This document shows positions 1-64,000 of a stretch of DNA of 64,000 bases, piece by piece. Below the pieces are notes generated by a model. That model worked only from the letters and a program-made list of their open reading frames with translations. It ran no database searches and was not told the DNA's origin. The position numbers and the translations under genes are program-made. The stretch is from Trebouxia sp. TZW2008 (taxonomy: Eukaryota > Chlorophyta > Trebouxiophyceae > Trebouxiales > Trebouxiaceae), in contig BDIU01000170.1 of NCBI GenBank assembly GCA_002118135.1, positions 1-64,000 of the forward strand, in the 5' to 3' direction. The stretch's first letter is position 1. Every line of letters starts with the position of its first letter.

Positions 1-500
1 CCTCTCAAGAGTACAGCGATGTTGCCGAACTGTCAAGTCGTGCGCACCCGTGCTATTGAAACCTTACATTCCATGCTCTGCTTCAAGTCAAAATTTCAAA
101 CGAGGGGTGACGAGGGTGTGAAACGCTTGATCAACGCTGTGCACCTGCCAATGCAAAACAATGACTGATGCACATCAGCGACTCCTTCTCGTACTTATGT
201 TGTTATGTACGTTTGTAAGCAAACCTCTCACAGGCTAACGCAAGCAATAGTGAACACACTAGCCAACATACAGCCACTGACTGGAACACTCAATCCGGCA
301 CACCGGCCAGAAGCAACATGTACAAACATAATCAAAAACCTTGAAGTTCTGTCAATATTTTGTCAGAACGCTGTTCAAAGGGCTTAATAAATAGTGTAGT
401 TCGATAAATGTTCATATTCATGTTCAAACTTACACGAGATCAGCAGCAATGTCAGCAGCAGCATTCAAGTCACAACTGACACTGGTTTACAGCCATTCTT
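1..500. other. No gene seen; 3' flank of the secreted-protein gene
   Basis: Only short open frames occur here and none resembles a known protein. The stretch lies just downstream of the stop codon of the minus-strand gene ending at 501. On that strand a TGTAA motif, the usual green-algal poly(A) signal, occurs at 491-487, very close to the stop. Confidence 0.5.
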
Positions 501-2629
501 CTACTTCAAACGGCGCCTGCCAGAAGAGGCTGTTGAGGATTCCAAAGAGCCGCCTGAGCGCCCTAGGGAGGCAGGGCCAGGGGCAGGTGCCCCAGACAGG
601 GCAGAAACAGAAGGGCCAGGGGCTGGTGCAGGCACTGGAGCTGCTGCATTCACAGCCTCAACAACACAAGCTTGCCTAGTAGGAGACCTGACATTGATCT
701 CAAAGGCAAAACGGTACTCCAAGTACAATGGCTCATTGTCTACTGGCATGGGAGACGTGTTGTTGATGACCCAGTGCCACAGGAAGGTGTAGATACCATC
801 TGTGAGGTTACTGGGAACTTGGATTTGGCCGCTGCAGTGTACTGATAGGTTGTATGGAGCATCGTCAACCAAACACGCACCGTTGTTGGCATATGACAGG
901 TTGGCTATGTGATGCTGCTGGAACACTGCCAAGCTGGGGTCGGTGCTGCTGTTGTAGTTTGTGCCTGCAGCCACGAATAATTTAAGTCAACCATTAGTAA
1001 TATGAGTCAACAAACTGAATTACCACCCCATCGTAAGTTGAGTTGGCACCTCAGAGCATAGCTTGCAAGTGCTGGGCTGCACCAAACAAGCAGATGCACT
1101 TTGCGCATACCCGCAATCTGGACCCATGAGACTTGACCGTGACCGCATGACAATGCAAAAACATGCATGGCCAACTAACTAGAAAAGGCAAAACAAGCCT
1201 GCTGTGCCACACTAGACATAGCCGGGTAAACATATCAACAGGAGAAAATAAACACATTATACTTGAATTGTGCTCCAAGAGTTGAGGGAGTGACCTCACA
1301 GCATGTGTCAAGAAAAAACATTGACTCAAGATGTTATCAGCAATTACGGTAGCATTGACTTCACAAGTTTACTGTTATCAGCTGCAAATGACAGCAAGGC
1401 AAGAGAGAGACAGGACAGTGATGTTTCACCAGCGTTCCTGATCACCAGCATTCTTGATCACAAACAGACAGAACAGTAATGTTTTACCAACAATAATGGT
1501 CACAATGGGGTTGTAGTACATATCAACTCCCCGTGCCATCAGCTGCTTTGACTCTCTGACTGCTTCAACTGTTAACAGGGAGGGTTGAGAGCTTACCAGC
1601 ATTGATGGTGGCGTTGGGGTTGTAGTAAACATTCAAAAACTCGCTGTCATCAGCTGCCGTGCCATCAGGTGGGGCAGTACGGGGCCATGTGATGGTCAAC
1701 ACCTGACCGGGTGCTGCAGTCAGCATCTGGTACCGTCCATAAGCATTGAAGACTTGCTGGTTGTTGGGGATTGCCGATGAGGCAGATGTCCTGTTCTGCA
1801 CCATGAAAGCAGAATCATCAGCACATGCTCACCTTACAATGCATGATGAACTATAGAGACGGTCAACAGCAAAGCTTGATCGAGCAAGCATACATGTGAA
1901 GGCAGCACCCTTTGCTGCAGTTGCAACACAAGCTGACAGAGTGTCTACTGTACCACACGTAAGGCGATTGCCCCAGAGCAATCTGCATAAAAGGTTAAAT
2001 GGCTGCTGGTCTTTCAAAGCAGCGATATGCACCCACCTTCATTGCACACAGTCACTTGACTGCTGCTGCGTGACAGGCAAAGCGGGTATTAATGAATTGC
2101 TAGTACATGACACACAAGAGGGGGGGGGGGGCAGGGGGTTGTCAAATTAAGGGGGGGTCCATCCTGTTACCTGCAAGGTAGGGTCAACTGACACGTCTGA
2201 CTGTGAGGCTGTGTTGTTAGCCTTGGTTGTGGCATCTGTGTAGTTATACGCCCTCGCTTGGAAGTTATACTGGTGATTCATAACGGGCAGGGCACTTTCG
2301 TAATCGCGCATGAAACCTGCAGTCAATTCAGACATGTCAGTGACACATGTTGCATCTTCTGCAGGGGACGCGGCTGCCGACCAGCTTTTGCTGGTCTGTG
2401 AATGCACGATCTTGCAAGAACGCTGCAATGCAAGGCAGAAGGGCACCTGCCCGGGTGGACAGCGTGCGACGTGAAGGGGTTGACGCCGTGCAGCTGTAAC
2501 GAGATTTGCAAGCCGCTCACCGTAGCATACGTCATGAACTTTGTCGTAGTCTGCGCAACTCAGAAACGAGTATGCTTTTACGCACACAGCCAAAGACAGC
2601 AGCGCAACCGCCGTCCTTGCCACCACCAT
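501..2629 (-). CDS. Secreted protein of unknown function, Pro/Ala-rich C-terminus
   Basis: Three exons join in phase on the minus strand: 2629-2171, 1795-1597 and 964-501, all with GT-AG introns, giving 373 residues. The first 19 residues are a good signal peptide (hydrophobic ALLSLAV core, cleavage after VKA), so the product is probably secreted or in the cell wall. The mature part begins YSFLSCADYDK, with Cys-rich stretches in exon 1. Exon 2 has PGQVLTITWPRT and exon 3 has GIYTFLWHWVI, both beta-strand-like and faintly like copper-dependent polysaccharide monooxygenase folds. However, the mature N-terminus would be Tyr, not the His such enzymes need. The last 50 or so residues are rich in Pro, Ala, Ser and Gly. 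The gene is divergent from TOR. The exon structure is well supported; the function is not known. Confidence 0.75.
1478..1560 (-). repeat. Copy of the 3' edge of exon 2 of the secreted-protein gene
   Basis: Within intron 2, this stretch repeats the end of the exon at 1795-1597, including the segment coding for Tyr-Tyr-Asn-Pro and the donor region, with substitutions. It lies downstream of the real exon in the gene's direction. Confidence 0.6.
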
Positions 2630-3307
2630 GACGCAGAGCCCGCTGCAGCAGCACTAGCAGGCGGACCAGTCAGATCCGTAACAGTGCACAACGAACGTAG
2701 TGTAGTTCGGACCGCGTAACGGTGCAATGCTGCAAGCAAGACCAATTGAGCGGGTGCGGCGATAAGTCGCGTTATCTTACGCCTCGCGCGCTGAGTGAAG
2801 CTTCACGCTATACAACCCTGCAGTCAGCTGAGTAGGTTACACGTACACAGAACTTCACGACAGGCGGTTAGTCATTCTCCACGTGATTAAGCGCAACTGC
2901 TCGAATGATCAATCAATCCTGCCGTCCCGTAAAAGCGAAAGAGCCCTATGCATCTCTGAACTGTCTCTGCCAGTTGCGGTTCGCGGTCGCTCTGACACAC
3001 TCGACCCCATTGGTCGGTCTGAGACGAACATCTTGCATCGGGCGAATAGCAGCAAGCGCCAACAACACTTGCATCGCTTCGCTAGTTTCACCCGATATCG
3101 ATCTCTGTTCCTCGTGAGGTCAACTAGTGCGCATCACATTCGCGCTTGCCTGCAAGCTCCGTCTCGCGACAAGACCCCGAAGCCTTACTACTCGTGCTCA
3201 TTTCGAGTCACTGCATCAAGCTCTCGAACTTGCTCCGGACTCGGTGTTGAGCACTACTGTGCTCAAAACTTAGCTTGGTGACCTGACACGATGTCACCGC
3301 AACAGTG
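2630..3307. promoter_or_regulatory. Divergent promoter region between secreted-protein gene and TOR
   Basis: The 678 bases separate two start codons that point away from each other, so both 5' UTRs and promoters must lie here unless there are distant leader exons. The stretch is visibly richer in CG dinucleotides than the introns around it. No specific binding site or TATA box could be assigned. Confidence 0.5.
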
Positions 3308-6300
3308 ATGGCCGCCAATGGCGGTGGTCAGCCTCATGCCGGCAGAAACAACATACAAGCCAGCAGAAATGGTGGCGACAACCTTGCCAGGATATTGGGC
3401 GACATGTCCAGGCCTGGCATCAGCCTGGAGAGAAGGAGGGACGGAGAAAGATCTCTGCGGGAGTACGTCGAAGCAGAGGCGAGAGACTTGTCCGGACAGC
3501 CCTTCTCGAAGTTCATGAACAACCTGTATGGCACTATACAGAGCCATATCAGCAGGTATGCCCCTGTAAGACATCTGCATGTACTGATGCCTCCTGAGCA
3601 GACCTGCTGATAGCATTTGCTGTGATGCAGCTCTGATCAGAATGAAAGGCTTGGTGGTGTGCTCTCTGTGGATGAGCTGATTGATGTCAAGGTAAGCATG
3701 CTCGAGTTTTCAGGCTAGACAAACCCAACTTACAGCATGCACTAACACGCTTTATCATGGCACAACCTGCTGAAGCTCATGCAAGCCTCATGCACAGCTG
3801 CAAGCTGCTGTCAGTGAGTGAGCCAATTGATGTCATCACCCATCACTTGCCGAGCTAGCCACATGGGTTCTGCTGCATGTCTGCACTCACTGCATCATGG
3901 CAACGCCTGCTGGAGCTCATGCAAAGCACCTGGTTCAATGATACAAAGTCTTGTCCAGTGCATAACATAGTCTGTGCAGTGCAGCTCTAGGTTCATGTTG
4001 ACCTCATGCACATGCACATGCAAATGATGATTGACTTCATGCATGCACAGATGCTCATGAGTCATGACCTTCATGTGCATGCACCTGCCCCTGAACCCCA
4101 TGCGCATGCACACAATCCTCATGCACAGGGACCCAAGCTGAACTCATTGCACAACAGACCATGTGAGGCATCTGCAGCTATCATATTAACCGCGGGGTCT
4201 GTCTACAGTTTTGGGGAGAGGACGCTGCCAAAATCAGCAACTTCTGCTTTGATGTTGAGCTCTTGCACACACAGACACACCTCATCCATTTGCACCTCGG
4301 CACAGTATGCATGCACGTGGACCAAAGCTACACTCAGTGCACAGCAGACAATGTTTTGGGCAGATTCTGTAGAAAATGCCGTTTTGGCAGGCTTTACTTT
4401 CTGAGGTCTGCATCTATCAGCCCTTCACTCTGCTTTAGGGCATGGGCTCAGCATTGCTGGCTAGCTCATTTCCCACTGTCAGCAGGCTGAATACAGCTTT
4501 TCATACCTAGGTTTAAGGTGGTAGTGATGTCGCAGCACTAGCATCTTCCTTCATTACATTTCCAGCATTTCTCGATGCTTTGCTGAGAACGTCAAAGACA
4601 ATTAAGGTTTGGTAGTGTGTCAGTGGCGTCGCAGCACCTCTCCCTCATGTCCCTAGCTATCCAGGTGCTCTGTTGACGCGTGCCAAGACAAGTTCGCATG
4701 CTTGTTATAGTTTAGGTGTGGCTTGCTTTGGTTTGTTGTTGATGTTGTCTGGTGACCCCCCTGTTGGGTCCCAAGGACAGTAAAATGCATTGATTGCAAA
4801 ATTGAATGTCAAATGCCCTCAGCCCTAATGTTAACCTCATGCACATGCACACCATCCTCCTGCTTGTGCGCGTGATCCTTGTGCACATGGACCAATGCTG
4901 ACTCTCAACGCACGACGCATTCATTCATTTCATTTCATTCATTGTAAACATGGGCTAGGCAGGCTCAGCAGGCCCATCTAGGTGCGTACAGAAGCAATCA
5001 ACTGGCTCCAACCAGTTCGATCATGTGCTAACCTAAAACGTCTCATGTCGTGGAACACATGCAACTTTCATGTTGACTATGGGGCTTTGTCTGCAGTTGC
5101 TGGGAGAGAATGCTGCCAAAATCAGCAACTTTGCCAGCTACCTACGCAGCGTCTTCAGGACAGACACAGATCCAGTCACTTTGGAAGTTGCAGCTGCAAC
5201 ACTAGGGCATCTGGTTCAGACAGGAGGTGCCTTGACTGCTGACGTGGTCGAGTATGAGGTGAGCTTCCAAAATTTGTGTGTTTGTGTGTTCAGTTTTACT
5301 CAATTGCACATCAGCATCTGCATCATGCAAGTACTTGGCCACTTGGTGCAAACAGGGGACGCTTTGACTGCTGATGTAATGTTAATGTTACATTAATGTT
5401 AATGTAATGGAGTATGAGGTGAGCGCCCATAGTTCATTGTACAGTAGCATCAATAGCATGCTATATCATCACCATTTTGAACAGACAGGGGCGCTTTGAC
5501 TGCTGATGTGATTGAGTATGAGGCAAGCTTCCAAAATGCGTTTGCAAGGCCAGTTTCATTCATTCTCACATTAAGATCTGCGTCTTACAACTACTTGGCC
5601 ACTTCGGTGGACACCGGGGGCACCTTGACTGCTGATGTAGCGGAGTACAAGGCGAGCTCAGAGTTACCTTTTACATTTGCATCAACATGATGCTACAACA
5701 TCACAACTTGGTGCAAACAGGTGGCGCCTTGAGACAGCTGATGTGGTTGAGTATAAGGTGAAATGCTGGAATCAATTGCCACAACTACATCAACATCATG
5801 CTCTGTGGTGCAACCGCATGCCCTGCAGATTAAATCTCAGTTGAACACTGGAGGTGGTAGCAGCCAAACTTGGCCACTTGGGTTCAGATGAAATGAAGGA
5901 AAGACAGGGCATGTTGCTCAGCCAATTCTGATCAACTGAGTGCAGGTCAAGCGCTCCTTGCATTGGCTGCCTGGCAATGTCTCATTGTAGGCATACCAAA
6001 GGGATTGGTACGTCTTTTTGTCTTTTCACCGAATTTTCCAAATCTTTTCTGGGTACTGGATATTCCCTATACCCCAAAATACCTTTTCCCTATACCCCGA
6101 AAACTGTTTTCCCTTAGGCCGAAGGGGTATAAAGAAAGATTTTCTGTATCCCAAGGGATACAATCTCATCATAAAAAGGGATACAAAATGCATTAGACCC
6201 AGAACGCTCATGTTGGCCTGCTAATGCTGAACTGTTGTATGCAGGTCAAACGCTCCTTGGACTGGCTGCGTGGAGAGAGCCAAGGCAACAGGCGCTATGC

Positions 6301-9300
6301 AGCAAAGCACATCTTGCAAGAGATGGCTGACTTTGAGCAATGATGACTTACGTTTTGTAGGTCAAGCATTCCTTGGACTGGCTGCGTGGAGAGAGCCAAG
6401 GCAACAGGCGCTATGCACCAAAGTCCATCTTGCAAGAGATGGCTGACTTTGAGCAATGATGACTTATGTTTTGTAGGTCAAGCGTTCCTTGGACTGGCTG
6501 CACGGTGAGAGCCAAGGCAACAGGCGCTATGCACCTGGGGACCGAGAGTGCCCTGCAGGTAGAGATGCCAACCTGCCATTATTGCCGTGCCAGCTATTTT
6601 CAAAGTTTGCTCAATCATCTGCAGGTCAAGCGTTCCTTGGACTGGTTGCGAGGCGAGAGCCAAGGTAACAGGCGCTATGCAGCAGTGCTCATTCTGCGGG
6701 AGATGGCGGAAAATGCACCAGCCGTCTTCAATGTGCACGTCAAGGGATTCATTGACATTGTGTGGGCTGGACTGAGAGATGCCAAAGTCATTGTCAGAGA
6801 AGCGTCGGTGGCGGCACTTAGGGTAAGCAAGCTCCGCCAGGGTTCAGATCTGCCAGGTTCTGCCATTGCATGAGTGAGCTTGCAAAGGCTTCCTTGTTTT
6901 GGCCAAATTCTGTCATTGCACAAGTGAGCATGTCATTTGTATCTGCCAAATGAGCATTGCAGCACTTGTGTATACACTATTTTTGCAAGGCATATCAAAC
7001 AATATTTCATGTCTGTCCTCCTGGCACCCAGAGTGAAGCGTTACTGCATGTTGCACGCATGTAGGGAATTGTGAGACTCGGCGTCGAGTGCAGTGGTACT
7101 GCTGCCTGATTCAGGAGACTCAGAGGGGCTTGACCCATTTCAGAAATCACACAGGACGTTTGTTTGATCCTCTGCTAATGGCATTGACAATGATGCTGCA
7201 TATTTGGCGATGCAGGCATGCCTGAAGTTGGTTGAGAAGCGTAAAACTCGGAAAAGAGTGCAGTGGTGTTACCGCCTATTTGAGGAGACTCAGAGAAGCC
7301 TGACCTGGTTCAATGTTTTACTGAATGTTTCTTGCCCCGTTATAACAGCATTGACAGTGCAGCTGCATGTTGCAGGCGTGTCTGAAGTTGATTGAGAAGC
7401 GTGAGACTCAATATAGAGTGCACTGGTACTACTGCCTGTTTGAAGAGACTCAGAGGGGCTTGACCTGGGGCACTTCTGTGGAATGTTCTCGCCCCTCTTA
7501 TGACGGCCTTGAAAATGCAGTTGCATGTTGCAGGCATGTTTGAAGCTGGTTGAGAAGCGTGAGACTCGGTACAGAGTGCAATGGTACTACCGCCTCTTTG
7601 AGGAGACTCAAAGGGGCTTGACCTGGGGCACTTCCGTAGAAGTGGTCCATGGCTCCCTGCTGGCCCTGGGAGAGCTGCTCCGCCACACAGGCATGTGGCC
7701 TTCTTGACTATATTGCAAACGTCATTTTATTATGCATATGTGTGCTTCTGTTGAGTACATGCATACGACACGCAAAAATGAGAGGAGTGAGAGGGGCTTG
7801 ACCCGGGGCACTTCTGTGGAAGTGATCCACGGCTCTCTACTGGCCCTGGGAGAGCTGCTCCGCCACACAGGCAAGACACATGTCATGAGCACACATGCTG
7901 AGCACTCATGCTGAGCACACATGCTGAGCTCACATGCTGAGCACACATGCTGAGACACACGCTAGCACAGAATCGTGAGATAGTCGACACAATTTTCAAT
8001 TTCCATAACAGCAAGGAACGGCTGATTAGGCCCGCAGTCATTTCCTTTCTGCCTGAAGATCAACATTCTGGGAACCTTCAGCATCATCATTGTCATAAGC
8101 ATGATTGTCACTGCTTGCACGCTGTTTTGCAGGGGAGTTCATGCTGGCTAGGTATCAGGAGGTGATGGAGACAATTCACCGCTTCTTAGAGAGAGCAACG
8201 AGCGCCTGATTAGGCGCACCATCCTCTCCTTACTGCCCAAACGTTGAGTTGCTGGGAATCATCATTATCGTTAGTCTCACAAGCAGTATCGCCACTGCTT
8301 GCACATTGTTTTGCAGGGGAGTTCATGTTGGCCCGGTATCGGGAGGTGGTAGAGACAGTTCTCCGCTTCCGAGAAAGCAAGGAGCGCCTGATTAGGCGCG
8401 CAGTGATCTCCCTGCTGCCCAAGCTTGCGGCCTTTGCTCCTGAGCGCTTTGCTGCAACCTATCTCAAGCAGTGCACCAACTACCTGCTGTCGGTGCTCAA
8501 GTTTCCATCTGAGAGAGGCGTAGGTAGGTGATTAAGGACAGTTCTGCATTGTTCATTTCTTGGAATTCCTGCATTGACAGCTGCAACCTTTCTGAAGCAG
8601 TGCACCAACTACCTGCTGTCAGTGCTCAAGTTTCCATCTGAGAGAGGCGTAGGTAGGTGATTAAGGACACTTCTGCATTGTTCATTTCTTGGAATTCCTG
8701 CATTGACAGCTGCAACCTTTCTGAAGCAGTGCACCAACTACCTGCTGTCAGTGCTCAATTTCCCATCTGAGCGACGCGTAGGTAGGCGGTGCTGCAACCT
8801 GCAAACTTGCTTTCAGCATTCAGCTTGGTGTAGAGAGGCTTTGGAGCAACAATCTCAAGCAGTGCACCAATAACCTCCTGCCAGTGATAAGTTCCCCTTC
8901 TGAGCAAGGTATAGGTAGAGTTCGCTGCAACCTATCTCAAGCAGCGCAACTTACATCAAGCAGTGCACCAATCACCTGCTGTCTGAGCCCAAGTTCCATC
9001 TGGTCAGCTTTTCTGCCATGTGTCCTGCAGGGTTCACAGCCCTAGGTGAAATAGCCATGGCTACACAGAGCAGGGCCAGAATTATTTATTGGGTCTGTAC
9101 GCCCATGGGTTGCAAAACAACTTGACCAGGCCATCAGCTTTCACAGCAGTACAATCTGCGCCAATACTCATGTCCAATTCTGCCCTACAGGGTTCACAGC
9201 CCTAGGCGAAATGGCCATGGCCCTAGCCAAGGTAGGGGCTCAATCAGTCATGGGGCCTTTGCTTCCTAGGGTGGCAGACCAAATCAAAGAGGCCATCAGC

Positions 9301-12300
9301 GTAAAGGGCAGAACTCGTCCAAACTGCCCTGAAGCCCTACAGTGTGTCGGGGTTCTGGCCCAAGCCCTCGGCAGTACTTGGAGAAATGAAGCAACTAGCT
9401 TGGTTCAACCTATGATGTCCACTGGCCTCTCCCAACCCTTAGTCAAAACCCTACAGGTGATTCACCTGTGCTTCACAAATACTTTGCCCATGTTCTGTAG
9501 GGTTTGATGACCATTGGGCTCTCGCAGCCTCTGATCCAAATCCTACAGGTAATTTGCCCAAGGCCCGAGGTAGGTTTGGACAAACTGCATCTGAGCATCA
9601 GAATGTCATGCCTGAGCCACAGCATTTGCTTCCAGGTAATCACAATCAGTGTCAAAAAGGCATTTGGCAGGGCCAACAGGGTCTTGAATGACAACAACCA
9701 TATGTGTTTGCCACCGTTTTGCATGCTCACTGGACAGGGTTTCAGCAACTTTTTGTTGATGTTGCAGGCCCTAGTGCATGCTCTGCCAAATTTGCTATCT
9801 AGCATCTAAATTCTTGTCATCAGGGGGGGGGACCCTGCAGGGCTCTCAAGACTCATGTTTGTGATAAAGCTGCAGTTGATGACTGCTGCCACAGCAAATC
9901 ACCTAAGCCAATTCTGCCCAATTTGCAGGCCCTGGTGCATGCCCTACCAGAGCTGCTACCAGTCATCCAGACTCACCTGCTGGACCTGCTCAGCTTAGGG
10001 CTTACACGCAAGCCCTATCGGGAGAACCTGTCAACTGCGACTTCACATTCCTTGACACAAGCCATTCAACTAGGTGACTTTACTATCACAGTGGATTGTC
10101 ATTGTTTGCTTTAGTCAGGAACGTTACATGCTACATGGATGCTTCATTTTGTTCATTCATGCTAAACGTGTCCTAGACAGGCTCAGCAGGCCCAGCTAGG
10201 TACGTACTGTAACAGCCAACTGTCTCCAACCAGTTTGGTCCTGTGCTATCCCAAACTTGGATTGACATGGACACTTAATTGCTTTCATCATCTGCAAGCA
10301 ATGAGTCATCAGTCTTGCAGGCCATTGTCATAAAGGGTGCTTTTGGGAATCTGCATTTGTCAAGAAAGGCGCATGCCACAAGAATGCTCGTTGGCTTTCA
10401 ACATTTTCTGGTAGAGACTTGTTAGCCTTGCGATTCATCAGCATACAGGTTGCAACTGGGCAGTCCTGTGATAATGTTTGTGATGTCATATGTTGTATGT
10501 GGTCATAAGTGTTGTATCACATGTAAGAATGCAATATTATCTCATTTGCCGAGTGTGTAATGTGTCATGAATTTGTAGTAACCCATGTGACACATGTGAT
10601 CAGCCTTGTTTGCTGGCACAAGCATGTGACATTTTTCTGATTTCACTACAAATAAACCCGGAAGGCCTTGCCCTGATCTGAGTAGGTTTTGCTGTGTTTA
10701 TGTACTCATCAAGTAAGTTACAGTCCTTGTCAATTGCCAGTGGCAATGGCAGTGCTGACATTTTGATGATGCTGCGCCAAATTTGAGTAGTTTTCCTATG
10801 TGTTTTTGTCCATGCAGTCACAGTCCTTGTCAATTGTCAGTAGAATTGTCAGTGCTCAACCCTAAACCGTGACATAATGCAGCACGCACAGCACAAAGCC
10901 TACTGTCAGTGGTCAGATATGCAAACGTTATATTTTGATAATGTGCCACAGGCGAGCTGCAAGGCCCTGCCCTGATCCGAGTAGCCCTTCTCACCTTGGG
11001 CACCTTTGACTTTGGGCAGCACAATCTGCTGGAGTTTGTGAAGGAGCATGTGATGGTTTACTTGGATGATCCAGATGTATCCATTCGAAAGTCGTCTGCT
11101 GCCGCTGCTGCGCAAGTGCTGCAAAGGCATGTGGCCAAGCATTTGCAAGGAGTTGATGGAATTCCCCTGAATGGCCACTATGTGCCCCTTCAAAATGTGA
11201 GTCGTGCTGTGCTGCGCTGTGCTATGCTGTGCTATGTTGTGCTATGCTGTGGTGCAAAGGAATAAGGCCAAGCGTCCGCAAGGAGTGAATGGATTCCCCT
11301 CAATGGTCTTCATGTGCCCCTTTCAAATGTAAGTCACGCTTTGCTGTGCTGCGTCGTGCGTGTGGTTGAGCATTGAGCAAGGAGGGAACAGAAACCCCCT
11401 CAATGGCCATTTCGTGCCCCATTCAAGAGTGAGTCACGCTGTGCTGTACTGTGCAAGTGATGACTGGGACTCTCCTGAATGGACACCAGGTTACCCTTTC
11501 AAATGTGAGCTGAGCTGTGCTGTGCTGCGCTGCGCTGCGCTGTGCTGCGCAAGTGCTGAATGGGACTTCCTTGACTGATCTTTATGCGCCCCTTGAGAAT
11601 TTGAGTCACGCTGTGCTGTGCTGTGCTGTGCTGTGCTGTGGCGCGCCGGGCTGTGCTGTGCTGTGCTCTGCTGCATGATTAGCATAACCCTGACTGTCTG
11701 TGCCACAACAGGGTGGGTCCAAAATACGTTTGGTAGAAGCAGTTGTGGAGAGGCTGTTATCATCAGCTGTGGCAGACATGGCTGTGTCAGTACGGCGTAC
11801 AGTGCTGGAGTCTATGAAGCAAATGTCCGATCTGGATTCCTACTTGGCCCAAGCAGACTGGTGAGCATCTTCATTCATCTGCACAGTCGGAAACCTGCGT
11901 GTGTGACCACATGGTTATGCATGCCTTCGATGTGAGATTCGTGTCCGTTTCATCAATGTGTCCAGTCTGAAGCACCACTTGGTTTGCAAGTCTATGTCCG
12001 TGACAGTGTGTAGTCTGAGGCATCATTTTGGTGGCCCTGAGTGATGAGGCCAAGCGTGTGAATTTACTGATACCTCAGCTTGTGTATGACCACACTTCCA
12101 TGAGTGTGTGCAGTCTGAGGCCCCTTGTTGTGGCCCTAAATGCTGAGGCTGGGGGAGTGAGGGCTCTGACCATCAGGGTGGTGAGGCGCCTGGCGGGGCG
12201 TAGTCCTGCTTATGTAATGCCAATCCTAACCCTGCCTGCCTGACGCTGAAGTTTCAAAACTTGACAATATGTCTGCGTGTGTGTGTGCAGTCTGAGGCCT

Positions 12301-15300
12301 CTGTTTGTGGCCCTGAATGATGAGGCTGGGGTAGTGAGGGCTCTGGCCATCAGGGTGGTGGGGCGCCTAGCCGGGCGTAATCCTGCTTACGTAATGCCTG
12401 CCCTACGGCGGCACCTCATGCAGTTGCTCAGTGACATGGACCACCTGCCAGATTCCCGGCACCGGGAAGGTGAATTTGCTATTGTTTCTTCTTTGATCTT
12501 GTCTTGCTGCTCATTCTATTTCTGATTCAGCTTCCCATCTCTGGTGATTTTGCAAATTTTGCACTTTGACGTCATTCTACTCTTCACTTGATTGCATAGA
12601 TCAAGCCTTGGTTGTATCTGCACATCTGGCTAGATGTCCTTCATTCCACTAGCATGGTGGAAAGATCATGTCCTGAGCAAGCCTGTTTGGTGCTGCAGAA
12701 GGGGCGCATTTGCTTGGGTGCTTGATTCACAGTGCCCCTCGCCTGGTAATGCCCTATGTGGTGCCCATCCTAAAAGCCCTAGTCAGCAAGCTGAAATCTG
12801 CCTCCATGCCCCTCATCATTCTGCCCTCACCCCAGGAGGGTCCTACTCTAAACAAAGGGGGGGTCCACGGGGGTGGGGAGACTGGGGTCATGGCTAGTGT
12901 GCTGGCTACAACTGGCGAGCTTGCAAGAGTGGCGGGACCTGTTTTGCGGCCACACATTGGAGATATTCTGCCGCTGATCATTGATGCCATTGGGCATCCC
13001 TCTGGTGCAAACAAGTCAGTTGTGGCAGTTGTCACATTAGGGCAGGTGAGCAATCAACTATTTATTTGATGTGGGTGAGTTGCCAAGCATCAATGCATGA
13101 TAAATCAGTTTGGCCTCAAGATGCTTTTTTACTCATTCTTGATGCCAGTAGACATGACTTCTGGTGCCAACAAGTCAGTTGTGGCCGTGGTCACTTTGGG
13201 GCAGGTATGTACTTGCTGTACAAGATGATGTCAGTGCAACCGCTAACCCAGACATTTTGCAATGAATCATCATTGTCTGCAATGCAAATGATTGAGAGCG
13301 ATGGCATGATCTCCCCTACATCTGCACACCCCAGCAATTGGGTTGGGATGGTCATTAGCTGGTAAATTGCAAGCAAGGCTCTGATGGGTTGACAATGGCT
13401 GAGAAGATACAATTGTGTGGTATCTCGACATCAAAATTTGGCTTGTGATGACACATAACATGTAATCTCTCATCAGAGACCTGCTGAGTGCAGATGATTG
13501 ACAGCACAGGGGTGGTGCTGATCCCCTGCACGGGGTACCCCCAGCTGCTGAGCATGCTGCAGCTGTCTGTATACACTTCACCAGCAGCATCACATGTGCA
13601 TCACATGCAGCTTCATGTGTAGCAAGATGTGTAGCATCACACACAGCATCCAATGCGAGATCTCCTTTTGAGTGTAGGTGATTGAGAGCACGGGGGTTGT
13701 TGGTGGAGCCCTACATGCAGTAGTACCCAGCTGCAGTATGGTATCTACACTGCACCCGCAGCATCACAAGTGCATCACATGCAGCTTCATGTGTAGCAAG
13801 ATGTGTAGCATCACATACAGCATCCAATGCAAGATCATCTTTTGTGTGTAGGTGATTGAGAGCACGGGGGTGGTGGTGACCCCCTATATGGAGTATCCCC
13901 AGCTGCTGGGCATGCTGCTGCACATGCTAAGTGAGGGCTCACCCCAGGCTAGGCTGCACGTCCTCAAGGTTTTAGGCATCGTTGGGGCACTAGATCCCCA
14001 TACCCACAAGGTGAACCAGGCCAACATTCAAGGCGAGGGCAAGCTGGAAAGAGAGGGGGTGCGACCCCAGAGGCAGCATGACCCCACTGGGGGTCTGGGG
14101 GCGCCCCATGGGGCTGCTACAACCTTGGGTAAGCTTAATTTAACGATGCATACAAGCACAAACACAGCACCAAAGCATGGCCTGTGCAATAGCCCCTGAT
14201 CGTGTTACGATACCTTGGACCACAAACACCCCTTCTCCTTTCTCGATCAATGGTCATGAAACAAACCAGCATGATTTCTCCATGCCTTGAGCAGCAGGAT
14301 AAGTATTGCATGCTGCATGAAAATATTGTTTCCAGAGCAGAAATGTGCTTCAAAAGATGCTGACTTCACTGCTAGTACACGCAGACACCACTTTGGCACT
14401 AGACCTTCCTGCACACACCTTATGTTCTTCATGGAAAATATGCAAATCACATTGGACACTAGCCCAGAAGTGCTGTGTCCTGCGTTTCTAGACTTCATTA
14501 TATCATATATTTCAAAATAACAGACAATCTTGATTGCTGGCAGGCACAATGGCTGGTGACACACAGTATGCTGGGGACCTTCTGCCAGCCGCAGGATTAG
14601 TCACCAGCTCCGAGGATTACTACCCCACAGTAGCCATCAACGCCCTCATGCGGAATCTGAGGGACCCTGCCATGTCCAGTCATCACCCTCAAGTCATTAG
14701 GAGCCTGTTTTACATCTTTCAGGCGCTGCATTTGGGCTCTGTACCATACCTGCCTAAGGTGAGGTTTCTGTTTGCTGAGGTATCTGCCCTTTTTGCTTGT
14801 GGTCCAATCTCAAAACGCTGCACCTCGGTTCTGTGCCTAACAAATGATTGCACCCCTGTTTTGCCAGGGGTTTGCCTGAGTTTCTGCCCAAGTTTACACC
14901 CATGCCCTGAGGCAGCACATGCGCAGAAACATACCTGAAAACCTTGGACTGGTCCATGATTACCGAAAAAAGCACTATTGACAAATTGCTTCTGCAGGTC
15001 ATGCCAGTATTGTTTGGCGTGATGCGCGGCAGCGACGACGCCCTCAGAGAGTTCCTCTTTCAGCAGCTCACAGTGCTTGTTTCGTTCCTGAGGCAGCACG
15101 TGCGCAAGTACCTACCAGATATTCTTGGACTGGTCCATGACTTCTGGATTCCAACATCGCCCTTGATGCCTCACATACTGCGGCTTCTGTCTGAGCTGTC
15201 AGTGTGTCTGAGGGATGACTTCAGAGCGTACTTGCCAGAGCTGCTGCCGCGGTTTATTGGTCTGTTTGCTGAGGCTGAGCGCAGTGGAAACTATGACCAG

Positions 15301-18300
15301 GCAAGCTATAGGTCAAAACCCCCCCAGACCCTAGCTGTGTTTGCATTTGCAAAAAATGTGAAGGAGTGTACCACAATGTGACCTTGCAACTTGCATTGCA
15401 TGCTAACATCTGATGAGCATCAGCTATGCATGACTGCTTATATTTGGCAATGCTGCATGCCTTTAAGTGCCACAAAATGCTCCTGAGTGTCTGCAATGTC
15501 CTGTAATCAAGCAGGAGTTGTTAGTGTGATTGAATTTACTGATTCTGCAGGTGCCAGCTGCTTTGCACGCTTTGGAGCCTTTGGGTGCAGCGCTGGAACC
15601 AGCTGCTGCTGTGCACGCTTTGACCCCATTTTGATGCGCGTCTGTGGGTGCCAGCTGCTATGCACGCTTTGTGCTCAGCTTTGAACTGTGTCTGCAGGTG
15701 CCAGCTGCTTTGCACGCTTTGGAGTCTCTGAGAGGAGCGCTGGAACATCATCTGCAGCTGCTGCTGTGCATGCTTTGAGGTCTGTTCAAATTTCAACTGC
15801 AGGTGCCAGCTGCTTTGCACGCTTTGGAGTCTCTGGGTGGGGCGCTGGAGGATCACCTGCAGCTGCTGCTACCGGCGCTTGTGCGCCTTATCTGCATGAG
15901 TAAGCTGTCTTGCCATTATCTCCGCATTGCTGTTGCCTCTGCTTGTTCATGCTCACTGTGCGCTGCGTGTTCTACTTCTGTATGCCATGTTGCCAGTCAA
16001 TGTCTGTCATTTGCTTGCATGTCATACATATCACAAGCAGCTGCACACAATATCAGCCAGCTGCCTGTGACAGTGCTCCATACAAGTCCTTGGAGTGCAA
16101 ACAACAACTTGTGCTTGAAGGGTCACTTGTTTGGTTAGATTGCAGGACCTAGGGTTGCACCGTTTTCAGTATACATTAGGCTCTAAGTTATGCAGGCTGG
16201 ACATGCTAGCCCTGTGCATGTATGAACAGTCAGTCCTCGCTGCATTGCCCTGCTTTGCACAAGCACAGCTTTGCTTGGTCTGAAACCCTGAATCTCCTGG
16301 GGGGTTGCAGGTCCGGGGGTCGCGCGGTCCCCAGTAAATATCCAGCATGCAGCGTTAGTCAGCTGCCGTCGCCTGTTACCACATATGCATCTGGCGGGTT
16401 ACAGCTCCAGCATCTTTCCTCATCTTCTGCCTGAAAAGGTTGCTTGTGGTTAAATCTTCTTGACTGTGGGGGCACAGGTCCGGGGGTGGCGGGGTCCCCA
16501 GTGGATATCAGGCGTGCAGCATTAGTCAGCTGTCGCCGCCTGTTACCCCGGATGCACCTGGCGGGTTACAGCTCCAGCATCCTTCATCCTCTTCTTCGGG
16601 TTCTGGATGGCAGCGTGGACGAGCTTCGCACAGACGCACTGGACACGATCTGTTCCCTAGCTCTGGCCCTAGGGCCTGACTTCCCCATATTTGCCCCTAC
16701 TGTCCGCAAGGTTCAAAACAGATGGCAATTCTCGTCTCTGGTCCCTCATGAGCGTGCATTGTTGCTTCAGTCTACCTTATGGGCTTGGCCTGCCTCACAA
16801 TTTTCTCATGATATCTTTTGGGCATGCTAGTCACCACATTCCCATTGACAGTGAAGTGAAAGTGGGCTTCTTCCAGAACGTCAACACATTTCGAGCGTAT
16901 GCTTGACAAGTCATTCTGGCATCAGTCACTCCAATTCAAGAACATACAGATGTTTCAGGTATAGAGCACTTCAAGACAAGCATGAGCATGCGCTTGACCC
17001 AACACATTTATCAGATCTTGATCATAATTCAGACCTACTTATGTGAATGACAGGTCTCAAATTCAGCCAGAGGCAATTGGTTTTGCTCTGACCTGGCAAC
17101 AGCACAGCACAGAAGTAGTGGCTAAAGGCCATTGATGATCTCTTAATGCAACAGTGATTGTGGCGCAGATCATGGCAAAGCACAGGATGGCCGATGACCA
17201 ATTCAGCCAATCAGCGGTGAGGGTGGTAAAGGCGGTTGATAGATTAGCAGCAGCTTGACTTGACATGTTATCAAACCTTTGTCTCATAGGCATGTGTTAT
17301 ACTGTATACCACAAGTAATGACAGATGCCACCGGCGTGTGTGCAGATCATGGCAAAGCACAGGATGGCTCATGATCAGTTCAGCCAATTAGCGGTGAGGG
17401 TTGTGAAGGCCGCTCCACCTTGCATGAGCAGCAGCGATGAATGGGAGCCCACAGCTGCGGCCTTGGAGGAGCTAGATCTCAGCTTAGAGCATGACAACCC
17501 TGCTGCCCTTACACCTCTCCCTGATGCATCAGGTTGGTCCCTAGACCTTGCTTCTCAAGTTGAACGCTGCGGTCATTGCTTCTGCTTGCTTGTCTTGAGC
17601 GGTGATTTTTAGCCCACAGTTGCGGCTCTAGGGGCATCGGACCTCAGCTTGGAACATGACAACCCTGCTGCCTTTACGCCTCTCCCTGATGCATCAGGTG
17701 AGTGTCTCTGCAACTATCGGTCAGCGTCTGTGTTTGTTCGGTTTTGTGACACAGACCATGGCTGAGTCCTCCTGCATGAGCAGCAGTGATGCATGGGAAC
17801 TCACAGCTGTGGCCCTAGAGCAATTGGCCCTCAGCTTGGAACATGACGCCCCTGCTGCCCTTACGCCTTTGCCAGGTGCATCAGATCAGTGCACAGACCA
17901 GTCTTGCTTTGTTTTTGACCGTGTTGGGTCTGTACAACCTGCTCACTTAGGCTTGAAACAAGCTCGTGGCTGCAACCTAGAGCAATTGGCCCTCAGCTTG
18001 GAACAAGACGACCCTGCTGCAGTTGCGCCGCTTCCTGATGCATGAGGTGTACAGATCAGAGGCTGACTGCAACATTGTGCTTGACAGCAAGTCATACTCT
18101 AGGCGGCAAGAGGCTTTTGTTTTTGTGCAGTTGGGGGTGGGGTGCAGCAACTGGCAGTGAACGATCAGGCGCTAAGGCGAGCTTGGGAGAGCAGCCAGCG
18201 CAGCACAAAGGAGGATTGGGCTGAGTGGATGCGTCATTTTGCTGTGGAGCTGCTCAAAGAGTCCCCTAGCCATGCTTTGCGAGCCACACATCTTCTGGCA

Positions 18301-21300
18301 CAGGTATGGGTTGTAGGCACAGGTTACAGACATCATTTGTCAGGGTTTGGTACAAGCTCAGAACAGTATTGTTTGCCATGGAGATGTCTGGGCAGTTACC
18401 AGGTACAAAAGTTAGAGAGACTTGGCAGACAACGGTGTACAAGGACCTCTCTTCCCTTGATGTTTAGCACAAATGCTTTAGGAGAGCACAGGACCAAAAT
18501 GGTTGAGGACAGCTGATTGCTCCAGTACGTACCTAGCTGGGCCTGCTGAGCCTGTCTAGCGCGCGCTTTGAATGCATGATTCAATGAATTAGAAATAAAG
18601 AAGTCACCCAGCCAAGCATTTCTGGTATGTAGATAACTATGTGACTGTGTATGTAGTGGTAAATAAGCTGTTGCAGTTGCCTTTCCAAATAATTTATACT
18701 GAAGATTCAGCTAAGCATGGCTAAGCACGAGCTTTTTGCTGTGGTCTTTTTGTCATGTTGGGTAATGCTTTAAAAATTGGCTCTGATGCGGTCTGTAGAC
18801 ACAACACTTGTGTCTTCTTCCATCCCTCCTGAGATTGTGACAAGCCTGCTCAGTCTGGCTGACTTGATGCTGTGAAAATCAGATCTCATCACGACTTGTG
18901 TGCTGACGTAGGTTCAGCCAAGCATGGCACGTGAGCTGTTTGCCGTGGGTTTTGTGTCTTGTTGGGCCGAGCTTCAGGAACCTATGAGAGAAGCCTTGGT
19001 GCGGTCCCTTGAGGCAGCGCTTGCTTCTCCTTCGATCCCTCCTGAGATCGTAACCACGCTACTCAACTTGGCTGAGTTCATGGAGCACAACGAGAAGAAA
19101 CTCCCTCTTGATACCAGGCAAGCTTGTTTCCACTCCATTGTTCCAATTCCAACAGTTAATTGCAAGTTCCAGGCCAGACCTCTTTTGTCTGTTTGCAAGA
19201 ACCTTATGTTGTTGTCAAGTTAGCAGAAAGGTGTCACGCCTTTGTCAAGACACTACAAGGAGCATGAGGAGCTGAGCTGTCAAAAGACAGCTGTGAATGA
19301 CAGCTCCGCACTGAAGTGGACTCAATTGTTTCGTTACAAAGCAACAAATTTGAAGCCGTCTAAAAACATTTACCTGGACATCAAGTCATGATCAGCACAA
19401 AAGACAATCTGTTCTTGCTGCAGGACTCTGGGTGCTTTGGCAGAGAAGTGTCATGCTTTTGCTAAGGCGCTGCACTACAAGGAGCATGAGTACCAGAGCA
19501 GTCCTGAAACGGCAGTTGAAGCTCTCATTAGCATCAACAACCACCTGCGCCAGCCAGAAGCTGCTGTTGGGATTCTGACCCTTGCACAGCAACAACTACA
19601 TATGGAACTAAAGGTAGCCCACATGTAGAGTGTTTCAATCAACTGCTTTGACCTGGAACCACCAAGCAGCTGCACTGATCAGAAGCTGCTGTCGGTCCAG
19701 CAGCACAGTCCACACACTGCGATAGACTGACTCTGACCTAGCAACAGCTGCAGATGGTGTCCAAAGTGTGCGCTTTTCAGCTGGAGGACTAGCTGTGGCT
19801 GTTTCTCATATGTACCTTCGCATGCAAGCAGGCTGATACCAAGAACACATTGAGTTGGTCTTCTGAGGACTGCAACCTGTTGACTAGCCCCCACTTGTGT
19901 CTTGGCGTGCAGGAAGGCTGGTATGAGAAGTTGAACAGGTGGGATGAGGCCTTGGAAGCTTACAATCGCAAGTACCAGGAAACCCCTCTGGGCTCCCAAG
20001 CCAATCTTGAAGCCGCCCTAGGGCGCCTTAGGTGAGCTGCATCTATACTGTTTATGAGATGACGGGTTCAAATAGGGTTCAGTAACCCTGTAGGGGTTAT
20101 AGCAAATTTTTGATCTGGCATTCAAGCCACTGAGCTTGCAGCATCAACTCCATGCTGTTGCATTTGTGTGCTTTGCTTGAATGCCTGCCTTCCCCGTCAT
20201 CTTCTTCAATTTTCCAGCTGTAGCGTTGGGGTACAGGTGTCTTGGTGCTCTAGTTGAGTGAGAGGTGCTGAGCAATCATCCTAGAGTGCTTTCCTTCTTC
20301 TTGTCCTTGCCTCCTTTGTGCCTGCCCAGATGTCTTCTTCAGGATTCAGTGATGAGTGCTCTGCAGGTGTCTTGGCGCACTCGCTGAGTGGGAGGTGCTG
20401 AGTCAGGAGTGCCGAGCTGAGTGGCGGCGAGTTGAGCCTCATGTAAAGAGGGAGATGGCTCCAATTGCTGCGCACGCTGCTTGGCACATGGGCGCCTGGG
20501 TTGAAATGGCTGGGTGCGCCTATTCCCATTCTTTACTCTATTCCCTGTCAGAGTTGTCCAGACTCTTTGCCTTATTCTGTGTCAGGGTGAAATTGCTCAA
20601 ATTGTTTGCTTTGCATTTTGGCAAAGTAAGACCACTTGCTTGGGTGTCTAGACAAATTGCAGGGTGACTTTTCATGCTATTCTGCTCTACAGTGTCTGTG
20701 ACTTCTTTGTCTTCTTGCTTGTGTACCTGCCGATCAAAGCCTTCAACTTCTTTCTGTTGCAGGTATGTGGACACTATGAACCACAGGCAGACCCCTGACA
20801 GCTCAGTCGGTGCCTCCCTGACAGCTGTCCTTCCTCTTCCTGGTTTTTGTGCTTGTTCACTCACCAAGTAAATCATGTGATTTCTGCTTGTTGCAGGTAT
20901 GTGGACACCATGAACAACAGGCAGACGCCTGACAGCTCAGCTGGTGCCTTCCTGACAGCTGTCTTAGAGGTCCAGAACAAGCGCTGGAGCACTGCCAAAG
21001 GTGCTTTTTCTTTGGAACTCTTGATGCATGCAGTATCGTTTTGAGACTGGCCACCTAGTGCAAGGCTAATATGCATGCAAGCAGCATTATCATTGTTGAA
21101 CGTGTTTTAAACTGCATGTGTGCACAGGTATACACAGACATCACACTGGTCTACGACGTGTGATATGAATGTCTTGTATGTTGCCTTGACTGCGGTCCTC
21201 CATATTGCACAGCAGCCCGGGTAGTCCCTTTCATGACCCTTGCACAACCCCCTCATGACCTCAGCATGACCCCCCGCTTGCACCTGACCCTGTTTGAATT

Positions 21301-24300
21301 CCCACATGACCCCCTCATGACCCCACCTGACCCATCATCTGCCATGCAGTCAATGTAGAGCGAGCCCGGGAGCTTCTAGGAATTGAGCTAGCAGCCCTAG
21401 TGGGTGAAAGCTATGAAAGAGCCTACGGTGACATGGTCAGGGTTCAGCAGTTGACAGAATTGGAAGAGGTGATAGGATACAGCAACGCCTTGACGTTGTG
21501 TGGGGGAGACCCTGGAGCAGCAGAATTGCATCGCACACAGATTTCCGAGATGTGGCGGGGGCGGCTGAAAGGGGTGCAGCGCAATGTGGAGGTTTGGCAG
21601 GCTCTGCTGTCTGTCCGAACGTTGGTGCTGCCCATGGGGGAGGATACGCACACATGGCTCAAGTTTGCCTCGCTGTGTCGCAAATCTGGCAGAATCAGGT
21701 GAGTCACATGCATATCATGGCTTACTCATAATGCAGAAACCAGAGCTGATTGACTGTGAAGTGGTGACACCACTGCAGCAGTGTCCACGTGGGCAAAAGA
21801 CAGGAAGAGCCTGTCAGGGTTAGCAATCAGCTTAGTCTTGAATGGCACATATCATGAAGTTAAGCAAAAGTCGTCTTTCCACCTTCCTTCTTCTTAATTG
21901 GCTTGCATGGGTCTGCAGGCAGAGCAGGAGAAACCTACATGAGCTGCTAGGGTTTGACCCCTTGACCATAACCTCCCCGCAGCAGGCAGGTTACGGCGCT
22001 GGCAGTGGAGCTCCCCATGTCATGTTTGGCTACCTGAAGCACTTATGGGCCACTGGAGATCGCCAAGATGCCCTATCTAGGTACAACTGCTGTATACCTG
22101 TCAGCATCAGTTGCAACCATGTTTGCAACGCCTACGCAACAGTCCCATGTGGCTGCCAGTTGAGTTTGGAGATGGTAGCCATGCTTGCCTGGTCTACTCA
22201 TGAGCCACAAATCCTGTTGACATTTTCTACAGATCAGCAGCAAAGCATATGTCTGCCAGCAGAGGGTGTCACCATGCTGGCTTGATGTGTAAGCAATTCT
22301 GGGTAACGCTTTGCAGAACATAGTTTCCCAGTCTCCATCATGTAGCCACATCTGGATTAGCAAGCACTTCTGGACCTTCAGCAAGCAAATAGGCACCAGA
22401 AGCCTCCGTGCTGGTGTCAGATGATCTAATGACAGTTGTCTGGTCACAATGTGATGTTTCCTGATAGTTGTTGCAGTCTTGAGACTGGCCTGCTGCTGTT
22501 GAAGCACATCCAAACACCATTTCTCGGATGCACCTTCAGGCTGGAAAGCTGAGTGCAGACTTAGTGCAGCTGTCAGCGTTGTGATGGCACAAACTCATAC
22601 AGTCTGACGCGGCAACATTCTTCGTGGCAATCGTGGCAGTTCTAGATGAAACTGCTAGTGTACAGCCAATCTGAGCTTGGTCTTTTTGCAGGCTGGAAAG
22701 CTTAGTGGAGGAGGTTTCTGCTCATGCCCATGATCCCACACCCCGCCCCTCCCTACCCGCACCAGCTATTGGGGGGGCGCAGACTGGTCTCTTGGCGCGC
22801 CCAACGGCCCAAATGCACAAGGCTCCCCTTATTGCTAGGGTCCACATGCGCATGGGCATCTGGAGGTGGACTGTCACTGAGGTCTGTTGCTCTCCTTTAC
22901 ACAAATCAATCAGTACAAGGTGGGGTACATGCACAACAGGTCGAATGCACAAGGCTGCCCTGATAGTCAGGGTCCACATGCGCATGGGCATCTAAGGTGA
23001 ACTGTCACTCAGGTCTGTTGCTCTCCTTTACACAAATCAAATAGTATACAAGGTGGGGTACATGCACAACAGCTCAAATGCACAAGGCTGCCCTGATTGC
23101 TAGGGTTCGCATGCGCATGGGCATCTGGAGGCGAACTGTCACTGAGGTCTGTTGCTCTGATCCACATAAACCAATTAGTGTATGAGATGACATACATGCA
23201 CAACAGCTCAAATGCACAAGGCAGCCCTTACTGCACAACAATTCAGATGCACAAGGCTCCCTTTATTGCTAGGGTCCACATGCGTATGGGCATGTGGAGA
23301 TGGACTGTCACTGAGGTGTGTTGTTTTGCTTCAGCAGCAGTCACTTATGAGTGTTCACACCCGTCCACCATCTGGGGATCAAGTCCACAAGCAGAAAGTC
23401 AAAGCTGCTTTGAGCAATGGATGTCTTTTCATTGATCCTGTCTACACTGAAACATTATTAGACCGGCAGCTCGCTGCTGCTTCACTGTTCTCAAGTCTCT
23501 ATTGAAGTGTTTGCAGTTGATACTGAAAGCCCCAAGGAAGTGTGTGCCAGATATTCAGTGACATGGTGCAGTGCAGTATGCACCGTGCACCAGTACAGTG
23601 CTTCAGCTGTCAGTGCTGCAGTGCTGCTAGCATTCTGTGGCCCAAGAGGTTTGACCGCCCAAAATGCCAAGAGTTGCAGGCTTGTCAGTCACAGCAGCAG
23701 CATCAATGCATTCAGGTGTTCAGTCTGATGAGGTAGGGAGTGACCAGGAAAAATCAAACGCCTTGAAAAGCCTTTGACAGCGCTGGCATCTCAGCCAACA
23801 TCACTGTGATCAATGCAATCATGATGCAATCACAATGTTGTATGCTGCAGGAACTGACTGAGGAGACAATAGCAGATGTGCTGGGAAGCTTGCGCTATGC
23901 TACAGAAGCTGCAGAGGGCTGGGCAAAAGCCTGGCACAACTGGGCCCTGTTCAATGTTCAGGTGACGGTCTATGTTGCTACTGTATATCTTCTTGTGCAT
24001 GACATCTGTGGAATGCCATGTGTGCCTGCTGTTTGAGTTTGTGACTTGAACACATTCTCTTATTGCAGCCACAGTAGATCTCAGCGTGTGATTGCTGGAT
24101 ATATTTAGCATTCATCTCCTTGAAAAAGTGATGCAGTGAGCAAGCGCTTGTAAATGTGCATTGCCAGCTGGATTACCTAGTCAGAATAAGCAATAAAGGG
24201 ACGCAACGGTCTATCCAAGGCCTCAAAACACGCCTGACAGCGCAAAGTTTTCTGTGTTTCACTGGGAATGCTCTTGTTACTCATGTTGCACATTCTGCAT

Positions 24301-27300
24301 GTAGCACCTTGCCATTGCTGGCAAACAGAAATCCAGTGTCCTGCTGAACTGCTCAAGCTCAAGCTCTCAGCCTTTGCCAGCCATATACTAATTGGTCCTT
24401 GTAGACGCCGCCTTTTGTCAGACGGGCACCTGATTTAACTCTGCATTGTGCAGGCTATGGAGCACTATGCCAAGTTTGACGTGCATGCAGCCCAGCAGCA
24501 TGTGGCCCCTGCTGTGCTGGGTTTCTTCAGATCAGTCTCCCTTGGCCAAGCCTCAGGTCAGCTTTGCTTCCCTGCCTTTTGGCTGATTGTCAATCTTCTC
24601 TGAGATGTCAGAACCTTCAGAGAGGTGATCTTGTGAAAAGAGATTAGTTTTGTGAAGTACATAACTTGTTCAGCATTAGAGAGGGCACATAGGGTTTCTA
24701 TTGCCAGCAAGCATGTGTTCACCTGTTCCTCTTACATACGCCCACTTGTCAGCCCATCTGTCCAAGTTTGCGCTTCTTCTTTTGTTCATGGCATACACTG
24801 TGATGCATAAACCATCCTCCACCTCTGCAGTGCCCTGCAAGACAATTGCTGACCCTGGGCTTCAGACGTACCCTGCACACTATGCTTGTTGTCTGGAGTG
24901 TCTCGAGGATGCAAACATGCAGACAAGTGATGGACATTGAGCAGATTTGCAAGACAATCTATGGCTGCTGCTAATGTGCCTGAAGTGATGCACAAGCTTC
25001 TTATACAGTCCTGAGATGGCTCTGAAAATTAATGCGCCCACAGGAAAGAGAAATCAGTCGTGTGAGACACACCCTGAGCGGCGCTGCAGGACATCTTACA
25101 ACTGCAAAGCCTGTCGGCTGAAATCACAATCTTGGTTTATGGCTATGCAGGCGAAACACACCCTGGAGCAGCGCTACAGGACATTCTGCAGCTGTTGATT
25201 CTGTGGTTCAATCATGGCAGTGCTCCTGACGTGGACGCTGGCTGCAATCGCCAAGTCTACCTGCTGATTCTCTCACCTTGAGAGTTTTGCTGTGCAGGTG
25301 AAACTCACCCTGGAGCAGCGCTGCAGGACATTCTGCGGCTGCTGACCCTGTGGTTCAATCATGGCAGTGCTCCTGATGTTGAAGCAGCTCTTCAAGAGGG
25401 CTTTGGCAGAGTCTCAATAGACACCTGGCTAGTTGTCATACCTCAGGTGTGCTTTAAACAAAACTTACACCTTGAGTCCATTGTCGATGCTGTGTGTGTC
25501 AGAGACTTTGACCACATTGCATCTGTGCTGCTTGTGGTCGGGATCAACATGCATTATAGCAGATTTGCTGATGATAGCATGACACGCTGCAGCCCTGTTG
25601 ATGCATCAAGGGCGTTGCATGCTTGCTGTGCATTCTGCACACCTGTTGCTGTCACATCAGAGCAAGTGCGTGGCCAGTGCAGACAACCCAAAAATGTTGT
25701 TGTGCTCTTGCAGCAGCTTACCCACTGCCCTGTCCTCAAAATGCTGAACCTAAGATTAAGGGGAAGATCAGCTTTCTGGTTGAGATTTGTCAGACTGGGT
25801 CCTCTTGGGCAGCACCAACTCCAGACACGCATGTACCGACCCTTCTTTGGTAGTTAGTAATGCAACATCTGTAGCATGAGCACTGAAGCTTTCTATGATC
25901 ATGCAGGTGATAGCTTGCACCCATAGCACAGCCAGTACAGCGGCTGATCCACAACCCGCTGGTGCCTATTGGGCGGCATGCACCCCAGGCCCTCAGAACC
26001 CCCTTGCCCCCTCCCCCACCGTGTTTCTCCCTGATGGCCTGCAGTTCTATCCCTGTACCATCCCTGCTCACTTTTGTCTTTGTTTTTGCAACAGGTGATA
26101 GCGCGCATCCACACCACAGTACAGCCAGTGCAGCGGCTGATCCACAACTTGTTGGTGCGCATTGGGCGCCACCATCCTCAAGCTTTGATGTACCCCCTCC
26201 TTGTGGCCTGCAAATCCCAATCAAGCTTCAGGCGTGCAGCTGCAATGAGTGTGGTAGACGCTGTCCGCCAACATAGCGCTACACTTGTGGAGCAAGCACA
26301 GCTGGTAAGTGCTCTGTGAGTCTGTCTCAGTCCATCTTGGCAGGTCAGTGTGAATGCCTGTGCGATTGTCTGTCTCACCGAGGGTGAAAGTCCCAATCAA
26401 GCTTCAGGCGTGCAGCTGCCATGAGAGGGTAGACGCTGTCCACCAACACAGTGCAACGCTAGTGGAACAGGCACAGCTGGCAAGTGCTTTCACTGTCTGT
26501 GCATACATGTGTCTGTATGCATCCAAATGCACCCCCTGCTTGTGGCCCCCAATCCCAGTCAAGCTTCAGGTGTGCGGCTGCCATGAGTGTGGTAGACGCT
26601 GTCTGCCAATATAGTGCTATACTTGTGGAGCGACCACAGCTGGAGAGTGCTCTGTGAGTGTCTGTGAGTCTGTCTCACTCCATCTCGGCAGGTCAGTGTG
26701 AATGCCTGTGCGATTGTCTGTCTCACCAAGGGTGTAAGTCCCAATCAAGCTTCAGGCGTGCTGTACTGTCTGTGCAAACATGTGTCTGTATGCGTCCAAA
26801 TGCAGCCCCTTGTTGTGGCCCCCAATCCCAGTCAAGCTTCAGGTGTGCAGCTGCCATGAGTGAGGTAGACGCTGTCCGCCAATATAGTGCTATACTTGTG
26901 GAGTGACCACAGCTGGTAAGTGCTCTGTGAGTGTCTGTGAGTCTGTCTCAGTCCATCTCGGCAGGTCAGTGTGAATGCTTGTGTGATTGTCTGTCTCGCC
27001 GAGTGTACAAGTCCCAATCAAATTTCAGGCATGCAGCTGCCATGAGTGTGGTAGACGCTGTCCGCTAAAGAGTGCAACATTTGTGGAACAAGCACAGCTG
27101 GTGAGCAACATTCCTTGTCTGCCTGTTTGTCACTGTGTGACTAAACGTATCTGCCTGTCTGTCTGAGGTAATGTGCAAGTTGCAGTCTAGGCTTCAACAT
27201 GCTGCAGTTATCAGTGTGATTGTCGCTCTTCATCATGGGAATCCCAGACAGAGCAGAACTGGAAATGGACTCACAGGCTGCAGCCTATCTACAGGATGGT

Positions 27301-30300
27301 CCCTTGTTGCTGTAGGTCAGTCAAGAGCTGATTTGCATCGCCATTCTGAGGCAAGAGGTATGGCATGAAGCACTAGAAGAGGCTAGCTGTAGCTCACTGA
27401 CAAATTCTCTCTTGACAGCGTCCTCTGCTGATGCTGTAGGTGAGACAAGAGCTGACTTGCATGGCCATTCTGTGGCACAAGATGTGGCAGAAAGCACCTG
27501 AATAACATCAAACCCATATTTTGCAGACTGTAGTTGTAATGGTTGCCTGGCACTGTAGGTCAGTCAAGAGCTGATCCGCATGGCCATCCTGTGGCATGAG
27601 ATGTGGCATGAAGCATTGGAAGAGGCCAGCAGGCAGTATTTTGGCGAATCCAATGTGGAGGCCATGCTAAACACCCTCATGCCATTGCACGAGATGATGC
27701 AAGCTAATGGGGGCATCACCCTCAAAGAGATTGCCTTTGTCAAGGTGAGACTGCTGCTCCTGTCTCATCAACCCACTTATGGGTTACAGGCAATGCAAAA
27801 ACACTTCTCTGCTGCATAGAAAGTGATGGCAAATCAAGTGTGGAGGCTATGCGGAACACCCTTATGCTCCTGCATGAGATGATGCAAGCCAATGGAGGGA
27901 GCACACTCGAAAAAGCCAGCACACTTGACTTGCCCTCGCCACGTGCAAAGCGTGCACGGCATGCTCTGACAGCGCATCATCACCACAGGCATGTGGCAGG
28001 GAGCTAGCAGACGCATATGAGTGGTGCAACAAGTTTTGTGTCAGCCAAAAGCAGGCAAAGAGCTGCACAATTGATTTGCCCTCACCAGACGCAAAGCTTT
28101 CAAAGCATGCTCTGACCGTGCATCATCACTGCAGGCATATGGCAGGGAGCTAGCAGAGGCATACGAGTGGTGCAACAAGTATCGTGTCAGTCAAAAGGAA
28201 GCGAAGAGCTGCACATTTGAATTGCCCTGACTACATGCAAAGCTTGCACAGCATGCTCTGACCATACATCATCACTACAGGCACATGGCAGGGAGCTAGC
28301 AGAGGCATACAAATGGTGCAACAAGTATCTTGTCAGCCGGAAAGAGGCAGAGCTGCGCATTTGACTTGCCCTCACCAGATGCAAAGCGTGCACAGCATGC
28401 TCTGACACTGTATCATCACTGCAGGCATACGGCAGCGAGCTAGCAGAGGCATACGAGTGGTGCAAAAAGTATCGTGTCAGTCAAAAGGAGGCGAAGAGCT
28501 GCACATTTGAATTGCTGTCACCGCATGCAAAGCGTGCACAAGCATGCTTTGACCGTGCATCATCACTGCAGGCATATGGCAGGGAGCTAGCAGAGGCATA
28601 CAAGTGGTGCAACAAGTATCTTGTCAGCCGGAAAGAGGCAGAGCTGCGCATTTGACTTGCCCTCACCAGATGCAAAGCGTGCACAGCATGCTCTGACACT
28701 GTATCATCACTGCAGGCATATGGCAGGGAGCTAGCAGAGGCACACAAGTGGTGCAACAAGTATCGTGTCAGTCAAAAGGAGGCGAAGAGCTGCACATTTG
28801 ACTTGCCATCACCGCATGCAAAGAGTGCACAGCATGCTTTGACCACACATCATCACTGCAGGCATACGGCAGGGAGCTGGCAGAGGCATATGAGTGGTGC
28901 AACAAGTACCGTGTCAGCAGAAAGGAGGCAGAGTTACATCAAGCCTGGGACCTGTACTACCACGTCTTCAAGCGCATCAATAAGCAGCTGCCCAGCCTCA
29001 CTGTGCTGGAGGTGCAGTACGTGGCGCCAGCTCTTGTCAGGGCACAGGTGAGAGATGTTCACGCGCAATGCAACAGTAAAAGTTATGAACAGGTCAGAGC
29101 TGCATCAAGCCTGGGACCTGCGGTCCCACGTCTTCAAGCGCATCAACAAGCAGCTGCCCAGCCTCACTGTGCTGGAGGTGCAGTACGTGGCGCCAGCTCT
29201 TGTCAGAGCACAGGTCAGAGGCAACAATATACTTGCATGCAATGTGGTGAGTCATGATTGGCAGTCAAAGGCCAGATCTCCAAGGCTTTGACAGTGGGCA
29301 TCCACTGACGTCACCGCCTTGTCCCACTTTTGAGTGCATACAAAAAATTGCAGCATGCGCAACATGCTGCTTCATTGCAGATTTGCAGACTCTGCCGGCC
29401 GCCTCACACAATCTTGAAGCTTTGTGCGTGCAGAATATTGCATCACATGTCTTTACCTGCCTGTGTCATGACATGCAAAAGTATGCACTCCTTTTGTAGA
29501 ACGCTTTTATCTGTTTGAGCTCAAACGTGACACCTGTTGTTTGCAGGGCCTAGAGTTGGCTGTACCTGGCACATACATAGCAGGGGAGCCTGTGGTCACC
29601 ATTGCGGCCTTTGCGCCCCAGCTGCATGTCATCACCAGCAAACAGCGGCCTCGTAAGCTGACTATTCATGGTAGTGATGGCGCTGAGTACGTCTTCCTCC
29701 TCAAGGTCAGTAGTATCTTTTGCTTACAGCAGCGGCAACTTGTTAGTTTATTTGGGAAGGTCAGATAGCGGTAGCTGCAGACCTGCTTGCTAAGTGTATC
29801 CGCTTGCTGTGACAGACCAACTCAACATTATACGACGCATTCTGTCTGTCAGTACGTACCCTGATGCTTGCCACACCTGACAGCAGAAGAACTGACATGT
29901 GCACCCAGAGGGACATCAACTTCTGCGAAGGGTCAGGACATGTGACAGGCGCACTGCATGGGAGTTGCAGGCATCATGAGCATGTTTGTCTCCAAGAGGA
30001 AAACCTGTGTTCCTGTAAGCAGAAGCAGCCTGGGATCAGGAATCAGTCAATGCAGAGTTCCTGCCTGTTGTTCTTTTGCAGGGGCATGAGGACTTGCGGC
30101 AAGATGAGTGTGTGATGCAGCTGTTTGGCCTGGTCAATAGCATGCTGGCCAATGATTGCACAATAACAGAGCAGGATCATGCACAAGTCTGAATTCTGAT
30201 TGCTGCAGGGACATGAGGACCTGAGGCAGGACGAGCGAGTGATGCAGCCGTTTGGAATTTGCATTGGCATACAGCAGCACATGACCTCAGCCTGTAGCCA

Positions 30301-33300
30301 GATATGCAGTCATACCCTTGTTCACTGCATGTGGCAGCTGTAACGTGTGTTCTCTTTTGCAGGGGCATGAGGACTTGCGGTGATGCAGCTGTTTGGCCTG
30401 GTCAATAGCATGCTGGCCAATGATTGCACAATAACAGAGCATGATCATGCACAAGTCTGAATTCTGATTGCTGCAGGGACATGAGGACCTGAGGCAGGAC
30501 GAGCGAGTGATGCAGCCGTTTGGAATTTGCATTGGCATACAGCAGCATATGACCTCAGCCTGTAGCCAGATATGCAGTCATACCCTTGTTCACTGCATGT
30601 GGCAGCTGTAATGTGTGTTCTCTTTTGCAGGGGCATGAGGACTTGAGGCAAGATCAAAGGGTGATGCAGCTGTTTGGCCTGGTCAACCATATGCTGGCCG
30701 ATGATTGCACAATAACAGAGCGTGACCATCAGCAAGTCTGACTTTCTGACTGTTGCAGGGGCATGAAGATCTGAGGCAGGATGAACGTGTGATGCAGCTG
30801 TTTGGCCTGGTCAACAGCATGCTGGCTAATGACCGCACAACAGCAGAGCGTGATCTCAGCATAGCAAGATATGCGGTCATACCATTGTCGCCAAATTCGG
30901 GGTTGATTGGCTGGGTGCCCAATACAGACACCTTGCATGCACTCATCAGGTTTGACACCCTCCTTCCCTCCCCCCTCCCTGAACCCCTGAACAACCTGCA
31001 ATTTTTAATGTGCTGTGACGGCATTATAGCGGTGCCTAGCATAGCCAGATATGCGATCATCCCCCGCCCCCAACACACGTATGTTGAATGCTACCCCTTC
31101 CTAAAAGGCAATGTGCAATCGTGTCTCATCAACATCTGCATGCTTGACTAGACAGGAATCTTACAATCATGTACTGCACCGACTTCCTTGCAAGCAGGTC
31201 TGGCCTGACTGGACATGTACAGCATTGGCACAAGGCATGAGGTACACAATTGTTTCCTTTCTGTGCTGCTGGTGAAGCAAGTGCTTACAATGCAAGTGCT
31301 TACAATGCCAGATGCTTATGCTGTAAATGTCTGAACAGGGCAAGGCCAGCTTTGGGTCCTGTTGACAGCAGACTGCTCTGATGCTGCGAGCACATGATTC
31401 AGACGGAACATTGAGCTCAACTGTAGCTGTTTGCGCTGTGCCAACATTGCAACATTAAGCGTATGCCATTTCTACTTTGTCCTTGATGTCTCTTGCTGTT
31501 TCATGTAATTTGCCATGTTATTGTCTGTTTGTGGCATTTTGAGGTGAGAAGGTGCCTGCAGGGAGTACCGTGATGCGCGCAAGATCCCACTGAATGTGGA
31601 GCACCGCATGATGCTGGGCATGGCGCCTGATTACGATCACCTCATGGTCATCCAGAAAGTGGAAGTCTTCCAACATGCTCTTGACTCCACCTCAGGTCAG
31701 TAAGTCAAACAACCTCCGGGCTGTTTCTACTCACAGAGAGTCGTGTTGTCTCAATCAATCAACAATCAATAGCATTTACAGTCCTGGGTAGGGGAGCCAG
31801 ATGTGACTCATTGGACTTCCTGGCTTGGAAGCACAGGTTTCAATGCCTAACCGCATGCAGCTCTGTCTTGCCAAGCAAACACCTGGCATGCCATCCAACA
31901 CAGGTAAGCTGCGCATGCAACTGGCCTAGTGCACCTAGCTCTAGATGTGCCCATAATTGCTGCAGGTGAGGAACTTCACAGAATGCTGTGGGTTGGCAGC
32001 CACGTCACAGAGGCTGAGTCGCAATAGTGAAGTGTGGCTGGAGCGACGCACAGGCTATACACGTAGCGGCGCAGTAATGAGCATGGTGGAATACCTGCTG
32101 GGCCTGAAAACTTGTTGCAATTACATTGCTTATTGTTGTCAGTTCCTCATGCAGGCGAGGATCTACATAGGATGCTGTGGCTGAAGAGTCGCAACAGTGA
32201 AGTGTGGTTGGAGCGACGGACAGGCTACACGCGCAGCAGTGCTGTGATGAGCATGGTGGGGTACTTACTGGGCCTCGGGGACCGCCACCCCTCCAACCTC
32301 ATGTTGGACCGCTACTCTGGCAAGCTGCTGCATATTGACTTTGGCGACTGCTTTGAGGTAAGCTGTGTCTTGATCACAGCTCTCTCAGCCGTATAAGTGC
32401 GTCTCTGGCATGCACGTGCGCAGCAGCGCTGTGATGAGCATGGTGGGTAATCTGCTGGGCCTTGGGGACCGCCATCCCTCTAACCTCATGCTGGATTGGT
32501 GCTGTGGCAAGCTGCTGCACATTGACTTTGGCGACTGCTTTGAGGTAGGCTGTGCCCAACAGACGCTCTGTGAATGTACAGGGGTTGTGTTTGTAGCTCA
32601 CACATTTGCATAGCATGAACATGCAACAACTTTCTGCTGTGGCACGCTGCTGCACATTGACTTCAGGTTGTGGTTGCCACCCCTCCAACAGCATGCTGGA
32701 TCACTACTCTGGCAAGCTGCTGCACATTGACTTTGGCAACTACATATGTATGATGTGTGTATCGCAGCTCTATCAAATGCATAGGTCCTGCTGCGCCTTG
32801 TGCTGCACACTGATTGTGAAGCTGCTTTCAAAGCTTCAAGACTACTTGCAAGTGAGCACCAACTCCAACATCTCTGAAAGCACTACATGGCAACAATCTG
32901 CAGCACATGAGGTGCTGGATTTTCTCAACAGTCGCCGATAGCATCATGCAGCAGTCACCCGGCAGTCAGCTGCAGCATGTGAGGTGCTCGCTTTGCTCAA
33001 CAGTTGCTGGTGATATCGCGCAACAGTCACACAGGCAGGCAGCTGCAGGTTGACATCAGCAAGTGCTGAGAGAAAAGCCACAGCATACGCTCTCAGCTCG
33101 CTCAATAAGCTTGATGATTAGTAACACATGCACTGCTGCATGTACACACTTACTCTTCAGAACGCACATGCACGGCAGCATGCAACCTGTCATAAGCTCA
33201 ATAAACATTTGATTTGAAAGCTAGAATCCTGACCAGCTGCTCGTTGCTGTGAGACACATAGCATCAGATGTCCTTTTAGGCTAGCAAGGTATCCATTCAA

Positions 33301-36202
33301 TTCAGTCCAACTGCGTGCTGGACCACCTCAGCAGGCCCAGCTAAATACATAATGGAGCAACCAAGTGTCTCCAACCAGTTTGGTCCTGTGCTAACCTGAA
33401 CCATTGGTGTTGGACATGGAGGGAGGAGAGGTCCTTGTGCACGGTTGTCCGCCACATGTCTGAGGAAGTTCAATGAATCATAAGTAGCTCCCGTCCCCAA
33501 AGTGAACATCCTATTATCCTCAAATTTCCTTCTCTTTCAGCATCATACCTTGTACCATAACGTGGCTGTCATGCTGTGATGCAGGCAAGCATGGATTGCG
33601 AGAAGCTTCTGAGAAGGTGCTATTCAGGCTGACATGCATGATGACTAAATTCACGAGACCGTACCTGTTGTGCTGTGATGCAGGCCAGCATGAACCGCGA
33701 GAAGTTTCCTGAGAAGGTGCCGTTCAGGCTGACACGCATGATGACTAAAGCCATGGAGGTGTCAGGCATTGAGGGCAACTTCCGGTATGACTGCTCTTGT
33801 ATACCCGCCAGCTCTCATAGTTGCAATCATGACCTGGGCTTTGTTGCTTATTGTCTGGTCAAGCTTTTGTTTTTGCAATGTTTTTCAGTTGCAGAAGTCT
33901 TGACAGATTCATTATGCAGCAATGGCTTTGAATCTCTGCCTGGACAATGTGTATCTGCATCCAACAGCATTGCAGCAGACTGCCGTCAGCTTGCAGAGGC
34001 CATATGTGCTCTGAATCGCATAAGCAGCCATCACAGAGCTGTTTGATGACATTGAAGCTTGCACCACGGCATGCTGTTTGTGTAGCGTGGTGCACCTGTC
34101 AAATGCCAGACCTGCTGCTTGCAAAATGTCAAGTCTACTGTTTCACCTGCAAGAATGCAGCAGGAATGTCGCAACACAAGGTCATGTCTTTGCTACTGCA
34201 TGGATGGAAAAGTGCCATGCCGGCGTGAACTGAGCAATTGTGATCTGAGCAATTGTGATGCTTGTGGCTAGCAGCACAGGCAGCTTCATTTATTTGCCAG
34301 CCACGCAGTTTGCTGTCTTGACATCTTTGTACCCACTTTCTGCTGTGCCTTGCAGTTTCACCAGTGAGATCGTGACGCGCAGCAACACAGCTCACATCAT
34401 GCTCACACAGATGTCAGCTATCATGTCTGCTGTGCAGAGACCTTCTTCTGTGGCTGTGATGTTTTGCTTCTTGTGTCAGGCCCATTTTCCGCTGTGCTGT
34501 GCATGTATAACTGTGAGAATGTGATGCTGGTGCTGCACAGCAACAAAGCCAACACCAGGCTTATGCAGTTGCTGACTGCTGTCCAGGAATCTTCACACCC
34601 ACCTTCCGGTGTGCTATGCAAATCCGCCTATCAGAATGTGATGCATAGCTGCACGGCAAGAAAGCCAACACCATGCCCTGTCTGCTGCCCACAGATCTTC
34701 ATGCACACCTGTGGCTGTGCTATGCAGGTTCACCTGTGAGATTGCGATGAGCGTGCTGCAAAGCAACCAAGCCATGCAATGCTCAATACAAGTGCTGTGT
34801 GTTGTCCAAAGAGGTGTATGCCTAGCTTGTGCTGTGCTGTGTAGGTTTACCTGTGAGAACGTGATGCGGGTGCTGCGCAGCAACAAAGACAGTGTCATGG
34901 CTATGCTGGAAGCCTTTGTACATGACCCCTTGATCAACTGGCGTCTGCTCAACACCACAACAGATGCTGTTGATGCCAACACACCCACTGGGGAATCAGG
35001 TGGGTGCAGCCGCTTTGACCCACGCCTTGAAGTCATTCACTGCTCAATGACTGGAAACATGTTTGCACATCGAAAGCTTTTGTGCATGCTGCCTTGATCA
35101 ACTGGCCTGCTGAACACCACAATAGGAGTCAATGTACCTGCAGGGGAGTCAGGTGTGTATTTTGTTTTTTACCTTTTGCTCACAAGGTCTCAGGAAGATG
35201 GGGAGCAGCATTGCACACAAAGTTTATGTGCACGTGCCTTCACAGCATCGACAAAGCTTGCTTTGGGACAGCAGCAGCACTTGCCTTTCATGCTTGAGTG
35301 GACTGCTTTCTTTCATTTGTCTGTCTAAGTCTAAAGACGAATTTCCTCCTTTGCTTCAATACACTGTCTGGTGCTTGTGTCTCCACGGCATGTTGGGCCT
35401 GAGTCTGGCATGCTTTGTAGATAATGCAGCGCCTGAAAGAATTACATCTTTCATTGTGCTCAGGTCTGACATGGGTTTTGAACATGCAGCTCTTGAGAAT
35501 ATACCAGAGCATTCATTGTGCTCAACTCTGACATGCATTCTGAAAGTGTATCGCTAGAAAACATATAGAGCATTCATTGGGCTGAAGTCTTGATATACTA
35601 TGTGAACATGCAGCGCTTGAAAACATTCCAGAGCACACACCAAGCACATGTCTGACATGTTTTGTGAGCATGCAGCCCTTGAAGGCATCCTATATTTCAT
35701 CATGCTCAAGTCTGATAAGTTTTGTGACCATGCAGCGCTCAAGAATATTCCAGAGCACTCGTTGGGCTCCAGTGTGGCATGTTGTGTGAACATGCAGGCG
35801 CTTGCAAAGATTGCATCTTTCATGGCGCTCAAGTCTGACACATTTTGTGAACATGCAGCCCTTGAAAACATTCCAGAGCGCACATCAGGGGCAAGCGGAG
35901 GCAGTGGCAAGGGATCAGACCCAAATGTGGCGCCAAGCCTGCCAAGGCGAGAAGCCAGAGAGCGGGAACTTTTGAATGCATATGGACAGCTCGGGGATGC
36001 AAATGAAGTCCTGAATGAAAGGGCAGTGGCTGTCATGAAACGCATGAGTGACAAGCTGACTGGCAGAGACTTTTCGCAAGAAGGCATGCCAAACAGTGGA
36101 GACAGCGATAGTGTGCAATCCCAAGTGCAGCGACTCATCATGCAAGCCACAGCACATGACAACTTGTGTCAGTCCTACATTGGCTGGTGTCCGTTCTGGT
36201 GA
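3308..36202 (+). CDS. TOR: Target of rapamycin (TOR) serine/threonine protein kinase
   Basis: PI3K-like protein kinase, core of TOR complexes, coupling nutrients to growth in the cytosol. Forty exons join in phase to 7548 nt (2515 residues; human mTOR has 2549): 3308-3555, 3631-3691, 5097-5258, 6625-6822, 7534-7690, 8317-8523, 9191-9456, 9929-10073, 10952-11196, 11712-11860, 12291-12469, 12699-13045, 13852-14128, 14544-14758, 14998-15300, 15803-15899, 16478-16710, 17346-17532, 18131-18303, 18912-19117, 19424-19613, 19913-20031, 20367-20513, 20897-21000, 21350-21698, 21919-22080, 22692-22881, 23851-23961, 24454-24556, 25298-25446, 26095-26304, 27559-27744, 28862-29047, 29547-29705, 30759-30949, 31562-31695, 32155-32357, 33684-33784, 34845-34999, 35859-36202. 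All introns end in AG. Donors are GT except GC at 7691, 15301 and 19118. Every exon could be placed in order against TOR proteins known from other organisms. The start is the first ATG of the conserved frame. Confidence 0.96.
3692..5096 (+). repeat. TOR intron 2: CATGCA-rich tract and copy of exon 3 start
   Basis: Positions about 3990-4130 and 4838-4885 are dense in alternating CATGCA/CACATG words. At 4197-4247 a copy of the first part of exon 3 (5097 on) occurs with its acceptor, including the segment for AAKISNF, with frame changes. A dispersed repeat copy is at 4928-5040. Confidence 0.6.
4928..5040 (+). mobile_element. Dispersed repeat, possible tRNA-derived SINE (copy 1)
   Basis: It shares a block with the sequences at 10141-10255, 18487-18562 (inverted) and 33295-33405. 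The word AGGCTCAGCAGG (4961-4972) resembles a tRNA A box. GTTCGATC (5015-5022), 42 bases later, resembles a B box. No clear tail or target duplication was found. Confidence 0.5.
5340..5762 (+). repeat. Four copies of the 3' edge of TOR exon 3
   Basis: The last 40-60 bases of exon 3, coding for [10 protein letters not shown] and followed by the donor, recur at about 5345-5425, 5485-5527, 5596-5655 and 5703-5764. They carry small insertions and substitutions and lie downstream of the exon. Confidence 0.8.
5944..6540 (+). repeat. Four copies of the 5' edge of TOR exon 4
   Basis: Copies begin with an acceptor-like GCAG or TAG and the codons for VKRSLDWL at about 5946, 6245, 6361 and 6479, before the real exon at 6625. 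The copies at 6245 and 6361 share about 100 nearly identical bases. All lack the rest of the exon. Confidence 0.85.
6040..6190. repeat. AT-rich block with palindromes in TOR intron 3
   Basis: The block differs in composition from its surroundings and repeats CCCTATACCCC and GGGATACAA words. TGTATCCCAAGGGATACA (6145-6162) is a perfect palindrome around AA. It may be a small foldback insertion; ends and target duplication are not clear. Confidence 0.4.
7055..7482 (+). repeat. Three copies of the 5' part of TOR exon 5
   Basis: Copies at about 7061-7137, 7214-7312 and 7378-7482 encode variants of [15 protein letters not shown] and [10 protein letters not shown], each after an acceptor-like TGCAG or similar. 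The real exon begins at 7534. Spacing is about 160 bases. Confidence 0.85.
7783..7958 (+). repeat. Copy of TOR exon 5 3' half, then a 13-base tandem repeat
   Basis: Positions 7783-7870 repeat the second half of exon 5 ([19 protein letters not shown]) and end before GCAAGA, a plausible GC donor. At about 7890-7958 the word ACACATGCTGAGC recurs about five times with variation. Confidence 0.75.
7975..8246 (+). repeat. Two copies of the 5' part of TOR exon 6
   Basis: Fragments at about 7978-8055 and 8131-8246 repeat the exon 6 start ([18 protein letters not shown]). They are followed by the same TTTTGCAG acceptor environment as the real exon at 8317. The first has lost its beginning. Confidence 0.8.
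8524..9000 (+). repeat. Four copies of the 3' edge of TOR exon 6
   Basis: The end of exon 6 ([15 protein letters not shown]) with its GTAGGTAG donor recurs at about 8580, 8709, 8848 and 8935. The first two copies form a 129-base tandem repeat, nearly identical from the GTGATTAAGGACA word after the donor. The last two are more decayed. Confidence 0.85.
9023..9815 (+). repeat. Edge copies of TOR exons 7 and 8
   Basis: At 9029-9075 the start of exon 7 (GFTALGE) is repeated upstream of the real exon, with an in-frame stop. At 9500-9548 the exon 7 end (GLSQPL) is repeated downstream. At 9763-9810 the start of exon 8 (ALVHALP) is repeated upstream of the real exon at 9929. Confidence 0.75.
10141..10255 (+). 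mobile_element. Dispersed repeat, possible tRNA-derived SINE (copy 2)
   Basis: A-box-like AGGCTCAGCAGG is at 10179-10190 and GTTTGGTC at 10233-10240, with the same 42-base spacing as copy 1. The block between them, including AGCTAGGTACGTACTG, is shared with copy 3. Confidence 0.5.
10141..10951 (+). repeat. TOR intron 8: dispersed repeat and decayed copy of exon 9 start
   Basis: A dispersed-repeat copy occupies about 10141-10255. A decayed copy of the first 40 bases of exon 9 (the part around GPALIRV) is at about 10655-10700. The rest of the intron shows no recognisable coding content. Confidence 0.5.
11197..11680 (+). repeat. Copies of TOR exon 9 end joined to (CTGTG)n tracts
   Basis: After the real donor at 11197 comes a run of CTGTG/CTATG pentamers. 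The exon end (PLNGHYVPL) with its GTGAGT-like donor then recurs at about 11265-11330, 11370-11432, 11466-11507 and 11550-11602. Each copy is followed by more pentamers, and the last run reaches about 11670. Confidence 0.85.
12003..12240 (+). repeat. Copies of the 5' part of TOR exon 11
   Basis: A short copy at 12007-12058 and a long one at 12107-12235 precede the real exon at 12291. The long copy keeps 40 codons open ([14 protein letters not shown] through [10 protein letters not shown]) behind a TGTGTGCAG acceptor. Confidence 0.85.
13139..13206 (+). repeat. Copy of the 3' edge of TOR exon 12
   Basis: The last 65 bases of exon 12 ([15 protein letters not shown]) and a GTATGT donor are repeated 159 bases downstream. 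The final 45 bases are almost unchanged. Confidence 0.85.
13488..13851 (+). repeat. Two tandem copies of the 5' edge of TOR exon 13
   Basis: Copies of the start (VIESTGV) lie at 13494 and 13678, ahead of the real exon at 13852, with periods of 184 and 174 bases. The spacer, with its GTGTAGCAAGATGTGTAGCA word, is repeated too, so the unit covers intron plus exon head. Confidence 0.85.
14879..14965 (+). repeat. Copy of an internal part of TOR exon 15
   Basis: About 60 bases matching the exon 15 segment for [17 protein letters not shown] are found upstream of the exon, with frame changes. Unlike most copies, this one comes from the exon interior. Confidence 0.7.
15548..15790 (+). repeat. Three copies of the 5' part of TOR exon 16
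   Basis: The start of exon 16 ([11 protein letters not shown]), each time after a TCTGCAG-like acceptor, recurs at about 15551, 15649 and 15699, before the real exon at 15803. Period is about 100 bases. Confidence 0.85.
16305..16440 (+). repeat. Copy of the 5' half of TOR exon 17
   Basis: About 125 bases at 16311-16435 repeat the exon 17 start (16478 on), including its CAGGTCCGGGGGT acceptor. It has a frame-breaking change and an in-frame stop. Confidence 0.85.
17165..18050 (+). repeat. Copies flanking TOR exon 18 on both sides
   Basis: One copy of the exon head (IMAKHRMA) is upstream at 17168-17240. Three copies of the tail ([18 protein letters not shown]) are downstream at about 17610-17700, 17757-17885 and 17970-18045. 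The middle tail copy is open for more than 40 codons. Confidence 0.85.
18487..18562 (-). mobile_element. Dispersed repeat, possible tRNA-derived SINE (copy 3, inverted)
   Basis: The reverse complement reads through the A-box-like word (18553-18542), then AGCTAGGTACGTACTG, then TTTGGTCCTGTG. It is therefore the same element inserted in opposite orientation, within TOR intron 19. Confidence 0.5.
18705..19275 (+). repeat. Near full-length copy of TOR exon 20; partial copy of exon 21
   Basis: Positions 18707-18880 are a decayed copy of most of exon 20 ([22 protein letters not shown]) with a deletion. At 19217-19275 the start of exon 21 is copied ahead of the real exon at 19424. Confidence 0.75.
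19676..19755 (+). repeat. Copy of the 3' part of TOR exon 21
   Basis: The segment for [15 protein letters not shown] is repeated downstream of the exon, with a small insertion that breaks the frame. Confidence 0.65.
20233..20830 (+). repeat. Copies of the heads of TOR exons 23 and 24
   Basis: At about 20233-20275 the first 40 bases of exon 23 are repeated upstream of 20367. At 20763-20826 the first 64 bases of exon 24 ([14 protein letters not shown]) are repeated with few changes after a TTGCAG acceptor, 134 bases before the real exon. Confidence 0.85.
21235..21335 (+). repeat. CATGACCCC low-complexity tract
   Basis: Several CATGACC/CACCTGACC words occur in the intron just before exon 25. 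The tract is pyrimidine-rich and may act as the polypyrimidine stretch for the acceptor at 21349. Confidence 0.5.
22525..23325 (+). repeat. Copies around TOR exon 27
   Basis: A short copy of the exon head (LES region) is at about 22529-22560. Downstream, the tail ([16 protein letters not shown]) and the following intron are repeated in tandem at about 22943, 23078 and 23249, with a partial unit near 23211. Spacing is about 135-170 bases, and the copies keep the GAGGTCTGTTG donor context. Confidence 0.85.
25050..25245 (+). repeat. Two copies of the 5' part of TOR exon 30
   Basis: A short copy at about 25060-25110 and a longer one at 25150-25240 repeat the head of exon 30 ([23 protein letters not shown]). 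The longer copy has one base missing relative to the exon frame. Confidence 0.8.
25903..27100 (+). repeat. Copies on both sides of TOR exon 31
   Basis: One head copy precedes the exon (25906-25990). Five tail copies follow, starting near 26391, 26551, 26738, 26825 and 27011. They repeat the segment for SQSSFRRAA and [10 protein letters not shown] and the donor GTAAGT, and alternate with a repeated spacer rich in GTCTGTCTCA. Confidence 0.85.
27313..27500 (+). repeat. Two copies of the 5' edge of TOR exon 32
   Basis: The FRB exon head ([20 protein letters not shown]) recurs at about 27316-27390 and 27440-27500, each after a TGTAG acceptor, before the real exon at 27559. Confidence 0.85.
27830..27920 (+). 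repeat. Copy of the 3' part of TOR exon 32
   Basis: The segment for [22 protein letters not shown] is repeated about 180 bases downstream of its source, with a shifted frame at its end. Confidence 0.8.
27985..28861 (+). repeat. Six tandem copies of the head of TOR exon 33
   Basis: Units start at 27989, 28134, 28281, 28424, 28572 and 28716, and the real exon starts at 28862, so periods are 143-148 bases. Each has CAG followed by codons for [19 protein letters not shown], then about 70 bases of intron. Alternate units resemble each other more (period about 291), giving a two-unit higher-order array. Confidence 0.92.
29095..29213 (+). repeat. Copy of the 3' two-thirds of TOR exon 33
   Basis: It contains 39 intact codons from the FRB end (HQAWDL through APALVRAQ) and a GTCAGA donor. 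The only notable protein change is LYYHV to LRSHV. If the local acceptor were used it would be in the wrong frame. Confidence 0.85.
30079..30758 (+). repeat. Five tandem copies of the head of TOR exon 35
   Basis: Starts are 30082, 30209, 30363, 30477 and 30631, then the real exon at 30759. Odd and even copies form two types, so the array repeats as a 268-282 base dimer. About 175 bases from 30188 and from 30456 differ at only two positions. Confidence 0.92.
31020..31075 (+). repeat. Copy of an internal part of TOR exon 35
   Basis: The segment for SIARYAVIP recurs downstream of the exon as SIARYAIIP, without a donor. Confidence 0.65.
31960..32745 (+). repeat. Copies on both sides of TOR exon 37 (catalytic loop exon)
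   Basis: The head copy at 31967-32106 precedes the exon. Tail copies follow at 32419-32545 and, more decayed, at 32640-32745. The 32419 copy keeps [12 protein letters not shown] and HIDFGDCFE intact with a GTAGGC donor. Confidence 0.88.
33295..33405 (+). mobile_element. Dispersed repeat, possible tRNA-derived SINE (copy 4)
   Basis: CTCAGCAGGCCCAGCTA is followed by CTCCAACCAGTTTGGTCCTG, matching copies 1 and 2. The A-box-like part is more decayed. It lies in TOR intron 37. Confidence 0.45.
33580..33660 (+). repeat. Copy of TOR exon 38
   Basis: About 75 bases covering most of exon 38, with the TGTGATGCAG acceptor, are repeated 98 bases upstream. A deletion breaks the frame. Confidence 0.85.
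34340..35155 (+). repeat. Copies on both sides of TOR exon 39
   Basis: Head copies ([10 protein letters not shown] and variants) lie at about 34355, 34505, 34622 and 34729, with a period near 120 bases. A tail copy ([10 protein letters not shown] to GES) is at 35090-35150. Confidence 0.85.
35405..35858 (+). repeat. Tandem copies of the acceptor region of TOR exon 40
   Basis: A unit of about 65-80 bases containing TTTTGTGAACATGCAG, codons like ALENIPEHS and a CTCAAGTCTGACAT spacer repeats about six times up to the real acceptor. Confidence 0.85.
35859..36202 (+). other. TOR: TOR FATC exon and stop codon
   Basis: The last exon ends with SYIGWCPFW and TGA at 36200-36202, the hallmark of the TOR FATC domain. 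Upstream is a Gly/Ser-rich, then charged linker that is poorly conserved. The acceptor is uncertain: AG ends at 35858, 35876 and 35888 would all keep the reading frame, because all three are in the same phase. I chose 35859 since it has the best upstream sequence (TTTTGTGAACATGCAG). Confidence 0.9.
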
Positions 36203-37184
36203 TATTGCCAACCTAGCAGAGTATTCAGCAGCTTATGAGACACAGTATGATATACAATACGGTACCTGTGCCTGAAAACATTTCATTTCAGGTGTTGTAC
36301 AGCTGTGTCTATTTGTGAAGCATCAAAAGTGTTTCATGTCTCTCTTGAGACGTCCCAGATACATGTCTTTGCCTGTTAGGAACTGCAGGTACTGCAACAC
36401 CATCTAGACATGACCATTCCTCGTGACTCGAGATGCAGACAAAAACCCTTTGACATGTCGGCATGTTTGCCAGTGCAATGCTGCTTAAAGCTTGTTGAAC
36501 ATACACATAGTGACATTATGACTAATGCTATCCGAAGAGGCGTCTGGCAATTTGATTGCACATTTGACTTCATATGCTGGGTGCGTGTGCAGTGGCTATG
36601 ATTCTGCACTGTCATCGCAGATGACCGTCCGTGTGCTGCTAAGACGCCACAACCTAGCGCTGTTGGGCAAGAAGCTGGCATGGCAGACAGTACACAGGTT
36701 GCAGATGGCACTTGATGATTATTCCTGCGTTAGGGTCAACTGCAGGTTTGCTGCTGTAATCGGTTGGAGAATTTGCTGTTGCCATGAAATTGCAATGAAC
36801 TTCCTACAAAAGACACAAGCAGCACTACACTTTAACAAATGTACAGCCAGCCTTTTCATTTCTAGAATATTGCAGATTGAACATGCACCCCTGCTGAAAT
36901 GGGCCATCCTATAGGCCTAGCTAGCAAGCACCAGCAGTGAGCTGTGAAAACAGTATGCAAGCTGCACATAGTAGATGCGTTTGCAAGCAAGCATTGCGTG
37001 ACAACAAAAGAGCAGCAGCAGAGTCTTTACACAAAGATTGAACAGGTTATGAGCGTGTCTGACAAAACAAATATTGGTTTGACTGAGATAGGACAAGATG
37101 TCCAGCAAGAATAAATGTACAAAACTAGGCTACAAGAACTGTCTGGCCAGGAGCTGACAGTGTGCAAGCTGAACTCACAGTTGG
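36203..37184. other. Convergent intergenic region between TOR and the A20/AN1 gene
   Basis: The 982 bases lie between two stop codons that face each other, so they hold both 3' UTRs. No further gene, hairpin or clear repeat was seen. Confidence 0.6.
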
Positions 37185-37863
37185 CTACACCTTGTTCAGC
37201 TTTGATGGGACGACTAGAGGATTGTTTTTTGTCAGCTGTTCCCTGCCTGCTGTCTTGTAATCAAAGTCACAGTGGTGCTCTTCTGGCAGTCTGTGTGCTC
37301 CACAGAAGACGTAGTCGCAGCGACATTTGAAGCCCGTCAAGCCGACTCTCTTGTTGCAGGCAAAGCAGCGATTCAAGTGCTTCTGGACAGGTCTTTGAGG
37401 CTCGTTGGGCTTAAGGTTCACGGCTGGCTGGCTTGTCGAGGGCGGCTCTGCTGCACTGTCAGTTGCTGCTTCAGCTGAGACGCTTTCAGTTGGCTGAGGT
37501 ACTGGAACGGCTAGCTCAGGACTGATTGCGGGGCCCTCCGGGAGTGCCTGAAGCTCAGGCGGGGGTATCTGTGTGATGGCCTTTGTCAGAGCTGGAGCGC
37601 CAAATGCTTTCGCTGCTGCTTGTTCATTGGAGTGCTGGCTCTGGTCTGCTTGCTGCTTGTGTCGGAAACACTTGGAGCAAAAGCTGCCGCAGGCGGGATT
37701 ACTGCAAGAGCAATACGGTCACTCATAAACTTATCAGATCGGGTCAGCCAGAAACACAACTTTGGCAGAAGACTTACGCGAAGAACCCACACCCTGCTTC
37801 GCACAGTCTCGGCTGGTTGGCCTGTTCTATGCTGTTGTCCTGACCGTCTAGGTTGTGTGCCAT
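37185..37863 (-). CDS. A20/AN1 zinc-finger stress-associated protein
   Basis: Two exons, 37863-37778 and 37701-37185, join in phase across a GT-AG intron to give 200 residues. The N-terminus has an A20-type finger: Cys21, Cys25, Cys37 and Cys40 in the CX3CX11CX2C pattern, split by the intron. The C-terminus has an AN1 finger (RCFACNKRVGL, FKCRCDYVFCGAHR, HHCDFDY) with the expected Cys and His ligands. The middle is Pro/Ala-rich, without structure. In plants this family (SAPs) modulates stress responses, probably through ubiquitin binding by A20 and ligase activity or protein contacts; that is family knowledge. The A20 finger has ACGSF where most members have ATMNL or similar. The protein is somewhat longer than the usual 160-180 residues. 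Which family member it is cannot be said. Confidence 0.92.
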
Positions 37864-39880
37864 ATCAGTTGTGCAACAGGGTGCAAGTTGCCCAAGACGA
37901 TGAAGCCTTGAACCCGGAAAACGCTGGCGACTACCCTGCTGAGCACCGAGTCAAGCCTGACTAGCAGTCACCGACAGCACAATCAGCAGTTGCCGTACAA
38001 GGACTGCGCCGCTTTGTGAGGTAATGAAGCACACAGCCTTGCCAATAAGGTCCATAAGCTGTTGGCATGACCCACGGAGGGCGTTATGGCCAGCGTGCAA
38101 AGCCAGCGTGGTGATGTCGTCACATTCCAACTGTCCTCAGAAGCTGTACGCAGCTCTGTACGTTCCCCTCATATAGCGAAGCCAGAATCTGCTAGAACTG
38201 TCTTTGTCGCAAATTAGGAAAGACTGTTGTTGCGACAGCTGTCGAATGCACACGAGGCAGCTCGGGAAGATAAAGTGCCTGATGTGCAGAAGCCACGGTG
38301 CAGCCTGGCAACTTGAGCAGACAAGGAGTCATGTTATTAGGGGCTGCTGATCACGAGCTATAAGAGGATGCTACCAGAGGGTGTCCCTGTTCCTTTCTGC
38401 AGTTGCTGCAACCTCTTTATTGCAGGATGTTGACAGTCACCACTTATTGCTTTGTTGGCAAAGGAGCCTCGCCCTCACATAGGACGCATATTTGCCTCCT
38501 GATACCTCTCTAGCAGCATTGGTTCATGGTGCATTTGCTTCTCAGCCTCCTGTTTGACGTCAAAACAGTGTCAAAACGCCTCTCATCAAAAGGCCTCACA
38601 CCACTTAACATACAAGACTGCAGGTCTTGACTTGATTGAGGGTATCTCATATGATAAGCTGTGCAGTCTTGTCGCTGAGAGCCTGCTGACAGAGTATGTG
38701 CTGTTTGGACTGGATAGACAGGGAGAGGCAAGACTGCAGCGCGCTATGACTTGCAAATGTTGAGGAGGCAGCAGCAGCATCAAGTGTGGTGCAAGACATC
38801 AGAAACCTTTTAGGTTTGAGAAGGCTGTGATGGCATGCTGTGCTCTCATGGCAGGAGGCGATATCTGATGACCTGCTGTTCTGACCAACTGAGGTGGCCA
38901 CTATCGCGGTGTCAAGGAAGAAGCCAAGGCAGCAGGCCAACATCAAAGCTTGCTTGCTTCTTGAGCTGTTGATGCTGCTGTTCATGTTACCTGCTGAATA
39001 TATTTGCAATGTGTATAACTCAGGACAAGTTGTACACATTGCAGGTGTTGTTGTTGGTACTGTGTAAATTGCACAACACCAGTTGAAGGTCTTCTCATCT
39101 TACTTACATACATCTTCACACTGTTGCAACCACAATCCTCCAGACACAGTTTACTAAACGCAATGATCTAAACACAATCAAACTAATGTGCTTGCTGTGG
39201 CCAGCTTGTACCTTATGTTTCACAGCAGGGTATGCTGCGACAAAGGCAAGAGTACCAAATAGCGTGACTGCGCTTCACCTGTCCCCAGTCAGAATGCAAC
39301 TTGAAGCGTTTCAGAAGCATTGTCGATATCATGATCATCAGCAACAGGCTGTTTCCAACACCCCTCTGTATATGAGAAGACGTACTTGTTGGTCCACGTG
39401 GGCATCATACATTCATGCCGATGCAACATGCGGTATGCACTGTGAGAAACGATTCTAGGAGGGACAACCAGTTGTTTGAACCAGGTTGTGCAGTATACGT
39501 ATGAATGTGTACCAGCTTTGCTGCAATTGTCATTAGCAACAGCTGGCCTCAGCAAAATAGCTTTTGCAGTAGCCAGGTTACCTAAGACAAACAGGACCTG
39601 GGCAGATGCCGAGTACCACACCACTTGGGAAGTTTCTGCTGCTCGACCATTGCAGCCTGCGACATGCACAGCAGCTTCAGATGTGCAGGAACTCCTCTTC
39701 TTCCTCTTTGCAAAACTTATGTCAATGCCAGGAGCTAGGCAGCTTGACCGAATGCAAAATGGGCTCATACACATGCCCAGCGTCTTCTTGTGGTGTCCAG
39801 TCTCTGCTTGCATAGATGTGCAGTAAGCTTTCTGCTTGAGAATTGTCAGCCGCGTGTGAACCTGGACTGATCAGCTGGCG
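37864..39880. promoter_or_regulatory. Divergent intergenic region between the A20/AN1 gene and PEX14
   Basis: About 2 kb lies between two outward-pointing start codons. The parts near 37.9-38.3 kb are CG-richer and probably hold the minus-strand promoter. Open frames at 38554-38763 (plus) and 39289-39813 (minus, 174 codons) match nothing I recognise and lack convincing exon context, so I do not call them genes. No repeat of exon edges was seen here. Confidence 0.45.
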
Positions 39881-42800
39881 ATGTCAGACGAAGAGGAAAA
39901 CAAGCAGGAACAGGAAAGTCCAGCGTCGACCGAACCACCGGAGCCAGTACTTAGCGCTGTGACCGCACCCAGGGAAGATCAGATTCAGAACGCAGTTGCT
40001 TTCTTGTCACACCCCAAGGCAAGTTGAACCCTTCATCACTGTGGGTGTCAGACAGCTGTTGCCGCTAAGCAGACATTCAGCTGATCGTGTTTGTCTTGAG
40101 CTTGCATGGCGCTTGATGTAGGTCCGTGGATCTTCGACAGAATCGAAGCGATCATTTCTTCAGAAGAAAGGCTTGACTGAAGCTGAGATCGTTGAGGCTG
40201 TCAAGCGTGTTCCCGAAAGCTCTGACACAACAGTGGGCGCACCTTCAAGCAGCAGTACGGCCGAGCAGCTTGCTCAAGTCTCGAGACCTCAAAAGCCTTT
40301 TCCAACTGGCACAGCAACTGGTCAACCATATGCTCAGCAACAATCTGTACAAGCTCAGCAAGCGCTGCAACCTGCTGGCTACCGCTGGAGTCAGGTGACT
40401 TCACTTGTTTGAGGTCCTACCTGCATCATCTGTTCCAGAAGCTTACTCTTACTCAAGCTGTCAGAATTTTGGTGCAAGCAGTCCCCTCATATAGCTTGTG
40501 TGCTGGTATTGCAGATAGCCTTGGGTGCAGGTCTAGTGGCAGTTACAGTCTGGGGTGTGCAGAGGGTTGTAGTGCCATATGCCACAAGCTGGTACAGATC
40601 CTGGACTGGCAAGCCTGACCCTGCAGAACAGAACCAGGCTCAGATTGCAACAGTAAGCTTCTGCTGCATTACTGCATCTGAACTCAGGCTGGATGCTGTG
40701 CACGTGTTTGTCAGAGAGTGTCAGAGAAAGAGAAAGGAAACTCCTGGTCAAGGACAAAACTTTCTGTACCACACATGTCTAGCCAGCATTGACATTGCCA
40801 GACCATTACCCTACAGGACCCTGCAGACAGACATCAATTCTTGTGCAGCACTTGCATGGTTACAGAATCAGCCAGCTACCTCAGCTTCTGCACTGGGCTT
40901 GCTGTGGCAACATGCAAAGGCATTAGCACAGCAAACCAACTGCTGCAATCAGCTGTTTGTAACTAGGTCACAAGCATGCAAAATCCAAGTGTATGGTATT
41001 CTTTGCAACTGTGCCAGTGTACAGGATGCATGCTGCAGCATGTGTGCTGATACCAACCGCGCTGGCACAACACGGCTTTGTACAAAATTGTTCAGAGGCT
41101 TTTCATCGCTTCTGTATGCATCTCGCTGGGTCACAGAACCTCACCAGAACGCATGTAAAGGACAATGGTGATTATGAACAGACTGATATTGAATGCATGC
41201 AGATTCTGGCTGATGCCATCAAGGCTCAAACGGCTGAGTTAAGGGCCTCAGTGGACAGCATGAAAGAGATGCTGAACAAATACGAGCAAAGCAGAAGCAG
41301 CCCAAGCAAAGACGGCGTCAGCATGGCTGAGCTACGGCAGGAGCTCCTGACATTTGCCAACAACCTAAATGAGTAAGTGAATCATGACTTGATGCATGTC
41401 AATGAATCAGGCAATCGGTCATTTTGCATGCTCTTTTGAGATATTCACCCTTTGCTTTGTTTGCCTGCACTGACACAACTTTGCAGATTCAGTATACTGG
41501 TCATGCTGTTGCCTGTGGCAGTCATCTTACAGCAGGTTGCACAGCATTTTAGGCAGCAATGATTCTTGAGCGTTCAGGCTGGTAGATTTGCTCAATGATG
41601 CAAGTGAAACAGCCATGTCTTTGCAACTCTCACAACTTTGTGCACCCATCTGGATTGACTGAAATGCCTTCCGTACATATCTCTTGACTGCAGCTTGGTG
41701 TTCAAGAGCTCACTCTACAGGGTTGGTGTCCTGCACCCAACAAAGTACGACGCCTATGCATGCAAGAAAAAGTTCGAGTAGTTGCATGCTCTCTGCAGTT
41801 TCAGGCCAGCTGCGCCGAGCTCTCCAAGTCCAGGCATTCCAGAGTCCTTCCAGCGGCAGCTGACTGACATCAAGTCCTTGCTGACCAGCATCAATGGCCA
41901 AAGCGGCTACACAAACCCCACTTATGGTGGTAAGCCGTCATGGCTCCTGTCCAATATGTGTTGCCATCACCATTCACAATTGCATAGCCTTGCTGCTTAC
42001 ATCTTGGCACATGATTGTCATCCACAAAACGACACCAAGCATTGTCATGACCAGCCTAGGCAGTCGTCATCATGGCAGACCTATTCTGTTTGCAATCTGG
42101 CCACAAGGATTGTCAGTGCAACAATTGTATAAGACATTACATGACAGTACAAGCGGGACAAGCTTGTCAGCTATTCATAAGCTCTTGTAAGCAAGCCTTT
42201 GGCCTTGCTACAGTAAGGCTTGCTGTCTCCTGTCTGTGCAGTGCAGTATGCCATCTGTGCGCGCGGTCACACTGCAATACACACTCACAAACAGTGCATA
42301 CTGTCACGCTAGAAGTGCAGCAAAACTGCCTGAACATGCATGTGCAGCTGAAGTGCAGTTTGACCAAAGACCATGCAGTGCAATTTTGGCAACGAACGCA
42401 TCTCAGCTGCATCAGCAGCAGCTGTTGCTGTACAGCAACTAGATGAGTCTTTTGGGAGCACTGGGTGCTGCAATTTCCTCAACCAGTCGTGCGCAGCCCA
42501 GCTTGAGCACCGTAGCAGAGCAACTGCCGATTTGATGCTCAAAGCTGCTGCCAGCTGTTTGAGCTGTCTGTGCTGGAGCAGCCTGATTTGCTTCCCCACT
42601 TTCCAGTCACGGACTGGTCACTAATGTCTAGAAGCACGTCATGCTGCTGCTGCAGCATCAGCAAAATAAGCACAAAGGACTGCCTAGACAGTGTGCTTGC
42701 TATTCAGCGCTGAGGGTCTCTCTTGCAACGTTCTCTTGCGATGCCTTTTGAAATTCTAACCACAACAAGTCTTGCTGTTACACGGTAGCAGTGTGCATGA

Positions 42801-45800
42801 CTGTAAAACCAAAAACCAGACAGGATTGCATCATGCTGCCATGCAGCAGCAAACTGTCTATACAGTGACTGCAACATCTCCTTCGCATCGCGCAAGTTGA
42901 CAGGTGCTGAAGTCACAGTCTGTGCTGTATAAGCACAGTATTGCAAAGCCAGGCCAAGGCAATCCTTGATTGCCAAAGATTCGCTTTGGCCTCGTCGGGC
43001 AATGCTGTTCTGCAGCTGCATTCCGTGCTGCATGTGGTGCTCAAGTTGGCTTGACAAAAAAAAATGTCCTGTGTGGTTTGTCATCCATGTGAGTATTGTG
43101 ATGAATCTTGTTATACTCAAATCTTCCTAAATCATCAAGATCTGGGATGATCTCGCTGGTGTATTGCGCTTGCCAACTTGAGGCAAGGGAAGTGTGCTAT
43201 CCTTGTGTAAGAGGGACTATCTGACGTGCACTTGTTTGTCCCTAGCCTAGCATGCATGCCAGTCAGCAAACAAGCGCGCAATTGTGTTTTCTGTTGTACG
43301 TGTGCTGAGACCTGACTGAATCAAGAAGTTCAGTTGCATTGGCACGCAAGGGTTCTGAGCAAGTTTGTCTGGAAACCGTTCATTGCTTTGTATGCACCTA
43401 GCTGGGCTGTAGAGTCTCACTAGAGACCATACTGAAGATTATGCAAACTGTTGCAAAGTGCAGCACACCTGACAGGCAATGATTTCATTGTATAGACTGT
43501 AAGCTCCTGCACATGTGCATCATGGTTCATGAGGATGTTTGATTATTTTGACGCATGTTAATATGTGTACATGCAGCAATTTTGTCAAAGTCATGAAGAT
43601 TCTATGTTATAGCTGCTGACAATTGAAGTGTATGTATCGCCCTGTGCTTGATCACAGGAAGTCCGATAAGCCTATCAGGCTTCAGGTCTTGGAACCGGAC
43701 TATCAATGTAATTGATTGATTGGTTGTGATCATGACCAAGATGATGGTGATGATCACGATGATGCTGCAGGTGACACATCCAGTGTCTCAAGGCAGCTGC
43801 CTTTTGGCAGTCAGGCAAATCAGCGGGGCAGTCCAGGTTCCCTGCTGTCAGGCAGCACCAGTCCTCAAGCAAAGCATCAGGTGACTTGTGCCCCTGCCCT
43901 TTCGCTTTGATTGCAGCAAGAGCTCTTGGTCCGTGCCCTTCAGCTTTGTTTGCAAGCAGGCCTTTTGCCAGTTTTGATTACAGTGTGCACAAGTCATATC
44001 TAGCCTGCATGCAGTGTCCTCAAGCAAAGCAGTAGGTACCGTCGCTTGCCCGGCAAAATTAATTGCAAACAAAGCAGCAAGTGACCTTGGTCAGTGCCCA
44101 TCAGCTATGTTCGCAAACAGGCCTTCTGCCAAGTTTGACTTCATGGTGCACAAGTCATGTCCAGCCTGCATCAGTCCTCAAGCATAGCACCACGTATGGT
44201 TGCTCAGTGCCCTGCAATGCTGATAGCAAGCAATGCAGCCTGCGACTTTGGTCAGTGCCGGTCAGCTTTGTTTGCAAACAGGCCTTATGCCAACTTTGAT
44301 ATCATCATCAAGTCATGATCAGGCAGCACCTATCCTCAAGCAAAGCATAAAGTGACTTTCCCTCTGCCCTCTGGCTTTGATTGCAAGCAAAGCAGCAAGC
44401 ACCCTTCAGTGTTGGATGTGAGCAAGCAGCAGGAACCTTCGCTCAGAGCCATTTGATGTTGATCTTGACTCTGGGCAGCAGTTGATTCTGCTCACTGCAC
44501 TTCAGACCTCTCAGCAAGCAAAGCAGCAGGCGACTTTGCTCAATGCCCTTTGGATTTGTTTGCAGACAAGCATTTTGCCAATTGCTTTGTGTTCATGCCC
44601 AAGCCATGACCAGGCTGCACAGCTTCACCAGGGCTACCACTGCCCAGCAGTTGCGTGGGTTGCGATATTGCTTTGCTTTGCTTTGCTTTGTCAAGTCGGC
44701 ATGCTTCCTACTGCCATCAAACATGACATTCATCAAGGGTCTGAAATGCACAGCTAGGGTCTGGGCTGCTCTGGTTGCTAAGCTGAGCCTGCTGGCATGC
44801 AGGCAACAGCCTCGCCCTTCCATGCAAACGGGGGCAGCCCAGACCCCCACGAGCTGGAATCTGAAGCTGAGGCCAGCCCTGAGGGTCCCCCCCACCCCGC
44901 CAACTACATGGACATCCTAAACATGCTGCAGAGGGTCAGTCACCCTTATGCATGCTGACTTCTGCATCCAACTGATCTCCAGGCCTTGACATACAATTTG
45001 CAGGAACATCCTCAAATGTTGACCGCCATTTCAGCCCTATATTAAATCTCAAAGCGTAAGTCAGCCCTGAGAGCTTTCCACCCCGACCCTGACCTCAATA
45101 CTCTAGACGCGCTGCAGAGAATCAGCCGCCCCTCTTCATGCTGGCTCCTGCCTTGAATTCAATGGCTTGAGGATGCCGTTCTGCAAGTCATTAAAACGCC
45201 TAAAGATTCTGAACACCATAGCATCTGCCACCAATCTTGCAGTATTACTTTGCAAAGCAAGCCTTTGCGCTCAAAAGCTCATGACTTTCAGTTTCAAGGA
45301 TTTGCTACATCCTTGCCTGCTGCTTACACGTCTCAAGGTGGATCATGTTGTTGGTAAGTGGCATTAATGGCTTTGTCTTGGACTGGGCATTCATACCAAG
45401 GTCTCAAGGTGTGTTTGCCCATCAGAGAGTCTGCAGCGGACAGCGCTTGTCATTGACAACATGAGTGCTGCAGAAAGACAGCATCATCACATCAGAGGTC
45501 ACCGATGCAGCGTCTGTTTCAGTACTCTCTTGTGTGTCTGGGCACAATTGCCAACATCTGTTTTGCAAAACAACAGCATCATCAACATGACACCAAAACT
45601 CCAACATGGAGCTCTTTGCTATGTATGCAACCATGCTGATCTTGTTTCATGACTGTGTGTACAGGGAGCGGGTGTGCCAAGAATCAAAGACATCCATGAC
45701 AAGCCTCCCAATCCTGACCAGCCCCACCAGCACAACTATCAACCAACCTTTTTCTGTTCCTGCTGCACTCAAAACTCTGCTGTTTTGAAGAATCGACGCT

Positions 45801-46822
45801 GCATGTAGGGAGAGGATGTGCCAGGAATCAAGGACATTGATGACAAGCCGCCCAACCCTGATCAGCCCCTAGCTGAAGGCAAGATGAAGCCAAGACCCAA
45901 GCCATGGGAGCGGGCATCCCAGGTAAATAGCACAAGCTTGCAACCTTCTGCATTGCAACCTTTGTCTCTAGCACAGCTGAACCCGTGAGAGCAAACAATT
46001 GCAACAAACAGCAATCACAGTCTGCATTGCTTGGAATGTCCCTGCTGCGGAGTGTCATTGAGTCTTATGGCATACAATACAAAACTGATGAATGTCCTAC
46101 ACAGGAGCAGAAGCATGCACATACATGGGCTCATGCTCTCAATGTTGAGTAATCAAGCTTACTTGAGCATGGTCTCTTGGTGCACGGACATGCGTTCTAA
46201 ACACCTGACTGTTGCTAATGACTTGCCTTCTGAACGCTTTTTTGCTGCGCTCGCAGAATGGCAGCTCCTTCTTTTCTGGCAAGGCAGGAGGCAATGCTAG
46301 TGGCAGTTATGCAGGTCAGTACAAAGCATGTGCCTAATGCAACACACTGTCTCCTGTGGTATGCATTGTGCCATGTTGACTTTGCAGTGCTGACAGCTCT
46401 GCGGTGGTCATGATGTGGTGATTTTGCCGTGCTAACAGCCCGCAATGGCCTTAATGTTGAACATGCATGAATCTTCACTGCAATCTCTGGCTGTGCTGCT
46501 TCTTGTTCAAGATATTTTAAGCTCGACAGTGACAGATAATGCGTGTTGTTGATGCACAATCTACAAACCCACAGCTTGACTGTGACAGGCGCTGCATATT
46601 GTTGATGCCGCTTGTCTATTTGCAGGAAGCAATGGTGTTGTGCGCTCTGGCCCAACAGCTCGCAGCGGTGGTGTAGAGATCACAGAGGTGGCAAACACAC
46701 CTGAGCAGGGCAACAGCCCTACTGCTAACGGTGGACCAGCCCCTTGGCGGCCACCTCCTGTGCCTCAGTCATCACTCAATCTAGCCAAACATACCAAGAC
46801 TGAATCAGTCTCAAGCGCCTAG
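39881..46822 (+). CDS. PEX14: Peroxin-14, peroxisomal import docking protein
   Basis: Ten exons join in phase to 486 residues: 39881-40018, 40122-40394, 40515-40652, 41203-41372, 41799-41929, 43771-43880, 44803-44934, 45809-45922, 46257-46314, 46626-46822. The N-terminal Pex14 domain (REDQIQNAVAFLSHPKVRGS, then SFLQKKGLTEAEI) binds PEX5 WxxxF motifs in known homologues. Exon 3 encodes a hydrophobic segment (ALGAGLVAVTVWGV) that would anchor it in the peroxisomal membrane. Exon 4 is a likely coiled coil. Exons 7 and 8 carry the plant-type conserved segment YMDILNMLQR and GIKDIDDKPPNPDQP. The tail is Ser/Gly/Pro-rich. The first intron has a GC donor (GCAAGT at 40019). With PEX13 and PEX17-like partners, the protein docks cargo-loaded PEX5. 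Family identity is firm; exons 6 and 9 rest mainly on phase and splice sites. Confidence 0.92.
41930..43770 (+). other. Long PEX14 intron 5
   Basis: The 1.8 kb intron shows no recognisable exon copies or known gene. A GAT/ATG-rich stretch (about 43715-43768) sits just before the acceptor. Several short open frames on both strands look random. Confidence 0.5.
43881..44560 (+). repeat. Tandem copies of the 3' edge of PEX14 exon 6 and its intron
   Basis: The exon end (CCTCAAGCAAAGCATCAG) with GTGACTT and the following intron recur about every 130-160 bases, near 44010, 44170, 44330 and 44505. The intron part of the unit holds the words CAGCTTTGTTTGCAA and CCTTTTGCCA. Confidence 0.8.
44668..44692 (+). 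repeat. (TTTGC)n microsatellite
   Basis: About four to five consecutive GCTTT units occur in the PEX14 intron before exon 7. Confidence 0.7.
45060..45730 (+). repeat. Copies of PEX14 exon 7 end and exon 8 start
   Basis: At 45062-45137 the tail of exon 7 (from ASPEGPP to the donor) is repeated downstream in decayed form. At 45664-45728 the head of exon 8 (GEDVPGIKDIDDKPPNPDQP) is repeated upstream, with an ACAG or TAG-like acceptor. Confidence 0.8.
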
Positions 46823-47344
46823 GTCGTGTGATGGATGCTTTGCCTTCAGCACAACTTCCTGTACACTAGCTGCAGTGCACATCAAGTTCTGTTTGGTAGT
46901 TTGGCTGCAGCAATGTGTATGCAGCATGTTTGCTTGCAACTGGGTAGAGTTGTCTTCGGTTTTATCTGCAGTTTGCAACAACAGATTAGGTCAGTGCATT
47001 GCAACCTCTAATGCCACAAATCATGATCCGTGCTCAAATACATATGGCTGCTGCTGCATAAGCAATGCCAGACAGCTAATGACAATGTCAGCAGACTCAG
47101 AAGAGCTGCTTGAGTTTGGTGAATTGCTGATTGCTATGGGGCATCAGCTGATCAGCAGTCTTCCTGATCAGCACCCTCCCGGTTGAATATGGTAGCCACC
47201 AACGTTTGGGATTTTCAGCATAAGCGACATACTGTCCAGCTACACTTGCAAAAGACCAGAACGCTTATTGCGCAAGCTAAAAGAGCAACCACCCTTGACT
47301 CAGTACAAGTGCATGAACTGGAAGACCAACATCAACATAAACAA
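46823..47344. other. Convergent intergenic region between PEX14 and the LEA-like gene
   Basis: It holds the two 3' UTRs. An open frame at 46875-47186 on the plus strand matches nothing and overlaps what should be the PEX14 3' UTR. Confidence 0.5.
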
Positions 47345-48288
47345 CTATGATTTGGCCTTCTCATTTTCTTTTGCCTTGATCTTTGCACTTTCAGCTGTGG
47401 CATTTGCATTTTTGTTGGCATCCTGATACAGATCAGTGACTTTTTTGTCCTTCCACTGGTCTTTGGCTTTGCCTGTCACCTCTGCATAGCGAGACTGAGG
47501 CTGTTTGCTCTCATCTGCATCTCTGCAAACATCAACAGGCTGCATCATGAGATCAACGATGTATTTGCGGCACAAACGCTTGACTGTTGCAACAATATGT
47601 GATCTCAGCGATGTCCCAAAGCTTGCTCGTCACTGCAGTGGTGCGAGTCTGCTTCCAGATCATAGCAACTAAGTAAACGCATACAGGCTGCCATGTGTAA
47701 TTGGCTGTATGACCGCAAAGTAGCTCAAAGTTGCTAAGCGCTAGGCAATACTGAGTCTGCATGGTCACAGTAAGAGTTCTGCATACACGATCATCTTGTG
47801 TGAACTGCATTCCCCGCAGTGTTGCACTGAGCAAGCTTGAGACACCGTTTTACCTGTTCTCCATCACACCAGCTGGTTCCTGAGTTTCATCTCCAGGCTC
47901 CTTCTGAGAACCAAATGCTTCCTTGGCTTTCTGCAACCAATCATGGGGTTTCGTCAAGCTGTTTGTCACAGAGGTGTGATCAGTGACAGGTTGCAGCAGC
48001 ACGTTACTACCTTTGTCACTGTCCCAACAGTAGCCTTGACACTGTCTGTGGCCCAGTTAGTCTCCGTTTTGCCAACTTTCTGCATTTATCAGCCATATAT
48101 AGAAGCTTGCAAGCACAATCTTCCAAGTCATCAGCTCAGCATGCAGACTGCAATACCTTCGTATCACTTGCAAATTCCCGTAATGCTATTTGAGAGACAA
48201 AAACTGTCGAAGCCACAGAATGTAAGCTAATCAGACTTCCGCGACCAGTGAGCACATTGCCAGTAGAAACTTTTCGAAAAGCTTGCAT
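47345..48288 (-). CDS. Small charged LEA-like protein with mitochondrial-type presequence
   Basis: Four exons join in phase on the minus strand: 48288-48157, 48079-48011, 47930-47854, 47522-47345, giving 151 residues with GT-AG introns. The first 35-45 residues (MQAFRKVSTGN start) have Arg, Ser, Thr and hydrophobic residues but no acid until REFASD, as in mitochondrial presequences. The rest is hydrophilic and rich in Lys, Ala, Glu, Asp and Thr, with short repeats such as SVKATVG, KAKEAFG, GKAKDQW and KIKAKENEK. That composition is typical of late-embryogenesis-abundant proteins that form helices on drying. This is an inference from composition; there is no catalytic motif. The short exons without long open frames make the N-terminal half less certain than the last exon. 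Confidence 0.65.
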
Positions 48289-49337
48289 GCTAGCAAGCAG
48301 ACGGCTCGCCAGTCAACACAGATGCAGGCCTGATCACGATGTTCGATGCAGATCACGCCAAATCCAGATGCTGTTGAAGCTTGAACTGACTAAAGCACAT
48401 GCGCTCAGCGTCAGAGCAAGCGTGGCGTTCGCAAGGACTTTCGTTGTGGTCAGTAGTCATGCTCACAAAACGCAGGAATCTGACTCACCGCACTGCCAAT
48501 TAGCATAGCAGCAGGCCAAAATGTGTCCAGATTCCCCGTCGCAAAACTGGTTCGGAACCAGTGGTTCCATGTCTAGCACATCTTTGTACGCTTGCGCAGA
48601 AAAAAGGGACCTATGTGTATCTCAAAGTCTGGTACCGTTGGAAAGCTGGCGTTATCAGCATTCCAGCGATGCTATTTTCAGAGATACAGAAACGTCTCTT
48701 TTTCGGCTAGAATCTGGCGATCAGTAGGTGCTCGAGGACTCTGCAGAGCCATCGCCGGTCAATGGGCTGCCCACGCGTGCTTCAAAAACTTTTGACATAC
48801 CGAAAAGTGCGGCGTTGGGCAAGCGTTCAAGGTCCTAGAAAGCTTTCGCAGGACTACAGAGTGTATGCATGATTAGCCTGCAGCAAAAACCTGGTGCAGC
48901 TGCGCAGTAGCCTGCTAACGCAAGCGCTTGCTGATGAAAAGTTGTGGCTGATGCCGTGTAAATCATTTTGTCTCTTCGCTGAGGTGCAACTGATCTGATA
49001 AAGGAATACTTGCTGTGCCTTCTGATGTCGACAGTGACGTCAGTTGCCTGCAGAAGGTGTAGAAACGATGACGCGTTCGCAACCACCCATGATCATGCAC
49101 ACCAGCACCAAATACTACAGCTTTCAATGATTGAGCAGTGTCTAAGCGAGACAACAAATCGACAGAAGCACTATCTGAGACAAAACCAAGCAAAGCTGAG
49201 TGACGAAAGCTAGCTTTTGATGTGTCCGCAGTGATGAACTGGAAGCAAGCACAGCAATATTGTACAATGCTGATCTGAGAATCGAGTTTTGACTATAATT
49301 CAGGCAATCTGCAACTGGTGTAAAGGTTTCTGATAGT
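48289..49337. promoter_or_regulatory. Upstream region of the LEA-like gene
   Basis: This is probably its promoter and 5' UTR, with many CG dinucleotides near 48300-48850. A perfect inverted repeat (ACTGGTTC-G-GAACCAGT) is at 48546-48562. Plus-strand open frames at 48521 and 48592 match nothing. Confidence 0.4.
48546..48562. promoter_or_regulatory. 17-base palindrome upstream of the LEA-like gene
   Basis: The two 8-base arms around a central G are perfectly complementary, the form expected of a site for a dimeric regulator. It lies about 260 bases upstream of the start codon. No known factor is assigned. Confidence 0.3.
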
Positions 49338-49541
49338 TCACTCTTTGCCTCTTTTGACGTTCACCTGTATCCCTTTGGGATGCTCCCAGCTTGTCCAACC
49401 CTTGACCAACAGCTGACAGAATTGAACCAAACCGCTGACAGAAACGAACTTGGGAATGTTGAGATCCTGATTTTGCAGAGCAGCATACAAGTAGTTGAGC
49501 TTCCTGTTCAAGCCCACTGAAGCAGTGAACATGCCAGACAT
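49338..49541 (-). CDS. Hypothetical short open frame (67 codons)
   Basis: It starts MSGMFTASVGLNRKLNYLYA and ends NVKRGKE. Codon use looks plausible and a donor-like GTGAAC occurs inside, so it may be an exon of a larger gene. I recognise no family. Confidence 0.25.
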   Translation of the reverse strand: MSGMFTASVGLNRKLNYLYAALQNQDLNIPKFVSVSGLVQFCQLLVKGWTSWEHPKGIQVNVKRGKE

Positions 49542-52494
49542 GATCTTGTTACAACACCATTGACATCTGGTGCAGGTGTCTCAACAGATCCTTTGTATCC
49601 CAAGCTAGCACTAACCCCTACAAGTACTAGCTAGACTGAGTATGTGGAGGACGTCTGCCTGCACAAGCTATGTGTCTAAGCATGAGGCACCTGGCATACA
49701 TGCTGCACACAAAATTGTCTCCAACAGTCAGCAACCTTGTAGGTCAATCTAGCATAACATAGACATATTTGCATTGATGTTATGACAGAAGCGCCAGCCA
49801 AGCACCTGAAGCATGCAGCCATGCTGTTTCCTTGGTTGACAGCTTGTCTGGATGCCTGTTCATGGCTGGTCACCCAACACATTGCGTCAAGAGCATTGCA
49901 CTTGTGACAATGCAGCTGAGTGTGGATGAGTTGTCACAGTAAGCTGACATGTGCGAGGCATTTCATCATGTAATGACATACAACGAAATACGCCATGGTG
50001 GCGCGTGACGATGCAGTGCATATCTAAGCAAACATTATGTCTTCATTTGAGTTGTATGGATGCATGACTACGCAATAGTGACACTATTTGCGCAGTGTGA
50101 CACACATACCTGACAGAACTGAAGCTTGCAATGGTGCAGCTTGACGTGCTGCTGGGATGCTACGTAGGCACTGTTGGCTGTTCAGGGTTGCCAGAGCTGA
50201 TGTTGTCTTGTCGATTATTTTCCAAGCTGCTGATGGGAAACATTGACGTCCACAACATGACATGAGGCTGGACCAGGCTGGCCATCTTGCATGCTTGTAG
50301 CACTGCGGGCCCTGTCAAGAAGACTCAGTCCTTCTTGTTGTGTTTGATGCCTTTTGTGAGCGAGGCCACAACATGTTGGCAGTTATTGATGACCATGCTG
50401 TATGCTGCTTGCAGCGTGTGCAACACTGCTGCATCCAATGTGCCTGCATGCAGATTGCAAATTTGAATCCCTCTTGTGTGCTACTCTCCTCACTCAGGAG
50501 TTGTGTGGGAAACACACTGACATGCTGTGAACCTTGGTTCGCAAATGGCACAGCGCAAATGGCACAGCACAAAAGAGCTCTTGACACTGGAAATAGCCCG
50601 TGACATGGTGCTCACCTGGCCATATCAAGAGCTCAACACCTGCTGGGAACTGCTTCTGAGACAAGTCATCTGCATTAGGCTGCAACAGTGTTTGCTGCAG
50701 AACCATAGCATCAAGATCTTCGCAGACCATGATTGGCACATCTACTGGCAATCCATGCATGATATTTCTGAGGTGTAGCATGAAGACGCGTCCACATGTA
50801 GCTGACGATCTGACTCTCCAGCTGCAAGGTACAACTGCACTGGAATGGGCTCAGTGGTTTGGCCTCTGATCTTCACACCCACCGTGTTTGTCCCTAAACA
50901 GACAAAATTGCTGTGCCTTTGCTGGTTGTAGCCCTCTATGGCAGCATTAGACAAGACATAGTGACAAAGCGTACCCCATTCAGACTCTGCCTTCTGCAGC
51001 CACACATCCAGGTGAGGAGCCTGCATCAGCCAATTGCAGGTGATTGTACAGAAGAGCTTTGTCACAGTGGTGATAACATGAACCATATGCTCCGTTGCAA
51101 GCATCCACCAACAGTTGAAACTCTCTATTTCAGGAGATGTTATGTGCCATTCAAGTTGAATATGCACTCATCCCGGCAGCAAATTTTCAAGCCACAATCG
51201 ACTGATCCAAATTGTGTGTGAAAGTGTAGGCATGCTTGCTTGATTGCCTTAAGCCACAGATAAAGCACAAACTGTATGTGTTAGGTGGCCCTGTAGGTAT
51301 GCTGTGAAATCAACAGCAAACCTTCAAGCCACAAATGAGGCTGACAGTCCGCAACAAAGAGGAACTGAACATTGCCAAGCCAATACAAGGACTGACGTAC
51401 AAATGAGCACCTTGAGTTGGGACCACATCTGCAAGTAGGGCATTGGCAAGACGCATGTATGAAGTCTGGCCAAAACCTCTGCAGTGCTGCAACCTTCAAG
51501 CGTGCCTATACCCAATATGGCACCATTATGACACCATCCTCTGCTAGGTCCCTGCCACTGACATTCTGCAATGCGCCTTGTTGGCACTTTATGTTGACTT
51601 TGCACATCCTGAAAAGCTGAGCTGCCAAAGTCGCTGCTTCCGCGTAGCATAGCAGCTCCTCTTCACCCTTCAGCTTTACTACAACGTTCAGCAGAGGATC
51701 AGCTGCCATTCCTGCTTCCAGCCACAGACTTGTTTATACAGACTGCGAGACTGCCAGTGCCAGAAGAAAAGGTTGCTGGTAAATTGCACATCAACGCAGC
51801 AGATTTTACACAAATGATTTGGCCAGTTGCACTGCAGGGCCTTGCGACTAGCTGCTCACCTGCTGCCCAGCTGTGAAGCGTCCACCTGCAGCTGGAGTTG
51901 CTTGCTTTGACAGTGATGGCCAAATGTGTCTCTGATGTACTATTTGCATGAATGGCAATGACCAAATGCATTGCAGGACTATGTCAAGGCTGACAAGATC
52001 TTGCATGCATGAGAGTGACACATAGAGTTTTGAGGAATCGGTAGCTGCACTGAACTCGAAGCGATGGAAGTCAATAGTTTAATGTCGAGTTTGGACACAG
52101 CGTGCATGGTGCTGAATGTCAACAGTTACATACAGGCCTGTATACATATGTGTCGCTGTCATTGCTTTGAACAGCTTCTGTTAGACCAGCGTGTACCAGG
52201 TGCAGGCTGTCTCTGGCAGTGTACTGCACACAGTAGTACACAGCTTCACAGCTGCAGTCGCGTTTGATATTCAGCTAAGCTCAGAAGGACGTGCGTCTGC
52301 TGTTTGCATGGTCTGTGTCACTGCACAGCTGCTGATTTGAAGCCCCGGTCCTGCTGCATGCATGCTGCATCTGACTGGTGACTAGGCTGCGCAGCCTTAC
52401 TTTTCTGTCAGTACTAGTCAGTTGCATTTTGTTGCCAGGCTGTTTACAGTACGTACTGGTCCAGGGTACTCTATGCTGACAAGAAGAGCAGCAT

Positions 52495-53028
52495 TCAGAA
52501 TGCAGAGAGCCACACAAAAAGGAAGGTGCTGTTAGGTGTCATATTGGTAGCATCTGTCTGCAGAGGCAGCCGGGTATTTATAACATGGAGAAAGGATTGC
52601 TGCATAGCATTGGACTGTGAAGCAACGAACGTGATCAGCTTGCATGCTGACCCCTCACAGGTCAACGTTCTACTGACTGCCCTCACAGCAGCAATCCCAG
52701 GGTGCCTCTGTGAACAGAGGCTCACGTTGTGAACCTTATGGCATAGACTTTCCCAGGGTGCCTCTGTGAACAGAGGCTCACGTTGTGAACCTAATGGCAT
52801 AGACTTTCCCTTTGCTGTGGCATGCGCTGTATTCTCAACTTCGATAGTCTGGACTGCAAGTGCTTCAGATAAGAATGGAGCCATGTTGACGTTTTCGTGC
52901 AAGTCCTTGAGCCTGTTTTGGACTGCTTTTAGGAGAATTGTGTGACAAGCAGGCAAGTGGGTTTGTGCTGCTTGCAATGACACTGACTGCTGCTGTGGTA
53001 TCAAGTCTTGTATCAATACTTCCTGCAA
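52495..53028 (-). CDS. Hypothetical open frame with an internal 56-base duplication
   Basis: It is 177 codons long, the longest frame in the unassigned region. The first 75 codons (EVLIQDLIPQQQ, NRLKDLHENVNMAPF) begin after a good CTTGCAG acceptor and look coding. The second half contains a 56-base tandem duplication and may be intron. No family was recognised. Confidence 0.25.
   Translation of the reverse strand: MQEVLIQDLIPQQQSVSLQAAQTHLPACHTILLKAVQNRLKDLHENVNMAPFLSEALAVQTIEVENTAHATAKGKSMPLGSQREPLFTEAPWESLCHKVHNVSLCSQRHPGIAAVRAVSRTLTCEGSACKLITFVASQSNAMQQSFLHVINTRLPLQTDATNMTPNSTFLFVWLSAF
52701..52812. repeat. 56-base tandem duplication carrying a hairpin
   Basis: Two almost identical units each contain CCTCTGTGAACAGAGG (52705-52720 and 52761-52776), a perfect 6-bp stem with a TGAA loop. 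They differ at one position over the shared length. Confidence 0.8.
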
Positions 53029-53856
53029 GCAGGTGTGAGTCTCTTGATTTACAAGCCGGGTGACTTGACAATCAAGCGCAGATGCAAAAGGGTGTCAACA
53101 GTAACACAGTTTGCTCTTGACATGCTTGTTGAGCAATAGATCAACTGATGTCTACTGTCAACCAAAGCAACCACTAGGGTCCACAGCTCTCAACTATGCT
53201 GCAACACAAAGCCGCACATAGTAGCATAGCTTAAGAGTCAATCAAGTCCTGAGCAATGAATGACAGGACACATACTGACTCATTCATGCACGGCAAGCAC
53301 ATAAAACTAACTACATATGGGTACATCCCTGCCAAAAACAGTCAGAGGAACCCCTGCAAAGCTGCGCTGAATTTTCCTGAAACGCTAGGCTACAAGGCAT
53401 GTCAACTTGTCTCATGGATGCAGACAACACTGCAGAGTGTGGTGTAGAATACTACAATCAACTGTTTGTGTAGCAGCAATTGAAAATCCCCCTGCAGACT
53501 TGCCCTGAATTGCTGTCCCAAGGAATGGTTGAGTTGCAAGAGCTAACTACTGCAAAAGACGAATCTACTAAACTAGCAATAAGCGAGCAAGCACCATGAG
53601 GATTTGCTGTCATGTACTATCTGTATGTAGCAAACCATAGCTTGAAATGTCAATTGCTTGTCCTGCCAAGCACATGAAAGAAAAACACTGCAAAATTGGC
53701 TGTCAAGCAACCGTCATGTATCTATCCTGCATTGGTTCCTTGAGCAACACCGCAAGAGGCACATGTGCGGGGTAGTCCTGCCAAAACGTGGCACCAAGCC
53801 CTGCGGTAGCAGGACTAAGGTCCGCTCTTGGGTCCTACTGCGCACTGCAGTCGCTG

Positions 53857-56800
53857 TCAGCCCCATATGCACACTTGACCATTGATGTTAACAACTGCAG
53901 GGGTCCACTTGTCCGACTTGCCTGAGCCAGCAACATACCCCACAGTGATAGTGTTACCACCAGGTTGCAAAGTCTCCCAGTCATAGTCTGCAACCCCGCT
54001 GACGGATCCACCATTAAGAGGGGATTGAATGTGCCAATTCCAAGTGTACTGCAGCATGGTGTAGTCAGGGTTACTGATGGTGATGCTCCATGGACTGGGG
54101 ACTGTCTGACTACCAATGTTGGTGATGTACAAGTTGACTGATGCCAGAAATGGGCCGTTCACCGGGTCCAGCCAGTAGTCACTCCAAGCAGCTGTTACTG
54201 AGCAAGAAGAGGACTTGTCCTTTGCTGGGGGGGTCAATGGGGGGGTTGCAGGGGTGGTTGTGGATGGAGGCAAGACATAAGGTGAAGGGATGAAAGGTGT
54301 GGTTGAGACTGAAGGTATTGGAACTGGTGTTGATACTGGTGCTGGGATTGTAGGCACTGATGGTACTGACGGCACTGAAGGGGCCGAAGGTGGTATCAAC
54401 ACAGGCGTGGCCGAAGACGAAGGGACAGTTGGTACTGAAGGGGCTGTAGGTGGTATCATCACAGGAGTGGCCGAAGACGAAGGAACAGTTGGTACACTTG
54501 TGGGCTGTCGGGTTGCTTGAGAGGTGGTTGGAGTTGCAGACGGGTTTGGAAACCCTGCAATGCAATGCTTTCTCAGTTTGCGTGGGGGCTTGCAATGGTT
54601 GCAATACAGTACCTTTTCAATGTGCAGAGGGACTTGCAATCTTTGCAACAAAGTGCTTTCTGGACAACCAGAAGGTGTTCGAGTCCCTGCAATGCACTGA
54701 GATGCAGAGGAGCTTGCAGTCCTTGCAATGCATCAAACTGAGCTGTCTATATGCAGAGGGACTTGCAATCTTTGCGACACAGTGCATTCTTGACAGGCAA
54801 AGGGTTTTGCAATCCCTGCGATGCAGTGCTTTGTCACTAGACAAAGGAGCTCAAGCTCGGTGACACAAGCTGTCCACATGCAGAGGGGTTTGCAATTTTT
54901 GCACAGAGGAGCGATAAATCTGAGCAGCAGTGCTATCTCAATATGCAGAGGGGCTTACAGTTCTTGCAATACTAGTGCTTGCTTGTTGCGCAAAGGGCAT
55001 TGAGATCTGTGCAAGGAGTGCTTTGTTGATGCGCATTGCTTGAGCGCCCGTCTCAGTGCATGTGCTTGAAGCTGAGCAACAACAGTAGAGCGCAAGAAGC
55101 AGCTACAGTGCTCAATACAGCAAAGCCATCCAATGACACAGCTGGACACAAGACAAGTGCCGTCAGCTGTTCTCAGGAGTACTGCTGAGAGCCATGCTCT
55201 CTTCAGTTCATCAGCATTGGCTGGTCAATCACAGTTGCATGATGGCTTTTGCCAGGTGCATACAAAAGCAACAAGTTGGATGCAGCCACAAGATGCATCT
55301 GCTTCGTAAAACAACTGCAGTCCATCTCACAGTCTGAAAAGGTGTCTCAAGCAGGGCAATGCCATGCCAGCAGAGTGTGTGCAGAACTTGAACCAGACAG
55401 TCAGATCGTTGAATCCTTGCCTGCAACAGGAGTTGACGCAGGCTGTGGGACTGCTGTAGGGGTTGCCTGGGTGGCAGGGGGGGTCTTGGTGGGGTGAGCT
55501 GTGCCAGTGGGTGCAGCTGTGGCATAGGGGGTGATGACTGACCCCTCAAGTGGGGTTTGAGTTGGCACTGCTGCAGGTGGGTGGGTAGCGACTGGGGTGC
55601 TAGGCACAACAGGGACAGCTGGGGTGGGGTAGGTGCCAGGAGCGGTTGTCTGGGTTGGCTTGGGGGTGGTTGGGGTCACAGCTGGGGTCTGAAGGGGGCT
55701 GGTGCCAGGAATGGTGGTTGCAGAAGGGCTGAAGAGTGGTGGTGTGATCGCTGGTGTTGCAACAGGGGTGGTGCCAGGGACTGAGGGGGTTGCCAAGCTG
55801 GTGGCTGTAGGAGTGCGTAATGGGGTTGCAGCAGGCGTTGAGGCAGGTAAGGTTGCATTTGGGGCGCGGGTAGCAACTGGAGTGACAGCAGGTGTTGCTG
55901 CTGGGGTAGCAGTGCCAGAAGTGGGAGTGGTGCCGCCAAGCACCACAGTGCTAGGTGCTGCTCCAGTGTACCAAGGTGCAAGGCCCAGCGTCTGCAGGTA
56001 TTCGATCTTCGACCAGACAATGTTGTCCCACGTGGACAGGGGCTGAACCAGACCGCCTGTGTCGCCAGAGTTTGCATTCCAGGCAAACCAGAAGAAGCTG
56101 GTGATGGGGTTGTGCAGCGCATCGACTGGGCTGCCGTCGGCCTGACGGTTGGCAAAGTAGCGGACCAGGTCGGCAAACAGGACTCCATCGGCGGGATTGG
56201 CGAAGTTGCTGCCAAACTCGCCAATTGCAATGGCAAACCGGTGTCCACCGTAGCCTGCCAAGTTGAGGTAGCCAAATGATTGGGACAAGCGAGTCCACAG
56301 TCCAACACCGGCATCATTTGCGGTGGTGCCTGATATGGAGGGGCCGTACAAGTGAGGGGAGATCACAACCTGCATGCCAAACATGCTAACACAGGCTGGC
56401 AGCAGGCTCACTGCAGCAGATCAGCAGAATCTGAAGAAGCCCTGCAGGCAAAGGTGTCGTCTGACAGAACTGTACGTACACATCAGCATGACAGCCAGCA
56501 TTGCAATTGCCCAGTAGCTTTTGGGTCTGTCTCTTGCAAGGCAGTGCCAAAGTTAGGTGTCACTACCACTGCAACATGGTAAAAAATGTACTCATGTTGG
56601 ACTATGTATGCATTCACCATGGAACATGCACCAATCAAAGCTAATGCTGCGGCAGTGTGCAGAAAGGGTTGATCTTAGCCACTATAGAGCATGGTTCAAG
56701 ACAATAGAGTGCCTGGTGAGCGCTTGTTGACTCTGGATGCAATTCCAGCAAGTCGGCCGCTAATGCAAACGGCCTACCCAGAAGAAGCAGAAGCAAAAGA

Positions 56801-59800
56801 GAAAGAAGCTACAGCAAAACAAGATATAATCTTATAGGGGCAAGAGAGGAGGCGTCAAACAATTAGGGCCCTGGGTTGCTGCTGTCATAATCTGGCCCAG
56901 AAGAAGCAGAAGAGAAGGGAATCAGTAGAAGAAGAAGGTGTGAACCTACCTGGTTGAGGTAGGGGCGGGTGAGCAGGGGCTCAAAAAAGTTGGGCCCTGG
57001 GTTGCTGATGCCGCAGCTGGGGAACAGAGCCAAAACGTCCGGCTGTGAAGCAAAGCCGTCACCCCAGTTGACTGCTGGTGCACCATTGCCTGTGTATCAG
57101 AAGCATTTACGGTCAGTGCTACACATAGACAAGCAGCCTATATTCTGTGACACATTGGGAAATGGAGGCAGCACCTCAGGCTGTGAAGCAAAGGAACGTC
57201 CCCAGTTGACTGCTGGTGCATCATTGCCTGCATATCAGAAGCAAACATTGTCATGACAAGCAGCTTGCAGTCTGTCACACATTGTATAGCAGTTTGCAGC
57301 ACAGCAATGGCAACTGCCAGTGCTCCATTGTCTGCTTATCAGAAGCAGCGATTGTCATCACTACACGTAGGCAAGCACTTGACAGTTTGCCAAATTTTAA
57401 GGAACAGAGTCAACAACCTAGGCTGTGAAGCAAAGGAGTGTTCCCAGTTTACTGCTGGTGCACCCTTGCTTGCATATCAGAAGCAAACATCGTCATGACA
57501 AGCAGCTTGTGGTTCAGTGCACATTGCACAGCAGTTTGCAGCACAGCAATGGCAACTGCCAGCGCTGCACGGCCTGCACACCAGAAGCACTGTCTGGCTA
57601 CACATAGTCAAGCACTTGACAATTTGCTGCACACAAAGGAACAGAGTCAACGATTCAGGCTGTGAAGCGAAGGAAAGTTGACTGCTGGTGCACCATTGCC
57701 TGCATATCAGAAGCAGTGACTGTTGATGCTACACATAGACAAGCACTTGACATTTTGCCCTACGCTAAGGAACAGAGTCAACATCTCAGGTTGTGAAGCA
57801 AAGGAATGTCCCGAGTTGACTGCTGGTGCACCATCGGCTGCATATCAGAAGCAGTGACTGTTGATGCAACACATAGACAAGCACTTGACATTTTGCCCTA
57901 CGCTAAGGAACAGAGTCAACAACCCTGGCTGTGAAGCAAAGGAATGTCCCCAATTGACTGCTGGTGCACGATTGCCTGAACATCAGAAGCAAACATTGTC
58001 ATGACAAGCAGCTTGCAGTCTGTTACACAATGTATAGCATTTTGCAACACAGCAATCGCAACTGCCAAGGCTCTATTGCCTGCATGTCAGAGGCCACGCT
58101 TGTGAGTGCTACACACAAGCAGGCAATGTAAGCTGTTAGGTCAGTTAGCGAGGGGCAGTTGGAGTGGCTGATCTACATACAGGAATATCTGTTTACATGC
58201 ACTTTGAGAACAATCGCGGTCATACGCAAAAACAAAATCAAACAGTACATCGTGAAACTGCAAATGGGTATGCAATTCCCAAACTTGATTGCTGTTTGCA
58301 CTGCATGGTAAGCCAAGCAGCTTACATTGTTGATCAACGCCTTCCACAAAGAACAGGGTGCCAGGGAGGATGGGGTAGAGGGCATCAAACAAAGCAAGAA
58401 GAAGATTGCCATAGCCAGGTCTAGTAGCAGTGGGCTCCCACCGAATGCCATAGGAATCTGGCTCCTGCATGCCAGCACAGTTTTAGATTAATTGTTTTGC
58501 AGAGGAATAGACAATATCAAAAAGCGTAAATGGAGAATTTTCAGTCAACAAATTGAGTACATGAGTGAATTGATGTAACCCAGTTGACTGGCAGTTGGCT
58601 CCCACCGGATGCCATAGGAATCTGGCTTTTGCATTTGAGCAGAATCTCACTGCATCAGCATCTGCAGACATAACTTTGCAAGCATGTAATACTGCCTGGC
58701 AGAGATACACTTGCAAATGACACCGTATTGTGACAAGCACTGACTAAGGTGCAAGCATAGCTACAGCAAACTGTTCTGGTGTTGCTGTAGCAGAGCGTGG
58801 CAATGCAGCCTAGCTGCAGGCTGCACGCATGCAATGCTGCCTAGCACAGATGAAGTTGCAACTAACACTGTGTTGTGGCAAGCATTGGCTGAGGTGCAAG
58901 CATAGCTGCAGCAAAGCATGCTGGTGTTGCTGTAGCAGAGCGTGGCAGTGCAGCAATGGTATATACAGCAACTGAAATAGCTTTGAAATGGCAGAGCTGG
59001 GTGATTAGTAGTTGGTAGTGCAAGATCGCCCAAGGTAGATGCTGTGTCTACTGACTAACACTTTATCTGTCTTCGCTGCAATGTGTGCTTGAACAAAAGC
59101 AGATGGGGACTCACATTCAGCCCGTCAATGATGACTTTGTTGACTGCATACGGGTCAGCAGCCACAGCTGTGGCAATCTGCCTCCAGTATCCCAGCCACA
59201 CATCCTGTCCTTGGTTGATGAGGGTTGGGTCATCATTCAGCTGGTTGTCCAAAACCACATAGAAGCCATTCCGGGCAAACAGGCTGATGACAAACATGTA
59301 GCGGTCAAAGGTGGATGCAAAGCCATCCAGGTAGTCACTGCAGAGGCCTGGGGTAGTGGGAGGCTCATACTGCAAGCAGACAGGATTCAAACTTCAGATT
59401 GCAGACAGCGCAGCACAGCACAGCACAGCATGCGGACAGGAGTATAGTGCTCAAATGTTGTCACAGTGAGCACAGCATGCATAATCCATTGCAGAGGCCT
59501 GCAATATGGGTGGCTCATACTGCAAGCAAGCAGGGGTGCATGAGTGGTTTTGTAAAATGCACAGCATGCATAGGCAGCGGTACAGTGTTCAAGTCCTGGA
59601 GGAAACACAGGTTGCATAGTCACTGCAGAGGCCTGGGGTAGTTGGAGGCTCCTACTGCAAGCAGGCAGGGGTGGCGGGTTCAAGTCTCACAGACATAACA
59701 GCATGCACAGTCATTGTGTCAGGCAAGCAGACAGGTCGGCGTAGATGCTCTACACAGAAATCATGCATAGCATGCACACTCAACGGGTCAAGCCAGCAGG

Positions 59801-61537
59801 CACGTGCATGGGTCCACATCTCACAGAAAGCCTGTCACAGCACAGCATGGCACAGCACAGCACAGCGCAGCACAAGACAATCTTGGCTGCAATTAGGCTG
59901 ATGTTGTGTCAGTTTGACTCACAAGCTGAGGCAATTGGCCTTCTTCTGTAAATGCTTTGGGGCTCATACAGCATGCAGGCAATGGCAAAAGGGCTTTTGT
60001 AGGCTTACAGCAACGGGGGTGGTAGGGCTGGTCAAGTAGGCCTGGTACTGCTCAGGCAAAACAGACAAGTGTAGGGACGGAGGAGAGGGCTGGGGGTCGC
60101 AGAGGGGGGGGGGAGATTGGGATAAAGTCTTACCGCCAGTGGAGGGATGGTGGCACCAGCAGCAACAGGTGTGGCAGGGTCAGTCAGGTAGGCTTGGTAC
60201 TGCTCAGGCGTAGCTGCGGTGCATGAGCTACCCTGCATCGCAGCCAACTCATAAGCCAACTCATAAATGCAAATAGCAATTTGGGGTAGGAAGCCAGATG
60301 TCAATTGCTGCACGGAGACCAATCAGGGTTTGATCACCAGCAGCTGCGGGAAGAGGCAAGATGGCAATATGCAGCAGGCAAATCATCAGACAATCATGCT
60401 GTGCATCACAGTCAAAACCAATCACCAAAACAATCCCCAGCAGGTAGGCAAATGGCGGAACGACAAGATGCAGCAGACTGATCAGCATGCAGTCATGCTG
60501 CCAGCGCCACAAAACCAAAGGTCAGTAGGTTATTTGAACAGCACACAAGGAAATGTACGTATGTGCAGAGAGTTCTTTGCAATGCAAGCTGTACGCTTCA
60601 GGCCAGGCTTGATCACGTGACTGGTGAGCTTTGTCAAAGGCTGAATTACCTGAGGCACAGGTGGCAGTCCAAAGACAGTACCAAAGGAGGTCAACAGGCG
60701 CACAGCGTTGAAGCCAAGAGCCTGTTGGGTTCTGATGATGGTGACCAGGTCGCGGCTCAGGGTTGTGCTGCCAGCGTAGAGGCCATCCACACAGGTCTGG
60801 GCGTTGTCAAAGCCAAAGTAGTTGAACCCATGAAGCGTGATTGGCTGGCCGAGGGTGTTGTCAATAATCTGGCCGTTGAGGGTTGTCAAACCAGACCCAG
60901 CTGAGGATTGCACGTCTTGCAAAGGAGGGGAAGTGATGTTGGCAGGAGGGGGAATGTCATCTGGAAGGATGACTACACTGCAGGGTTGGTTGTTGAGCAG
61001 AAAAGACTGAGGAAGAGGGAAGACAGCAGCATTGGCCTCAAGGAGAAGACCAATGGTGATGTTGTTGCTGGCCTTTGGCTGAAGGGTGAGGAAGTCTGCA
61101 GTGGCTGTGCCCAGAACTACGCCATCAACCACGCTGGAATCGTCAAAGTTGTAGGCTTGTCTAATGCCTGAATAGCCTGGTGCTGAGGCTGACAGGTTGA
61201 ATGTCCAGGGAACAACAACATCGTGGGCGTCATAATTGATGACTGTTGCTGTCATGCCACGGTACAGGGTTGGCTCAGTGCTGTTGGGAGCCATTGCCGT
61301 GAAGACAGTGCTGTTGTCTAGGAAAACTGCACAGCCAGCATGCAGATACTGCTTGGCTTCGTACCAGTCGCTGGCCTGAGCTGTCAAGGCGCTGTCATCA
61401 GCAGCAGACTCTGCGGAAGCAGGGCTGCGCTGTGTCGTCTGCTGTGACAGATGTCGGCTTGCAAAGGCAGGCCTATGCTGTGCAGCAATCAGTAGTGTGA
61501 TCAAAACCGGGAGGACCGGTCTGTGGCGGGAGGTCAT
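53857..61537 (-). CDS. Secreted modular cellulase, GH5 with two carbohydrate-binding modules
   Basis: Seven minus-strand exons join in phase to 1055 residues: 61537-60650, 60232-60134, 59369-59115, 58464-58326, 57089-56950, 56369-55421, 54554-53857. A signal peptide (VLPVLITLLIAA) leads. A beta-rich N-terminal module (about 55-190) resembles CBM2/CBM49. The GH5 domain (about 215-640) has ITLHGFNYFGFDN, NAVRLL, the acid/base Glu415 in LNEPDSYGIRWE, SPHLYGPSIS and the nucleophile Glu558 in AIGEFGS. The NEP motif is split by intron 3. Two Pro/Thr/Ser/Ala linkers (about 645-940) lead to a C-terminal cellulose-binding module with several Trp. It should hydrolyse beta-1,4-glucan outside the cell or in the wall. 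The sixth intron has a GC donor (GCAAGG at 55420). The start at 61537 is chosen; an in-frame ATG at 61558 is possible, but an acceptor-like CTGCAG lies between the two. Confidence 0.94.
54370..54530 (-). repeat. Coding repeats in the cellulase linker
   Basis: The linker in exon 7 repeats the phrase VPTVPSSSATPV-IPP twice, then shorter SVPSVP units. The DNA copies are nearly identical, so they arose by recent slippage or duplication inside the exon. Confidence 0.75.
54560..55010 (-). repeat. Tandem copies of the acceptor region of cellulase exon 7
   Basis: Words such as GCAGAGGGACTTGCAATC (plus strand) repeat every 45-60 bases about eight times. Read on the minus strand, each is an acceptor-like stretch ending TGCAT or TGCAG, upstream of the real acceptor before 54554. 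Confidence 0.75.
57095..58130 (-). repeat. About seven tandem copies of the head of cellulase exon 5
   Basis: The exon head (NGAPAVNWGD, with FASQP further on) and its acceptor recur upstream of the real exon. On the plus strand the mark is GTTGACTGCTGGTGCACCATTGC or variants, near 57210, 57460, 57685, 57825 and 57960, with shorter units near 57330 and 57565. Spacing is about 110-250 bases. Confidence 0.88.
58585..58640 (-). repeat. Copy of the head of cellulase exon 4
   Basis: The segment for PDSYGIRWEPT is repeated upstream of the real exon at 58464, including the catalytic-motif codons after the Glu. Confidence 0.8.
58740..58950 (-). repeat. Duplicated intron segment in cellulase intron 3
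   Basis: Two units of about 140 bases share GGTGCAAGCATAGCT and TGTTGCTGTAGCAGAGCGTGGCA. They contain no recognisable exon part, so duplication also affects intron interiors. Confidence 0.75.
59400..59880 (-). repeat. Copies of the head of cellulase exon 3, with (CACAG)n tracts
   Basis: The exon head (YEPPTTPGLCSD) recurs near 59487-59535 and 59620-59665, upstream of the real exon at 59369. Runs of CACAG/CAGCA at 59405-59432 and 59833-59877 equal CTGTG on the coding strand. Confidence 0.8.
60003..60060 (-). repeat. Copy of the 3' part of cellulase exon 2
   Basis: The segment for EQYQAYLTDPATPVA is repeated downstream of its exon with substitutions. Confidence 0.8.
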
Positions 61538-62784
61538 GGCACCTGCAGAAAGGTGCACTCAACCAATGAGATGTGATAGGTCTATGGGCATTGTAAGGTG
61601 TCATTCCCTGCGGTAAATTCAAGGTGCAGTGCAAAAGATCAAAGAAGCTAATCTTACCGGGGCAACCAGAATCCTCAGCGGTAGACGCTAAACGAATCAC
61701 AACTCGAAACACCCGTGCAATACCTGCGTCCAGCAAGCTAAAGTGAAACATCCGGCGCAAAATGGCGCAAGCGAATTAGACGCAGCGCACGCAAAGCTTG
61801 GCGCTGCAAGTCAGGTGCGCGTATGCAGTGGCGGAAATTCAAAAGTGTGCTTGCAGTCGAAATCGTCGTCGGAACGCCGATGCAACCAAGTTTGGCCTTT
61901 GAACGTGCTGCAGATGCTTTGCAGAGGCGTGGTATCACAGCAGTAGGCGCTCACAACGCACAGCGCGTTGACGGCAAGCAAAGCACGAGCTCACCTGCGT
62001 GCGACTTCGTCAAGTCCGGATCAGTCGCTCACCAGCGGTGTCGAGCTCGCAAGCAGCGTGCTGCACACTTGCTAGCTCCGCTCGTATGCTAGCACAGGAG
62101 CAGCAGCTGCAAGCTAAGCTGTGGGGTCTCGCTGCTGCTTTGAAAAGTGCTTGTCTCGCACTTGTTTTGAGTTTGAAATGTCTGAGAATCTCAATCAGAC
62201 CCTGATGTGTCGTTGAGTCAGCATGACAATCCATCCTGTCGACAATTTTGGGCGCACGCGGCAAAGCTTGTCACAGATCCCTGTTAAGTCATGTGCCTCC
62301 CACGCGTGAACATGGGCAATGCAACAACAGGCACTGCCGCTGGCATTGTGATGCAAGTTTGGCTGACACACAGACTGCTAGCATTAGCGCTAAATTACAT
62401 GCTCCGCAACTTGCTTGTTGCTTACTGGCTTTTTCCTGACACAATGCAAGCTGTAAGTATGCATGCAATAGGTACTTTTGCCTTTGACGTCACCCGATTT
62501 TCTTTTCCTTGTGTGGTTCATTAGCAATCGATTTTTGACCTTGACATAGATGCTGCCAGCCAAATCTGACGTGAAACCGCAATGTTTTGCTTCCTAGCAC
62601 GTACGTTGTATGCTGAACCCTTGCCCTCACAACTTTTGGTTCAACTGTGTCACGTCACTGCTTTACTGGTGCGGCAAAAGGCAAAAATTTCCATGAGGTC
62701 AACCAATGCTCACAGAACGCACTTGACGTTTCGTATTCACTGCTGGCACATCGCCTACAGAGCTCTCACGCAGCTCCAGCAAAC
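61538..62784. promoter_or_regulatory. Divergent promoter region between the cellulase and formyltransferase genes
   Basis: About 1.25 kb lies between two outward start codons; 61.7-62.3 kb is CG-rich. A CTGCAG just before the cellulase ATG suggests a 5' UTR intron. A short plus-strand frame at 62309-62452 (MGNATTGTAAG start, hydrophobic, ends at GTAAGT) could be a leader exon or chance. Confidence 0.45.
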
Positions 62785-64000
62785 ATGGCGCTGCTGCTCA
62801 GCAGAACGTCTTTCAGACCACTTGCCGCAAGCGTATGGCTTGGTAGGCCAAGCGTGACTTGCTTCCGAAACGCACGGAGTCCATCTCGGACCTTAGTTAC
62901 TCGAGTGGCCCCTGCGTTGACCAACCTCAAACAGTGGCATTGCCAGCACCATACTCGTCTTGGTGCTCCTCAGCCCCGTCGCTATGCATCTGCATTTGCA
63001 GCAACCCAGGAAGTCGAGGCTTCAGCGGATACACGGCCTAAAGTGGTGTTTCTTGGCACGCCAGAGGTGATCAGTAGCTGCTGTCAACTTGCTGTCAGCC
63101 TCATAGTCCATGGACTCGACGCCCCTTGTAGGTGGCTGCAGATGTTCTATTCAGGCTTCTTAAAGCATGTCAACAGCCCAGTACAAAGTTTCAGGTGGAC
63201 TATACGCTCCACACTGCTGCTAGACTTGTTCACAAAACAGGTCGACAATGACATCTCAATTTTGTGACAAGCAAGTTTCGGGTGTCATGTAGATAGCAGC
63301 AGTAGTTAGCCAGCCAGGCACAGCGCGCAAGCCCACCAAAAGCGGCGCAGAAAGACCTCCACTACCTCACCCAGTCCAAGTGCTAGCAGAAGAATGGCTC
63401 CATCCGGATCGAGTGTTGATGCCAGAAAAGGCCTCAGATGTGCGCTTTCTGCTCCAATCCACCTACTGTCCTCTCACAGCTTTCCTGCATGACCATTGCA
63501 GAAGCCATCAGGGTGCAGGGGACTGATATCTTTTCATAGCTTTCTGCATGACCATTGCAAAAGCCGGCACGGAACAGGGGCTTGTTGTTCTTTCATGGCT
63601 TTCTGGATCTTTCTGCATGACCATTGCAGAATCTATCATCAGGATGCATGGGGACTCATGGCCGGCTAGCGTCTATTGTGGGCTTTTTGAAGCACGCAAG
63701 CAAATCAACTCATATATGTCTTTCTGGCTTGCCTGTCGTGAGTCAGACGCATGGCCCCTCGTCTCCTGTTTCGCATGACAAGACACTGATGAGTCAACGC
63801 ATTCTTGTGTACTGTGTGATCTTGCTTCACATGTTCAGGCACCATAACACCTGCTGCGTGTTGATTCCCATGCTAACTCCTGCTGTTTAAAATCTATGTA
63901 ACACCTGTGTAACACCTGTGCAACACCTATGTAATACCTGCATAACAGCTGTGTAACAGCCTGTGTTGCACTTGACGACATCAGTGAGTCAGGACGCCCT
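62785..64000 (+). CDS. Methionyl-tRNA formyltransferase, organellar (5' part)
   Basis: Exon 1 (62785-63066) encodes 94 residues: a Ser/Arg/Ala-rich transit peptide, then RPKVVFLGTPE, the start of the formyltransferase fold. A probable exon 2 is 63195-63240 (VDYTLHTAARLVHK) and exon 3 about 63297-63439 (AAVVSQPGTARKPTKSG, HPVQVLAEEW, LMPEKASD), followed by GTGCGC. These match the N-terminal nucleotide-binding half of bacterial Fmt (GTPEF, VVTQPDRPAGR, PEKARD). The enzyme formylates Met-tRNA for initiation in mitochondria or plastids. The catalytic Asn-His-Asp part must lie beyond the window. The acceptor of exon 3 is ambiguous (63297 or 63300). Confidence 0.82.
63470..63650 (+). repeat. Three tandem units in the formyltransferase intron
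   Basis: The words CTTTCTGCATGACCATTGCA and AGGGTGCAGGGG or variants recur near 63480, 63538 and 63610, each with an acceptor-like TTGCAG. They may be copies of the head of the next exon, which is outside or poorly visible. Confidence 0.6.
63892..63970 (+). repeat. (TGTAACACC)n short tandem repeat
   Basis: About six degenerate units of 11-12 bases (TGTAACACCTG, TGCAACACCTA) occur near the window end. Confidence 0.7.

Follow-up and report, generated by a model that had tools for sequence, protein, structure and literature searches.

The window, that is, the whole stretch of 64,000 nucleotides analysed here, belongs to a genome of 68.5 Mb in 527 contigs. A gene for the TOR kinase lies on its forward strand at positions 3308 to 36202. 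These limits, already given in the original prediction, were confirmed by a spliced alignment of protein P0001 from Trebouxia sp. C0005 to positions 3201-36500, which divided the gene into 40 exons and 39 introns, encoding 2515 amino acids in a frame open without a stop. Identity with P0001 is 94.3% over 2513 aligned residues; the aligned coding sequence ends at 36199, where a stop codon follows, and PF00454 also matches the kinase exons. The splice sites are canonical except for the GC donors of exons 5, 15 and 20 (3 of the 39 introns). The gene is poor in CpG (observed/expected 0.43 in exons and 0.32 in introns) and has an excess of TG and CA (1.5-1.7), a composition that resembles the outcome of CpG methylation and deamination. 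The best organism-named relatives of the TOR protein, as of the PRP8 and VPS41 proteins considered below, are from Trebouxia, so that the genome is probably that of a Trebouxia-like lichen photobiont. A genome of Trebouxia 'A48' (69.1 Mb, 49.7% GC) has been described; in the available main text on it, the word 'intron' occurs once and 'exon' never (PMC12712428).

Edges of the TOR exons recur in the introns that flank them. When every TOR exon was compared by blastn with every TOR intron, with at least 40 bits as the main threshold, a match was observed for 36 of the 78 adjacent exon/intron pairs and for none of the 1482 non-adjacent pairs. Minus-strand matches at this threshold were absent from all 1560 pairs. 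At 30 bits or more, the plus strand gave 39/78 adjacent and 1/1482 non-adjacent pairs, and the minus strand 0/78 and 1/1482. The absence of matches between non-neighbours rules out a mobile element as the source of the copies, and the claim that each cluster derives from its own adjacent exon, without a common mobile element, is upheld. Copies were found in 28 of the 39 introns at 40 bits or more and in 31 at 30 bits or more, in agreement with the predicted figure of about 30 clusters. The accompanying expression 'nearly every' is slightly strong, since 11 of the 39 introns have no copy at 40 bits or more. At this threshold, the upstream exon is copied in 12 introns and the downstream exon in 24 (P 0.065 for the donor/acceptor asymmetry). 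Recognised copies account for 5610 of the 25347 intron bases (22%), and longer introns hold more copies (Spearman 0.65), as expected if the copies enlarge the introns, another part of the original prediction.

The copies are direct and local, and most of them reach a splice junction. Among 71 exon-intron matches of at least 38 bits (copies derived from one exon not being mutually independent), 58 extend to the exon edge, 39 on the acceptor side and 19 on the donor side, and 13 fall short of it. From each copied junction, the following one lies at a median of 156 bp, and at 60-220 bp for 50 of the 58 junction copies. Comparison of the window with itself likewise gave 119 direct pairs, 116 of them at most 1 kb apart and 2 more than 10 kb apart, and 10 inverted pairs, all but one of which are separated by more than 10 kb. 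After dinucleotide shuffling, once per 10-kb stretch, no repeat pair was found in 23 stretches. Complete head-to-tail arrays that include the intron part occur, for instance, at exons 6, 27, 31, 33 and 35 (Table 1), and whole-unit pairs, with 50-90 nt of intron, are present at 11 of 30 TOR exon edges. At most clusters the match is limited to the exon part and a few bases past the splice site. The copies differ from the real exon by 4-32%, through substitutions and indels, which agrees with the graded decay noticed at the outset. Spliced RNA is ruled out as the template, because the intron-side AG or GT can be read on the copies.

Table 1. Exon-edge copies and other local repeats in the window
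Feature	Position	Strand	Remarks
Exon 33 start, acceptor-side array: six intronic copies of exon start (68-72 nt) and intron end	27919-28933	+	Period 144-147 bp; ends in real exon 33 (28862-29047)
Exon 33 end, donor-side copy, 119 nt, 93% identical, with GT	29095-29220	+	Intron part after GT unrecognisable
Exon 6 end, donor-side array, two intronic copies	8451-8786	+	Period 129 bp
Exon 27 end, donor-side array, three intronic copies	22799-23331	+	Periods 131-169 bp
Exon 31 end, donor-side array, four edge copies in intron 31	26188-27105	+	
Exon 35 start, acceptor-side array	30072-30888	+	Ends in real exon (30759-30949)
Exon 4 start, three copies then real exon	6240-6710	+	Real exon from 6625
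Exon 5 start, three copies then real exon	7046-7641	+	Real exon 7534-7690
Exon 5 end, donor-side copy	7782-7873	+	
Exon 11 start copy, 108 exon nt and 13 intron nt, 89%	12101-12221	+	Partner 12278-12398
Exon 17 start copy, 118 exon nt and 14 intron nt, 84%	16297-16428	+	Partner 16464-16595
Exon 18 start copy, 65 exon nt and 4 intron nt, 90%	17165-17233	+	Partner 17342-17410
Exon 24 start copy, 67 exon nt and 8 intron nt, 92%	20755-20829	+	Partner 20889-20963
Exon 37 end, donor-side copy, 127 exon nt and 10 intron nt, 88%	32418-32554	+	Partner 32231-32367
Purely intronic local duplication, 72-bp unit	32898-33048	+	One of three in TOR
Other two purely intronic local duplications	10716-10856; 35403-35875	+	The latter adjoins exon 40
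Repeat clusters outside TOR, examples	43848-44570; 57018-58125; 58677-58954; 59332-59673; 63474-63659		

The pattern is not confined to TOR. Positions 20001-30000 were sought in 20 contigs and exist in 17; local direct repeats occur in 16 of these 17 stretches of 10 kb, with a coverage of 0-38% (mean of the listed values 14%), and local inverted repeats in 3. In the TOR blocks of the window the coverage is 27-38%. The few local inverted repeats of the sample are carried solely by loci L011, L019 and L020, which are repeat-rich (coverage 0.31-0.38). In 256 kb, 134 independent clusters were counted, with a median offset of 147 bp and an offset of 60-220 bp in 124 of them; identity is below 90% in most. 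This median is near one nucleosome length, which may be a coincidence. Within the window, further clusters of direct repeats with a like period are found at 36500-64000, outside TOR (Table 1). Comparison of eight open frames of this region with Pfam gave a single, sub-threshold match: a 290-aa open frame on the minus strand (53860-54729) weakly resembles the cellulose-binding family CBM_2 (E 6e-4, 20.6 bits for a cut-off of 24 bits).

Gene structures rest on three modelled genes, TOR, PRP8 and VPS41, one of them modelled only partly. PRP8 has 29 exons (96.3% identity over the model, with a poor last exon at 63%) and carries copies in 3 of its 28 introns. VPS41, the locus of which was selected as repeat-rich and the model of which is incomplete at the start and poor in the first two and last exons, shows copies, when the full model is used, in 6 of its 11 introns; one adjacent pair is on the minus strand. 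Non-adjacent matches of at least 40 bits were found in 0 of 756 pairs for PRP8 and 0 of 110 for VPS41. Hence, exon-edge copying is not peculiar to TOR, but it is uneven among genes. Outside the modelled genes, shared splice-like sites were looked for at cluster ends without annotation and found in 32 of 75 clusters, as against 35.5% in the control, by a test that assigned the correct strand to only 25 of 43 TOR clusters.

The copies bear possible traces of constraint. Measured against the real exon, they show differences at 11.9% of first, 8.5% of second and 23.4% of third codon positions. CpG decay was rejected as the source of the high third-position difference, since the pattern persists without CpG, TpG and CpA contexts (0.133, 0.079, 0.276). 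Restricted to codons with a single difference, the nonsynonymous/synonymous ratio equals 0.28 for TOR (0.23-0.36 by bootstrap over 27 exons) and 0.21 for VPS41, whereas simulated neutral copies give 0.50-0.52 if silent exon sites evolve at the neutral rate and 0.69 if they evolve half as fast. By the raw counts, the ratio rises to about 0.42 when all changed codons are included. Eight recent copy-copy pairs differ in a 12:4:13 proportion by codon position, which is near neutral.

Such a ratio might suggest that the copies are coding, for instance as alternative or mutually exclusive exons. This is very improbable. At 324 amino-acid differences, the C0005 protein sides with the real exon 309 times, with the copy 3 times and with neither 12 times: the real exon is the coding copy, and the copies are not coding now. 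Indels in the copies are frame-breaking in 38 of 46 cases, and the offsets between junctions are blind to the frame (22:17:19 for a remainder of 0, 1 and 2); these two features argue against a present coding role, and the latter rules out in-frame inclusion of the copies. Tandem exon duplication with mutually exclusive splicing is likewise ruled out by the partial nature of the copies, by the frame-breaking indels and by the location of the amino-acid changes in the copies.

Splice sites are mostly retained in the copies. In TOR and VPS41 together, 36 of 41 acceptor copies have AG, and 24 of 26 donor copies have GT or GC; as far as sequence can tell, the predicted decoy splice sites would thus be present. 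In the acceptor copies, identity over positions -15 to -6 is only 58%. On the exon side, divergence is lowest in the first 10 nt from the junction (0.098 versus 0.115-0.208 deeper in). Retention of the splice-site core would also be expected of a neutral copy that evolves as slowly as the exon part (0.05-0.085 per site). A weak constraint at the RNA level, acting on the splice site and the nearby exon, would be the best, though tentative, reading of these data. As a separate observation, 26 of 66 exons (TOR and PRP8 acceptors) begin with GT, so that AG/GT spans the acceptor. An acceptor-side copy exists for all 12 TOR exons starting with GT as compared with 12 of the 27 others (Fisher P 0.0009, in a test chosen post hoc); in PRP8, 14 of 28 exons start with GT and none of the 14 has such a copy. 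Because the test was post hoc and because of the PRP8 result, no claim of recursive splicing at AG/GT is drawn.

Considering these properties, several origins may be envisaged. The copies would be trivial if they were an artefact of assembly, but this is barely credible in view of their 4-32% divergence from the exon, of the identity below 90% in most of the 134 clusters and of the adjacent-only pattern in three genes. A simple model, the original prediction in its plain form, would be that tandem duplications occur at random anywhere in the gene, that those breaking an exon are purged and that the rest decay neutrally. Locality, orientation, unit size, arrays and graded divergence all fit this model, and amino-acid changes nearly all located in the copy (all but 15 of 324) are what unconstrained copies would show. 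Its expectations were obtained by simulation of 1500 tandem duplications of 60-220 bp at random positions in TOR with shuffled introns, followed by identical detection; duplications inside exons or enclosing whole exons were discarded, ages were assumed to be spread evenly between 0 and 0.3 changes per site, and a single rate was used for copy and intron. Under these assumptions, the detected events comprised 605 purely intronic ones and 389 at junctions, a ratio of 1.56 purely intronic events per junction duplication (about 61% purely intronic). In the real gene, by contrast, 3 of 102 pairs are purely intronic, and the purely intronic clusters, which include one next to exon 40, number three against 36 exon/intron pairs (P 4.5e-12 against the simulation). 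Purely intronic duplications look scarce even among whole-unit tandem repeats. The model also fails for the intron half of the duplicated units. When the intron stretch implied by each junction copy was aligned to that of its partner, arrays being kept, it was recognisable (z of at least 5) in 17 of 55 TOR copies, three further copies having too little intron for the test, whereas 52 were expected if it had diverged only as fast as the exon part of its pair. In VPS41, the figures are 1 of 8 and 7.5. Median estimated divergence is 0.58 for the intron part and 0.14 for the exon part; the intron part has been lost faster. Finally, the ratio of 0.28 falls under the neutral floor of 0.50. Random duplication with neutral decay is therefore already disfavoured, and we regard it as quite unlikely. 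The original prediction of tandem duplication across exon-intron junctions stands as to direct orientation, short distances and whole-unit arrays, but, as a full account, it fails on the scarcity of purely intronic duplications and on the missing intron halves. As these two observations, together with too few amino-acid changes, indicate, exon edges are either specially copied or specially kept.

Special copying would mean that the process itself is restricted to exon edges, starting or ending at the splice junction and taking little intron along, for instance at breaks or nicks guided by exon nucleosomes, R-loops or splicing intermediates. In this case, homology ending at the splice site would be explained, as would the few purely intronic duplications and perhaps, coincidence apart, a median unit close to one nucleosome. 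Indeed, 21 of the 22 nearest pairs at 82-94% identity extend at most 20 nt into the intron, in a count that drops alignment arms longer than 300 nt, i.e. long arrays, and is thereby biased toward an exon-edge reading; the conclusion is unchanged by the intron-half comparison, in which arrays were kept. However, whole-unit arrays with their intron part exist, and the splice-site AG or GT on the copies shows that the template was not spliced RNA. Moreover, a faint similarity persists in the intron part: for the 40 junction copies with z below 5 in that part, mean z is 1.05 +- 0.23 against a position-matched null. Because of this residue, the duplicated units were probably not devoid of intron from the start but did include some, which diverged later. 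A ratio below 0.5 would also be left unexplained, and restriction of the copying to exon edges is on balance unlikely, though less so than random duplication. Special keeping could in turn result from gene conversion, by which the exon-like stretch of each copy would be renewed from the real exon, the intron part being too diverged to recombine any more. With a length of about 100 bp and a spacing of 100-200 bp, the repeats would lend themselves to it, and the exon part does look young and the intron part old, with the reverse in some mosaic-like pairs, as at exon 13. By reasoning, however, conversion should homogenise intron parts equally well or better and should give a ratio of 0.5 or more rather than 0.28; we consider it improbable, more so than random duplication.

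The explanation that we favour, tentatively and with a probability of about 0.4, is that of tandem duplication across the junction followed by preferential keeping of the exon edge as a weakly selected decoy. Short tandem duplications with a unit of about 60-220 bp would arise across exon-intron junctions, possibly by fill-in of staggered breaks and end joining, and would be tolerated because the outermost splice site still yields the correct mRNA. The exon-like part and the splice-site core would then stay closer to the real exon than the adjoining intron part. The simplest cause of this retention would be weak selection on a copy that stays splice-competent and acts as a splicing decoy, the intron part being free to diverge; both the selection and any effect on splicing are here inferred. 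Against this explanation speak the near-neutral recent copy pairs, the ratio of about 0.42 with all codons counted, the few copies in PRP8 and the fact that neutral copies, too, would retain the splice-site core. In addition, keeping old copies leaves unexplained the scarcity of purely intronic whole-unit repeats. One may go further and imagine that exon edges are copied genome-wide into their own introns and kept under selection as splice-competent decoys, so that many introns would hold several spare junctions, possibly governing intron retention. We hold this wider view to be doubtful, and a link of such intron retention to the drying and wetting of lichens would be pure speculation.

Single duplications crossing a junction are already known, one in print being that of potato. 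In the RdRp gene of this plant, a single duplication across an intron-exon boundary created a new intron (PMC4974935). As in TOR, the duplication is direct and takes the 3' splice site and the exon start along; the first intron of the potato gene contains an additional tandem duplication of 83 bp. TOR shares with this model of intron gain the junction-crossing duplication itself, in 58 junction copies and with whole units at 11 edges. However, the potato duplication was a single one and, as RNA-seq proved, gave rise to a new intron that is spliced and to an inserted piece of exon, whereas the TOR copies lie inside existing introns, affect 28 of 39 of them and leave the protein length unchanged relative to P0001, the gene model being accounted for without any new intron between copies. 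Regarding the chemistry, complementary overhangs that are filled in and then undergo end joining have been reported to yield small tandem duplications (PMC8355091). The TOR copies, which are short, direct and head-to-tail, resemble these products, so that fill-in is a candidate origin; the 60-220 bp size would fit either such fill-in at staggered breaks or a nucleosome-sized interval. In that study, however, the induced overhangs were shorter, and its available text describes no exon-edge preference.

As to possible effects, unspliced intronic 'decoy exons' can hold an intron back in human genes (PMC12017769). The TOR copies resemble them as exon-like intronic sequences that bear a splice site, lie in longer introns and stay outside the coding mRNA. 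The human decoy exons were shown to bind splicing factors and to detain the intron, whereas the TOR copies are candidate decoys by their AG, GT or GC only; an origin by copying from the neighbouring exon is not described for decoy exons in the available text (PMC12017769). With introners, the TOR copies have in common a mass change of intron content in algae, but, as far as the source seen goes, introners spread one family across many introns (PMC9860276), whereas nothing is common to non-neighbours in TOR. Introners are ruled out here by matches to adjacent exons only and by just 2 direct and 9 inverted self-matches of the window more than 10 kb apart. A literature search that covered few subscription journals found no report of a comparable density of exon-edge copies.

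With 58 junction copies in one conserved gene, the duplication model of intron growth and gain becomes open to statistical study. The question is also raised of how the spliceosome tells the proper junction from the many that nearly match it. Should selection be what maintains the copies, decoys derived from exons would add a layer to splicing control that is general in this group. In this context, the present genome is an unusually rich setting for the study of how introns grow and of how a cell copes with false splice sites.
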